Of a DNA stretch of 64,000 bases, positions 1 through 64,000 are shown piece by piece (the stretch's first letter is position 1; every line of letters starts with the position of its first letter). The notes under the pieces are model-generated. The model ran no database searches. It was given only the letters and a program-made list of their open reading frames with translations, and was not told the DNA's origin. Source of the DNA: Arenicola marina (Eukaryota; Annelida; Polychaeta; Arenicolidae); NCBI GenBank assembly GCA_964019135.1, contig OZ025257.1, positions 41,805,798 through 41,869,797 of the forward strand, in the 5' to 3' direction. The position numbers and the translations under genes were made by a program.

Positions 1-119
1 GTTGCTCTGGTGGGTTTATATTTGGCTGTCCTAGAGGTAGGATGAGGCAATGGCTAACATATTATATAGAAACAGAGATCCAAGAAAGTAAAGGAGGGTT
101 ATTATGTGGGTCCTTGTGG

Positions 120-405
120 ATGATTAGGTCCCATTATTCTGTAACCATAATCGAGATTAGACCTCCATGTCTTAACCTACTTCTTCGTGATTAGCTAACC
201 TATTGTATAAACTCATCTTGGTCCGATCCCTTATTCTGCAACCTATTCGTGGTTAGATTCCCGTTTATATAAACTCCTGAATCCGATCCCCATTTCTGTA
301 ACCTACCCGTACATATTTGTGATTACCCGGTTGATAACATTTTATATAAACTCACATTGATTGGATCCCCTATTCTGTATTATTCACGATTAGACCCACT
401 CCCGT
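120..405. repeat. Degenerate ~65-75 bp tandem repeat in the upstream KIF15 intron
   Basis: Four diverged units with TCCGATCCC(T/C)TATTCTG, TAACCTA, CGTGATTAG and TATATAAACTC blocks. Positions 1-120 show nothing recognisable. Confidence 0.65.
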
Positions 406-500
406 AACGTTACACTCTAATCCGCCCCCGCCTGGCCCCCGATGGCCCTAATCCACCCTTGCCTCCCATGATCCTAATCCACCCCTTCCCTCCGACCCAG

Positions 501-639
501 TGGGCAGACCGGCTCCGGGAAGACCTTCACGATGCTGGGACCAGCGGAGAACACGGACAACTTCCAGCATGAGCTGCGAGGCGTCATCCCTCGCAGCTTC
601 GAGTACATCTTCCACATCATCAAGAAGGAACAGGAAATG
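501..639 (+). CDS. KIF15: KIF15 exon 1 of window: P-loop exon
   Basis: Starts after CAG at 498-500, completing a split Tyr codon, then reads [14 protein letters not shown], the ATP-binding P-loop. It continues to [14 protein letters not shown] and ends at ATG before GT at 640. The flanking polypyrimidine tract (about 420-495) is itself built of about three imperfect copies of a 25-30 base CCTAATCCACCC-type unit. Confidence 0.95.
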
Positions 640-3600
640 GTAGGGGTTAACCAGTTCGCATGTTAGAAGTCTAACCGATTCGCACAGTAGAAGTATAACC
701 AGTTGGCAGTGTGATGACCCGGTGAGACCTTCAGCTAATCTCAAATTGGCGCAAATGTCACAAAATTGAGTAAGAGTAAACACTTACTTAAATTGTTATA
801 AAATAAGCTGCAAATTCGATCGTTTCACGCAGACAGCCGGATGATAAATCACCATGACGTGGACGGGCAAACGTGTAATTTATTTGCAAGTAGTGAACTC
901 GCGTGCTCAAGCAGCTGGTCGGGTCATCGTTTAGTATCATGGCCTATCATTAACCCAGGGATTTCTGGGCCAGATTTAGCCATACTGTGCACAAATTCAG
1001 TCTAATTAAACCCCCAACCTTCGTGTCTGTTCTTCACCCACAGCATGGCGACAGCGTGCAGTTCCTGTGCAAGTGTTCGTTCCTGGAGATCTACAACGAG
1101 CAGGTGTTTGACCTGCTGGACCCGGCCAGCACAGGGCTACAGCTGAGGGAGAACATCAGGAACGGGGTCTTTGTGGACGGCCTGATAGAGGAAGCGGTCA
1201 CCAACGCCAGCGAGGCATACCAGGTGCGTTTATTAGTGATAACCACACAACAAGCTCTTTCCAGTTTTAATAGAGAGGCCTTTGTGGACTTGTGGTAGAA
1301 AGAACACTCGACTGCAGGTCAATGGGTACCTGGTTCAATACCGGGGCCGACCCGATAGCTCAGTTGGTTAGAGCGCTCTCGCCACATGAGAGCCTAACGG
1401 CAAGTGGATCGGTGGTTTGCACCTCGCTGTGGTCCTTAACGGCAAAGGGATAACTATTGTGGAAAAACTTCGTTTCTATACTTTCTTAACTGGAACCAAT
1501 TATAATTTTCCCACAGCTATTAACCATGTTAGGATATCGAATACATGTATTTGAGTAAATGCTGGGTGTGAGTAATAAATAAGCTATGCATAAACAATGG
1601 TTTCACGGACGGGCGAACCCCATACCATGGGACAACGTCAAGCGTCTTGCATCGTGTCACGCAATGTTGTGGGCTATAACCTCGTGATGACGTCACCCTC
1701 AGGTGCTGTCCTCGGGTTGGCTGAACAGGACGGTCGCCTCGACCTCCATGAACAGAGAGAGCTCGCGGAGTCACGCTGTCTTCTCGCTCCACATCGAGTC
1801 CAAGGTACGTCATCAACGCCGGCTGAATATTTTTGGTGATAAGGGAGCGGGTGTTGGAGCTAAAATCGGAATAGCTGATTAAATCCTTTCACGGTTCGTT
1901 GAATGTTTAACTTGTCCTATTAAAGTTGTTTCAATAAATGTGTGTAGCGTCTAAGTAAACGTCCGTGCGGGTTTCCATGGCATTAGTTCACTGATCCTCC
2001 ATGTGGAGTGATATCACGTGACGGCATAGTTGTATGTAATTGGTATGGTACCAAAGCAATGCACGTACGCAACGTCTCCCCCGTGCAACTTTTTAGAAGG
2101 CGTTTCGATCGATAGGTTTGATCCCCGCTCAGCCTCTGTATCTAAATCTGAGGATTATTACACGTGTTACTTGTCCCATATCGCCGATGGCCGGTGTCGT
2201 GTGGCCAATGCGTGCACAAAGGTGGCATAAAACACCCATGAAGCCTTCCACCCTCTGCAGGAGATGGTCAACGGGATCTGGAACATGCGGTCGTCGCAGC
2301 TCAACCTCGTGGACCTGGCCGGGAGCGAGAGACAGAAGGACACGCACACCACTGGCCTCAGGCTCAAGGTCAGTTACACACACCATTGGCCTCAGGGTCA
2401 AGGTCAGTCACACACACCACGGGCCTCCGGCTCAAGGTCAGTCACTTACACTCGTTGGCCTCAGGCTCAAGGTCAGTCACACACACCATTGGCCTCAGGG
2501 TCAAGGTCAGTCACACACACCACGGGTCTCAGGCTCAAGGTCAGTCACTTACACTCGTTGGCCTCAGGCTCAAGGTCAGTCACACACACCATTGGCATCA
2601 GGGTCAAGGTCAGTCACACACCAATGGCCTCAGGGTCAAGGTCAGTCACACACACCACGGGCCTCAGGCTCAAGGTCAGTCACACACACCATTGGCATCA
2701 GGGTCAAGGTCAGTCACACACACCACTGGCATCAGGGTCAAGGTCAGTCACACACACCACTGGGCTCAAGGTCAGTCACTCACACCACTGGCCTCAGGCT
2801 CAAGGTCAGTCACTCACACCACTGACCTCAGGCTCAAGGTCAGTCACTCACACCAATGGCCCCAGGCTCAAGGTCAGTCACACACACCACTGGCCTCAGG
2901 CTCAAGGTCAGTCACTCACACCACTGGCCTCAGGCTCAAGGTCAGTCACACACACCACTGGCCTCAGGCTCAAGGTCAGTCACACACACCACTGGCCTCA
3001 GACTCGAGGTCAGCCACACACACCACTGGCCTCAGGCTCGAGATCAGTCACACACACACCACTGGCCTCAGGCTCGAGGTCAGCCACACACACCACTGGC
3101 CTCAGGCTCGAGGTCAGTCACACACACCACTGGCCTCAGGCTTGAGGTAGGCCACACACACCACTGCCTTCAGGCTTGAGGTCAGCCACACACACCACTG
3201 ACCTCAGGCTCGAGGTAGGCCACACACACCAATGGCCTCAGGCTCGAGGTCAGTCACACACACCACTGGCCTCAGGCTCGAGGTAGGCCACACACACCAC
3301 TGGCCTCAGGCTCGAGGTCAGCCACAAACACCACTGGCCTCAGGCTCAAGGTAGGCCACACACACCACTGGCCTCAGGCTCAAGGTCAGTCACTTATACT
3401 CGTTGGCCTCCGGTTCAAGTTCAGTCACACAGACCACGGGCCTCAGGCTCAAGGTCAGTCACTTATACTCGTTGGCCTCAGGTTCAAGGTCAGTCACACA
3501 CACGACTGGCCTCAGGCTCAAGGTCAGTCACACACACCACTGGCCTCAGGCTCAAGGTCAGTCACTCACACCAATGGCCTCAGGCTCAAGGTCAGTCACT

Positions 3601-6600
3601 CACACTCACTGCGAGGCAACTATTTCTGCACTAGCTTATTTATCATGATTATCATTTGTAATGTCTTTTAACAAATATATTCGAAAATGGCTCATAATAG
3701 TCGCAAGAAATACTTTAGGTTTTATGAAGTAGATACTACGTCTACGTATCCAACATTTAACACATTTGATGAGGCTTCTTACTTTGGTTGTGTAATGATA
3801 ATAAATATCTGTGACGCAATATTCGTGACGGCCAGATATGATCAGCATATTTCCGTGTGCATATTTCCGTGTGGCTTTCTGTGATATCAATATCTATACT
3901 ACATATATATGTATATAATCTGTATAACCTTGACCTCTGACCTTGATGGTGCTGTCATGTTGTCCCGCAGGAGGCTGGCAGTATCAACAAGTCGCTGTCG
4001 GCCCTGGGTAACGTCATCATGGCCCTGGGGGACATAGCCCACGGCAGGACCCGCCACGTCCCCTACAGGGACTCCAAGCTTAGCTTCTTGCTCCGGGTGG
4101 GTACCAAACGTCCTGGGTGTGGCACAGGGGTCGGGAACGAAACGTCTTGGGTTTCCACAGGGATCGAGTACGAAATATCCTTGGGTATCCACAGGGTTCA
4201 GATGCGATACGTCCCGTAGTGTGCAGAAATAGAAGAAATAGAAGCTGGTCACTTGTATGCCTATAATTAGACATGTACTTAGTCTTATAAATTATTCTCC
4301 TTTAATTCAACGAATTGGTGTTGCCCTGTATATCCTAGCCATCATGATTCCATAACGATCATTGCTTACTCTCTCCTGTTAAGTCGACATGATTTGATCG
4401 TGCCAACAATAGCGTTTTTTTAGGGGAACAATTTATAATCTAGCATCAATGACTACTTTGAGTTTGTGATGATGTGACGAAGATGTCCTGTTTGTGCTTT
4501 CAGGATTCTCTCGGAGGAAACGCGAAGACCATCATCATAGCGTGTGTGCATCCTGGCTCCAGGTAAGCCGGGCTTACCTACTTAAAGTTGCTCATACAGC
4601 TATATTGTCCGTCAGAAATGGAATGGAAATAGTGTATTTAGGGCCTTAGTGTATACGTACGCAAACATTGTATGCAATAAGTAACACGGCATGTTGATAA
4701 GGCACTTTTTATGGTCAATATGGTGCATCTCCTGTGAGAAAGTGTAGCTTTCTTGTGTACTACGTCATCAAAATTCATACATTTTTTCCTGCCGTGTTTT
4801 GCCTTTTAACATATGATGACACATCTATGTCGTACAGAGTTAGCAGTCACGTAGTCTGACAATGTGTCCAGGATGTTTCTCGAAAGATTTTGATAATTAT
4901 ATTATATGTCGACAATTTCTGTATGAGCAGCTTTAAAAGTACATTATTAATATTGCTACTCTGTTGAGATCAGTCTACTGCTACTGTTTAGATCAGTCGC
5001 CGGGATCTAGCATCCCATGGCCGAGTAGGTAGCACACCCGGCTGAGGTCGAGTGTCTTCTGCCAGGCCAGCCCAAGCGGCCTGTGCGGGGTTCGAATCCC
5101 ACTTGTACAAATGGCTATGTGTGCAGGATATAAGTCCCATATCAAACTCCGCAAAGAGTCCGGGGTTACTGCCGGAGACGATGACCTCTACCGTGACCCT
5201 TCCTATTATCGGCGATATGATCTACAGAGGTTAAGCGCCCTACTTAAACCAAGAATTGTTGCCACTCATTCTCATGTCGTGTGTACTCCCGGTGTTAGAG
5301 CAACACCTGTCTTCATTGTATGTAACCGTGTTATATTCGTTGATTCTAACAAGTTCCTTTCTTCGCAGATGTTTTGGAGAGACTCTTTCTACACTGCAGT
5401 TTGCGCGGAGGGCGAAGCAGATAAAAAATAAGGTAGCGAATAAATAACAAATGTTGTAGAGCTTGTTACATTTAAAAGGATAAGGGTATTGCTGTAGTTT
5501 ATAGATCCTATGTTTAAAGTATACTTCAGTTCCAAAGAACATGTGCGTTAGAACGTATATTTAAAGTGTACTTCATTGCCAAACGTGTATGTAAGCTGTC
5601 ATTCAATTGAAGAACATGTGCGCGAGCATGTAACGTATGGTTCTGTTACGAAGATCACAAAAATAACTGGTTCTGTGATCTCCTGGTATGTAATTAGTTC
5701 CCCCTCAGTGTCCACCCACTTCCTACAGTCTGGAGAATAACCAGTTCGGCGTCACGGTACCTTGGTTTACAGGCTGTTGTCAATGAGGACATTCAGGGGA
5801 ACGTGTGTCACATGCAAGCTGAGATACGGAGACTGAAGGAAATGTTGCTCAAGTTCCAGCAAGGAGAGATACTACAGGAACCGTCCGACAACACTGGTTG
5901 GTACCAAGCCACGGGGTCTTCTGGCCAATCTGTCTAAGTTGATGTAAAGTTGAGTGAAATCGCCAAAAGTTGTTGTGTTGATGCAACAGTATGGGTAAAG
6001 GTTATTGTTATATTGTTGTAACTTAATATAGAGATACATTTTGTGCTAGTGTAAGGGTAACAATTATTTTTGTGTTAAAAGGGGTGTTAGTGTAATAATT
6101 TGTTTGTATTGCCAGAAGGGTAAAGAATACATATTGTTCTATGTATGTAGTTTAAAGATTATGTATGTAGTTTAAAGATTATGTATGTAGTTTAAAGATT
6201 ATGTATGTGGTGGTAAAGCTTATTTTTAGCGATAGAGCTACCCCGATGCATCCTTTCAGTCAGTGTTGCCCCTGTTTGTGTTAGACCCGCAGACCCGCCA
6301 GAGTCTGTCCTATGGAGAGGGCCTTTCAGTCAGTGTTGCCCCTGTTTGTGTTAGACCCGCAGACCCGCCAGAGTCTGTCCTATGGAGAGGGCCTTTCAGT
6401 CAATGTTGCCCCTGTTTGTGTTAGACCCGCAGACCCGCCGGAGTCTGTCCTATGGAGAGGGCCCTTCAGTCAGTGTTGCCCCTGTTTGTGTCAGACCGGC
6501 AGACCCGCCGGAGTCTGTCCTATGGAGAGGGTCTTTCAGTCAGTGTTTCCCCTGTTTGTGTTAGACCCGCAGACCCGCCGGAGTCTGTCCTATAGAGAGG

Positions 6601-9600
6601 GCCTTTCAGTCAGTGTTGCCCCTGTTTGTGTCAGACCCGCAGACCCGCCGGAGTCTGTCCTATGGAGAAGGCCTTTCAGTCAGTGTTGCCCCTGTTTGTG
6701 TCAGACCCGCAGACCCGCCAGAGTCTGTCCTATGGAGAGAGGCCTTTCAGTCAGTGTTGCCCCTGTTTGTGTTAGACCCGCAGACCCGCCAGAGTCTGTC
6801 CTATAGAGAGGGCCTTTCAGTCAGTGTTGCCCCTGTTTGTGTTAGACCCGCAGACCCGCCGGAGTCTGTCCTATGGAGAGGGCCTTTCAGTCAGTGTTGC
6901 CCCTGTTTATGTTAGACCCGCAGACCCGCCACAGTCTGTCCTATGGAGAGGGCCTTTCAGTCAGTGTTGCCCCTGTTTGTGTCAGACCAGCAGACCCGCC
7001 GGAGTCTGTCCTATGGAGAAGGCCTTTCAGTCAGTGTTGCCCCTGTTTGTGTTAGACCCGCAGACCCGCTGGAGTCGAGGGCCTTTCAGTCAGTGTTGCC
7101 CCTGTTTGTGTTAGACCCGCAGACCCGCTGGAGTCGAGGGCCTTTCAGTCAGTGTTGCCCCTGTTTGTGTTAGACCCGCAGATCCGCCGGAGTCTGTCCT
7201 ATGGAGAGGGCCTTTCAGTCAGTGTTGCCCCTGTTTGTGTTAGACCCGCAGACCCGCTGGAGTCTGTCCTATGGAGAGGGCCTTTCAGTCAGTGTTGCCC
7301 CTGTTTGTGCTAGACCCGCAGACCCGCCGGAGTCTGTCCTATGGAAAGGGCCTTCAGTCAGTGTTGCCCCTATTTGTGTTAGACCCGCAGACCCGCCGGA
7401 GTCTGTCCTTTGGAGAGGGCCTTTCAGTCAGTGTTGCCCCTGTTTGTGTTAGACCCGCAGACCCGCCGGAGTCTGTCCTTTGGAGAGGGCCTTTCAGTCA
7501 GTGTTGCCCCTGTTTGTGTTAGACCCGCAGACCCGCCAGAGTCTGCCCTATGGAGAGGGCCTTTCAGTCAGTGTTGCCCCTGTTTGTGTCAGACCGGCAG
7601 ACCCGCCGGAGTCTGTCCTATGGAGAGGGCCTTTCAGTCAGTGTTGCCCCTGTTTGTGTTAGACCCGCAGACTCGCTGGAGTCTGTCCTATGGAGAGGGC
7701 CTTTCAGTCAGTGTTGCCCCTGTTTGTGTTAGACCCGCAGACCCGCCAGAGTCTGTCCTATGGAGAGGGCCTTTCAGTCAGTGTTGCCCCTGTTTGTGTT
7801 AGACCCGCAGACCCGCTGGAGTCTGTCCTATGGAGAGGGCCTTTCAGTCAGTGTTGCCCCTGTGTGTGTTAGACCCGCAGACCCGCTGGAGTCTGTCCTA
7901 TGGAGAGGGCCTTTCAGTCAGTGTTGCCCCTGTTTGTGTCAGACCGGCAGACCCGCCGGAGTCTGTCCTATGGAGAGGGCCTTTCAGTCAGTGTTGCCCC
8001 TGTTTGTGTTAGACCCGCAGACCCGCCAGAGTCTGTCCTATGGAGAGGGCCTTTCAGTCAGTGTTGCCCCTGTTTGTGTTAGACCCGCAGACCCGCTGGA
8101 GTCTGTCCTATGGAGAGGGCCTTTCAGTCGGTGTTGCCCTCTGTTTGTGTTAGACCCGCAGACCCGCCGGAGTCTGTCCTATGGAGGGCCTTTCAGTCAG
8201 TGTTGCCCCTGTTTGTGTTAGACCCGCAGACCCGCTGGAGTCTGTCCTATGGAGAGGGCCTTTCAGTCAGTGTTGCCCCTGTTTGTGTTAGACCCGCAGA
8301 CCCGCCAGAGTCTGTCCTATGGAGAGGGCCTTTCAGTCAGTGTTGCCCCTGTTTGTGTCAGACCCGCAGACCCGCCAGAGTCTGTCCTATGGAGAGGGCC
8401 TTTTAGTCAGTGTTGCCCCTGTTTGTGTCAGACCCGCAGACCCGCAGACCCGCCAGAGTCTGTCCTATGGAGAGGGCCTTTCAGTCAGTGTTGCCCCTGT
8501 TTGTGTCAGACCCGCAGACCCGCCAGAGTCTGTCCTATGGAGAGGGCCTTTCAGTCAGTGTTGCCCCTGTTTGTGTTTGACCCGCAGACCCGCCAGAGTC
8601 TGTCCTATGGAGAGGGCCTTTCAGTCAGTGTTGCCCCTGTTTGTGTCAGACCCGCAGACCCGCCGGAGTCTGTCCCATGGAGAGGGCCTCCCTCCCGCCG
8701 ACTCTCACTGGAAGAAGAACTTCGTCCGAGCCATGTTCTTCCGCGAGAAGGCGGTCGTGGAGTTCAAGGTATGCCTACAATCCCTGGCCATCCCCAACGG
8801 TCCAGCTTCCATGTTAGAGCTCGTGAAATGTATTAGTGTAGTAAGATAAGATAAGATAAAGTTTTATATGCCGTCGGTATGTAAAAGTCAACGATAGGCA
8901 TTCTACGGTACCCCTGTTCTGGCCTGCACCCGCTACGCATTACAACGCAACGGCATTGCAAAGGCTACCATCATACATGCAATGATGCTGTGACTGACGA
9001 TGTCTCGGTCCCCAGGACTGCCAGGAGCAGGTGAAGAAGCTGGCCGACCTCTGTGAGAGGAAGGACGCTGCACTCAGACAGAGTCGCATGGTCCTCAAGT
9101 TCAGGGACGAGGCCTTGAAGCGGCTGGAGAAGGCACACAAGGACGACACCCAGCTCAGCGCGGACGACAAGGACGTGGTCATTGTGAGTACATTGTGGCA
9201 TTGTGAGTACATTGTGTCATTGTGAATACATTGTGTCATTGTGAGTACATCGTGGCATTGTGAGTATATTGTGTCATTGTGGCATTGTGAGTACATTGTG
9301 GCATTGTGAGTACATTGTGGCATTGTGAGTACATTGTGGCATTGTGAGTACATTGTGACATTGTGAGTACATTGTGTCATTGTGAGTACATTGTGGCATT
9401 GTGAGTGCATTGTGGCATTGTGAGTACATTGTGGCATTGTGAATACATTGTGTCATTGTGAGTACATTGCATCATTGTGAGTACATTGTGTCACTGAGTA
9501 CATTGTGTCAGCTCAGCGCGGACGACAAGGACATGGTCATTGTAGGTACATTATGTTGGTGTGAGTACATTGTGTCATTGTGAGTGCATTGTGTCATTGT

Positions 9601-12600
9601 GAGTACATTGTGTCAGCTTTGATTTGCTGTTTGTCCTGCAGGAGAGTTAAGAAACACCGATTCATTTTCTTTGATTTGCTGTTTGTCTTGCAGGAGAGTC
9701 TGCGCGGCGAGACGAAGGCCTTCCAGATGATCGTGGACAACCACCCCGAGGTGCGCAAGGCGCAGCTGCAAAACGAGGCGCTGCGGGCGGAACTGCGGCG
9801 GGTCAGGGCGCAGCGCGGCGTCCTCGATGTGGACGACCAGTACGCCGCGCAGCTGGAGAGGGACTTCCGGGAGCTGCAGGTCGAGACAGGTACGCCCTCT
9901 GGCGGGGCACTGCAGAACTACTGACAAAATAGCGCGGGATTCTGCGTAGCGTTTCAGCTTTGAGACTCCGTATAGCGAACGTTCGCGGTGAAATGTACAC
10001 CCTGTTAGAACGATGTTTTTTTTCCGCCGCCAACTATTTTCCTTCCCACAACGCCGCAGAGTATTTGTTTCCGGCGTATACACTGTCCAATTTACCATAA
10101 CTTAGAATGCAATTTATAAAAAAAAATTGATAGTGTAAATTATTGAACAAAATTATAAGTTGTATAAATAAATAAAAGGTAAATATTGGGTATAATTCTC
10201 GACCGCAGACCAACAGTTTACGCCTTTAACAAGATTGTTATTCTTGTCTGGGGCCCTTTCGTCCCTTCGTATAAAAAATGTCCCTATGGTATTCGTTGGT
10301 CCGCTGTAGGCCATGTGTCCACAAAGGTGGCCTAAACCACCGATCCACAGAACCATCACGGCTGTGATGGCGAAGGACAGTTGTCAACTGCTATTTAAAC
10401 CTATTTGGACCAAGAGTACGCGAACATTTTAGTCAAAAAGACAACTGAAACGATAAAATTCTGGCTAACATGGTTATAGCTGTCTAGCTCCTCTATCACT
10501 GGTCTCCTTGGTAACGGTTGCAGAGGGTGACAAGCGTACCCCGAGTCGCGGCACCCCGAAAGCCGTGGACAACAAGCTGGTGGCGGCCACCATTGAGAGG
10601 CAGAGGACCCAGCTCGGCAAGTTTCAGGCGGAGATTGATACGGTGAGTGGCCAGGTGGCGCTGTACACTTCTAGAGGGATGTGGTTGTCAGATTTGTTTC
10701 TACAATCTACAGGCGGAGATTGATACGGTGATTGGCCAGGTGGCGCTGTACACTGCTAGAGGGATGTGGGTGTCAGATTTGTTTCTACAATCTACAGGCG
10801 GAGTTTGATACGGTGAGTGGCCAGGTGGCGCTGTACACTGCTAGAGGGGTGTGGGTGTCAGATTTGTTCCTACAATCTACAGGCGGAGATTGATACGGTG
10901 AGTGGCCAGGTGGCGCTGTACACTGCTAGAGGGGTGTGGGTGTCAGATTTGTTCCTACAATCTACAGGCGGAGATTGATACGGTGAGTGGCCAGGTGGCG
11001 CTGTACACTGCTAGAGGGATGTGGGTGTCAGATTTGTTCCTACAATCTACAGGCGGAGATTGATACGGTGAGTGGCCAGGTACACCTACCCCCCCCCCCC
11101 CCCCCGCCCCCTCTGTGTTGTAACTGAAGCGCCATATGGCGCTGTACACCATTAGATGGATGTCCAGTTCCTCCACCATAAGCCGTGCCATAGCCCCCCT
11201 CCCCCTCTGTGTTGTAGCTGAGCCGTGCCATAACCTACCCCCCCCCCGCCCCCTCTGTGTTGTAACTGAAGCGCCATATGGCGCTGTACACCATTAGATG
11301 GATGTCCAGTTCCTCCACCATAAGCCGTGCCATAGCCCCCCTCCCCCTCTGTGTTGTAGCTGAGCCGTGCCATAACCTACCCCCCCCCCCGCCCCCTCTG
11401 TGTTGTAACTGAAGCGCCATATGGCGCTGTACACCATTAGATGGATGTCCAGTTCCTCCACCATAAGCCGTGCCATAGCCCCCCTCCCCCTCTGTGTTGT
11501 AGCTGAGCCGTGCCATAACCTACCCCCCCACCCCATCTGTGTTGTAGCTGAAGCGCCAGATGACCAACGAGCGGGATGAGTCCCGTCGGGATCTGATGGG
11601 CCGGACGGCCGAGCTGACGGGGCTCCGGAAGACGAAGGAGGAGCTGGAGAAGACGCTCAAGGCGCTCCAGGTCCGGTTCCAGGTGGAGCGGGAAACCAAG
11701 GACGAGCAGCACATGGAGACCATCAAGGTGAAGGTCGTCTGGGGCAATGATGCAGCGCTCAGGTGGCCATAGCGTTCGCCTTGAGTGCTCTGCCCACCTG
11801 AGAGCCTAACGGCACGTGGATCGGTGGTTCAAGCTCCGCTGCGGCCCTGGCCATGGTCGCAGGATCCCATGTCCTTCTTCGCAAAGAGTAGGGGGTTACC
11901 CCCGGGGACTTGGCTCCGCTCTCCCCTTTCTTCTCCCATTAAGGCGATATGACCAGAATTGGTTAAAGCCTCCTGAATATACAACCCACCAACGCTGAAC
12001 GGGGTCACTACGTGCTGTGGCCCTGTTGGCAGGGTTCACAAGCAGACCACGTGTGTGGTTCTACTACACGCCCCCTAGCGGTAGAACGTTGTTTATGGCA
12101 TCAGTGGAGTGCGGACTTCAAACCTTGATTGATCTTAAACATGCATATGAAGGAAGTCTTAAAAAAAAACATGTATAGATCTATAAACATCATAATAAAT
12201 TTATATAATACGTTTTGTTATGGTAGAATCACGTGTCATTCTTAAATTGTTACTGTTTCTCAAGTGCATCCTGGGGTAACTTCCTCACTCTTTGCGAAGA
12301 AATACAGGAGATCTCTGCCTCACTGCTATTCCTAACATATTTAACATACCTATAGGTTGGTTTGTTAGTAAGTTATATAAATCTATACATTATATTATAT
12401 GTATGATGTTACTTTATATTATATTACATTATGTTATATGCATGACATTATATCATTTGTATTACACTACATTACATGTATTCTGCCAGACCATGACGAC
12501 CCCGAAGAAGGCACGCTACCAGCTACGCACGCGCAGCGTCATGGGTCCCGGCTCTGCCCAGGTGGGGGGCGTGGACCCGGCGGGGGGCGTGGCCCCGGGG

Positions 12601-15600
12601 GGTCCCTGCAGCCCCACCCAGTGGGACATGGACGGGTCGTACGCCGAGGACAACTTCCTGGCGGGACAGGACATCTTGGATGAGTGTTCCGAGGAGCAAG
12701 TCGAAGGACTGGTGGAGGAGCTCAAGAAACTACAGGTGCGTCCCATCTTACCGCTGGCATATATCCTGTGTGTCAAGATTGTATGTCGAAAGTTTTCCTT
12801 AGGAAACACTCTAAGGTGAAATCTGACGACGATAGCTGGAGGCGTTTGACTGTTATTGCTCCTGAAAACAGACACAGACAAACATACCGAGCTGACCGAT
12901 ATATGACAACTTCGTTTCCGTCACAATGAGAGTGGATTTGGGGACATGTTACCAAGGAAACGCATCACGCCTACTCCGTTGTATTATATAGGGCCGCCCC
13001 GATAGCTCAGTGGGTTAGAGCGCTCGCCTTGAGTGCTCTGGCCATCTGAGAGCCTAACGGCACGTGGATCGGTGGTTCGCGCCCCGCTATGGTCATGTTT
13101 GTGTGGTCACAAGATAAAGATCCCATTTCCTTCGTCGCAAAGAGTAGGGGGTTAGCCCCGGGGACATGGCTCCACTCTACCTTCCTTCTCCCATTGAGAC
13201 GATGTAACCAGGATTGGTTAAAGCGTCCTGAATATACAACCAACTAGTGTATTATTTCTATTTGCGATGTCGGTTCGGTCGGTTAATGGGAAAGCGACCG
13301 ACTCAACCTTACCATTTATCCATCGGTCTCAGTCTCGCTTCAAACAGAGATAACTGCATCCAGCTTATCAAGGTAAAGCCTGGGGCCACAAACAAATTAA
13401 TTCAAGCGAACCAAGACTGATTAACAATAGTTTTGTCGCAGTTCTATCATCCAATACTGTATAATTCCGACAGGTGCATTGTGCCACTACTTCAGGCCAT
13501 GTCTAGAGAACCTGGGGACCCGTTTGGTAGTGGAGTTATTCCCTGACTGATCAGACACCGCACAATATGTATCATAAACATGATGAGAACTAAGAATGTC
13601 GTAGAGTGACATGTGGTGCAGAGCAGCGTGATATTTGATTTGGTTTGCGCATTGCAGGAGCAGAATCGGTACCTGCGCGCGCAGCAGGACACGATGGAAG
13701 CCAATATCATCAAGTCCGTGGAGGATACGTCACGGATTGAGGCGCAGAAGTCACAGCTCGAACAGGTACGCACGTTTTGATGACGTCACTGCATGGTGGT
13801 GTCTCGTGTACGGTAACGGTCGCGTCACCGAAAGAGGAATGGTTTCCTATGAAATTACTTATTCCATGAGGGCACAATTGTGCTTTCCAATGTTGTTTAC
13901 ACTATCTAGCCACTCTTTTATGATATCGCTATTTTGGTAGAAGATATCCTTCAAAGCGCCAGACCTAGACTACCGTAGAACCGCAGTTGCGTGTTTATGC
14001 GGTGTACAGTTCCAGGAGGCCCCGGGAGGCCGGCCACCGGGCTACTACCGTAGAACCGCCATTGCGTGTTCATGCGGTGCGCAGTTGCAGGCACTGACTG
14101 TCTTTACTATTGGGTTGTGAACGCACACTGCTAGCTGCCGTCCGTACGTTGCTTGCCCACCGCTGTTGATGTGCGTGTGACTGTGCTTTCTCTCCGTGGC
14201 CGCCGGTTAGCTGTACGGTAAGGACAAGGCACTGTGGGCGGACACCGTGAAGGCCTTGGAAGAGCGACTGGAGGCCGCCAACAGTGAACAGGCCAAGGCC
14301 GCCAACAGCAACCAAAGTGAGTAGTACATCGTCGTGGCGGAGGATTCTCTGTCCTGGTCAGCCTGCCGCCGGCGTGACGTCCGCTCTGGGCGTTACCACT
14401 AAATTACTCTCTGCACCTCCCCCCCTCCCTTCAACATGCCCATAGATGCAACCCCCTAATCCTGTCTTATGGAGGGCCGCCCCGATAGCTCAGCAGCTCG
14501 AAATGGGCGCCTAACGGCACGTGGGGTCGGTGGTTCGCGCCCCGCTGTGACCATGTTTGTATGATCGCAGGATAAAGATACCATGCGTTTTCAATAAACA
14601 ACAACGATGTAATCCCTGTATACATGCCACAGACCAGGAAATTCCTCATGAAATATCATAAAATTATAATGGAAGAGTCGTGGGGTAGTCATGTAATTAT
14701 GTTGCCAGATTGGTGTGGGAGCCATGTGTGGTCTAACCGCCCCCTCCTCCCCACCCCCTTCACCTGTGGTCGAATCCCCCCACGTGTTTACCTGTCCGCA
14801 GTGCTGGTGGAGGAGGTGGGCGACCTGTGTAGTCTAACCCTCCACGTGTTTACCTGTCCGCAGTGCTGGTGGAGGAGGTGGCCGACCTGTGTGGTCTAAC
14901 CCGCCACGTGTTTACCTGTCCGCAGTGCTGGTGCAGGAGGTGGGCGACCTGGGTGGTCTAACCCCCCACGTGTTTACCTGTCCGCAGTGCTGGTGGAGGA
15001 GGTGGGCGACCTGTGTAGTCTAACCCCGCACGTGTTTACCTGTCCGCAGTGCTGGTGCAGGAGGTGGGCGACCTGTGTAGTCTAACCCTTCACGTGTTTA
15101 CCTGTCCGCAGTGCTGGTGCAGGAGGTGGGCGACCTGTGTAGTCTAACCCGCCACGTGTTTACCTGTCCGCAGTGCTGGTGGAGGAGGTGGCCGACCTGT
15201 GTAGTCTAACCCCCCACATGTTTACCTGTCCGCAGTGCTGGTGGAGGACGTGGGCGACCTGTGTAGTCTAACCCGCCACGTGTTTACCTGTCCGCAGTGC
15301 TGGTGGAGGAGGTGGGCGACCTGTGTAGTCTAACCCTCCACGTGTTTACCTGTCCGCAGTGCTGGTGGAGGAGGTGGGCGACCTGTGTAGTCTAACCCGC
15401 CACGTGTTTGCCTGTCCGCAGTGCTGGTGGAGGAGGTGGGCGACCTGTGTAGTCTAACCCGCCACGTGTTTACCTGTCCGCAGTGCTGGTGGAGGAGGTG
15501 GCCGACCTGTGTAGTCTAACCCCCCACATGTTTACCTGTCCGCAGTGCTGGTGGAGGACGTGGGCGACCTGTGTAGTCTAACCCGCCACGTGTTTACCTG

Positions 15601-18600
15601 TCCGCAGTGCTGGTGGAGGAGGTGGGCGACCTGTGTAGTCTAACCCTCCACGTGTTTACCTGTCCGCAGTGCTGGTGGAGGAGGTGGGCGACCTGTGTAG
15701 TCTAACCCGCCACGTGTTTACCTGTCCGCAGTGCTGGTGGAGGAGGTGGGCGACCTGTGTAGTCTAACCCCCCACGTGTTTACCTGTCCGCAGTGCTGGT
15801 GGAGGAGGTGGGCGACCTGTGTAGTCTAACCCCCCACATGTTTACCTGTCCGCAGTGCTGGTGGAGGAGGTGGGCGACCTGTGTAGTCTAACCCGCCACG
15901 TGTTTACCTGTCCGCAGTGCTGGTGGAGGAGGTGGGCGACCTGTGTAGTCTAACCCTCCACGTGTTTACCTGTCCGCAGTGCTGGTGGAGGAGGTGGGCG
16001 ACCTGTGTAGTCTAACCCCCTACGTGTTTACCTGTCCGCAGTGCTGTTGGAGGAGGTGGCCGACCTGTGTAGTCTAATCCGCCACGTGTTTACCTATCCG
16101 CAGTGCTGGTGGAGGAGGTGGGCGACCTGTGTAGTCTAACCCCCCACGTGTTTACCTGTCCGCAGTGCTGGTGGAGGAGGTGGGCGACCTGTGTAGTCTA
16201 ACCCGCCACGTGTTTACCTGTCCGCAGTGCTGGTGGAGGAGGTGGGCGACCTGCGCGTCATGATGGCCCAGTGCGACCGTCAGATCGCAGAGCTGCGCGG
16301 GGGCAGCAGGCAGCTGAAGGAGGCCAAGGAGAGGGAGATCGGAACCCTGGAGACCATGGTCAGTGGTCACCATTATGTCACCAATTATATCACCATTATG
16401 TCACCAATTATATCACCATTATATCACAATTATATCACCATATAAATACGACCAGTTATGACCATTATATCACCAAATAAATACGATTAGTTACATAAAC
16501 ATTATAGCACCCATTATGCTACCAATTTGTCACTATTATATCAAAATTAAATGACCATTCATTCAATTCATTCACGTTATGTCCCCATTAAGTCACAATA
16601 TGCTACCATTAAGTCACATTATGTCACCAGTGTCACTATTACAGCACCATTGCGTCACCGTTAACATGACGTCATCATGGCAGCCTCATGCCCTCAGATT
16701 TAACTCTCTCTTCAGGCTGCCCAGCTTCAGACAAATCTGGAGAAACTGCAAAAGCAAATGGAAACGTGTCTGGAGGAACAAGGTCACCTCAAGGTTAGTT
16801 GGCGGCTTGCACATTCCTCAACTATTCTGTGTTCTGCTCCTGAATAATATCAATTCAAGATATTAAACTTTGAATTGGAATTCATAATCGTACTGACAGC
16901 GTCCACCACATGAGTCATTGCCAACAAGGGGGGGGGGGCGTACATAGCGTGCGTGATGCACTTTGAAAAAATATTTACGGCGTTGTATAAAAGTGAAAAC
17001 ATGTATATATATTTTACTGGAAGTCTGCGAAACCGTTGGCCATACCCACTGTATCCTAGAACAAATAGCGGGACTTTAGTATGACCCACTTTATCCTAGA
17101 ACCTAAAGCTGCAGTTTCGTATGCCCTTTGTCTTATATGACCTTGACATATTTTACCTTGACCTTGACAGGAGCGGGAGGAGAACTTGCAGGAGACGCTG
17201 AACTTCCAGTTGGAGAAGTTGGCTGAGACAGAGGAGAAGTACAGGACAGCCCAGGGCCTGAACCAAGAGCTGACCGGCAAGATCCAGGTCAGTCACTGCT
17301 CGATGGGGTGATGATACAGCTTGTGCGCACAAAAACGGCCTAAAGCACCAATCCCTGCCCTATTTTTCTTTTATTTATGATTATTTATTTTTTTATTAAT
17401 ATATATATATTTTTTTTATTATTGTTATTTTATTTTTATTTTTATTTTTTTTTGGGGTGGGGGAGGGGCTTATATCAAAATTTGCTAGTGAGGGTTGTGT
17501 AACTTGTATGGTCCGTAACACCGGTCTATCTATCCATCCATCCGCCCAGCCTGTCCGTCCGTCTAACCCTGTATGTCAGGGATATTGTCTGCCGTATGTT
17601 GTATCCAGACTCGTGTCTCACCGTGTCGGGATCTCTTTCCAGAGCCTGGAGTGTCGTGTGGAGCAGGAGGAGGAGAGGAACAAACAGCTCCAGAACCAGA
17701 TCCAGCAGGACGGCGACAAGGTATGTAATGACGTCATATGATGACGTCAAGCATGTATTATGACGTCATATGATAACGTCGCGCATGTATTATGACGCCA
17801 TATGATGACGTCACGTATATATTATGACGTCATATGATGTGCTGGCGCCACGCACGTGTTATAACGTTATATTATATTGTGATGTTGCGCACGTGTTTAA
17901 ATCGCGATATCGAAATGTACTTCCTCCAAAGAATTAATAGCGACATTAGCAGAAGAACGAATATGAGACATTTTGAGCTATAGATGTAATTTTGCAAATA
18001 GAACAAAGAATGAACAAAATACTGCTATTATAAGGATGGTGGGCCTAGCCACCAGACTATTACTTAGTCCCAAGTCTAACTGAAGGTAGATCTTGTGTTC
18101 GATCTTTATCATATACCTGGCACGTTGGGAAACCTTGGATGCGTATTGTGAACATTTTCAATTGTTAAAATGGAGTTTGACTCCTATTATGTAGTTGTGT
18201 TTATTGGAATCACATTAATGTTGCCTCAGTTTAGGACATTTATCGTTGTTTAGTCCCCTTTCCATTATTTGTTCTTCAACGTTAGCCTGAACCATTGTTT
18301 CAGATTAGCTCACGTATTACTCACGTCTAGCCTTTTCTACATTAATTTATACTAATAGTAATTGCGTGGAGAATGACATGGCAGATAGTCCCTCTCCAGT
18401 GTCACGTGGTCTTGCAGGAGGAACAGCTGCTGGCCGCTCTAGCGGAAGTCGAGGAACGTCAGAACGAGGCTCGGCGGGCGTGGGATTTGCTAAAGACCGA
18501 GCAGGATGAGCGACAGCGCATCCAGGAGACGCTGAGCAAGGCGCAGGACGAGCTCCGGGGAGCCAAGGCGCTGGAGACACAGAGAATGGTGCGTCAATAA

Positions 18601-21600
18601 AGGCGCCACATCGATCACGGCAAATTCGCATAAAAGATGGGCTACAAACGTCACTCTTCTGCATTTATGACTTTGACTTTAGATCTACTAACTGGGCGCA
18701 TTGCTTTGGGCCAGGACCGGTGGACCGCCCGGTATACTCGAGCTCTTCCAACTGCCAATGAAATGTTCACACTAGTCATGTCCGGTTAATTTAGGGGCAA
18801 TGGAACCAGTCACTTCTCAATAAGTCGCCATCTTGTCCCGAATGTCCCGTGCTGTTGTGAACGGGGCACTTCGGTTTAGCCCTTGTGTGCATAAAAGTGT
18901 CCTAAAACCCGAACTTTCATTTCCCTTCGCAGGAAGCCATCGGGACGCTGAAGAGTCACCTTCAGACGTCCCGCCAGACGGTGAGTGACCTTGAGTTGCG
19001 CTTAGAGGCTCTAGAGCACCAGATCCAGGACGGGAATGCCAAGCTGTGCCAGGTGGAGGCCGCCAACCAGAGTCTGGAGCAGGAACTCAGCGACCGGATC
19101 CAGGGGGTGGAGGCCCTGAAGGCCGAGCACGAGGTGGAGGCTCAGCGCAAGGAACTGGAGGTGAGTGGAGGTCGGCGTGCTGGGGGGTGAGGGATGGAGA
19201 CTTAGCGCAAGGCACTGGAGGGGGGTGGAGGTCGGGGTTCTGGGGGGTGAGGGATGGAGACTTAGCGCAAGGCACTGGAGGGGGGTGGAGGTTGGGGTTC
19301 TGGGGGGTGAGGGGTGGAGGCTCAGCGCAAGGAACTGGAGGGGGGTGGAGGTCAGGGTTCTGGGGGTTGAGGGGTGGAGGCTCAGCGCAAGGAACTGGAG
19401 GTCGGGGTGCTGGGGGAGGGAGGTAAGGGGTGGAGGCTCAGCGCCAGGAACTGCAGGTGGGTGGAGGTCGGGGTTGCTGGGGGGAGGGGTGGAGATCGGG
19501 GTGCGTGGGGTGTGGGAGATTGGGTCTGAAGATGAATAAATCAGAGGTGGGCAGCTTGGAACTGGAGTTTTGTGAATGTAGGGTCTTGATGCCAAGGAAA
19601 CCATAACACCCCGATATGTACAGTTTGCAGTAGCAATGGCGTGGCCCATGAGGTGCAGTATACAAATGAGGCACGCTATCATTGGACGGAGCGTTTCTAT
19701 TATAAGCATAAGCTGACGTGTCAGGGTCCCTCATAACCACCACGTTCTCTCCCTTTAGTTCCAAATGCTGAGTGAGGACTTCAGCAGTCTGGAGGAACAC
19801 AAGACAAAGCTGGAGCGAGATCTGGAGGAGCTGGCTGGTGCGGAGGAGGCGAGGAACCAGCTACAGACACAGCTCGACCAGCGCACCACCGAGCTACAAC
19901 AACTCACAGTGAGATATCTCTACTCCAATACCCAAGCTGTGCATTTTGTTCAGCTTGTTTGGCCAAAATAGGTCGGGGAATTCCCCGACCTATTTTTTAA
20001 TTCTTCATTAAATCTTAATTATCAAATACGTTATCTTACCTACATGACTACATTATTTAATTAATTCCTCATTACATATTAATGAACAAATACATTATCT
20101 TACCTACATTACTGTCAGGTGATATATTTATTTGCCCATATAGACTACCGGTATCGAAATCCCTTTTCTCTGACGAAAGAAACTGTTTAAAATGACTTGT
20201 GCCTGGTGGGCAATTTATTCTATCAAAATTATTTGGTAATTTTTCCTACATCTGAACTATTTTCTAAATATACAACAATACCTGTAAAAAGGTTTCTGAC
20301 ATAAGTAGGTAATAGAATTACTGTGACGATAGAATACGAAAACTGCTAGTTTCCATGAAATATTTATATAGAAAAGATTTCGGATTGTATTATATATTAC
20401 TTTGATAAAATAAATATTTACTGTTTTCATGTCATTTCCAAAGCAATGTAGCTTGTAAAGAAATATATTTTGACAATTATCTATGCACCAGTGATAAAAA
20501 TTTGCATATTTTTATTTACCATTGTTTTCAGAACGAGGCGAAGACCCTTCGTTCTGAAAATGACTCTATGAAGTCCGAGGTAACCGTCTTCTCTATCAAA
20601 CCTCTACCGCCTACACCTCCCTCCCTCCTTCCCTTCGTCCGTCCCTCGCCCCCTCCACCCCCCCCCCCCTCCCAAGGCGCCGGCCGCCTGAGTACCGTAG
20701 AACCGCTATTGCGAGCTGAAGCGTTTCTATAAATAGCCAAACGAATTATGGCTACTGCACGTGCGCATCGCATGAACACGCAAAGGCGGTTCTACGGTAG
20801 TGTGGGGCTGGCGGTTCTACGGTAGTGTGGGGCGGGCGTTTCTACGGTAGTGTGGGGCTGGCGGTTCTACGGTAGTGTGGGGCTGGCGGTTCTACGGTAG
20901 TGTGGGGCTGGCGGTTCTGCAGTAGTGTGGGGCTGGCTGTTCTACGGTAGTGTGGGGCTGGCGGTTCTACGGTAGTGTGGGGCTGGCGGTTCTACGGTAG
21001 TGTAGGGCTGGCGGTTCTACGGTAGTGTGGGGCTGGCGGTTCTACGGTAGTGTAGGGCTGGCGGTGCTACGGTAGTGTGGGGCTGGCGGTTTTACGGTAG
21101 TGTGGGGCTGGGGGTTCTACGGTAGTGTGGGGCTGGCGGTCCTACGGTAGTGTGGGGCTGGCGGTTCTACAGTAGTGTTGGGCTGGCTGTTCTACGGTAG
21201 TGTGGGGCTGGCGGTTCTACGGTAGTGTAGGGCTGGCGGTTCTACGGTAGTGTAGGGCTGGCGGTTCTACGGTAGTGTGGGGCTGGCGGTTCTGCGTTAG
21301 TGTGGGGCTGGCGGTTCTACGGTAGTGTGGGGCTGGCGGTTCTACGGTAGTGTGGGACTGGCGGTTCTACGGTAGTGTGGGGCTGGCGGTTCTACGGTAG
21401 TGTGGGGCTGGCGGTACTACGATAGTGTAGGGCTGGCGGTTCTACGGTAGTGTGGGACTGGCGGTTCTACGGTAGTGTAGGGCTGGCGGTTCTACGGTAG
21501 TGTGGGGCTGGCGGTTCTACGGTAGTGTAGGGCTGGCGGTTCTACGGTAGTGTAGGGCTGGCGGTTCTACGGTAGTGTAGGGCTGGCGGTTCTACGGTAG

Positions 21601-24600
21601 TGTGGGGCTGGCGGTTTAAAGGATATGGGTTCGGTGTAGCTTTATTGTGCAGCACTGGATAAGCATGAAGATCTTCAGATCAACAGGTCGTGGGTTCGAA
21701 CCCTGGCACCTGCATGTGAGATATATCTCATCCCACCCTTTTCATCATCCCGAGAGATTTTAAGCCGAATTTTCCCTTCATATGCACAAAAGTAGGCTTG
21801 AAAATACCCAACATTTCATGTTTATTTGGTCAGCTGAAGAGACTGGGCGAGGTCAGCTCGCAGTCGGTAGAGGTCGCCACCAGAGAGCGCGAGGCAGCCA
21901 TGGAGCGGGAGTCCGAGATCGTGGCGTGTCGCAACGAGATCTCGCAACTGACCCACAAGCGGGAGGAGACCGAGCGCCGCCTAGCGGACTTGACTGAAGC
22001 ATTCTCCACCATCAGCGACCAGCTGACGCGGAAGCGGCAGGAGCATGACACTTTGGAGGTGGGTCACGTTGGGAGTGGGTCACCTTGGGGGTGGGTTACA
22101 TTGGGACTGGGTCACCTTGGAGGTGGGTCACTTTGGGGGTGGGTCACGTTGGGAGTGGGTCACCTTGGGGGTGGGTTACATTGGGACTGGGTCACTTTGG
22201 GGGTGGGTCACCCTGGGGGTAGTCGGTCGCCTTGGGTGCGGGTCACCTTGGAGGTGGGTCACCTTGAAGGTAGGTCACCTTGGGGGTGGGTCACATTAGA
22301 GGTGGGTTACCTTGGGGTGGGTCGCCTTGGGGGTGGGTCACCTTGGGGGTGGGTCACCTTAGAGGTGGGTCACCTTAGAGGTGGGTCACCTTAGAGGTGA
22401 GTCCATTTGGGGGTGGGTCACCTTAGTCGTTTGGGTCACTTTGGAGGTGGGTCACCTTAGGGGTGGTGGGTCGCGTTGGGGGTGGGTCACTTTGGGGGTG
22501 GGTCACCTTGGGGGTGGGTCACCTTAGGGGTGGTGGATCGCGTTGGGGGTGGGTCACATTGGGGGTGGGTCACCTTAGGGGTGGTGGGTCACCTTGGGGT
22601 GGGTTACCTTGGGGTGGGTCACCTTGGGGGAGGTAGGTCACCTTGGGGGTGGTGGGTCACCTTGGGGGTGGTGGGTCACCTTGGGGGTGGTGAGTCACCT
22701 TAGGGGAGGTGGTTCACCTTTGGGGTGGGTCCCCTTGGGGTAGGTTCACCTTGGGGGAAGTGGGTCACCTTGGGGATGGGTCACCTTGGGGGTGGGTCAC
22801 CTTGAGGGTGGGTCACCTCGGAAATAATGCATGATGTGCCACATTGCGAGTTGTGGTTAGCACCCTAAACTACTGATCAATGGGTCCTGGGTTCGATTCC
22901 TGGCTCGGGTCACCTCATCTGGAGCCTATTTCACCCATTCATCATACAAAGACGTCCCGAGAGGTTCCCTTGCCCAATTTAGCCCTTGTGTGCACTACTA
23001 GAGTACCAATTCATTTCTTGTCATTTCATTTGACTCTCGCCAGGAGGCGCTGGCGTCGCGGCAGGCTGGTCTGGCGGCCGTGGAGGCCGAGCGCCAGTGT
23101 CTGGAGCGGGCGCTGGAGGCGCTGCGGGTCCAGTTCGACATGGACGCCACCTCGTGGCGGGAGAGGTAAGACTGCGGACTGAAAAAACGAGACTTGTCAC
23201 TTGTCTCGTTGTTTCAGTCAGTGTTCAATTCACTTGTCTCTTTGTTTCAGTGTTCATTTCACTTGTCTCTTTGTTTCAGTGTTCATTTCACTTGTCTCGT
23301 TGTTGTGTCAATCTGTTTCCGGCCAATGTTAGTTTCATGTTGCTAAGCCCTCTCCTGTTTCGGCCCACGTTTCTATCCCTGTCCTGTTGTCGTGTTTCAG
23401 CGAGGACTCTCTTAAAGAGAGCGTGGCGAGGCTGCGGTGTGAGGCTGAAGAGGCTCAGCTCTCAGCGCGAACAGCCCGCGAGGAGGCCTCCAGGCTGCGC
23501 TCAATGTAAGTCTGCCAGCCCCCCTCCCCCCCCCCGCCCCCCGCCACGTGGTCTGCTAGTCATACCACGTGGTCTGTAAGTGACGCCACGTGGTCTGCCA
23601 GTCACACCACGTGGTCTGCCAGTCACACCACGTGATCTGCCAGTCACACCACGTGGTCTGCCAGTCACACCACGTGGTCTGCCAGTCACACAACGTGGTC
23701 TGCCAGTGACGCCATATGGTCTGCCAGTGACGCCATATGGTCTGCCAGCCACACCACGTGGTCTGTCAGTGACGCCACATGGTCTGCCAGTCACACCACG
23801 TGGTCTGTCAGTGACGCCACATGGTCTGCCAGTCACACCACGTGGTCTGCCAGTCACACAACGTGGTCTGCCAGTGACGCCACATGGTCTGCCAGTCACA
23901 CCACGTGGTCTGCCAGTCACACCACGTGGTCTGTCAGTGACGCCACGTGGTCTGCCAGTCATACCACGTGGTCTGCCAGTCACACCACGTGGTCTGCCAG
24001 TGACGCCATATGGTCTGCCAGCCACACCACGTGGTCCGTCAGTGACGCCACGTGGTCTGCCAGTCACACCACGTGGTCTGCCATTCACACCACGTGGTTC
24101 AGTACCCAACCCATGTGCCTGTTGTGTTTCTTGGTTCATTGTTGGTGTAATGCTTTGCCAGGGTCCCCACGGGACGGGGAAAACCGGGAACTAACACGAT
24201 GGAAAAATGTCAAAATGAAAATGGCAGCGGAAAATAAAGGAATTGGCCAAGAAGAATACCCAATTGAGTAACTCCTGAACCTAAAATTTCATACTTATTG
24301 CTTGTTGGTACCTTTATTATTGGCATGAAGACGATTTATACTGGAGTCCAAGATCCAACATATTTAGTGTGTACACCTATGATACATTCGAAAGCTATAA
24401 AGGACAGCTTTTTATTCGAGCTTAGGATTTTGATTTTGCATTTCCTTTGGGGACGCTGGTTTTCGTTACTGTTGGATAGTATCTCGTTTTGCTAACTCTC
24501 CCGCTTAACTATTTTGCTTACAGTGAGAAGTTAACAACTCACACATTCTTCTTTGTTTCACTGTTTGTTACAGATTGAAAGTCTGGCACCATGAGCATTC

Positions 24601-27600
24601 TACTGTGCTAGTTTGACAAGAGATAAACCCACTATTATAAACTGGCGTCCCCTTGATCACGTGATCAGTCGGTCCCCGCGCACGCGCAGTGATCACCGCG
24701 TGTTCACTTGTCCCTGATATAGTTTACTGTCTAGACAGATTCCTAAACCTGTGGCTTGAAATAATGCACTTGATGACAGTGTCGCGTGTGTAGTCTGTGA
24801 CCTTCAGGATTATTTACTCACTATATCATCGCCCTTTTTTTGTATTAGTATAGGAATAAAGTCTGATTCCTTCGTCTTGCAAATTTTGACACGTTATCTT
24901 CGGCCCACCTCGGGTTAGTGAAAGTTGTACTTATGAAATTAACGCCCACGGCTCTGTCCCCTGGTATGGCCATATCTGAAGGTCGTCTTTCAAGAGAACT
25001 CCTAATTGCTACCTAGAGTCAAGAATCTCGCCGCGTCTTCAAAAGGCTGTGGTTCCGAAACTTTATTATGGATCATACTTTAACGAAATAAATATTTCAG
25101 TTAAAATCCAGGAAAATGTTTATATTTATAATATTAATGCGATTGGTGTTAATATTGGATGATCGATTGTAGCCCTTTGCTATATTGCCTTGTGAAATGC
25201 TTTCCATTCAGCCAGCATTATTTGCTTTAACTTGTAAAGTCAATTTCAAAATTATTGAACTTTAACGATACCGCTTTTGCCCTCCGTTACCATGTCGTTA
25301 TTGAAATCACCTTGGCGTTATCTTATCTAGTCCCTCAGTGACAATACTTGTATGTATCTATATATCCTACCTGTTAAGTTTGGTTTCATGGTGGTTCTCT
25401 TTAGTATTCTCTGTTGGTTCTCTCGTTGGTTTCCACTCCTTGATACTACCCACCATGTGTGTTGTACAGGACACAATGTGTAACATATTCACTGTAAAAT
25501 CTACGAAGTTACAAGTTTATCCACATGTAATTTACCAATTAAGAAGCATTATTTACACACGATTATGTGTGCTTTTGATGCCAATTAAGCCCATTACCTA
25601 GGCGAAGCGACACCAATACTTTGTGTCTATATGACAGAGACAAGGGATTGAGGTACGAGATTCGAGGAAAGGTTATGAGCCTGAGTCATCATAAATAAGT
25701 CCAAATTATTAAATAATTGTGTTTAACTACATAATGGATATGATACGCTCAGTTATTCGTAAATTTTAGTCTACCTGAATTAGGATATAATTTGCTCAGA
25801 TCTTTGTTAATGTTAGTCTTAACTGAATTATGAGATGCCCAGGGCTCAAATATTCGTTCATTTCATTTTCGGTGTTTGCATAAAGTGTTAAATAAATTCC
25901 TTTCGAGGTCTCACTCAGAAGACATTAGAATTCGACCCCAAGCTATGTCCGGTTTCTTTCAACTCTCGAGTTTAAGAGCTTACACTGCAGCGTAACATAT
26001 ACCGTGCCTGAACGCTGGACTCTTGGCTCTCGTTGCTGGTACAGCTATCGTGATGGAAGTAAACTGGTAAAATCTCATGATTTGATATGTCCCCGGTGTC
26101 CATTGGCTGCAGAGCCTGTCTGTCTCACTCGATGTTGAGCTATTGGGCACCACTTGGTTCGTTCATTTACATGTCTGCCCTATCGTTATGACGGCAAAAT
26201 GATGATGATTTTGAACTAATTGCACTCGTTTCTTTACTGCAGGGACGAAGAATTACGCGCTGAAGTTCAAGCAGCGAATGAGAAGAGTGCGAAGCAAAAG
26301 GAAGAAGTTAACAGGTTTGTCATCATATTTCAATGCCTAGCCGACGTGGTCCGGTGCCGCCTTCGTGCCCTAGTGGGTAGCGCGCTCGACTGTTATCCAT
26401 TGTGCTCTGGTATATCAGTCCAGCGAACGGGGCGTGGTTTGAACCGCACCTGTGCAAAGGTCTATTTGTGCCAGATACAGATCTCATTTCTGCTTTTCGA
26501 AAGTAGTAGGGGATATACCCTGGGGACATGGCTCTCTTGTTACTTGGCCCTTTCGCTATGAAGTTAAACTTAAAACTGTATATCTCATTGTACCAAGGTA
26601 TGAAGTTTGGTCACAATGACGTTCTGGTCACTATGACGTTCTGGTCACTATGACGTTCTGGTCACTATGACGTTCTGGTCACTATGACGTTCTGGTCACT
26701 ATGACGTTCTGGTCACTATGACGTTCTGGTCACTATGACGTTTTGGTCACTATGACGTTTTGGTCGCTATGGCGTTTTGGGTTGTAACACACGTCGCCTG
26801 TGTGGTGTTTCAGGCTGCGAGAGGTGGTAGAGCAGCAGCAAGCGGAACGAGAGCGGATGGTGGAGGAGGCCGCCAGTCTCCGGCATGAAGGCGAGGCGGT
26901 CGTGGCGGAGCGGGACGCTCTCAGCCTGGAGATGATCGAGCTGAGAGAGGAGAACCGGAAACTGACCGAGGTAAGGTATTGTGGGAGAGAGATGGCGCGG
27001 CGGGGGGGGGGGGGGGGTGATAGGGGGGGGACGGTGGGCGGGGTGATAGGGAACTGACACCTGAAAGAGAAGAACCGGAAACTGACCGAGGTAGGCCGCG
27101 TGGAAGAGAAATGTCGGAGGGGGTGGGGGCGTGATAGGGAGGGGACGGTGGGCGGGGTGATAGGGAACTGACCAACTTTACTGAGGGGATGTTAAGTACT
27201 GGTTAAAGAACGAGTTCGGAGTGCATTCGCCAAATGAACAACGTAACATAGAGTGTTTTATTTTAGGAAGCATGACAGCGAGCTTTTTGTAACGTACTTA
27301 TATAACGGTTATAACAAGGCATTAGTTCTGCTCATGATTCGCGTGGTTCATTTTCCATGTTTGGAAATAGGAAATCGACTATGGTATCGACTGCACTGCA
27401 CGACTAATGCGTGAGTGAGCATTAGACAAACGAGGGTTTGCTTGAAAATGAAGGAACGACCGATCAACTAATGCACCAGTCAGTGCGAAGCCTCACGGGG
27501 GTGGGAGGGCAGGGGGGGAAGTAGACATTTGGAAAATCTTGTTTTCTAAATCCCCACACAAGGTTCAAGTCGTCCCGTCTAATTTCTATATATTTAGTGT

Positions 27601-29429
27601 TTTCTGGTATAATTCCCCACCACACCCCGTCATGCGTTCCATTGTTTGTCTTCAACTTTGAAACTTTTGATTGATAGAAACAGTACTATGTTCTTCTTAA
27701 TTGTACTTACGACATAATTCTGAGCATGTGGTCAAATTTCTGCTTTTAAAACGATGTGCATTCCCTGCTTTCAGTGTCGCACTCAATTAGTAGTGCATTA
27801 CGCCAACGCAATGTAATGATCTGTGCTTTGTTTTATATTCGAGGGAGTAAAGAAATTCCTTCAGTAAAATGTAAAGGTAGTGGATTGTGAAATTACATTT
27901 AAATTGCAAGAAGGGAGAAACAAAATTGGCGAAACCGTCTTGATTTAAATCAAACAAATCTTTTGTTTTTTACATCAAATTTTTAACATTAAGTTTTATT
28001 ACCGTAAACTGCCTTTGTGAAGCTGCATACATATTAGAAGCCGCACCCCGATTTTAGCCTTCAAACAGGGTCGGCAAACGCCCAGAACCGTTTCCGGAAG
28101 ACTACATATTATACGCCGCACCTGGACTTCGGCCTCTCTCGAAACCCCACCCCCCCGCCCCCCATCTCATCCCTGCTCCCCTTCTTCCTGCTATCCAGTG
28201 CCCTTTCCTGTGGCCCTGCTTATCATAATCCCATCCAGCAAACCAAGCTAATTACTCCGGAGTCAATTGTTTATACAAGCAGTCGCGACGACAAAACACT
28301 CGCCGATCCCTCGGCCATCACACCTCTTATCAAGTGTCACACCAGCGGTAGGCTCTCCTGGCATGTACTGCATAGTGATGAATCACTTGTCGCGCCTACC
28401 CAGTACCACGTCTAGCACGAGTAACCGATTACAGTTTGTGTGAGGACGGCATCCGTATCATGGTACACGGATGACGTTATGATGTAATCAATTATTTTGG
28501 CAACTCGTTTGGCAACAACGTAAATTTCCGTATTTCACCTGCCCCCTCAGAAGCACCTCGCCCCCTCGCTATGCTCACTTGAAATCGGCAAAATGACGTA
28601 TTTATAGCCGCACCGCGACTTGGCGGTCAAACCCGGAAAGTGCATCATGCAACTTCCGAATAGAAGCCGCGTCTTCAAAAAGGCAGTTTACGGTACGGTT
28701 ATATCTTGAACTTGATGGTATTTATGCACATGTCTTCTGTTAGATTGAGAAGAAGTTCTGGGACGAGATGGATGCCAACAGTAAGCTGGCCGGTCACCAC
28801 AACCACAAGCAGCGCATCCTATACCTGGAGAAGATGCGGGTCGACAAACAGGCCCTGACACAGGTCAGTGGGTGGGTTGGGGGGGGGGGGCACGGTGGAC
28901 AAACAATTAAAGTAAAAAGAAACTAAAATAACTGACAGTCACGACAGTAAGCGCTCATTGATATAAGTTGCATGGTAACTTTTTAGTCTGTCAAAAGTGT
29001 TTTGTATGTAGTTACTAATAAAAGTGTTCTTTGCATAGTTACTGATATAAGGGTTTTGTGTATAGTACTTATAAAGTGTTTTGTGCATAGTTACATATAA
29101 AGTGTTGTGTGTACAGTTACTTATAACGCGTGTTTGGTGTTCCGCAGAAGTCGACCACGCTACAGGTGGAGGTGGCGCGGCTCAAGAAGAAGTGTGAGGG
29201 GCTGGCCCAGGAGCTGGCAGAGTACCGTAAGACCGGCACCCCCCTCAAGCGCCTGGCAACCACCCCTCTGAGGGAGCGCCGCGGCCCCGGCCCTCAGGGG
29301 CGGGAGTGCCGGACCCCCCCCACCGCCGGGCGCACCCCCGGCCACGGCGGCCCAGGCCCCGACCTCCTCAAGACGGTGTTCGAGCAGGACCAGGACCGCG
29401 ACCAGAAAGAAAACAACCTGGCCGTCTGA
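501..29429 (+). CDS. KIF15: Kinesin-12 motor protein KIF15, 5'-truncated by the window, 31 exons
   Basis: Kinesin-12 is a plus-end-directed microtubule motor that helps keep the mitotic spindle bipolar alongside kinesin-5; that role is family knowledge. Numbering from the first full codon: P-loop GQTGSGKT (1-8), switch I NRESSRSH (123-130), switch II DLAGSE (158-163), motor end and neck to about 259 ([11 protein letters not shown]), then a long discontinuous coiled coil to about 1345. Order and local sequence match vertebrate KIF15: a HHP-like motif in exon 11, the [14 protein letters not shown] segment in exon 14, a [12 protein letters not shown] segment in exon 30. All 31 exons have AG/GT borders and compatible phases, giving 1,408 codons plus stop at 29427-29429; human KIF15 is of similar size. 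The N-terminal ~80-90 residues are outside the window. Many introns carry arrays that duplicate splice sites. Identification is firm; single exon edges inside arrays are less certain. Confidence 0.95.
640..712 (+). repeat. ~24-bp donor-adjacent repeat after exon 1
   Basis: Three degenerate units of TTAACCAGTTCGCATGTTAG plus AAGT immediately after the GTAGGG donor. The rest of this intron (713-1043) is unique AT-rich sequence. Confidence 0.75.
1044..1223 (+). CDS. KIF15: KIF15 exon 2: motor core
   Basis: Phase 0 to phase 0, 60 codons. Contains [15 protein letters not shown], a near-universal kinesin core motif (SYxEIYNExxxDLL class), and [11 protein letters not shown]. Acceptor CCCACAG at 1037-1043, donor GTGCGT at 1224. 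Confidence 0.95.
1344..1455 (+). mobile_element. tRNA-derived SINE, 5' fragment
   Basis: GATAGCTCAGTTGGTTAGAG is an almost perfect tRNA A box; a degenerate B box (GGTGGTTTGCACCTCGC) follows. Body truncated after about 110 bases. In intron 2 of KIF15. Confidence 0.75.
1703..1804 (+). CDS. KIF15: KIF15 exon 3: switch I
   Basis: Phase 0, 34 codons. Encodes [16 protein letters not shown], the switch I loop (NxxSSRSH) that senses nucleotide gamma-phosphate. Acceptor CCCTCAG, donor GTACGT at 1805. Confidence 0.95.
2095..2245 (+). mobile_element. SINE-like remnant
   Basis: Contains a B-box-like GATAGGTTTGATCCCCGC and the tail motif GTGCACAAAGGTGGCATAAA that recurs at 10320, 17318 and 18890. Located directly upstream of the exon 4 acceptor. 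Confidence 0.45.
2261..2368 (+). CDS. KIF15: KIF15 exon 4: switch II
   Basis: Phase 0, 36 codons, containing [17 protein letters not shown], the switch II region, and ending GLRLK before donor GTCAGT at 2369. The last ~28 coding bases plus the donor recur about 40 times in the following intron. The exon end is fixed by homology (DTHTxGxRLK is the KIF15 sequence) and by phase with exon 5. Confidence 0.95.
2341..3610 (+). repeat. ~32-bp minisatellite made of the exon 4 end plus its splice donor
   Basis: About 40 copies of a ~31-32 bp unit of the form CACCACTGGCCTCAGGCTCA followed by AGGTCAGT. The unit equals the codons for THTTGLRLK plus the GTCAGT donor of KIF15 exon 4, so most copies restate the exon-intron junction. 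Variants include CTCGAGGTAGG and CTCGAGGTCAG copies around 3000-3360 and GTTGGCCTC copies near 2455 and 3400. One forward frame stays open from exon 4 to 3145, so retained intron would be translated into a low-complexity tail. Confidence 0.95.
3971..4096 (+). CDS. KIF15: KIF15 exon 5: loop 12 / microtubule-binding region
   Basis: Phase 0, 42 codons: [16 protein letters not shown], then [14 protein letters not shown], the highly conserved kinesin L12-alpha5 segment that contacts tubulin. Acceptor CCCGCAG, donor GTGGGT at 4097. Confidence 0.95.
4097..4215 (+). repeat. ~37-bp degenerate donor-adjacent tandem repeat
   Basis: Three to four degenerate units beginning at the exon 5 donor, each containing a GTACCAAACGTCCTGGGT-like core and ending CCACAGG. 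Divergence is much greater than in the exon 4 array, suggesting an older array of the same kind. Confidence 0.7.
4504..4562 (+). CDS. KIF15: KIF15 exon 6: motor core DSLGGNAKT
   Basis: Phase 0 in, phase 2 out. [19 protein letters not shown] is the kinesin LLxDSLGGNxKT motif continuing exon 5. Donor GTAAGC at 4563. Confidence 0.95.
5005..5250 (+). mobile_element. tRNA-derived SINE copy, second type
   Basis: TGGCCGAGTAGGTAGCACAC (A-box-like) and GGGGTTCGAATCCCAC (perfect B box), then a body sharing GCAAAGAGTCCGGGGTTACT with the family at 12992-13247. In intron 6 of KIF15. Confidence 0.75.
5369..5432 (+). CDS. KIF15: KIF15 exon 7: end of motor domain
   Basis: Completes an Arg codon, then [20 protein letters not shown] and K, the alpha6/neck-linker region. 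Acceptor CTTCGCAG, donor GTAGCG at 5433. Confidence 0.95.
5773..5896 (+). CDS. KIF15: KIF15 exon 8: neck and first coiled coil
   Basis: Starts [11 protein letters not shown], the sequence that directly follows the motor in vertebrate KIF15, then a heptad-rich [16 protein letters not shown]. Ends phase 1 at G before GTTGGT. Confidence 0.93.
6141..6220 (+). repeat. 20-bp tandem repeat, four copies
   Basis: Four near-identical copies of ATGTATGTAGTTTAAAGATT inside intron 8, just left of the 70-bp acceptor array. Confidence 0.85.
6255..8692 (+). repeat. 70-bp minisatellite carrying the exon 9 acceptor and exon start
   Basis: About 34 units of ~70 bp; two shortened ~57-bp units lie at 7030-7150 and small indels occur near 8430. 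Each unit holds a pyrimidine-rich GTTGCCCCTGTTTGTG followed by TTAG or TCAG and then ACCCGCAGACCCGCC, GAGTCTGTCC and TATGGAGAGGGCCT. The final unit runs directly into exon 9, whose first ~43 bases are the unit. TTAG copies place a TAG stop in one frame; TCAG copies leave it open. Confidence 0.95.
8650..8768 (+). CDS. KIF15: KIF15 exon 9: stalk start, begins inside the 70-bp array
   Basis: Chosen start follows TTTGTGTCAG, because only this AG gives the needed phase (1 base from exon 8 + AC = Asp). The nearer CCCGCAG at 8657 would break frame. Reads [16 protein letters not shown], then [20 protein letters not shown], comparable to the human QTPPESF...EAMLFF segment. Donor GTATGC at 8769. Confidence 0.85.
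9016..9183 (+). CDS. KIF15: KIF15 exon 10: coiled coil
   Basis: 56 codons, phase 0. [20 protein letters not shown] matches the KMIVKFREDQIIRLEKLHKE segment of vertebrate KIF15. Acceptor CCCCAG, donor GTGAGT at 9184, which opens an 18-19 bp array. Confidence 0.95.
9177..9617 (+). repeat. 18-19 bp array of the exon 10 donor, with a larger exon-end copy
   Basis: About 22 copies of GTGAGTACATTGTGGCATT, which is the exon 10 ending (ATT), its GTGAGT donor and ~10 intron bases. At 9510-9541 a longer copy of the exon end (GCTCAGCGCGGACGACAAGG, then ACATGGTCATT) is followed by GTAGGT, showing that exon sequence was copied into the intron. Confidence 0.92.
9617..9705 (+). repeat. Two-copy duplication of the exon 11 acceptor
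   Basis: TTTGATTTGCTGTTTGTCCT followed by GCAGGAGAGT occurs at 9619-9648 and again, with one T change, at 9670-9699. The second is the true acceptor of exon 11. Use of the first (exon-like start at 9642) would read Glu-Ser-stop. Confidence 0.9.
9694..9889 (+). CDS. KIF15: KIF15 exon 11: coiled coil
   Basis: 65 codons plus one base (phase 1 out). [20 protein letters not shown] parallels the human IEHHPRVAKYAMENHSLREE segment. Very GC-rich. Donor GTACGC at 9890. Confidence 0.93.
10524..10642 (+). CDS. KIF15: KIF15 exon 12: coiled coil
   Basis: Phase 1 in, phase 0 out: [20 protein letters not shown], then a heptad run to KFQAEIDT. Contains two Ser/Thr-Pro motifs. Donor GTGAGT at 10643; the last five codons (AEIDT) are repeated in the following array. 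Confidence 0.92.
10625..11085 (+). repeat. 85-bp array, each unit with an acceptor, 15 exon bases and a donor
   Basis: Six copies of GCGGAGATTGATACG (one reads GAGTTT) at 10628, 10713, 10798, 10883, 10968 and 11053: a strict 85-bp period. The first is the end of exon 12. Each later copy is preceded by TTTGTTCCTACAATCTACAG and followed by GTGAGT (GTGATT in the second), so each resembles a 15-nt microexon with both borders in phase 0. Confidence 0.95.
11085..11547 (+). repeat. ~140-bp array containing copies of the exon 13 acceptor
   Basis: Three units, each with poly-C runs, CCCCTCTGTGTTGTAACTGA plus AGCGCCATATG, and CCCCTCTGTGTTGTAGCTGA plus GCCGTGCC. Both are versions of the real acceptor and exon start CCCCATCTGTGTTGTAG|CTGAAGCGCCAGATG. 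The TGTAAC version has lost its AG; the TGTAGCTGAG version keeps it. Confidence 0.9.
11548..11727 (+). CDS. KIF15: KIF15 exon 13: coiled coil
   Basis: 60 codons, phase 0: [20 protein letters not shown], then [20 protein letters not shown]. Acceptor GTGTTGTAG, donor GTGAAG at 11728 (a downstream GTCGTC at 11734 would add Val-Lys). Confidence 0.92.
11755..12000 (+). mobile_element. tRNA-derived SINE copy, 5' end diverged
   Basis: Shares GAGAGCCTAACGGCACGTGG, ATCGGTGGTTC, GCAAAGAGTAGGGGGTTA and the tail CCTGAATATACAACC with the copy at 12992. The A-box end is truncated. Confidence 0.8.
12490..12735 (+). CDS. KIF15: KIF15 exon 14: TTPKKA segment
   Basis: 82 codons, phase 0. [17 protein letters not shown] matches the ITTPTKAYQLHSRPV segment of vertebrate KIF15. 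A Gly/Pro-rich insert follows, then [20 protein letters not shown] and LVEELKKLQ, equivalent to the human DNDILNE...EELRTVQ stretch. The TTP is a potential proline-directed kinase site. Donor GTGCGT. Confidence 0.95.
12992..13247 (+). mobile_element. tRNA-derived SINE, most complete copy
   Basis: About 255 bp: A box GATAGCTCAGTGGGTTAGAG, B box GGTGGTTCGCGCCCCGC, body GCAAAGAGTAGGGGGTTAGC, and 3' end GATTGGTTAAAGCGTCCTGA followed by ATATACAACCAACTAG. Five related copies lie in this window, so the family is active or abundant in the genome. Confidence 0.85.
13658..13765 (+). CDS. KIF15: KIF15 exon 15: coiled coil
   Basis: 36 codons, phase 0: [20 protein letters not shown] to AQKSQLEQ. Acceptor CATTGCAG, donor GTACGC at 13766. 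Confidence 0.92.
13968..14095 (+). repeat. Two copies of a CTACCGTAGAACCGC end
   Basis: CTACCGTAGAACCGCAGTTG at about 13970 and CTACCGTAGAACCGCCATTG at about 14045, each followed by CGTGTT(T/C)ATGCGGTG. Same sequence family as the small element at 20693. Confidence 0.7.
14211..14316 (+). CDS. KIF15: KIF15 exon 16: coiled coil
   Basis: Phase 0 in, phase 1 out: [20 protein letters not shown], then [15 protein letters not shown]. The acceptor is GGTTAG. Donor GTGAGT at 14317. Confidence 0.9.
14474..14590 (+). mobile_element. tRNA-derived SINE, internally deleted
   Basis: GATAGCTCAG followed directly by a shortened segment, then GCCTAACGGCACGTGG, GGTGGTTCGCGCCCCGC and AGGATAAAGATACCATG. It lacks part of the A-box arm present at 12992. 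Confidence 0.75.
14784..16254 (+). repeat. 62-bp array: 24 copies of the exon 17 acceptor and exon start
   Basis: The junction GTGTTTACCTGTCCGCAG|TG recurs at an exact 62-bp period from 14800 to the real site at 16227 (23 periods). Each unit then carries CTGGTGGAGGAGGTGGGCGA plus CCTG, the first coding bases of exon 17, followed by TGTAGTCTAACCCNCCAC. Copies differ by only a few substitutions. Since 62 is not a multiple of 3, an upstream acceptor shifts frame. Confidence 0.97.
16228..16358 (+). CDS. KIF15: KIF15 exon 17: coiled coil, first bases inside the 62-bp array
   Basis: Phase 1 in (A+TG = Met), then [40 protein letters not shown] and ETM; phase 0 out before GTCAGT. The last acceptor of the array is chosen because it alone leads straight into unique coding sequence in the frame of exon 16. 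Confidence 0.9.
16359..16650 (+). repeat. Degenerate AT-rich TATCACCAT tandem repeat
   Basis: Starts at the exon 17 donor (GTCAGTGGTCACCATTATGT) and continues as short degenerate units of CACCATTATATCAC / CACCATTATGTCAC. A poorly conserved donor-adjacent array. Confidence 0.75.
16716..16793 (+). CDS. KIF15: KIF15 exon 18: coiled coil
   Basis: 26 codons, phase 0: [26 protein letters not shown]. Acceptor CTCTCTTCAG, donor GTTAGT. Confidence 0.92.
17171..17287 (+). CDS. KIF15: KIF15 exon 19: coiled coil
   Basis: 39 codons, phase 0: [39 protein letters not shown]. Acceptor CCTTGACAG within a TGACCTTGACC-rich tract, donor GTCAGT at 17288. Confidence 0.92.
17643..17720 (+). CDS. KIF15: KIF15 exon 20: coiled coil
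   Basis: 26 codons, phase 0: [26 protein letters not shown]; resembles the human LLEAEKERNNKLSLQFEEDK segment. Donor GTATGT at 17721. Confidence 0.92.
17721..17840 (+). repeat. ~45-bp donor-adjacent array of TGACGTCATATGATGACGTC
   Basis: About three units starting at the exon 20 donor. Each contains one or two TGACGTCA palindromes (the CREB/ATF core) and GCATGTATTA, decaying rightwards. The first unit abuts the GTATGT donor. Confidence 0.8.
18418..18588 (+). CDS. KIF15: KIF15 exon 21: coiled coil
   Basis: 57 codons, phase 0: [20 protein letters not shown], continuing to [19 protein letters not shown]. Acceptor GGTCTTGCAG, donor GTGCGT at 18589. Confidence 0.93.
18933..19160 (+). CDS. KIF15: KIF15 exon 22: coiled coil
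   Basis: 76 codons, phase 0, reading through an internal GTGAGT at 18980 because the frame stays open and heptads continue: [20 protein letters not shown] to [11 protein letters not shown]. The donor GTGAGT at 19161 begins a 60-bp array that copies the final 24 coding bases. Confidence 0.92.
19137..19510 (+). repeat. 60-bp array of exon 22 end plus donor, with donors mutated in three copies
   Basis: Six units; copies 1-5 have an exact 60-bp period. Each holds GAGGCTCAGCGCAAGGAACT followed by GGAG. The junction is GTGAGT in the true exon, GGGGGT at 19221, 19281 and 19341 (the GT is lost), GTCGGG at 19401 and GTGGGT at about 19456. Confidence 0.93.
19759..19908 (+). CDS. KIF15: KIF15 exon 23: coiled coil
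   Basis: 50 codons, phase 0: [20 protein letters not shown], then a run to [10 protein letters not shown]. Acceptor CTCCCTTTAG, donor GTGAGA. Confidence 0.92.
20532..20579 (+). CDS. KIF15: KIF15 exon 24: short coiled-coil exon
   Basis: 16 codons, phase 0: [16 protein letters not shown]. Acceptor ATTGTTTTCAG, donor GTAACC. Removing it would keep frame, so it could be skipped; it is supported by its position and heptad-like composition. Confidence 0.82.
20693..20817. mobile_element. Short inverted-repeat element (MITE-like) with TACCGTAGAACCGC ends
   Basis: TACCGTAGAACCGC at about 20693 is matched by its inverse GCGGTTCTACGGTA at about 20802-20815, giving a ~123-bp element with no coding capacity. 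The same end, in the same orientation, occurs twice at 13970-14085. No clear target-site duplication was seen, so the family is not assigned. Confidence 0.65.
20800..21615 (+). repeat. 25-bp array grown from an inverted-repeat end
   Basis: About 32 copies of GGCGGTTCTACGGTAGTGTG followed by GGGCT. Its core GCGGTTCTACGGTA is identical to the right inverted repeat of the adjacent small element, so the array appears to have started there, not from a splice junction. Confidence 0.9.
21640..21795 (+). mobile_element. tRNA-derived SINE copy, third type
   Basis: GTCGTGGGTTCGAACCCTGG is a perfect tRNA B box; the body continues TCATCATCCCGAGAGATTTT and ends with TATGCACAAAAGTAG just before exon 25. 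Same type as 22840. Confidence 0.7.
21834..22058 (+). CDS. KIF15: KIF15 exon 25: coiled coil
   Basis: 75 codons, phase 0: [20 protein letters not shown], through [20 protein letters not shown], to [10 protein letters not shown]. Acceptor ATTTGGTCAG, donor GTGGGT at 22059, which opens a 16-17 bp array. Confidence 0.93.
22051..22820 (+). repeat. 16-17 bp array of the exon 25 end and donor
   Basis: About 45 copies of CTTGGGGGTGGGTCAC, with many CTTGGAGGTGGGTCAC and CTTAGAGGTGGGTCAC versions. CTTTGGAG|GTGGGTCAC is the exon 25 ending and donor, so each unit restates the junction. Confidence 0.92.
22840..23020 (+). mobile_element. tRNA-derived SINE copy, third type
   Basis: GGGTCCTGGGTTCGATTCCT (B box), TCATCATACAAAGACGTCCC, GAGAGGTTCCC, and the tail TTTAGCCCTTGTGTGCACTA. 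Lies between the 16-bp array and the exon 26 acceptor. Confidence 0.7.
23044..23165 (+). CDS. KIF15: KIF15 exon 26: coiled coil
   Basis: 40 codons plus two bases (phase 2 out): [20 protein letters not shown] to DMDATSWRE. Acceptor TCTCGCCAG, donor GTAAGA at 23166. Confidence 0.92.
23199..23306 (+). repeat. 29-33 bp repeat with TTTGTTTCAG decoy acceptors
   Basis: Three to four copies of CACTTGTCTCTTTGTTTCAG followed by TGTTCATTT, in the 235-bp intron before exon 27. Each contains a good 3' splice-site-like sequence similar to the real acceptor GTCGTGTTTCAG at 23389-23400. Confidence 0.8.
23401..23505 (+). CDS. KIF15: KIF15 exon 27: coiled coil
   Basis: Phase 2 in and out: [35 protein letters not shown]. 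Donor GTAAGT at 23506. The next joined exon is 2.7 kb away. Confidence 0.9.
23530..24100. repeat. 21-bp array with the palindrome CCACGTGG
   Basis: About 27 copies of CACCACGTGGTCTGCCAGTC plus A, starting shortly after the exon 27 donor. Most units contain an E-box CACGTG; variants are CACATG, CATATG and AACGTG. The donor start GTAAGTCTGCCAG shares CTGCCAG with the unit, so a donor-side origin is possible but weaker than in other arrays. Confidence 0.9.
24101..26242 (+). other. Intron 27 remainder: mostly unique AT-rich sequence
   Basis: No conserved exon found between the E-box array and exon 28. It does contain a strong acceptor-like tract ending at 24573 and an AATAAA at 24855, which together could form an alternative last exon. 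A fragment near 25030 (GCCGCGTCTTCAAAAGGC) resembles the right end of the inverted-repeat element at 28000-28695. Confidence 0.5.
26243..26314 (+). CDS. KIF15: KIF15 exon 28: coiled coil
   Basis: Phase 2 in and out: AT+G = Met, then [23 protein letters not shown]. Acceptor CTTTACTGCAG, donor GTTTGT at 26315 (weak). Codon use is less GC-rich than its neighbours, but phase and heptads fit. Confidence 0.85.
26341..26580 (+). mobile_element. tRNA-derived SINE copy
   Basis: A-box-like GTGCCCTAGTGGGTAGCGCG and B-box-like GTGGTTTGAACCGCACC, followed by the shared SINE body (AGTAGGGG...GGGGACATGGCTCTCTTG) and a tail ending near CTATGAAGTTAA. A diverged member of the family seen at 12992. Confidence 0.75.
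26609..26780 (+). repeat. 17-bp tandem repeat, ten copies
   Basis: Copies of GGTCACTATGACGTTCT, the last ones reading GTTTT. Located between a SINE and the exon 29 acceptor. Confidence 0.92.
26814..26970 (+). CDS. KIF15: KIF15 exon 29: C-terminal coiled coil
   Basis: Phase 2 in, phase 0 out: [20 protein letters not shown] through [19 protein letters not shown]; comparable to the human EEMYEERERTSQEMEMLRKQ region. Donor GTAAGG at 26971. Confidence 0.93.
26942..27175 (+). repeat. Two-copy ~115-bp duplication spanning the exon 29 donor
   Basis: The exon end (GAAGAACCGGAAACTGACCG plus AG in the copy) followed by a GTAGG-type donor recurs at 27061-27096. The same G-rich intron stretch (GGACGGTGGGCGGGGTGATA, GGGAACTGA) follows both. 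The second copy retains a usable GTAGGC donor. Confidence 0.88.
28000..28696. mobile_element. ~695-bp inverted-repeat element, no coding capacity
   Basis: TACCGTAAACTGCCTTTGTG at 28000 is inverted at 28674-28695 (CAAAAAGGCAGTTTACGGTA). Internal subrepeats read AGAAGCCGCACC, ACGCCGCACCTGG and TAGCCGCACCGCG. A lone end-like copy GGCAGTTTACGGTAG lies near 31201. No open transposase frame; a non-autonomous DNA element is the simplest reading. Confidence 0.65.
28744..28863 (+). CDS. KIF15: KIF15 exon 30: conserved C-terminal segment
   Basis: 40 codons, phase 0: [20 protein letters not shown] matches the human ENGKLVGHQNLHQKIQYVVR segment, one of the best conserved parts of the KIF15 tail. Acceptor CTTCTGTTAG, donor GTCAGT. 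Confidence 0.95.
28970..29147 (+). repeat. ~29-bp degenerate acceptor-adjacent repeat
   Basis: About six degenerate units of AAAGTGTTTTGTGCATAGTTACTTAT that run into the exon 31 acceptor (GCGTGTTTGGTGTTCCGCAG). The acceptor's GTGTTTGGTGT resembles the unit, suggesting an old acceptor-side array. Confidence 0.65.
29148..29429 (+). CDS. KIF15: KIF15 last coding exon: coiled-coil end and Pro-rich tail
   Basis: 93 codons plus TGA. Ends the coiled coil ([20 protein letters not shown]), then a basic, Gly/Pro-rich tail with Thr-Pro sites (TGTPLK, TTPLRE, RTPPT, GRTPG) and a KEN motif in DQKENNLAV at the C-terminus. GC content is very high. Confidence 0.95.
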   Translation, partial: KSTTLQVEVARLKKKCEGLAQELAEYRKTGTPLKRLATTPLRERRGPGPQGRECRTPPTAGRTPGHGGPGPDLLKTVFEQDQDRDQKENNLAV

Positions 29430-31510
29430 CATGAACCAGGTGCCATCCTTCTAAAGCGTCCAGCGCTGAAGTCACGTGACCGTACGACGGATATCCGGAA
29501 GGGGAGTCCCGCTGGGGAATCCCGACATACTCACCAGCGCTCCCCGGCGTCAAGATCAGCGGAGTCCGGATGTCCGAGTTCTGAAATGACACTCGTCTGT
29601 GGGGAAAATCCGACTTTTGAGAACTCGGATTGTTGCGAAAGCGGCCGGGTAGGTCCGAGTTCTGACGGGTCTGGCATTGCGGGTTACTTGGCGTCACCCC
29701 GCAGCGCCCCTGGCGGTACCAGAGGTACCTTCATGACCTTGTTAGATGTGGTGATCTCTCAACAAAACCCCTTTTCGGTTTGGAATTGACGCGGGGGTGT
29801 TGCTACCACACCCCGAGTCCGCCAGCATAGCCCTGTACACTGGATGGGAGAGTTAATCTACCAACGTAGCTAGGGTTGAAAGTGCCGCAAGCCTATCACG
29901 AGGTGGGCAGCTCATTGAAATCGTACTTCTTGAGCAGAACATCTGAAAGGCATATATCGAAGGGTTGACGACCGGGTTGTCCACTTGCGTCCACCGTAGG
30001 CGGACAATGACCGTAAGTTAATATGGCTGAGTGTCTGTCTGAAAACACTTGTCTTAAGAGTAGTTACCATGGTGACGCGAACACGTGGCTTTAAAGTAGT
30101 TACCATGGTTACGCGAACACGTGTCTTTAGAATAGTTACCATCGTTACTAACGGTATAGGGCGGTCACCATCGCCTGTAGCTAGCTAAACCCGTCCGCTG
30201 GAGATGAGAAGGTTGGCGAATATATGAACTGAACTGAAGAACGCCGCGGGGTAAAACAAACCTGTAGACAAATCACTTGTCTTGGCAGATGGGGCCGTTG
30301 GGTTGAAGGTCGTAACATAGCGGAGGCGCACTGTAGGATGGCACCGCAGAAATCTGAGGTTCTGTGTCAGTTTTAGCCGATCTCGTTTAGTTATCCTGTA
30401 AGATATCCATAGTTGTTCATTACTTATATGTTATGCTACATCTGTCAGCTTTGGTGGTGGTTTCCCATACGTAATCAACGCCCTGAAATCAGCATTCGTA
30501 TGTGTAAATATACAAGGAAGTATTTTCGACACCTGCCATCATTTGTTTAAGTAAAGCATCACGGCTGAAGCCTATCTGCGGACATTTCCCGATGAGCTCT
30601 TGGCTTCTAACGCTCCGATCTCATTAGTCTCGCCACAAGTCTCGCCGACTCTACTCCCCTGATCTCGTCCTGCGTGCACCACGTGACTCAACGCACGTGA
30701 CGACTCCTCAGGAGGCGGAAAGAGTCCAGTCAAGAGGAGCCATGGCAACCGATGGACTGTGGTTGGCATCCCCAGGCGGGAACGGTCAGAATACCATTAT
30801 TAACTTTACGTCTTGCGTGTGTAGGATTGCGATATCACGTGCTGTCTGTTGTGCCATTAACTAACATGAGTTGATTAATTGTCATTGACTGATACCATGC
30901 CTGTGTTCAATGTATACTTTTATATAGTGTATAGAGACGTACTATGCGTACTATACGAAAACCTGGGTGAGATCTTCAAAATATTCCAAAAGCATATGAT
31001 GGGTAGGGACTCCTACAAGTCTATGCTCGTGAATGACTCGTATGCCTGATAAATCGGTGCAAAACGTTGTTTCGGTGGTCGACAGTCGAAGAAATCACAG
31101 GTTAGCGACGTCACTGAAACCATACTGGTGACGTCACTGGTGTCATCGAAATGACGTCACTGGTGTCATCGAAATGACGTCACTGAGCGCGCCATTGTTT
31201 GGCAGTTTACGGTAGACTAGCAGAAGTGTGGATCTGATATCAGTGTATGCGGTGAGTCAACGGTTACGTCAGGAGTTTTCCGTGTATATATTAGACGGCC
31301 GTCTGCCACTTGGAGTGCCTGTGACTGGTGTCTGTGTCAGTGTTGTCCTAGGGAACAATCTCCTATGTAACTAGTACTGATGGCATGAATAAGATTAGCG
31401 TCATGCAATATAATGCATTGTACACACCCCCACATGATTGTTGTGGTCTTTTTAAGTATCTATTATCGTGTGCTGTAATTGTGTGAATTGTTAGTGTAGA
31501 AAGAATAAAT
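29430..31510 (+). other. KIF15: Presumed KIF15 3' UTR
   Basis: No open frame with coding character follows the stop. A 39-bp unit (AGTAGTTACCATGGTTACGC plus GAACACGTG) is repeated three times at 30056-30145, and a 23-bp TGACGTCACTGGTGTCATCG unit three times at 31121-31190. The extent is inferred from the AATAAA at 31504, not proven. Confidence 0.5.
31504..31509 (+). terminator. Candidate polyadenylation signal for KIF15
   Basis: AATAAA preceded by TTAGTGTAGAAAG and followed about 20-50 bases later by a GT/T-rich stretch (GGGTTGTTTTGTACAGGTGT), a normal arrangement for cleavage. It would imply a ~2.1 kb 3' UTR. Confidence 0.5.
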
Positions 31511-32034
31511 TCCATTTCTTATGAGAAGTCACCAGTGGGTTGTTTTGTACAGGTGTTTATGGGTGGGTACTCTCCCAACAGAGGTCGCCCCTTCCTCACT
31601 AGTTTGTACCTCCTTTTAAAAAAAAATATCAATTCATCTGAATATCTACAAAAATCTCTTCGCTTGCCTATATTATAGTTATTATGATCAAACCTAATTA
31701 AACCAAAACCTGCATCTACGTACGTCACTTGGAGCGTAAATTACGGCTTTGATCGCCTTGTACAGCCACTCAGATTGCTTCAATATTTACTCTTCTTCTA
31801 GTATATTATAATAATTTTACCAATTAATTCACCCAGAATTAATCTGGATTTTAATATCGAGATCGGTTCGAAAGATGCTCTGTTTTTAGGTCGAATAACA
31901 ATCCTAACTATATATACATGTATATGTATACCTGCCAATTTTCCTATTCTTTTAGGATTCCCGAATCTCGTCGTACTAGAGTTGTGATCGTATTCAAAGA
32001 TACTGATCGATAAGCCCAAGGAGGGTACAGTTCT

Positions 32035-32180
32035 CAGGGGCGGATCCAGAGGGGGCCGACCCGGCCCCCTATTTTAGGGCCGAAATTTATTTATACCATT
32101 TAACATACGAAAACCAAAAAGCTAGGCCATTACTAGAAACCGCCCCCCCCCCCTTTCCAGCATATCTGGATCCGACCCTG
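32035..32180. mobile_element. 146-bp MITE-like element with CAGGGGCGGATCCAGA ends
   Basis: Left end CAGGGGCGGATCCAGAGGGG, right end TATCTGGATCCGACCCTG, inverted with mismatches. GTTCT flanks both sides (32030-32034 and 32181-32185), a likely target-site duplication. Ends of this CAGGGGCGGATC type are typical of small non-autonomous DNA transposons in marine animals; the superfamily is not assigned. Confidence 0.7.
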
Positions 32181-33092
32181 GTTCTCTCATGTTGGCATTT
32201 TTTGTTGACTGGCTACCATGTCAATATAATATACACAACAACAAAACAACATTGTTTGCCAATAATAAAACCCAGGCCTTGGGTCAAATCAGACGTTCAC
32301 AGCATCACTCTGTAACCTTAAATTAATCTTGGGATAAAGCGCTCGATGAAGCCTAACCGATGGTAAGGTCGGGGGATTAACGGTATATAGGCCTGTCATT
32401 GACGCTGGTCGACCGGGCTGCAGGTCACGCCGAGCTGAAGACATTCAACCTATTCGGCAGCACTTGCCTTCGATGAACTCAAGACAAGGATTAGCACAGC
32501 GCCACCTGGCGAATGGAAGGAGCTGGCCAGGTACATGTGGCAAGACCCTACTGGGTTGATGCCGACCCCGGGGCGGGGGGACTACCTTACTACACCGGGG
32601 GCAGAGGGGGCGGGGGGGCGCCCACGCCATACAGAGGATATGGAGAGCGAGAGCAAGTTACGCGATTGTATGGTCAAGTCATTGAGTGACTTTTTTTGCA
32701 CAAAGAGGCATCTAATATAGACACTGACAGAAATGTGTGGTTAAAAGTGGCATCTAAAATAGACACTGACATTCATGACAAAGTGTCTGGAGGTTTATTA
32801 TTTGAACATTTTCGATATCAACTGGATTATATAGTCGGGAACTGCAATTTGTACAAAAAAGTTAGTCTCAGATGGGCACATTGAGAGAAGTTGTAGATTT
32901 CTGCTTCGGGGTTTGAGAGAAAAAAAGGGTCATTTGGGCGACACATATGTATATTACCTAACTATATGTAGTGCCCCCCCCCCCCCCCCGGGATATCCTG
33001 ACCCAGCAGAACGCAGTATTAGGCTGTCTTCCACAACTCTAGGGCTGAACGTGCGCGCTACCTGCTAGAGGTGGTCCCAACGCAGTGAATCC

Positions 33093-33303
33093 CAGTGGCG
33101 GGCGGGGGTGGGGGCGGATACAGGATTTTGCCGAAGACTGGGGGCACAATTCTGAAGAACGTACGGGGTGGGGTGTACGCGTCACTTTAGGAAGTTTAGC
33201 GACTAAATGCCACCGAAAATGAAGGAAATTGACTTTTTACCCTACGCCGTGAATTAGGGGGGAGGGGCACGTCGACCCCCCCCCCTCCCTGGATCCGCCA
33301 CTG
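33093..33303. mobile_element. ~210-bp MITE-like element with CAGTGGCGGATCCAGG-type ends
   Basis: Left end CAGTGGCGGGCGGGGGTGGG then GCGGATACAGGA; right end CCCTGGATCCGCCACTG. The left end appears expanded by G-rich slippage. No clear target duplication. Runs of C nearby (32975-33440) are simple sequence. Confidence 0.6.
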
Positions 33304-33621
33304 CAAGGCTATAGTTCTAGCTACTCGATCCTTTCCACAACGCCCCACCCCCCCCCCCCCCTACCCGAAGTTAAAGTTTTGGCACATATCCGCCGTTCAT
33401 AATTTACGTCCCCTCGGATCCCCCACTCCACCGCCCCTCCCCCCCCCCCTCTCCCTCAAGACGCAAAGGGGTTTGAGACAACGATGAACCAGTACGTGGC
33501 GCGGATCCATGCAGGGTGTGTGGATGGGGTGGGGTGGGGGGCGCGGAGGGGGACCCGGGGGGCTGCCCCCCCCCCCCCACGTCCTCAACCATTCCCCGAC
33601 TTGAACCAGAATGCCCTCCTT

Positions 33622-33715
33622 CAATGGAAAGTACCTGGGATCTTCCATGGAAAGTACCTGGGATCTTCCATGGAAAGTACCTGGGATCTTCCATGGAAAA
33701 TACCTGGGATCAATG
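33622..33715 (+). repeat. 23-bp tandem repeat, four copies
   Basis: CATGGAAAGTACCTGGGATC plus TTC, four units, in intergenic DNA. The region 31511-33620 otherwise shows only the two small elements and poly-C tracts; no gene is supported. Confidence 0.9.
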
Positions 33716-34504
33716 ACCTAAGGAGCTGTGTCACTCTACAGCCTCGGTGCTTATAGCATGACCCACATGTGACTCGGCAGTGGGCCAGCTGGTCATGCAC
33801 CCCTGGGCACCGCACGGCGCTTTAGCTCCTCGTATTATCGCCCACCAAGCTTGTCAGTCAGTTTTGTGGACGCTCGCCTCGCTCTAGTTTTCACGAGGTT
33901 GTATCCGCCATCGCACCGTGTTACTCCAGCAACGGTTATCTCTGTGGGCCGTTCATATTGGAATATATATTAGAGAGATGTACAGGAATTATTTAACTGC
34001 TGGGGCCCGGTACTAACCACGATCATGCAGTGCTGGCATGTAGCGAGCTGATGGTGCAGGGGGCATAGCCACAGGGCTGTGATATCGATTGCTGATGCTG
34101 GAGTCGCCCGCATAACAAGTAGGGTGGGTCTACGAGGTAACAGCACCATCATTCACTGATATTGTCTACCGTCAACATCATGTGATAGTCACCACCTCTG
34201 TGAGGTCGTATGCCGCGACAACCAACGCACAGTCGACATACCAGGAAGACCTGCAATGGTGTGGTAAGATACACACGGTATGTATATCTACTACAGCCTG
34301 GTGATGGTCGGCTAGACAGTGTAGAGGTTACGGGATCGTTCGAGAAGGGGGCTGGAAGGGGCAAATGGCGACACGCGACACAGGCATATTGGAAAAGTCG
34401 ATATGGGACATTGCCCCCAAAATTCCGACACTGAAAATCTGAAAATGCGACAACGACACCGATAGTGGCATTTTAGAAGAAAAACAAGCGACGTTAAACT
34501 AGCT
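33716..34504. other. Intergenic DNA left of the satellite, with a possible seed unit
   Basis: No gene recognised. At about 34316-34333, AGTGTAGAGGTTACGGGA matches the core of the 46-bp satellite unit in otherwise unique sequence, about 170 bases left of the array. It could be the ancestral unit or a detached copy. Confidence 0.5.
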
Positions 34505-37500
34505 ATACCAAAAAGCAGTGTAGAGGCTACGGGAGTTGTGGGTTATGATATATGATAGACACAGTGTAGAGGCTACGGGAGTTGTGTGTTACGGTATATG
34601 ATGTACACAGTGTAGAGGTTACGAAAGTTGTGCGTTATGGTATATGATGGACACAGTGTAGAGGCTACGGGAGTTGTGTGTTTTGGTATATGATGGACAC
34701 AGTGTAGAGGCTACAGGAGTTAATTGTGGGTTATGGTATATGATGGACACAGTGTAGAGGCTACGGGAGTTGTGTGTTATGGTATATGATGGACACAGTA
34801 TAGAGGCTGCGGGAGTTGTGTGTTACGGTATATGATGGACACAGTGTAGAGGCTACGGGAGTTGTGTATTATGGTATATGATAGACACAGTGTAGAGGCT
34901 ACGGGAGTTGTGTATTATGGTATATGATGGACAGAGTGTAGAGGCTACGGGAGTTGTGCGTTATGGTATATGATGGACACAGTGTAGAGGCTACGGGAGT
35001 TAATTGTGGGTTATGGTATATGATGGACACAGTGTAGAGGCTACGGGAGTTGTGTGTTATGGTATATGATGGACACAGTGTAGAGGCTACAGGAGTTAAT
35101 TGTGGGTTACGGTATATGATGGACACAGTGTAGAGGCTACGGGAGTTGTGTGTTATGGTATATGATGGACACAGTATAGAGGCTGCGGGAGTTGTGTGTT
35201 ACGGTATATGATGGACACAGTGTAGAGGCTACGGGAGTTGTGTATTATGGTATATGATAGACACAGTGTAGAGGCTACGGGAGTTGTGTATTATGGTATA
35301 TGATGGACAGAGTGTAGAGGCTACGGGAGTTGTGTGTTATGGTATATGATGGACACAGTGTAGAGGCTACGGGAGTTGTGGGTTATGGTATATGATAACC
35401 ACAGTGTAGAGGCTACGGGAGTTGTGTGTTATGGTATATGATGTACACAGTGTAGAGGTTACGAAAGTTGTGTGTTATGGTATATTATGGACACAGTGTA
35501 GAGGCTACGGGAGTTGTGGCTTATGGTATATGATGGACACAGTGTAGAGGCTACGGGAGTTGTGTGTTATGGTATATTGATGTACACAGTGTAGAGGTTA
35601 CGAAAGTTGTGTGTTATGGTATATGATGGACACAGTGTAGAGGCTACGGGAGTTGTGTGTTATGGTATATGATGGACACAGTGTAGAGGCTACGGGAGTT
35701 GTGGGTTATGGTATATGATAGACAAAGTGTAGAGGCTACGGGAGTTGTGTGTTATGATATATGATAGACACAGTGTAGAGGCTACGGGAGTTGTGGGTTA
35801 TGGTATATGATAGACACAGTGTAGAGGCTACGGGAGTTGTGTGTTTTGGTATATGATGGACACAGTGTAGAGGCTACGGGAGTTGTGTGTTATGGTATAT
35901 GGTTGACACTGTGTAGAGGCTACAGGAGTTAATTGTGGGTTATGGTATATGATGGACACAGTGTAGAGGCTACGGGAGTTGTGTGTTATGGTATATGATG
36001 GACACAGTATAGAGGCTGCGGGAGTTGTGTGTTACGGTATATGATGGACACAGTGTAGAGGCTACGGGAGTTGTGTATTATGGTATATGGTAGACACAGT
36101 GTAGAGGCTACGGGAGTTGTGTATTATGGTATATGATGGACAGAGTGTAGAGGCTACGGGAGTTGTGTGTTATGGTATATGATGGACACAGTGTAGAGGC
36201 TACGGGAGTTGTGTGTTATGGTATATGATGGACACAGTGTAGAGGCTACAGGAGTTGTGTGTTATGGTATATGATGGACACAGTGTAGAGGCTACTGGAG
36301 TTGTGTGTTACGGTATATGATGGACACAGAATAGAGGCTACGGGAGTTGTGTGTTATGGTATATGATGGACACAGTGTAGAGGCTACGGGAGTTGTGTAT
36401 TATGGTATATGATGGACAGAGTGTAGAGGCTACGGGAGTTGTGTGTTATGGTATATGATGGACTCAGTGTAGAGGCTACGGGAGTTGTGTGTTATGGTAT
36501 ATGATGGACAGAGTGTAGAGGCTACAGGAGTTGTGTGTTATGGTATATGATGGACACAGTGTAGAGGCTACTGGAGTTGTGTGTTATGGTATATGATGGA
36601 CACAGTGTAGAGGCTACGGGAGTTGTGTGTTATGGTATATGATGGACACAGTGTAGAGGCTACGGGAGTTGTGTGTTATGGTATATGATGGACACAGTGT
36701 AGAGGCTACGGGAGTTGTGGGTTATGGTATATGATGGACACAGTGTAAAGGTTATGGGAGTTGTGTGTTATGGTATATGATGTACACAGTGTAGAGGTTA
36801 CGGGAGTTGTGTGTTATGGTATATGGTTGACACAGTGTAGAGGCTACAGGAGTTAATTGTGGGTTATGATATATGATGGACACAGTGTAGAGGCTACGGG
36901 AGTTGTGTGTTATGGTATATGATGGACACAGTATAGAGGCTGCGGGAGTTGTGTGTTATGGTATATGATGGACACAGTGTAGAGGCTACGGGAGTTGTGG
37001 GTTATGGTATATGATGGACACAGTGTAGAGGCTACGGGAGTTGTGTGTTATGGTATATGATTGACACAGTGTAGAGGCTACGGGAGTTGTGTGTTATGGT
37101 ATATGATGGACACAGTGTAGAGGTTACGAAAGTTGTGTGTTATGGTATGTGATAGACACAGTGTAGAGGCTACGGGAGTTGTGTGTTATGGTATATGATG
37201 GACACAGTGTAGAGGTTACGAAAGTTGTGTGTTATGGTATATGATAGACGCAGTGTAGAGGCTACAGGAGTTGTGGGTTATGGTATATGATGGCCAGAGT
37301 ATAGAGGCTACGGGAGTTGTGTGTTATGGTATATGATGGACACAGTGTAGAGGCTACGGGAGTTGTGTGTTATGGTATATGATGGACACAGTTTAGAGGC
37401 TACGGGAGTTGTGTGTTATGGTATATGATGGACACAGTGTAGAGGCTACGGGAGTTGTGTGTTATGGTATATGATGGACACAGTGTAGAGGCTACGGGAG

Positions 37501-40500
37501 TTGTGGGTTTTGGTATATGATGGACAGAGTGTAGAGGCTACGGGAGTTGTGTGTTACGGTATATGATGTACACAGTGTAGAGGTTACGAAAGTTGTGCGT
37601 TATGGTATATGATGGACACAGTGTAGAGGCTACGGGAGTTGTGTGTTTTGGTATATGATGGACACAGTGTAGAGGCTACAGGAGTTAATTGTGGGTTATG
37701 GTATATGATGGACACAGTGTAGAGGCTACGGGAGTTGTGTGTTATGGTATATGATGGACACAGTATAGAGGCTGCGGGAGTTGTGTGTTACGGTATATGA
37801 TGGACACAGTGTAGAGGCTACGGGAGTTGTGTATTATGGTATATGATAGACACAGTGTAGAGGCTACGGGAGTTGTGTATTATGGTATATGATGGACAGA
37901 GTGTAGAGGCTACGGGAGTTGTGCGTTATGGTATATGATGGACACAGTGTAGAGGCTACGGGAGTTAATTGTGGGTTATGGTATATGATGGACAGAGTGT
38001 AGAGGCTACGGGAGTTGTGTGTTATGGTATATGATGGACACAGTGTAGAGGCTACAGGAGTTAATTGTGGGTTACGGTATATGATGGACACAGTGTAGAG
38101 GCTACGGGAGTTGTGTGTTATGGTATATGATGGACACAGTATAGAGGCTGCGGGAGTTGTGTGTTACGGTATATGATGGACACAGTGTAGAGGCTACGGG
38201 AGTTGTGTATTATGGTATATGATAGACACAGTGTAGAGGCTACGGGAGTTGTGTATTATGGTATATGATGGACAGAGTGTAGAGGCTACGGGAGTTGTGT
38301 GTTATGGTATATGATGGACACAGTGTAGAGGCTACGGGAGTTGTGGGTTATGGTATATGATAACCACAGTGTAGAGGCTACGGGAGTTGTGTGTTATGGT
38401 ATATGATGTACACAGTGTAGAGGTTACGAAAGTTGTGTGTTATGGTATATTATGGACACAGTGTAGAGGCTACGGGAGTTGTGGCTTATGGTATATGATG
38501 GACACAGTGTAGAGGCTACGGGAGTTGTGGGTTATGGTATATGATAGACACAGTGTAGAGGCTACGGGAGTTGTGTGTTATGGTATATTGATGTACACAG
38601 TGTAGAGGTTACGAAAGTTGTGTGTTATGGTATATGATGGACACAGTGTAGAGGCTACGGGAGTTGTGTGTTATGGTATATGATGGACACAGTGTAGAGG
38701 CTACGGGAGTTGTGGGTTATGGTATATGATAGACAAAGTGTAGAGGCTACGGGAGTTGTGTGTTATGATATATGATAGACACAGTGTAGAGGCTACGGGA
38801 GTTGTGGGTTATGGTATATGATAGACACAGTGTAGAGGCTACGGGAGTTGTGTGTTTTGGTATATGATGGACACAGTGTAGAGGCTACGGGAGTTGTGTG
38901 TTATGGTATATGGTTGACACTGTGTAGAGGCTACAGGAGTTAATTGTGGGTTATGGTATATGATGGACACAGTGTAGAGGCTACGGGAGTTGTGTGTTAT
39001 GGTATATGATGGACACAGTATAGAGGCTGCGGGAGTTGTGTGTTACGGTATATGATGGACACAGTGTAGAGGCTACGGGAGTTGTGTATTATGGTATATG
39101 GTAGACACAGTGTAGAGGCTACGGGAGTTGTGTATTATGGTATATGATGGACAGAGTGTAGAGGCTACGGGAGTTGTGTGTTATGGTATATGATGGACAC
39201 AGTGTAGAGGCTACGGGAGTTGTGTGTTATGGTATATGATGGACACAGTGTAGAGGCTACAGGAGTTGTGTGTTATGGTATATGATGGACACAGTGTAGA
39301 GGCTACTGGAGTTGTGTGTTACGGTATATGATGGACACAGAATAGAGGCTACGGGAGTTGTGTGTTATGGTATATGATGGACACAGTGTAGAGGCTACGG
39401 GAGTTGTGTATTATGGTATATGATGGACAGAGTGTAGAGGCTACGGGAGTTGTGTGTTATGGTATATGATGGACACAGTGTAGAGGCTACGGGAGTTGTG
39501 GGTTATGGTATATGATAACCACAGTGTAGAGGCTACGGGAGTTGTGTGTTATGGTATATGATGTACACAGTGTAGAGGTTACGAAAGTTGTGTGTTATGG
39601 TATATTATGGACACAGTGTAGAGGCTACGGGAGTTGTGGCTTATGGTATATGATGGACACAGTGTAGAGGCTACGGGAGTTGTGGGTTATGGTATATGAT
39701 AGACACAGTGTAGAGGCTACGGGAGTTGTGTGTTATGGTATATTGATGTACACAGTGTAGAGGTTACGAAAGTTGTGTGTTATGGTATATGATGGACACA
39801 GTGTAGAGGCTACGGGAGTTGTGTGTTATGGTATATGATGGACACAGTGTAGAGGCTACGGGAGTTGTGGGTTATGGTATATGATAGACAAAGTGTAGAG
39901 GCTACGGGAGTTGTGTGTTATGATATATGATAGACACAGTGTAGAGGCTACGGGAGTTGTGGGTTATGGTATATGATAGACACAGTGTAGAGGCTACGGG
40001 AGTTGTGTGTTTTGGTATATGATGGACACAGTGTAGAGGCTACGGGAGTTGTGTGTTATGGTATATGGTTGACACTGTGTAGAGGCTACAGGAGTTAATT
40101 GTGGGTTATGGTATATGATGGACACAGTGTAGAGGCTACGGGAGTTGTGTGTTATGGTATATGATGGACACAGTATAGAGGCTGCGGGAGTTGTGTGTTA
40201 CGGTATATGATGGACACAGTGTAGAGGCTACGGGAGTTGTGTATTATGGTATATGGTAGACACAGTGTAGAGGCTACGGGAGTTGTGTATTATGGTATAT
40301 GATGGACAGAGTGTAGAGGCTACGGGAGTTGTGTGTTATGGTATATGATGGACACAGTGTAGAGGCTACGGGAGTTGTGTGTTATGGTATATGATGGACA
40401 CAGTGTAGAGGCTACAGGAGTTGTGTGTTATGGTATATGATGGACACAGTGTAGAGGCTACTGGAGTTGTGTGTTACGGTATATGATGGACACAGAATAG

Positions 40501-43500
40501 AGGCTACGGGAGTTGTGTGTTATGGTATATGATGGACACAGTGTAGAGGCTACGGGAGTTGTGTATTATGGTATATGATGGACAGAGTGTAGAGGCTACG
40601 GGAGTTGTGTGTTATGGTATATGATGGACTCAGTGTAGAGGCTACGGGAGTTGTGTGTTATGGTATATGATGGACACAGTGTAGAGGCTACAGGAGTTGT
40701 GTGTTATGGTATATGATGGACACAGTGTAGAGGCTACTGGAGTTGTGTGTTATGGTATATGATGGACACAGTGTAGAGGCTACGGGAGTTGTGTGTTATG
40801 GTATATGATGGACACAGTGTAGAGGCTACGGGAGTTGTGTGTTATGGTATATGATGGACACAGTGTAGAGGCTACGGGAGTTGTGGGTTATGGTATATGA
40901 TGGACACAGTGTAAAGGTTATGGGAGTTGTGTGTTATGGTATATGATGTACACAGTGTAGAGGTTACGGGAGTTGTGTGTTATGGTATATGGTTGACACA
41001 GTGTAGAGGCTACAGGAGTTAATTGTGGGTTATGATATATGATGGACACAGTGTAGAGGCTACGGGAGTTGTGTGTTATGGTATATGATGGACACAGTAT
41101 AGAGGCTGCGGGAGTTGTGTGTTATGGTATATGATGGACACAGTGTAGAGGCTACGGGAGTTGTGGGTTATGGTATATGATGGACACAGTGTAGAGGCTA
41201 CGGGAGTTGTGTGTTATGGTATATGATTGACACAGTGTAGAGGCTACGGGAGTTGTGTGTTATGGTATATGATGGACACAGTGTAGAGGTTACGAAAGTT
41301 GTGTGTTATGGTATGTGATAGACACAGTGTAGAGGCTACGGGAGTTGTGTGTTATGGTATATGATGGACACAGTGTAGAGGTTACGAAAGTTGTGTGTTA
41401 TGGTATATGATAGACGCAGTGTAGAGGCTACAGGAGTTGTGGGTTATGGTATATGATGGCCAGAGTATAGAGGCTACGGGAGTTGTGTGTTATGGTATAT
41501 GATGGACACAGTGTAGAGGCTACGGGAGTTGTGTGTTATGGTATATGATGGACACAGTTTAGAGGCTACGGGAGTTGTGTGTTATGGTATATGATGGACA
41601 CAGTGTAGAGGCTACGGGAGTTGTGTGTTATGGTATATGATGGACACAGTGTAGAGGCTACGGGAGTTGTGGGTTTTGGTATATGATGGACAGAGTGTAG
41701 AGGCTACGGGAGTTGTGTGTTACGGTATATGATGGACAGAGTGTAGAGGCTACAGGAGTTGTGTGTTATGGTATGTGATGGACACAGTGTAGAGACTACG
41801 GGAGTTGTGTGTTATGGTATATGGTTGACACAGTGTAGAGGCTACAGGAGTTAATTGTGAGTTATGGTATATGATGGACACAGTGTAGAGGCTACGGGAG
41901 TTGTGTGTTATGGTATATGATGGACACAGTGTAGAGGCTACGGGAGTTGTGGGTTATGGTATATGAAGTACACAGTGTAGAGGCTACTGGAGTTGTGTGT
42001 TATGGTATATGGTTGACACAGTGTAGAGACTACAGGAGTTAATTGTAGGTTATGGTATATGATGGACACAGTGTAGAGGCTACGGGAGTTGTGTGTTATG
42101 GTATATGATGGACACAGTATAGAGGCTGCGGGAGTTGTGTGTTATGGTATATGATGGACACAGTGTAGAGGCTACGGGAGTTGTGTGTTATGGTATATGA
42201 TTGACACAGTGTAGAGGCTACGGGAGTTGTGTGTTATGGTATATGATGGACACAGTGTAGAGGTTAAGAAAGTTGTGTGTTATGGTATATGATAGACACA
42301 GTGTAGAGGCTACGGGAGTTGTGTGTTATGGTATATGATGGACACAGTGTAGAGGTTACGAAAGTTGTGTGTTATGGTATATGATAGACACAGTGTAGAG
42401 GCTAAGGGAGTTGTGTGTTATGGTATATGATGGACACAGTGTAGAGGTTACGAAAGTTGTGTGTTATGGTATATGATAGACGCAGTGTAGAGGCTACAGG
42501 AGTTGTGGGTTATGGTATATGATGGCCAGAGTATAGAGGCTACGGGAGTTGTGTGTTACGGTATATGATGGACACAGTGTAGAGGCTACGGGAGTTGTGT
42601 GTTATGGTATATGATGGACACAGTGTAGAGGCTACGGGAGTTGTGTGTTATGGTATATGATGGACACAGTGTAGAGGCTACGGGAGTTGTGGGTTATGGG
42701 ATATGATGGACACAGTGTAGAGGCTACGGGAGTTGTGTGTTATGGTATATGATGGACACAGTGTAGAGGCTACGGGAGTTGTGTGTTATGGTATATGATG
42801 GACACAGTGTAGAAGCTACGGGAGTTGTGTGTTATGGTATATGATGGACACAGTGTAGAGGCTACGGGGGTTGTGTGTTATGGTATATGATGGACACAGT
42901 GTAGAGGCTACGGGAGTTGTGTGTTATGGTATTTGATGGACAGAGTGTAGAGGCTACGGGAGTTGTGTGTTATGGTATATGATGGATACATTGTAGAGGC
43001 TACGGGAGTTGTGGGTTATGGTATATGATGGACACAGTGTAGAGGTTACGAAAGTTGTGTGTTATGGTATATGATAGACGCAGTGTAGAGGCTACAGGAG
43101 TTGTGGGTTACGGTATATCATGGCCAGAGTATAGAGGCTACGGGAGTTGTGTGTTATGGTATATGATGGACACAGTGTAGAGGCTACGGGAGTTGTGTGT
43201 TATGGTATATGATGGACACAGTGTAGAGGCTACGGGAGTTGTGTGTTATGGTATATGATGGACACAGTGTGGAGGCTACGGGAGTTGTGTGTTATGGTAT
43301 ATGATGGACACAGTGTAGAGGCTACGGGAGTTGTGTGTTATGGTATATGATGGACACAGTGTAGAGGCTACGGGAGTTGTGTGTTATGGTATATGATGGA
43401 CACAGTGTAGAGGCTACGGGAGTTGTGTGTTATGGTATTTGATGGACACAGTGTAGAGGCTACGGGAGTTGTGTGTTATGGTATATGATGGATACATTGT

Positions 43501-46500
43501 TGGGGGTACGGGAGTTGTGGGTTATGGTATATGATGGACACAGTGTAGAGGCTACGGGAGTTGTGTGTTACGGTATCTGATGGACACAGTGTAGAGGCTA
43601 CGGGAGTTGTGTGTTATGGTGTATGATGGACAGAGTGTAGAGGCTACGGGGGTTGTGTATTATGGTATATGATGGACAGAGTGTAGAGGCTACGGGAGTT
43701 GTGTGTTATGGTATATGATGGACACAGTGTAGAGGCTACGGGGGTTGTGTGTTATGGTATATGATGGACACAGTGTAGAGGCTACGGGAGTTGTGTGTTA
43801 TGGTATGTGATGGACACAGTGTAGAGGCTACGGGAGTTGTGTGTTATGGTATATGATGGACACGGTGTAGAGGCTACGGGAGTTGTGTGTTATGGTATAT
43901 GATGGACACAGTTTAGAGGCTACGGGAGTTGTGTGTTATGGTATATGATGGACACAGTGTAGAGGCTACGGGAGTTGTGTGTTATGGTGTATGATGGACA
44001 CAGTGTAGAGGCTACGGGGGTTGTGTGTTATGGTATATGATGGACACAGTGTAGAGGCTACGGGAGTTGTGTGTTATGGTATATGATGGACACATTGTAG
44101 AGGCTACGGGAGTTGTGGGTTTTGGTATATGATGGACAGAGTGTAGAGGCTACGGGAGTTGTGTGTTACGGTATATGATGGACAGAGTGTAGAGGCTACA
44201 GGAGTTGTGTATTATGGTATGTGATGGACACAGTGTAGAGACTGCGGGAGTTGTGTGTTATGGTATATGGTTGACACAGTGTAGAGGCTACAGGAGTTAA
44301 TTGTGGGTTATGGTATATGATGGACACAGTGTAGAGGCTACGGGAGTTGGGTGTTATGGTATATGATGGACACAGTGTAGAGGCTACGGGAGTTGTGGGT
44401 TATGGTATATGAAGTACACAGTGTAGAGGCTACAGGAGTTGTGTGTTATGGTATATGGTTGACACAGTGTAGAGGCTACAGGAGTTAATTGTGGGTTATG
44501 GTATATGATGGACACAGTGTAGAGGCTACGGGAGTTGTGTGTTATGGTATATGATGGACACAGTATAGAGGCTGCGGGAGTTGTGTGTTATGGTATATGA
44601 TGGACACAGTGTAGAGGCTACGGGAGTTGTGTGTTATGGTATATGATTGACACAGTGTAGAGGCTACGGGAGTTGTGTGTTATGGTATATGATGGACACA
44701 GTGTAGAGGTTACGAAAGTTGTGTGTTATGGTATATGATAGACACAGTGTAGAGGCTACGGGAGTTGTGTGTTATGGTATATGATGGACACAGTGTAGAG
44801 GTTACGAAAGTTGTGTGTTATGGTATATGATAGACGCAGTGTAGAGGCTACAGGAGTTGTGGGTTATGGTATATGATGGCCAGAGTATAGAGGCTACGGG
44901 AGTTGTGTGTTATGGTATATGATGGACACAGTGTAGAGGCTACGGGAGTTGTGTGTTACGGTATATGATGGACACAGTGTAGAGGCTACGGGAGTTGTGT
45001 GTTATGGTATATGATGGACACAGTGTAGAGGCTACGGGAGTTGTGGGTTATGGTATATGATGAACACAGTGTAGAGGCTACGGGAGTTGTGGGTTATGGT
45101 ATATGATGGACAAATTGTAGAGGCTACGGGAGTTGTGTGTTTTGGTATGTGATAGACACAGTGTAGAGGCTACGGGAGTTGTGTGTTACGATATATGATG
45201 GACAGAGTGTAGAGGCTGCAGGTGTTGTGTGTTATGGTATATGATGGACACAGTGTAGAGGCTACGGGAGTTGTGTGTTTTGGTATATGATAGACACAGT
45301 GTAGAGGCTACGGGAGTTGTGTGTTACGATATATGATGGACAGAGTGTAGAGGCTACAGGAGTTGTGTGTTATGGTATATGATGGACACAGTGTAGAGGC
45401 TACGGGAGTTGTGGGTTTTGGTATATGATGGACAGAGTGTAGCGGCTACGGGAGTTGTGTGTTACGGTATATGATGGACAGAGTGTAGAAGCTACGGGAG
45501 TTGTGTGTTATGGTATATGATGTACACAGTGTAGAGGCTACAGGAGTTGTGGGTTATGGTATATGATGGCCAGAGTATAGAGGCTACGGGAGTTGTGTGT
45601 TATGGTATATGATGGACACAGTGTAGAGGCTACGGGAGTTGTGTGTTATGGTATATGATGGACACAGTGTAGAGGCTACGGGAGTTGTGTGTAATGGTAT
45701 ATGATGGACACAGTGTAGAGGCTACGGGAGTTGTGGGTTATGGTATATGATGGACACAGTGTAGAGGCTACGGGAGTTGTGTGTTATGGTATATGATGGA
45801 CACAGTGTAGAGGCTACGGGAGTTGTGTGTTATGGTATATGATGGACACAGTGTAGAGGCTACGGGAGGTGTGTGTTATGGTATATGATGGACACAGTGT
45901 AGAGGCTACGGGGGTTGTGTGTTATGGTATATGATGGACACAGTGTAGAGGCTACGGGAGTTGTGTGTTATGGTATTTGATGGACAGAGTGTAGAGGCTA
46001 CGGGAATTGTGTGTTATGGTATATGATGGATACATTGTAGAGGCTACGGGAGTTGTTGGTTATGGTATATGATGGACACAGTGTAGAGGTTACGAAAGTT
46101 GTGTGTTATGGTATATGATAGACGCAGTGTAGAGGCTACAGGAGTTGTGGGTTATGGTATATGATGGCCAGAGTATAGAGGCTACGGGAGTTGTGTGTTA
46201 TGGTATATGATGGACACAGTGTAGAGGCTACGGGAGTTGTGTGTTATGGTATATGATGGACACAGTGTAGAGGCTACGGGAGTTGTGTGTTATGGTATAT
46301 GATGGACACAGTGTGGAGGCTACGGGAGTTGTGTGTTATGGTATATGATGGACACAGTGTAGAGGCTACGGGAGTTGTGTGTTATGGTATATGATGGACA
46401 CAGTGTAGAGGCTACGGGAGTTGTGTGTTATGGTATATGATGGACACAGTGTAGAGGCTACGGGAGTTGTGTGTTATGGTATTTGATGGACACAGTGTAG

Positions 46501-49500
46501 AGGCTACGGGAGTTGTGTGTTATGGTATATGATGGATACATTGTTGGGGGTACGGGAGTTGTGGGTTATGGTATATGATGGACACAGTGTAGAGGCTACG
46601 GGAGTTGTGTGTTACGGTATATGATGGACACAGTGTAAAGGCTACGGGAGTTGTGTGTTATGGTGTATGATGGACAGAGTGTAGAGGCTACGGGGGTTGT
46701 GTATTATGGTATATGATGGACAGAGTGTAGAGGCTACGGGAGTTGTGTGTTATGGTATATGATCGACACAGTGTAGAGGCTACGGGGGTTGTGTGTTATG
46801 GTATATGATGGACACAGTGTAGAGGCTACGGGAGTTGTGTGTTATGGTATGTGATGGACACAGTGTAGAGGCTACGGGAGTTGTGTGTTATGGTATATGA
46901 TGGACACGGTGTAGAGGCTACGGGAGTTGTGTGTTATGGTATATGATGGACACAGTTTAGAGGCTACGGGAGTTGTGTGTTATGGTATATGATGGACACA
47001 GTGTAGAGGCTACGGGAGTTGTGTGTTATGGTATATGATGGACACAGTGTAGAGGCTACGGGAGTTGTGGGTTTTGGTATATGATGGACAGAGTGTAGAG
47101 GCTACGGGAGTTGTGTGTTACGGTATATGATGGACAGAGTGTAGAGGCTACAGGAGTTGTGTGTTATGGTATGTGATGGACACAGTGTAGAGACTACGGG
47201 AGTTGTGTGTTATGGTATATGGTTGACACAGTGTAGAGGCTACAGGAGTTAATTGTGGGTTATGGTATATGATGGACACAGTGTAGAGGCTACGGGAGTT
47301 GTGTGTTATGGTATATGATGGACACAGTATAGAGGCTACGGGAGTTGTGGGTTATGGTATATGAAGTACACAGTGTAGAGGCTACAGGAGTTGTGTGTTA
47401 TGGTATATGGTTGACACAGTGTAGAGGCTACAGGAGTTAATTGTGGGTTATGGTATATGATGGACACAGTGTAGAGGCTACGGGAGTTGTGTGTTATGGT
47501 ATATGATGGACACAGTATAGAGGCTGCGGGAGTTGTGTGTTATGGTATATGATGGACACAGTGTAGAGGCTACGGGAGTTGTGTGTTATGGTATATGATT
47601 GACACAGTGTAGAGGCTACGGGAGTTGTGTGTTATGGTATATGATGGACACAGTGTAGAGGTTAAGAAAGTTGTGTGTTATGGTATATGATAGACACAGT
47701 GTAGAGGCTACGGGAGTTGTGTGTTATGGTATATGATGGACACAGTGTAGAGGTTACGAAAGTTGTGTGTTATGGTATATGATAGACACAGTGTAGAGGC
47801 TACGGGAGTTGTGTGTTATGGTATATGATGGACACAGTGTAGAGGTTACGAAAGTTGTGTGTTATGGTATATGATAGACGCAGTGTAGAGGCTACAGGAG
47901 TTGTGGGTTATGGTATATGATGGCCAGAGTATAGAGGCTACGGGAGTTGTGTGTTATGGTATATGATGGACACAGTGTAGAGGCTACGGGAGTTGTGTGT
48001 TATGGTATATGATGGACACAGTGTAGAGGCTACGGGAGTTGTGTGTTATGGTATATGATGGACACAGTGTAGAGGCTACGGGAGTTGTGGGTTATGGTAT
48101 ATGATGAACACAGTGTAGAGGCTACGGGAGTTGTGGGTTATGGTATATGATGGACAAAGTGTAGAGGCTACGGGAGTTGTGTGTTTTGGTATGTGATAGA
48201 CACAGTGTAGAGGCTACGGGAGTTGTGTGTTACGATATATGATGGACAGAGTGTAGAGGCTGCAGGTGTTGTGTGTTATGGTATATGATGGACACAGTGT
48301 AGAGGCTACGGGAGTTGTGTGTTTTGGTATATGATAGACACAGTGTAGAGGCTACGGGAGTTGTGTGTTACGATATATGATGGACAGAGTGTAGAGGCTA
48401 CAGGAGTTGTGTGTTATGGTATATGATGGACACAGTGTAGAGGCTACGGGAGTTGTGGGTTTTGGTATATGATGGACAGAGTGTAGCGGCTACGGGAGTT
48501 GTGTGATACGGTATATGATGGACAGAGTGTAGAAGCTACGGGAGTTGTGTGTTATGGTATATGATGTACACAGTGTAGAGGCTACAGGAGTTGTGTGTTA
48601 TTGTATATGATGGACACAGTGTAGAGGCTACGGGAGTTGTGTGTTATGGTATATGATGGACAGAGTGTAGAGGCTACGGGGTTGTGTATTATGGTATATG
48701 ATGGACAGAGTGTAGAGGCTACGGGAGTTGTGTGTTATGGTATATGATGGACACAGTGTAGAGGCTACGGGAGTTGTGTGTTATGGTATATGATGGACAC
48801 AGTGTGGAGGCTACGGGAGTTGTGTGTTATGGTATATGATGGACACAGTGTAGAGGCTACGGGAGTTGTGTGTTATGGTATATGATGGACACAGTGTAGA
48901 GGCTACGGGAGTTGTGTGTTATGGTATATGATGGACACAGTGTAGAGGCTACGGGAGTTGTGTGTTATGGTATATGATGGACACAGTGTAGAGGCTACGG
49001 GGGTTGTGTATTATGGTATATGATGGACACAGTGTAGAGGCTACGGGAGTTGTGTGTTGTGGTATATGATGGACACAGTGTAGAGGCTACGGGAGTTGTG
49101 TGTTATGGTATATGATGGACACAGTGTAGAGGCTACGGGAGTTGTGGGTTATGGTATATGATGGACACAGTGTAGAGGCTACGGGAGTTGTGTGTTACGG
49201 TATATGATGGACACAGTGTAGAGGCTACGGGAGTTGTGTGTTATGGTGTATGATGGACAGAGTGTAGAGGCTACGGGGGTTGTGTATTATGGTATATGAT
49301 GGACAGAGTGTAGAGGCTACGGGAGTTGTGTGTTATGGTATATGATGGACACAGTGTAGAGGCTACGGGGGTTGTGTGTTATGGTATATGATGGACAACG
49401 TGTAGAGGCTACGGGAGTTGTGTGTTATGGTATGTGATGGACACAGTGTAGAGGCTACGGGAGTTGTGTGTTATGGTATATGATGGACACAGTGTAGAGG

Positions 49501-51112
49501 CTACGGGAGTTGTGTGTTATGGTATATGATGGACACAGTTTGGAGGCTACGGGAGTTGTGTGTTATGGTATATGATGGACACAGTGTAGAGGCTACGGGA
49601 GTTGTGTGTTATGGTATATGATGGACACAGTGTAGAGGCTACGGGAGTTGTGGGTTTTGGTATATGATGGACAGAGTGTAGAGGCTACGGGAGTTGTGTG
49701 TTACGGTATATGATGGACAGAGTGTAGAGGCTACAGGAGTTGTGTGTTATGGTATATGATGAACACAGTGTAGAGGCTACGGGAGTTGTGTGTTATTGTA
49801 TATGATGGACACAGTGTAGAGGCTACGGGAGTTGTGTGTTATGGTGTATGATGGACAGAGTGTAGAGGCTACGGGGGTTGTGTATTATGGTATATGATGG
49901 ACAGAGTGTAGAGGCGACGGGAGTTGTGTGTTATGGTATATGATGGACAGAGTGTAGAGGCTGCGGGAGTTGTGTGTTATGGTATATGATGGACACAGTG
50001 TAGAGGCTACGGGAGTTGTGTGTTATGGTATATGATGGACACAGTGTAGAGGCTACGGGAGTTGTGTGTTATGGTATTTGATGGACAGAGTGTAGAGGCT
50101 ACGGGAGTTGTGTTATGGTATATGATGGATACATTGTAGAGGCTACGGGAGTTGTGGGTTATGGTATATGATGGACACAGTGTAGAGGCTACGGGAGTTG
50201 TGTGTTACGGTATATGATGGACACAGTGTAGAGGCTACGGGAGTTGTGTGTTATGGTGTATGATGGACAGAGTGTAGAGGCTACGGGGGTTGTGTATTAT
50301 GGTATATGATGGACAGAGTGTAGAGGCTACGGGAGTTGTGTGTTATGGTATATGATGGACACAGTGTAGAGGCTACGGGGGTTGTGTGTTATGGTATATG
50401 ATGGACACAGTGTAGAGGCTACGGGAGTTGTGTGTTATGGTATGTGATGGACACAGTGTAGAGGCTACGGGAGTTGTGTGTTATGGTATATGATGGACAC
50501 GGTGTAGAGGCTACGGGAGTTGTGTGTTATGGTATATGATGGACACAGTTTAGAGGCTACGGGAGTTGTGTGTTATGGTATATGATGGACACAGTGTAGA
50601 GGCTACGGGAGTTGTGTGTTATTGTATATGATGGACACAGTGTAGAGGCTACGGGAGTTGTGTGTTATGGTGTATGATGGACAGAGTGTAGAGGCTACGT
50701 GGGTTGTGTATTATGGTATATGATGGACAGAGTGTAGAGGCGACGGGAGTTGTGTGTTATGGTATATGATGGACACAGTGTAGAGGCTACGGGAGTTGTG
50801 TGTTATGGTATATGATGGACACAGTGTAGAGGCTACGGGAGTTGTGTGTTATGGTATATGATGGACACAGTGTAGAGGCTACGGGAGTTGTGTGTTATGG
50901 TATTTGATGGACAGAGTGTAGAGGCTACGGGAGTTGTGTGTTATGGTATATGATGGATACATTGTAGAGGCTACGGGAGTTGTGGGTTATGGTATATGAT
51001 GGACACAGTGTAGAGGCTACAGGAGTTGTGGGTTATGGTATATGATGGACACAATGTAGAGGCTACGGGAGTTGTGTGTTATGGTATGTGATGGACACAG
51101 TGTAGAAGCTAT

Positions 51113-51453
51113 CACGGCCATAAAATATGCCCTAGCGCGTTAGGAGCCGTGGTAGCTCAACTTAAGTGGTTAAAGGCGGTGTTAAGGGATGAGTTAATAA
51201 CGGTGCCGTGACAAGTCCCAGCCAGCCTAACCGGGTGATGCTGGGGCAGGTTCATCGGCACGTCGCAACCCGCCTGAAACAAGAAAGACGTTTGATTGGT
51301 GAGCGAGTGAGACTACGAACCGAGGTTGTGAAGCGGGGATAAAGAGATGGGCAAGTTGTAACCTGCATTTCAGTAAAGGAGTCGTGCCCCGGTCGGAAGT
51401 TTTCAGAGAGCAACCCCCCACCCCCCCTTGGCAAATTCCTAGATCCGCCCCTG
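51113..51453 (-). mobile_element. Interspersed element, copy 1 in satellite
   Basis: Read on the minus strand it begins CAGGGGCGGATCTAGGAATT, then TGCCAAGG and a G run. The plus-strand left end reads CACGGCCATAAAATATGCCC. No matching inverted end was found at the left, so it is either truncated or a composite with a tRNA-like part (CGTGGTAGCTCAACTTAAGT). No supported protein. Confidence 0.75.
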
Positions 51454-51710
51454 ATATGATGAACACAGTGTGGAGGCTACGGGAGTTGTGTGTTATGGTG
51501 TATGATAGACACAGTGTAGAGGCTACAGGAGTTGTGTGTTATGGTATATGATGGACACAGTATAGAGGCTGCGGGAGTTGTGTGTTATGGTATATGATGG
51601 ACACAGTGTAGAGGCTACGGGAGTTGTGGGTTATGGTATATGATGGACACAGTGTAGAGGCTACGGGAGTTGTGTGTTATGGTATGTGATGGACACAGTG
51701 TAGAGGCTAT

Positions 51711-52060
51711 CACGGCCATAAAATATGCCCTAGCGCGTTAGGAGCCGTGGTAGCTAAACTTAAGTGGTTAAAGACGGTGTTAAGGGCTGAGTTAATAACG
51801 GTGCCGTGACAAGTCCCAGCCAGCCTAACCGGGTGATGCTGGGGCAGGTTCATCGGCACGTCGCAACCCGCCTGAAACAAGAAGGACGTTTGATTGGTGA
51901 GCGAGTGAGACTACGAACCGAGGTTGTGAAGCGGGGATAAAGAGATGGGCAAGTTGTAACCTGCATTTCAGTAAAGGAGTCGTGCCCCGGTCGGAAGTTT
52001 TCAGAGAGCAAACCACCCCCCCCCCCCCCCCCCCTTGGCAAATTCCTAGATCCGCCCCTG
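51711..52060 (-). mobile_element. Interspersed element, copy 2
   Basis: Nearly identical to copy 1 except for a longer C run (about 18) and a few substitutions. It sits 598 bp right of copy 1, with satellite units between. Confidence 0.8.
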
Positions 52061-52363
52061 ATATGATGGACACAGTGTAGAGGCTACGGGAGTTGTGTGT
52101 TATGGTATATGATGGACACAGTGTAGAGGCTACGGGAGTTGTGTGTTATGGTATTTGATGGACAGAGTGTAGAGGCTACGGGAGTTGTGTGTTATGGTAT
52201 ATGATGGATACATTGTAGAGGCTACGGGAGTTGTTGGTTATGGTATATGATGGACACAGTGTAGAGGCTACAGGAGTTGTGGGTTATGGTATATGATGGA
52301 CACAGTGTAGAGGCTACGGGAGTTGTGTGTTATGGTATGTGATGGACACAGTGTAGAAGCTAT

Positions 52364-52710
52364 CACGGCCATAAAATATGCCCTAGCGCGTTAGGAGCCG
52401 TGGTAGCTAAACTTAAGTGGTTAAAGACGGTGTTAAGGGATGAGTTAATAACGGTGCCGTGACAAGTCCCAGCCAGCCTAACCGGGTGATGCTGGGGCAG
52501 GTTCATCGGCACGTCGCAACCCGCCTGAAACAAGAAGGACGTTTGATTGGTGAGCGAGTGAGACTACGAACCGAGGTTGTGAAGCGGGGATAAAGAGATG
52601 GGCAAGTTGTAACCTGCATTTCAGTAAAGGAGTCGTGCCCCGGTCGGAAGTTTTCAGAGAGCAAACCACCCCCCCCCCCCCCCCTTGGCAAATTCCTAGA
52701 TCCGCCCCTG
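52364..52710 (-). mobile_element. Interspersed element, copy 3
   Basis: Offset 653 bp from copy 2. Flanking satellite units on both sides (including the GTATTTGATGGACAGAG and GATGGATACATTG variants) are also repeated, so element and flank were amplified together. Confidence 0.8.
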
Positions 52711-53013
52711 ATATGATGGACACAGTGTAGAGGCTACGGGAGTTGTGTGTTATGGTATATGATGGACACAGTGTAGAGGCTACGGGAGTTGTGTGTTATG
52801 GTATTTGATGGACAGAGTGTAGAGGCTACGGGAGTTGTGTGTTATGGTATATGATGGATACATTGTAGAGGCTACGGGAGTTGTGGGTTATGGTATATGA
52901 TGGACACAGTGTAGAGGCTACAGGAGTTGTGGGTTATGGTATATGATGGACACAGTGTAGAGGCTACGGGAGTTGTGTGTTATGGTATGTGATGGACACA
53001 GTGTAGAAGCTAT

Positions 53014-53357
53014 CACGGCCATAAAATATGCCCTAGCGCGTTAGGAGCCGTGGTAGCTCAACTTAAGTGGTTAAAGACGGTGTTAAGGGATGAGTTAATA
53101 ACGGTGCCGTGACAAGTCCCAGCCAGCCTAACCGGGTGATGCTGGGGCAGGTTCATCGGCACGTCGCAACCCGCCTGAAACAAGAAGGACGTTTGATTGG
53201 TGAGCGAGTGAGACTACGAACCGAGGTTGTGAAGCGGGGATAAAGAGATGGGCAAGTTGTAACCTGCATTTCAGTAAAGGAGTCGTGCCCCGGTCGGAAG
53301 TTTTCAGAGAGCAAACCACCCCCCCCCCCCCTTGGCAAATTCCTAGATCCGCCCCTG
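53014..53357 (-). mobile_element. Interspersed element, copy 4
   Basis: Offset 650 bp from copy 3; differs mainly in C-run length. Confidence 0.8.
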
Positions 53358-53660
53358 ATATGATGGACACAGTGTAGAGGCTACGGGAGTTGTGTGTTAT
53401 GGTATATGATGGACACAGTGTAGAGGCTACGGGAGTTGTGTGTTATGGTATTTGATGGACAGAGTGTAGAGGCTACGGGAGTTGTGTGTTATGGTATATG
53501 ATGGATACATTGTAGAGGCTACGGGAGTTGTGGGTTATGGTATATGATGGACACAGTGTAGAGGCTACAGGAGTTGTGGGTTATGGTATATGATGGACAC
53601 AGTGTAGAGGCTACGGGAGTTGTGTGTTATGGTATGTGATGGACACAGTGTAGAAGCTAT

Positions 53661-54008
53661 CACGGCCATAAAATATGCCCTAGCGCGTTAGGAGCCGTGG
53701 TAGCTCAACTTAAGTGGTTAAAGACGGTGTTAAGGGATGAGTTAATAACGGTGCCGTGACAAGTCCCAGCCAGCCTAACCGGGTGATGCTGGGGCAGGTT
53801 CATCGGCACGTCGCAACCCGCCTGAAACAAGAAAGACGTTTGATTGGTGAGCGAGTGAGACTACGAACCGAGGTTGTGAAGCGGGGATAAAGAGATGGGC
53901 AAGTTGTAACCTGCATTTCAGTAAAGGAGTCGTGCCCCGGTCGGAAGTTTTCAGAGAGCAAACCACCCCCCCCCCCCCCCCCTTGGCAAATTCCTAGATC
54001 CGTCCCTG
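53661..54008 (-). mobile_element. Interspersed element, copy 5
   Basis: Offset 647 bp from copy 4; the right end reads GATCCGTCCCTG in place of GATCCGCCCCTG. Confidence 0.8.
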
Positions 54009-54315
54009 ATATGATGGACACAGTGTAGAGGCTACGGGAGTTGTGTGTTATGGTATATGATGGACACAGTGTAGAGGCTACGGGAGTTGTGTTTTATGGT
54101 ATTTGATAGACACAGTGTAGAGGCTACGGGAGTTGTGTGTTATGGTATATGATGGATACAGTATAGAGGCTACGGGAGTTGTGTGTTATGGTATATGATG
54201 GACACAGTGTAGAGGCTACGGGAGTTGTGTGTTATGGTATATGATGGACACAGTGTAGAGGTTACGGGAGTTGTGTGTTATGGTATATGATAGACACAGT
54301 GTAGAGGCTACGGAC

Positions 54316-54986
54316 GCAGTGTCTAGTATATGATGGGTGCATACGGTATGGCTTTGTGATTGAAATGGCATCCCGTTTATAGTTTTGCTTTGCAGAGCCC
54401 ATGTCATAGTGAGGCAGGTTTATGGTTCAAAGCACCCGTTATTATTCATGGGTCATGCAAGCGAATCTCATGTGTGCGACCTCACGCGATCAGATTTTGG
54501 GGACAACGACTTTATATGCGACCTTAATTTTTCACTGCGCAGCTCACCCGCTTCCTGCTTGACGAATCAAAACGTTGTCATTCTAGTCACGATTTAGGAC
54601 GTGGAACCAGGCAAACTGCGCGGTGAGCGAGGCGAGAAAAGGGTGGGTCTCTTCTAGACCTGTATGCAACTTAAATAAGCACCTGTTAACTACCTAGTGA
54701 CAAAATATTATTGAAGACACTTTCAACTTGTATTTTCCCGTATCAATAACTGCGGTCAGTAAACTTGGCGCTAAACTACAGCCCGCTGAATACCCAATAT
54801 TTGCGCTGGCCTGACTGTGTTGCCGACGGCCGAATTACAGTTTGTAGGGCTGTTATTTCGACACCAGGGAACCCTTATATCCCTGGCTGTTATCTGATTG
54901 GGGAGATGCTAATACACATACGAAAATATTTTTTTGTTTCTCAGGTTTTGTAAATGCATCACAGAGGCTGAACCGTATCATAAAGC
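54316..54986 (+). promoter_or_regulatory. 5' flank of the SLC18B1-like gene
   Basis: The only non-satellite DNA upstream of the transporter start, about 670 bp. No clear TATA box seen. A strong acceptor-like TTTTTTTGTTTCTCAG ends at 54944, so a non-coding first exon further upstream is possible and the promoter may lie within or beyond the satellite. Confidence 0.4.
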
Positions 54987-55346
54987 ATGTCTTCACTGGG
55001 CTCCAACTCGCGTGTCGCCCCTGGTTTGGGCTACACGGACCAGTCAAGCAAGGCTATTTCCACCGAGACCGCCATGTTGAATTCCCGATCCCACAGCATC
55101 TGCTACTGTGGCCAGTCACGTGGTTCAATCCGATATACGGGAGACCGGTTCCACCACTCGTCACCGCCGATCTATGGCGCCACAGTCAAGACCGGAAGTG
55201 ACGCAGGCAATGGCGCTGGTCGACCAGAAGGGGCGTCTGTGTGGCGATCCAGCGGGAAACAGAAGCTCATTCTGGCCTGCATCATTCTGTCCTACATGTC
55301 GTCATTCATGTGCTTATCTATACTGGCGCCTTTCTTCCCCGCAGAG
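54987..55346 (+). CDS. SLC18B1: SLC18B1-like exon 1: N-terminus and TM1
   Basis: 120 codons from ATG (AAGCATGTC context). Hydrophilic Ser/Thr-rich N-terminus, then KLILACIILSYMSSFMCLSI, LAPFFPAE. TAA at 54981 is in frame. Donor GTAAAT. Confidence 0.88.
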
Positions 55347-58300
55347 GTAAATATTATATTGAAAATTATTAAATTAATTTTATTTAAGTTAACATGTGAT
55401 ATGGGCTGGAGGCCTTAAGACACTGTTTCTTTAATTTTCTTTTACATATTACTGTATTTATGAGCCGTTTTGACGAATAAAGATGTCTTTAATTTAATTA
55501 ATGTTAATTTACAACATAAAGTTGAAGTTAAAATGTGCTATGTTATGTGTAAATGTTTGACTAGATGGTGTACTTTTTGTAAATCGGGGAAAAGCCTAAC
55601 AATAATAAAGAAATAGAAAGTAATAATTAAGGAAGGAACTATAACGATTAAAATTTATGGAGTTTTCTTTGACAAAACATACGAAGTAATAATGAATGAA
55701 ACTACATCCCGATCAGTAGAACTTCCCGTTCATTTTTAGAACATTATATGTGTCAATAGAATTCGGGCATATTAATTTCTGTTCCACTCTAGTTTTGAAG
55801 ACGCAGCGATTATCGAACGCATGTGTTTCCATGTTACAGGCAGCGTCTCGCGACGTCAGCGATTCTATTTCCGGTTGGGTATTTGGAGTATTCGCGCTGG
55901 TCCAGTTTTTGACTTCTCCCATAATGGGGCGACTGGTAAGTATTTTAAGTCGGTTAGGACAGACAGGTAGTTCAGAGCTGGTCATACAACAATTGTGCAC
56001 ACATTTATTATCTTTAATATAATTTTATCGAAATAAGCATTATTAAATTTATCTCGCGTTAAAGGGCATAACACGGTTGTAATGTAAAATGTTTGATGAC
56101 ATACTACACAGGAAATCATTGTAACAAAAGTTCTTACTACATGTATGTATCACACAAACCCATTCGCTAGGTGGAGCTCCGCTCCTCTGGTCAGACCGGG
56201 GGTAAAATTTCAAGCTTTTTGAAGGAAACCTTGAACTATTTAGAGCTTTCCTCTGATTCAGCTCAATACCATGCTTGATATGGTGATTGATGGTGGTTTG
56301 TTTTGAGCAGTTGCCGGTGATGGGTGCCAAGTACCTGTTCCTAGCTGGCCAATTCTTCGCGGGAGGATGCACTGTCCTGTTTGGGTAAATATTTGATGCC
56401 ATCATTGCCAGAATATAACCTTGACCTTGACCATGTGACCTTAACCCAATAAATATTGTAGTAGTTGCCGACTTCATTGGCTGTCTATCCCTTATTTCTT
56501 GCACGACCATATAACCACCGCTTCTGCTCAGTTTGCGATGGAAAATGTAATGTACATGTTTTTATATGAAATAAACCTATTATTATTAAAAAAAGAAAAC
56601 TATTGAGAAACCCACATATATGGTACTCAGTGAAGCGGGAGAAATGTGCATGTTTATCGGTGGGGTAGATAAGCTCGATGCTTTAAAAAATAACTTAATT
56701 TCAGGGCAACGCTTATATATATGCCCTATTCGCTATCTCAGCGTGCTCCCTCTGTCCTAACCCATGCCTTGTACCTAGATGAGGCTCGCCGACGTATGTC
56801 TGTGCCCCCTGGATCCAAAGTCTTGTCACCGTGTACAAGACTTTGTACAAGTTTTTTCCTGCATGTCACAGGCTGGTGTCGTTGTTTCCGCGGGGGGACG
56901 GCAGCAGACTCACCTTCATCTCGCTGTGCTTCACGTTGCGCATCCTGCTCGCCCTGGGCTGTACTGCTAACAACACCGCCTGCTTCGCCATCGTCACGCA
57001 GACCTTTCCCGGGTCCGCCGTCTCTGTCGTGGTCAGTAAATATATATACATATTATATCTCTATATAATGTGTTAGTAGGCTTACTGAAAAAAGTGACCG
57101 TATGTTTTAAAGAGGACGTATGAATGGGGTTTTAATTTTAATTTAAATTTTACATGCATTGTTTTTCTTGGCATATTTGCCATCGAAGATTAATCTGTAT
57201 TGTTTGTATGGTACACATACGAAAGGTGTACATGTATGTAATATTCGTCCATTTTGAATAGTTTAATTCGCATGTATATATGTGTAATGTGTATACAATG
57301 ATAGAGTTTCGAATGATAGGCCTCATTCATGACCACGGTTGCCTATATTACACTAATGAAGCCTTTGTGTAGATATTTATAACCTAAGCTCACACATTGT
57401 TTTCTCTTAGAAACATAAGGAAATAATTACCCTGGTGTATCAAGGTCTTTGCTGGTTTCCGTCAAGATATCGAAATCCTAAATACGAAAATGTTGTACAA
57501 ATTAACTATGAATCCCAGAGATAATTATAAAGTTTGCTAAGACATACAAGGTGGATTTCATCCTTCATATAAAAATAAGTATTCTTAAGACTGTAATCGC
57601 CAATTCACACTCTTTAGATACGGTTTGTCTCCGCACATATAGACACAAATATAGAAATTATTGAATTTTGTGCATTATAATTGTTTTTTTGGTGCTGTCA
57701 GGGGTTCATTGAAGCCGGCTCAGGCGTTGGACTGGCAATCGGGCCTTCTCTCGGAGGAGTTCTCTTTGACGTAAGTCCAACGACCGAACTATGGTATCAG
57801 AGATCGTATATATGTGATATCTCAGCCCAGGCCCGGTGGATGACAGACACCAAGAGCCTCGGGCCAAACGGGAAGTTCTCTCTGGTCTAATGTGTAAGGT
57901 GTTCGCCCTGGATGCGAAGGGTCGCCGGTTCGAATCCCGTCAGTTCGGGGTGTAAAGTTTCGGCGTCCATTCGGGCCTGGGACGAACAATACTACGCATA
58001 CTCTGTTGATATCAACGCCTTTATATGCGTGCAGGTGTGACAAGTTGCCCCGGGGTGCAGGGTAACACACGTTTGCAGATTCTGCTGAAAGCCGGGAGTT
58101 CTCAATATAATTAGTGATGTGGCGATGAAACTGATGGCTAGATGATTATATTTTTCAAGAAGTTATAAAATTAATTCAAATTAATCGTGTTCTGTGATTG
58201 CAAGGAGGGATCTTAGCTAGATGATAGCCAGGTGATTATTTAAGAGGACATTAAATTCTGCTAGAATTAGCTAGACGATAGCTAGATGATTATTTAAGAA

Positions 58301-61300
58301 GATATTACATTCTCAACTCCACTGAAAATATCGTTTTCTGTGGCTGCAGGTGGGAGGCTTAGATAGATAATTATTTATGAATATATTACATCCTCAAATC
58401 AATTGAATATAATCGTTTTCTGTGGTTGCAGGCAGGGGGTTTTGTCTTACCGTTCGCTGTGATCGGCAGTTCCATGTTGGTCGGTGTGATTCCGCTCATT
58501 TACATCGTACCCAAGGATCAAGGTCTGTACCCATCAAGGAGATAATAATTATTGCAATTCTATTTTCAACCATTTCGTTTTGGTTGTCAAGAGGCAATAT
58601 AATCTCAGTGATTACTCAGTGATGAACTAATTAAATGGTAGAAAATAAATGGTAAAAAATAAAAACATAAAAATTGTAAAGATATAAATTCGTAGCGAGC
58701 AATACTGACGTAAACAATACATAAAGAATGACTTAAACAATCGTGTTTTCTTTATATTCACGTCTGGTGTGATTTGAATTTCGATTGTGATTAACCATAT
58801 TGTTTGGCCTGCAGATACCACGGGGAGCGATCGGGCGGTATCCGCCTGCAGTCTACTCAGACAGCCTGGCGTGGTGGTGGTGAGCCTGTCTGTCGTATCC
58901 GGAGCCATTCTCTGGATCTCCCTGGATCCCACGCTTGAGCCGCACCTCAGACAGGTACGCCTCGAATTGGCCACCACCTTACCAAGTTAATATTTATTTC
59001 ATTTCTGAAGCCAAAAAATAATATTTTATTAATATTACAAAAAAATCGTTTACTTTTATTAATATTACAAAAAAATCGTTTACTTTTATTAATATTACAA
59101 AAAAATCGTTTACTTTTATTAATATTACAAAAAAATCGTTTACTTCGATTATAAAACTTTGTTTTGAATATTCATTGTGTTGCTATTTTTTTTAATATGA
59201 CTTATTAAAAAAATAATGTTACTTTTATTATAAATTTTGTTTTCATATTGCTTTTATTATAATTTTGTTTTCATGTTGTCTTTGTTATAATTTTGTTTTC
59301 ATATTGCTTCTTATTATAATTTAGTTTTCATATTGCTTTTATCATTTTGTTTTTCTATTTTTTTATTGTTTTAAATTTTATTGTTTCTATTTTGGCAATT
59401 TATCATTATAAGTTTGCAACATGTTGACAAATTCTGTCTATTTACAAAGTGACAGTGGGGGAGTGTTGCTGTAGAAAATGTAAGCACGCTAGCCAGATAT
59501 ATGTTCGATCGTAACGTAGGCGTAGCTACGAGACGGATCAGCGTCGATATTCAATTTTGCTTTACACCATACAATGTCAACAGTGCGTATGTGAATCACC
59601 TTTAAAACACACCCCAATAAAGTAAACTTTTTTTATTTAGTCCAGAATATATATCTATTTATATATATATATAAATACTTATGCAATGACAAACTATTGG
59701 GTCCAGGGCAAGGTATAGGTGTTATGCGATTCCCTCCGTTATACGATTCCCTCCGTTACACGATTCCCTCCGTTATACGATTCCCTCCGTTACACGATTC
59801 CCCCCGTTATACGATTCCCTCCGTTATACGATTCCCTCCGTTATACGATTCCCCCTCCCCGTTATACGATTCACCCCGTTATACGATTCAACCCGTTATA
59901 CGATTCCCTCCATTATACGATTCCCTCCGTTATACGATCCATCCCGTTATACGATTCCCTGCATTATACGATTCCCTCCGTTATACGATTTCCCCCGTTA
60001 TACGATTCCCCCCGTTATACGATTCCCTCCATTATACGATTCCCTCCGTTATACGATCCCCCCCCCGTTATACGATTCCCCCCGTTATACGATCCCCCTC
60101 GTTATACGATTCCCTCCCTTATACGATTCCCTCCCTTATACGATCCCTACCGTTATACGATTCCCCCCGTTATACGATTCCCTCCGTTATACAATTACCC
60201 CCGTTATACGACCTTTTCGGTCGGTCTCACTAACCATTCCCTGAGCATGTCAGTGAAACGGTTGTCAATTCCATTACTATGTGATTCGTGCAACATAATT
60301 TTATTTAAATTGTTTGTTTTCTCATTGCCAATATAAATACGCTTAAATCAAGTTCCAAAATACCACAGTCCAAGACTTCTGTATAATTGTCACTCTCCCA
60401 GCAAAGGGCGCTCGTTCCTTATATATAGAGCGTCATTGGAACGACCTCTGCCTGGAGATCCTATAGTTGTATTAGCCCCAGTGGGTAACATATGAAATGT
60501 GATGAGTTACATGTGTTATACGCTGTGTATCTGTTGTCCTGCAGTATAACCTATCGGGATCTATGGTGGGCCTCGTTTTCCTCCTGGTCGGCGGGATGTA
60601 CAGCCTGTTGGGGCCCGTCTGGGGCTACATCACAGACAGATTTGTAAGTACGAACGGTGTAAAGTTGATGAGGCCCGTCTGGGGCTACATCACCGACAGA
60701 TTTGTAAGTACGAACGGTGTAAAGTTGTTGAGGCCCGTCTGGGGCTACATCACCGACAGATTTGTAAGTACGAGCGGTGTAAAGTTGATGAGGCCCGTCT
60801 GGGGCTACATCACCGACAGATTTGTAAGTACGAGCGGTGTAAAGTTGATGAGGCCCGTCTGGGGCTACATCACCGACAGATTTGTAAGTACGAACGGTGT
60901 AAAGTTGTTGAGGCTCGTCTGGGGCTACATCACAGACAGATTTGTAAGTACGAGCGGTGTAAAGTTGTTGAGGCTCGTCTGGGGCTACATCACCGACAGA
61001 TTTGTAAGTACGAGCGGTGTAAAGTTGATGAGGCCCGTCTGGGGCTACATCACCGACAGATTTGTAAGTACGAACGGTGTAAAGTTGTTGAGGCTCGTCT
61101 GGGGCTACATCACCGACAGATTTGTAAGTACGAACGGTGTAAAGTTGTTGAGGCTCGTCTGGGGCTACATCACCGACAGATTTGTAAGTACGAGCGGTGT
61201 AAAGTTGTTGAGGCCCGTCTGGGGCTACATCACCGACAGATTTGTAAGTACGAACGGTGTAAAGTTGTTGAGGCTCGTCTGGGGCTACATCACCGACAGA

Positions 61301-63604
61301 TTTGTAAGTACTAACGGTGTAAAGTTGTTGAGGCTCGTCTGGGGCTACATCACAGACAGTTTTGTAAGTACGAACGATGTAAAGTTATTGAGGCTGGTCT
61401 GGGGCTACATCACGGACAGATTTGTAAGCACAAACGGTGTAAAGTTGTTGAGGCTCGTCTGGGGCTACATCACAGACAGTTTTGTAAGTACGGACGGTGT
61501 GAATTTGTTGGGGCTCGTCTGGGGGTATGGGGCTCGTCTGGGGGTACATCACAGACAGATTTGTAAATACGAACGATGTAAAGTTATTGAGGCTGGTCTG
61601 GGGCTACATCACAGACAGATTTGTAAGTACGAACGGTGTAAAGTTGTTGAGGCTCGTCCGGGGCTGCATCACAGACAGATTTGTAAGTACGAACGGTGTA
61701 AAGTTGTTGAGGCCCGTCTGGGGCTGCATCACAGACAGATTTGTAAGTACGAATGGTGTAAAGTTGTTGAGGCCCGTCTGGGGCTGCATCACAGACAGAT
61801 TTGTAAGTACGAACGGTGTAAAGTTGTTGAGGCCCGTCTGGGGCTGCATCACAGACAGATTTGTAAGTACGAACGGTGTAAAGTTGTTGAGGCCCGTCTG
61901 GGGCTGCATCACAGACAGATTTGTAAGTACGAACGGTGTAAAGTTGTTGAGGCCCGTCTGGGGCTGCATCACAGACAGATTTGTAAGTACGAACGGTGTA
62001 AAGTTGTTGAGGCCCGTCTGGGGCTGCATCACAGACAGATTTGTAAGTACAAATGGTGTAAAGTTGTTGAGGCTCGTCCGGGCCTGCATCACAGACAGAT
62101 TTGTAAGTACGAACGGTGTAAAGTTGTTGAGGCCCGTCTGGGGCTGCATCACAGACAGATTTGTAAGTACGAACGATGTAAAGTTGTTGAGGCCCGTCTG
62201 GGGCTGCACCACAGACAGATTTGTAAGTACGAACGGTGTAAAGTTGTTGAGGCCCGTCTGGGGCTGCATCACAGACAGATGTGTAAGTACGAACGGTGTA
62301 AAGTTGTTGAGGCTCGTCTGGGGCTACATCACCGACAGATTTGTAAGTACGAACGGTGTAAAGTTGTTGAGGCTCGTCCGGGGCTGCATCACAGAACGAT
62401 TTGTAAGTACGAACGGTGTGAAGTTGTTGGGGCTCGTCTGGGGCTACATCACAGACAGATTTGTAAGTACGAACGGTGTAAAGTTGTTGGGGCTCGTCTG
62501 GGGGTACATCACAGACAGATTTGTAAGTACGAACGGTGTAAAGTTGTTGGGGCTCGTCCGGGGCTACATCACAGACAAATTTGTAAGTACGAATGGTGTA
62601 AAGTTGTTGGGGCTCGTCCGGGGCTGCATCACCGACAGATTTGTAAGTACGAACGGTGTAAAGTTGTTGAGGCCCGTCTGGGGCTGCATCACAGACAGAT
62701 TTGTAAGTACGAACGGTGTGAAGTTGTTGAGGCCCGTCTGGGGCTGCATCACAGACAGATTTGTAAGTACGAACGGTGTAAAGTTGTTGAGGCTCGTCTG
62801 GGGCTACATCACCGACAGATTTGTAAGTACGAACGGTGTAAAGTTGTTGAGGCTTGTCCGGGGCTGCATCACAGAACGATTTGTAAGTACGAACGGTGTG
62901 AAGTTGTTGGGGCTCGTCTGGGGCTACATCACAGACAGATTTGTAAGTACGAACGGTGTAAAGTTGTTGGGGCCCGTCTGGGGCTACATCACAGACAGAT
63001 TCGTAAGTACGAACGGTGTAAAGTTGTTGAGGCTCGTCTGGGGCTACATCACAGACAGATTTGTAAGTACGAATGGTGTAAAGTTGTTGGGGCTCGTCTG
63101 TGTGGTGTGGTGTAACCGGGGTGAATTTTATGCGATCCAAGGGAGGGAGGAATCTATAAGTGGAATACAAATGCAAGATGTATATGTTGAGCTTCCGAAT
63201 CTCCCCACTGAACGGTTTCAAGTCAACGAAAGTCACTCCAACAGTACAACAGTACTTAACACTTTCCACCACATGTACGCAACCTCAAAACTCGCACGCA
63301 ATGTTGTGGTATTATGCATCACATTGGAGTATGGTTCGTTGTGACGCACCCAGAAATGCAAACTTGTTAACATTTAATATAAAGCTAACAATTTAGTCCC
63401 GAGTGGTGCAATCTTGCTTAAAATGTACTGGTATAACATCACTTTTGGATTAAGTCCGCTATATTATGCATTATATGTATATCGTCTTTTGTTCTTTTTG
63501 CTGCAGGGCCACAGCTTAGAGATGATGGTGTTAGGTTATGTCCTGTCCGCCGTGGCGATGCTTCTCTTGGGCCCCTTTCCCCTCTTCATGGAACCCAGCT
63601 CGCA
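54987..63604 (+). CDS. SLC18B1: Major-facilitator transporter, SLC18B1-like, 3' end beyond the window
   Basis: Nine exons join in phase to 395 codons plus two bases. Membrane segments by hydrophobicity: TM1 about residues 95-117, TM2 130-150, TM3 159-177, TM4 192-225, TM5 231-251, TM6 256-280, TM7 302-322, TM8 336-356, TM9 370-391; a full MFS protein has 12. Local matches to human SLC18B1 include SILAPFFPAE, GAKYLFLAGQ, LDPTL in TM7, and VGLVFLLVGG...GYITDR, the MFS motif before TM9. SLC18B1 has been described as a vesicular polyamine transporter; that function is family knowledge, not shown here. The ~92-residue Ser-rich N-terminus is longer than in the human protein. The start is supported by an in-frame TAA two codons upstream. 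Symbol confidence is lower than family confidence. Confidence 0.85.
55840..55935 (+). CDS. SLC18B1: SLC18B1-like exon 2: TM2
   Basis: 32 codons, phase 0: SISGWVFGVFALVQFLTSPI, MGRL. Acceptor CATGTTACAG, donor GTAAGT. Confidence 0.9.
56311..56384 (+). CDS. SLC18B1: SLC18B1-like exon 3: MFS loop and TM3
   Basis: Phase 0 in, phase 2 out: LPVMGAKYLFLAGQFFAGGC, TVLF. Acceptor TTTTGAGCAG, donor GTAAAT. Confidence 0.9.
56872..57031 (+). CDS. SLC18B1: SLC18B1-like exon 4: TM4
   Basis: Completes Gly, then LVSLFPRGDGSRLTFISLCF, TLRILLALGCTANNTACFAI, VTQTFPGSAVSVV. Acceptor GCATGTCACAG, donor GTCAGT. Confidence 0.9.
57702..57770 (+). CDS. SLC18B1: SLC18B1-like exon 5: TM5
   Basis: 23 codons: GFIEAGSGVGLAIGPSLGGV, LFD, the MFS G-x-x-x-G-P-x-x-G-G (motif C) region. 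Donor GTAAGT. Confidence 0.93.
57830..58075 (+). mobile_element. tRNA-derived SINE-like insertion in intron 5
   Basis: GTCGCCGGTTCGAATCCCGT is a perfect B box, preceded by CTAATGTGTAAGGTGTTCGC and followed by a body ending near GCCCCGGGGTGCAGGGTAAC. Not alignable by eye to the other SINE types here. Confidence 0.65.
58170..58431 (+). repeat. ~90-140 bp repeat including the exon 6 acceptor
   Basis: TCGTTTTCTGTGGTTGCAGG (real site, 58431) has an upstream copy TCGTTTTCTGTGGCTGCAGG at about 58331-58350, and a decayed one TCGTGTTCTGTGATTGCAAG at about 58185-58204, with shared TAGATGATTATTTAAGA sequence between. Confidence 0.75.
58432..58522 (+). CDS. SLC18B1: SLC18B1-like exon 6: TM6
   Basis: Phase 0 in, phase 1 out: AGGFVLPFAVIGSSMLVGVI, PLIYIVPKDQ. 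Donor GTCTGT at 58523. Confidence 0.9.
58815..58954 (+). CDS. SLC18B1: SLC18B1-like exon 7: central loop and TM7
   Basis: Phase 1 in, phase 0 out: DTTGSDRAVSACSLLRQPGV, VVVSLSVVSGAILWISLDPT, LEPHLRQ. The LDPTL motif matches human SLC18B1. Acceptor GGCCTGCAG, donor GTACGC. Confidence 0.92.
59023..59345 (+). repeat. AT-rich 30-bp and ~27-bp tandem repeats
   Basis: Four copies of TTTTATTAATATTACAAAAA plus AATCGTTTAC (59023-59146), then about four degenerate copies of TTTTATTATAATTTTGTTTT plus CATATTG (59218-59345). Confidence 0.88.
59720..60212 (+). repeat. 17-bp array of GATTCCCTCCGTTATAC
   Basis: About 29 copies with CCC/CTC variants, in intron 7. A single copy (GATTCCCTCCGTTATACGAT) also lies in intron 9 at about 63739-63758. 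Confidence 0.95.
60545..60643 (+). CDS. SLC18B1: SLC18B1-like exon 8: TM8 and MFS motif
   Basis: 33 codons, phase 0: YNLSGSMVGLVFLLVGGMYS, LLGPVWGYITDRF. The first GTAAGT donor (60644) gives the expected join to exon 9 (GHSLEMMVLGYV). The final 32 coding bases are the start of the 60-bp array. Confidence 0.88.
60612..63100 (+). repeat. 60-bp array of exon 8 end plus donor, about 41 copies
   Basis: Each unit: GGCCCGTCTGGGGCTACATC, ACCGACAGATTT, then GTAAGTACGAACGGTGTAAA, GTTGTTGA. The first part is the end of exon 8 (PVWGYITDRF), the second its donor. Fifteen donors at exact 60-bp spacing (60644 to 61484) stay in the exon 8 frame. A 19-bp insertion near 61525 shifts the rest. Open frames through the array on both strands come from the repeat, not from separate genes. 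Confidence 0.97.
63507..63604 (+). CDS. SLC18B1: SLC18B1-like exon 9: TM9
   Basis: Phase 0 in, phase 2 out: GHSLEMMVLGYVLSAVAMLL, LGPFPLFMEPSS. Matches the human CYMLLGPVPIL segment. Donor GTAAGT at 63605. Confidence 0.92.
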
Positions 63605-63985
63605 GTAAGTACTAGGATTAAAAACGTCGCAAACTGTGCAGATCTATGTTACCAGAAGAGCAGGCAACACAGACCTAGTAAGATATATTATGAGAATCCA
63701 TGTGTGCCATTAACTTAGGTGTGTCCTAGATGCATGGGATTCCCTCCGTTATACGATTCTCTTCTATTATGGGGATGCATACTATAGTGTTTGTAAGGGA
63801 ATTATCCCCAGTTATCATTTGAAAAGAATGTTTTTTGGAGGTCTATATGTGCGTTCTTGTACGTTGACTTACATGCTCTATGTTACTTAAATGTATGCGT
63901 CAGTTAAATATATAGTTATCGAGGGCCGTGCGTAGCAAGCATGGTGTCGCGTTGTCTTGCCATAGGGTTTGAAATTGAAATAACG

Positions 63986-64000
63986 CTGACGTTTTCAGTC
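63986..64000 (+). other. Probable exon 10 acceptor of the SLC18B1-like gene at window edge
   Basis: GCTGACGTTTTCAG ends at 63998, leaving TC as the first exon bases. CA from exon 9 plus T would give His, followed by a codon starting C. Family position (SQLWLL in human) makes an exon here plausible; only two bases are visible. Confidence 0.45.

Follow-up and report, generated by a model that had tools for sequence, protein, structure and literature searches.

Minisatellites straddling exon–intron borders recur along a KIF15 gene from a host outside Branchiostoma

In amphioxus, tandem duplications of exon–intron borders have been described under the name of mirages in Adh3, in the globin genes BflGb6 and BflGb9, in TnC, and in PGBD5 (PMC3087553, PMC3902484). 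As portrayed in these accounts, mirages occur on the donor as well as the acceptor side, have units of 10–160 bp, carry GT or AG in many but not all copies, and leave the protein apparently unaffected (PMC3087553, PMC3902484); one of the two papers further proposes that they can seed new introns (PMC3087553). The first-pass annotation of the locus treated here had pointed to splice-site minisatellites in amphioxus, and that precedent is real (PMC3087553, PMC3902484). Related phenomena have been reported in other organisms. Human segmental duplications are described as containing minisatellites with units of about 30 bp, some of them at exon–intron boundaries, that alter splicing (PMC2812944), and intronic minisatellites have been considered together with splicing in C. 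elegans (PMC4039745). Earthworm metallothionein introns likewise contain minisatellites; the account of them does not state whether they span borders. A human minisatellite with multiple donor sites is also said to exist, a tandem repeat like the present arrays but a single case. Among the matches listed from the open-licence literature, neither border-spanning arrays in a non-amphioxus animal lineage nor genome-wide counts were found, which is weak evidence of absence, with subscription papers mostly outside that scope.

The stretch of DNA analysed here, a window of 64,000 nucleotides, holds a dense instance of this known but little-studied kind of repeat in a host outside the amphioxus genus from which the kind was described. 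The window contains two genes:

501..29429, plus strand: KIF15 gene, 31 exons within the window, 5' end outside it, stop codon ending at 29429
55074..63604, plus strand: SLC18B1-like MFS transporter gene, 8 exons modelled, gene continuing beyond the window

Joined, the KIF15 exons give one open frame of 4228 nt and 1408 amino acids without an internal stop. A search with its first 300 residues found solved KIF15 motors, matched across residues 1–268 (E 6e-126), and Pfam Kinesin. The transporter exons match Pfam MFS_1 and an Argonauta SLC18B1-like protein (41%), the best of five transporter matches being from a cephalopod. The transporter model lacks one exon or more in the interval 55935–56872. 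What it counts as "intron 2" is therefore a composite, and the array that the first-pass annotation placed in transporter intron 8 lies after the seventh model exon.

Tandem Repeats Finder returned 58 rows for the window, which merge to 40 loci: 26 in KIF15 (one of them wholly exonic), five in the transporter, and nine intergenic. Ten of the 40 straddle a splice junction when an exon overlap of at least 5 bp is demanded, with 6–40 bp of exon inside the array. Because Tandem Repeats Finder lengthens an array across whatever bases happen to match, microhomology at the exon-side seam is uninformative here. Seven spanning arrays lie at donors and three at acceptors, their units measure 16–142 bp, and they hold 2–46 copies. 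Nine of them fall in eight of the 30 introns of KIF15. Junctions are given below as the last and first bases on either side of the border:

2341..3611, plus strand: KIF15 intron 4 donor array, unit 34 bp, 37 copies, exon 4 donor at 2368/2369, 28 bp of exon
6252..8689, plus strand: KIF15 intron 8 acceptor array, unit 70 bp, 35 copies, exon 9 acceptor at 8649/8650, 40 bp of exon
9178..9615, plus strand: KIF15 intron 10 donor array, unit 19 bp, 22 copies, exon 10 donor at 9183/9184, 6 bp of exon
10625..11081, plus strand: KIF15 intron 12 donor array, unit 85 bp, 5.4 copies, exon 12 donor at 10642/10643, 18 bp of exon
11096..11562, plus strand: KIF15 intron 12 acceptor array, unit 142 bp, 3.3 copies, exon 13 acceptor at 11547/11548, 15 bp of exon
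14776..16253, plus strand: KIF15 intron 16 acceptor array, unit 62 bp, 24 copies, exon 17 acceptor at 16227/16228, 26 bp of exon
19133..19494, plus strand: KIF15 intron 22 donor array, unit 60 bp, 6 copies, exon 22 donor at 19160/19161, 28 bp of exon
22049..22818, plus strand: KIF15 intron 25 donor array, unit 16 bp, 46 copies, exon 25 donor at 22058/22059, 10 bp of exon
26941..27172, plus strand: KIF15 intron 29 donor array, unit 114 bp, 2 copies, exon 29 donor at 26970/26971, 30 bp of exon
60606..63100, plus strand: transporter donor array, unit 60 bp, 41 copies, donor at 60643/60644, 38 bp of exon

The arrays share with amphioxus mirages a unit that spans the exon–intron boundary, occurrence at both 5' and 3' borders, and minisatellite size (16–142 bp). 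The host range reported so far, cephalochordates, is descriptive of mirages and not defining; the present host lies outside Branchiostoma, the one cephalochordate genus compared. The arrays differ from amphioxus mirages in host and in reaching up to 46 copies, and also in density: in KIF15 alone, eight of the 30 introns hold nine arrays between them, compared with one border each in the published descriptions of BflGb6 and BflGb9 and two in that of PGBD5. Length polymorphism and somatic instability also belong to the description of mirages, instability having been reported for amphioxus Adh; the present arrays are represented by one sequence. Undisturbed regular splicing is a further part of that description, and here the reading frame and the alignment to relatives fit splicing at the exon-proximal site. 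Intron gain by tandem duplication, as reported for Drosophila (PMC2891723) and potato (PMC4974935), is similar in that splice sites are likewise supplied by duplication, yet those cases concern new introns, while at this locus the additional copies sit in introns that are old. Tandem repeats can also carry dual-specific splice sites, of which a copy serves as donor and acceptor alike. Such repeats, for which polyubiquitin is an example, are described as AG/GT arrays in which the repeat is the coding unit (PMC10809524); unlike these, the copies at the present locus are intronic, and just two arrays, those at the intron 4 and intron 29 donors, have AG/GT in the unit consensus.

Judged from its proteins, the host is outside Branchiostoma, because Branchiostoma proteins would otherwise be near-identical to the window's KIF15. 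Three Branchiostoma KIF15 proteins share 37% identity with it over 94% of its length, and the B. lanceolatum protein is 89–91% identical to the other two. The host is likely, although not securely, spiralian. A quick tree, which carried a long-branch warning, placed the window protein outside all named rows and beside one other protein; a mixture-model tree from which that neighbour was omitted groups the window KIF15 with molluscs and a nemertean (98/95), and an AU test, chosen after the first tree was known, rejects a grouping with Branchiostoma (p 0.0087). Several observations weigh against a secure placement. The KIF15 branch in the mixture-model tree is very long, at 1.5 changes per column, and the amino-acid make-up of the protein is unusual. 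The trees were built from 34 and 22 hand-picked members of a set of 121 KIF15 proteins and are without annelid, brachiopod, or arthropod KIF15. Among the tree proteins the highest whole-length identity is that of an octocoral (40%). For the 270-residue motor domain alone the top identity is to Branchiostoma (81.5% vs 79.3% for Patella and Solemya), and by bit score Patella and Solemya stand above B. lanceolatum. No close KIF15 relative appeared among the best 120 matches listed in one search, and a coiled-coil search for such a relative gave three proteins, none of them close; both searches scored only candidates sharing most words.

Border placement in KIF15 occurs at about two to three times the random frequency, beyond the effect of base composition. 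The placement tests represented every array by a single unit and gave it random positions, never wholly inside an exon, with the locus in exon 14 (12564–12602) and the nine intergenic loci omitted. Nine of the 25 intronic arrays of KIF15 span a junction against 2.79 expected at random (P 0.0007; 0.0005 with another seed). Given that exons of this gene are GC-richer than its introns (61% vs 49%), the test was repeated with GC matched, giving an expectation of 3.99 (P 0.002). At overlap thresholds of 3, 5, and 8 bp, 9, 9, and 8 of the 25 arrays span (P 0.0015 or less), and among KIF15 units of 30 bp or more seven of 12 span against 1.87 expected. The transporter alone has one spanning array in five against 0.31 expected, which is not significant (P 0.28). 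Ten of the 14 arrays with a score of at least 300 span a junction and none of the 16 below it does, the cut of 300 having been set after the table was known; about 0.6 spanning arrays would be expected among the 13 low-score arrays in KIF15. All these figures come from one locus with two genes, picked in the first pass as striking.

The first-pass annotation had envisaged a recurring process that starts at exon borders. A greater number of arrays at borders than random placement gives is borne out in KIF15. The idea of a start there is not: the exon share of the unit ranges from 0.11 to 0.82 and fits a uniform distribution (KS p 0.40, n=10), and therefore the duplicated segments straddle borders and do not begin at them. 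As for the weaker arrays said to adjoin donors or acceptors in six or more further introns, their closeness to junctions does not clearly exceed that of random placement, the 20 non-spanning arrays having a median junction distance of 60.5 bp vs 85 bp simulated (P 0.076), with four within 10 bp of a junction vs 1.3 expected (P 0.039).

The arrays are independent of one another. All 37 modelled introns were searched for 20–24-base pieces centred on the 74 junctions. Of these, 11 junctions had an echo in their own intron, and none of 2664 comparisons gave one in another intron. One mobile unit within both genes is therefore excluded, in keeping with the earlier suggestion of separate local events. 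The donor of intron 29 falls outside these 11, since the donor in its single copy is altered. Two of the 11 echoes are non-tandem, with one or two separate copies, at the acceptor of KIF15 intron 10 and at that of transporter model intron 4. The former is:

9618..9699, plus strand: separate non-tandem echo of the KIF15 exon 11 acceptor (9693/9694), one copy, at 9618–9647

In transporter model intron 4, dispersed acceptor echoes lie at 58190 and 58336. Together with that of KIF15 intron 10 they are perhaps remnants of older arrays.

All ten arrays named in the first-pass annotation are present, although the splice site is not kept in every copy. Of the 214 non-authentic copies, 197 retain GT or AG. 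In the KIF15 intron 12 acceptor array the junction column reads AA instead of AG in three of three copies, and in the intron 22 donor array GT is kept in two of five; in both, the unit consensus itself is without the splice site. Substitutions relative to the array consensus, counted with the authentic copies omitted, amount to 275/5419 (5.1%) in exon columns, 119/3874 (3.1%) in intron columns, and 14/428 (3.3%) at the splice dinucleotides, or 12/412 when the two site-lacking arrays are removed. By array, exon columns diverge less than intron columns in five cases of ten, more in four, and equally in one. Extra preservation of, or selection on, exon-edge sequence in the copies, as first supposed, thus finds no consistent support in these counts, and neither does special constraint on decoy dinucleotides. 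Decoys are not clearly removed either, apart from the exceptions at the intron 12 acceptor and the intron 22 donor.

Eight of the spanning arrays hold five or more copies, and in these the mean pairwise divergence between copies is 3–15%. Growth of these arrays from the exon end finds no support, as their full units are without polarity; flat divergence along full units fits unequal exchange or conversion. Weak trends with distance do appear in junction 20-mers at intron 4 (rho 0.34, p 0.045) and intron 25 (rho 0.39, p 0.011), and the non-spanning array at 26599 has a clear polarity (rho 0.87). Fold-prone units are likewise unsupported as a cause, the single-strand DNA folds of nine of the ten unit types (142-bp unit omitted, 16-bp unit folded as a dimer) being not unusual (z -1.66 to +0.68). 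Sense-strand G skew is positive in eight of the ten spanning units, in one of them by just 0.02, which is too little to argue for R-loops.

With so many copies of splice sites at hand, the question of which is used becomes central. A weight matrix was built from the 38 donors and 38 acceptors of the two gene models, authentic sites included; by this measure 123 of 216 copies equal or exceed the authentic site. Consequently strength alone cannot decide among them, and position probably selects the site. If the exon-proximal site is taken, the KIF15 protein shows no insertion at junctions 4, 10, 12, 16, and 22 relative to five inspected relatives from an alignment of 15; two of these five have a one-residue gap ten residues upstream of junction 10. 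At junctions 8, 25, and 29 relatives align poorly, and exon-proximal use there is argued from the reading frame alone. The transporter protein aligns across its array junction. In that array the coding frame is open for 852 codons with 0 stops, even though the array contains a 19-bp phase shift. Its openness is not special, however, as the unit has a second stop-free phase, which meets 2 stops in one half of the array and 0 in the other; a preserved reading frame or selected isoforms therefore find no support here. The KIF15 intron 4 array has two stops in the coding frame and three in each of the other frames. Nor is there support for cryptic microexons within the array at the intron 12 donor, where acceptor scores of 1.3–3.2 fall below 5.9, the 10th percentile of KIF15 sites.

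Each array, then, is a separate local tandem repeat of a 16–142 bp segment astride one border, with the copies on the intron side. The reading that we favour, at a probability of about 0.68, is that these are minisatellites of the mirage type, in which border-straddling duplication recurs, is tolerated through exon-proximal splicing, and is followed by array growth. Duplications would arise through replication slippage or unequal exchange; they would persist since the spliceosome keeps to the exon-proximal donor or acceptor and the protein stays unchanged; and the arrays would then expand to 2–46 copies, homogenised by unequal exchange or gene conversion. The border excess in KIF15 may reflect mutation bias, for example through transcription- or splicing-linked breaks, or else arrays at borders may survive better. 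The absence of spanning arrays among the 16 of low score (<300) is not predicted by plain slippage and counts against this explanation, although few were expected among those in KIF15.

The strongest competitor, unlikely as it seems on the whole, holds that duplications occur anywhere, that exonic ones are purged while those at borders survive, and that KIF15 is merely an array-rich gene that happened to be picked. The locus was indeed chosen for its striking look, the GC-matched expectation already stands at 4.0 of 25, the exon share of units looks uniform, and the transporter is without a significant excess (1 vs 0.31, P 0.28); yet nine spanning arrays are observed, at P 0.002 with GC matched and at P 0.00005 for the 12 large arrays. 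Considerably less probable is selection that keeps the copies as splice decoys, spare sites, dual-specific AG/GT sites, or alternative protein segments. The retention of GT or AG in 197 of 214 copies and the 852 stop-free codons of the transporter array would suit it, as would the enrichment of dual-specific AG/GT sites reported for human tandem-repeat genes (PMC10809524). Against it, the splice dinucleotides vary like intron columns (3.3% vs 3.1%) and exon columns vary no less overall (5.1%), the openness of the transporter array is not special given the 2 and 0 stops of its other phase, the coding frame is interrupted by two stops in the intron 4 array (three and three in the other frames), and the copies at the intron 12 acceptor are without AG.

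An assembly artefact, with repeats inflated or misjoined, is more improbable again: copy numbers of the amphioxus PGBD5 arrays did vary between assembly versions, according to PMC3902484, but the present copies differ by 3–15% on average (eight arrays), at ten unrelated sites, and the flanking coding exons are intact. Least credible of all are mobile introns or transposon-borne splice sites of the introner kind. Sharp unit edges adjoining splice sites recall them, but the same sequence at many intron borders, which marks introners, is not found within the two genes (0/2664 cross-intron echoes), and unit lengths and sequences are unrelated; for these arrays within the window the idea is refuted.

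It would be tentative to conclude, and we hold it slightly less probable than its contrary, that border-straddling minisatellites are not an amphioxus peculiarity and that a recurrent, border-biased mutational process acts also in a distant, perhaps spiralian, lineage, able to leave decoy sites, with no apparent harm, in eight of a single gene's 30 introns and so furnishing standing material for intron shifts and new exons. The matter bears on the origin of new intron positions. Should a border excess hold genome-wide, in this lineage as well as in amphioxus, it would suggest that local duplication of DNA is generally tied to splicing or transcription at borders, and it would offer a natural test of how the spliceosome chooses among dozens of near-equal sites. 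More immediately, border arrays can create false exons, which is a warning for gene prediction.

Several minor features of the window complete its description. ARAGORN returned 0 tRNA genes on the window, Rfam gave 0 matches at gathering scores, and the open reading frame at 32439–32720 had no match in Pfam. An 18-bp repeat at 12564–12602 inside KIF15 exon 14 is the sole array wholly within an exon. Stretches at about 1390–1453, at 11785–11952, and at 13050–13247 are mutually similar, dispersed, and perhaps SINE-like, as judged by eye from the texts of the open reading frames. Between the two genes lies a 46-bp satellite that occupies about 20 kb (34516–54313), with some 359 copies up to 51111. 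On its 3' side, five blocks of 5.6–6.6 copies alternate with spacers of about 350 bp, which are 97–99% alike, giving a higher-order period of about 650 bp.
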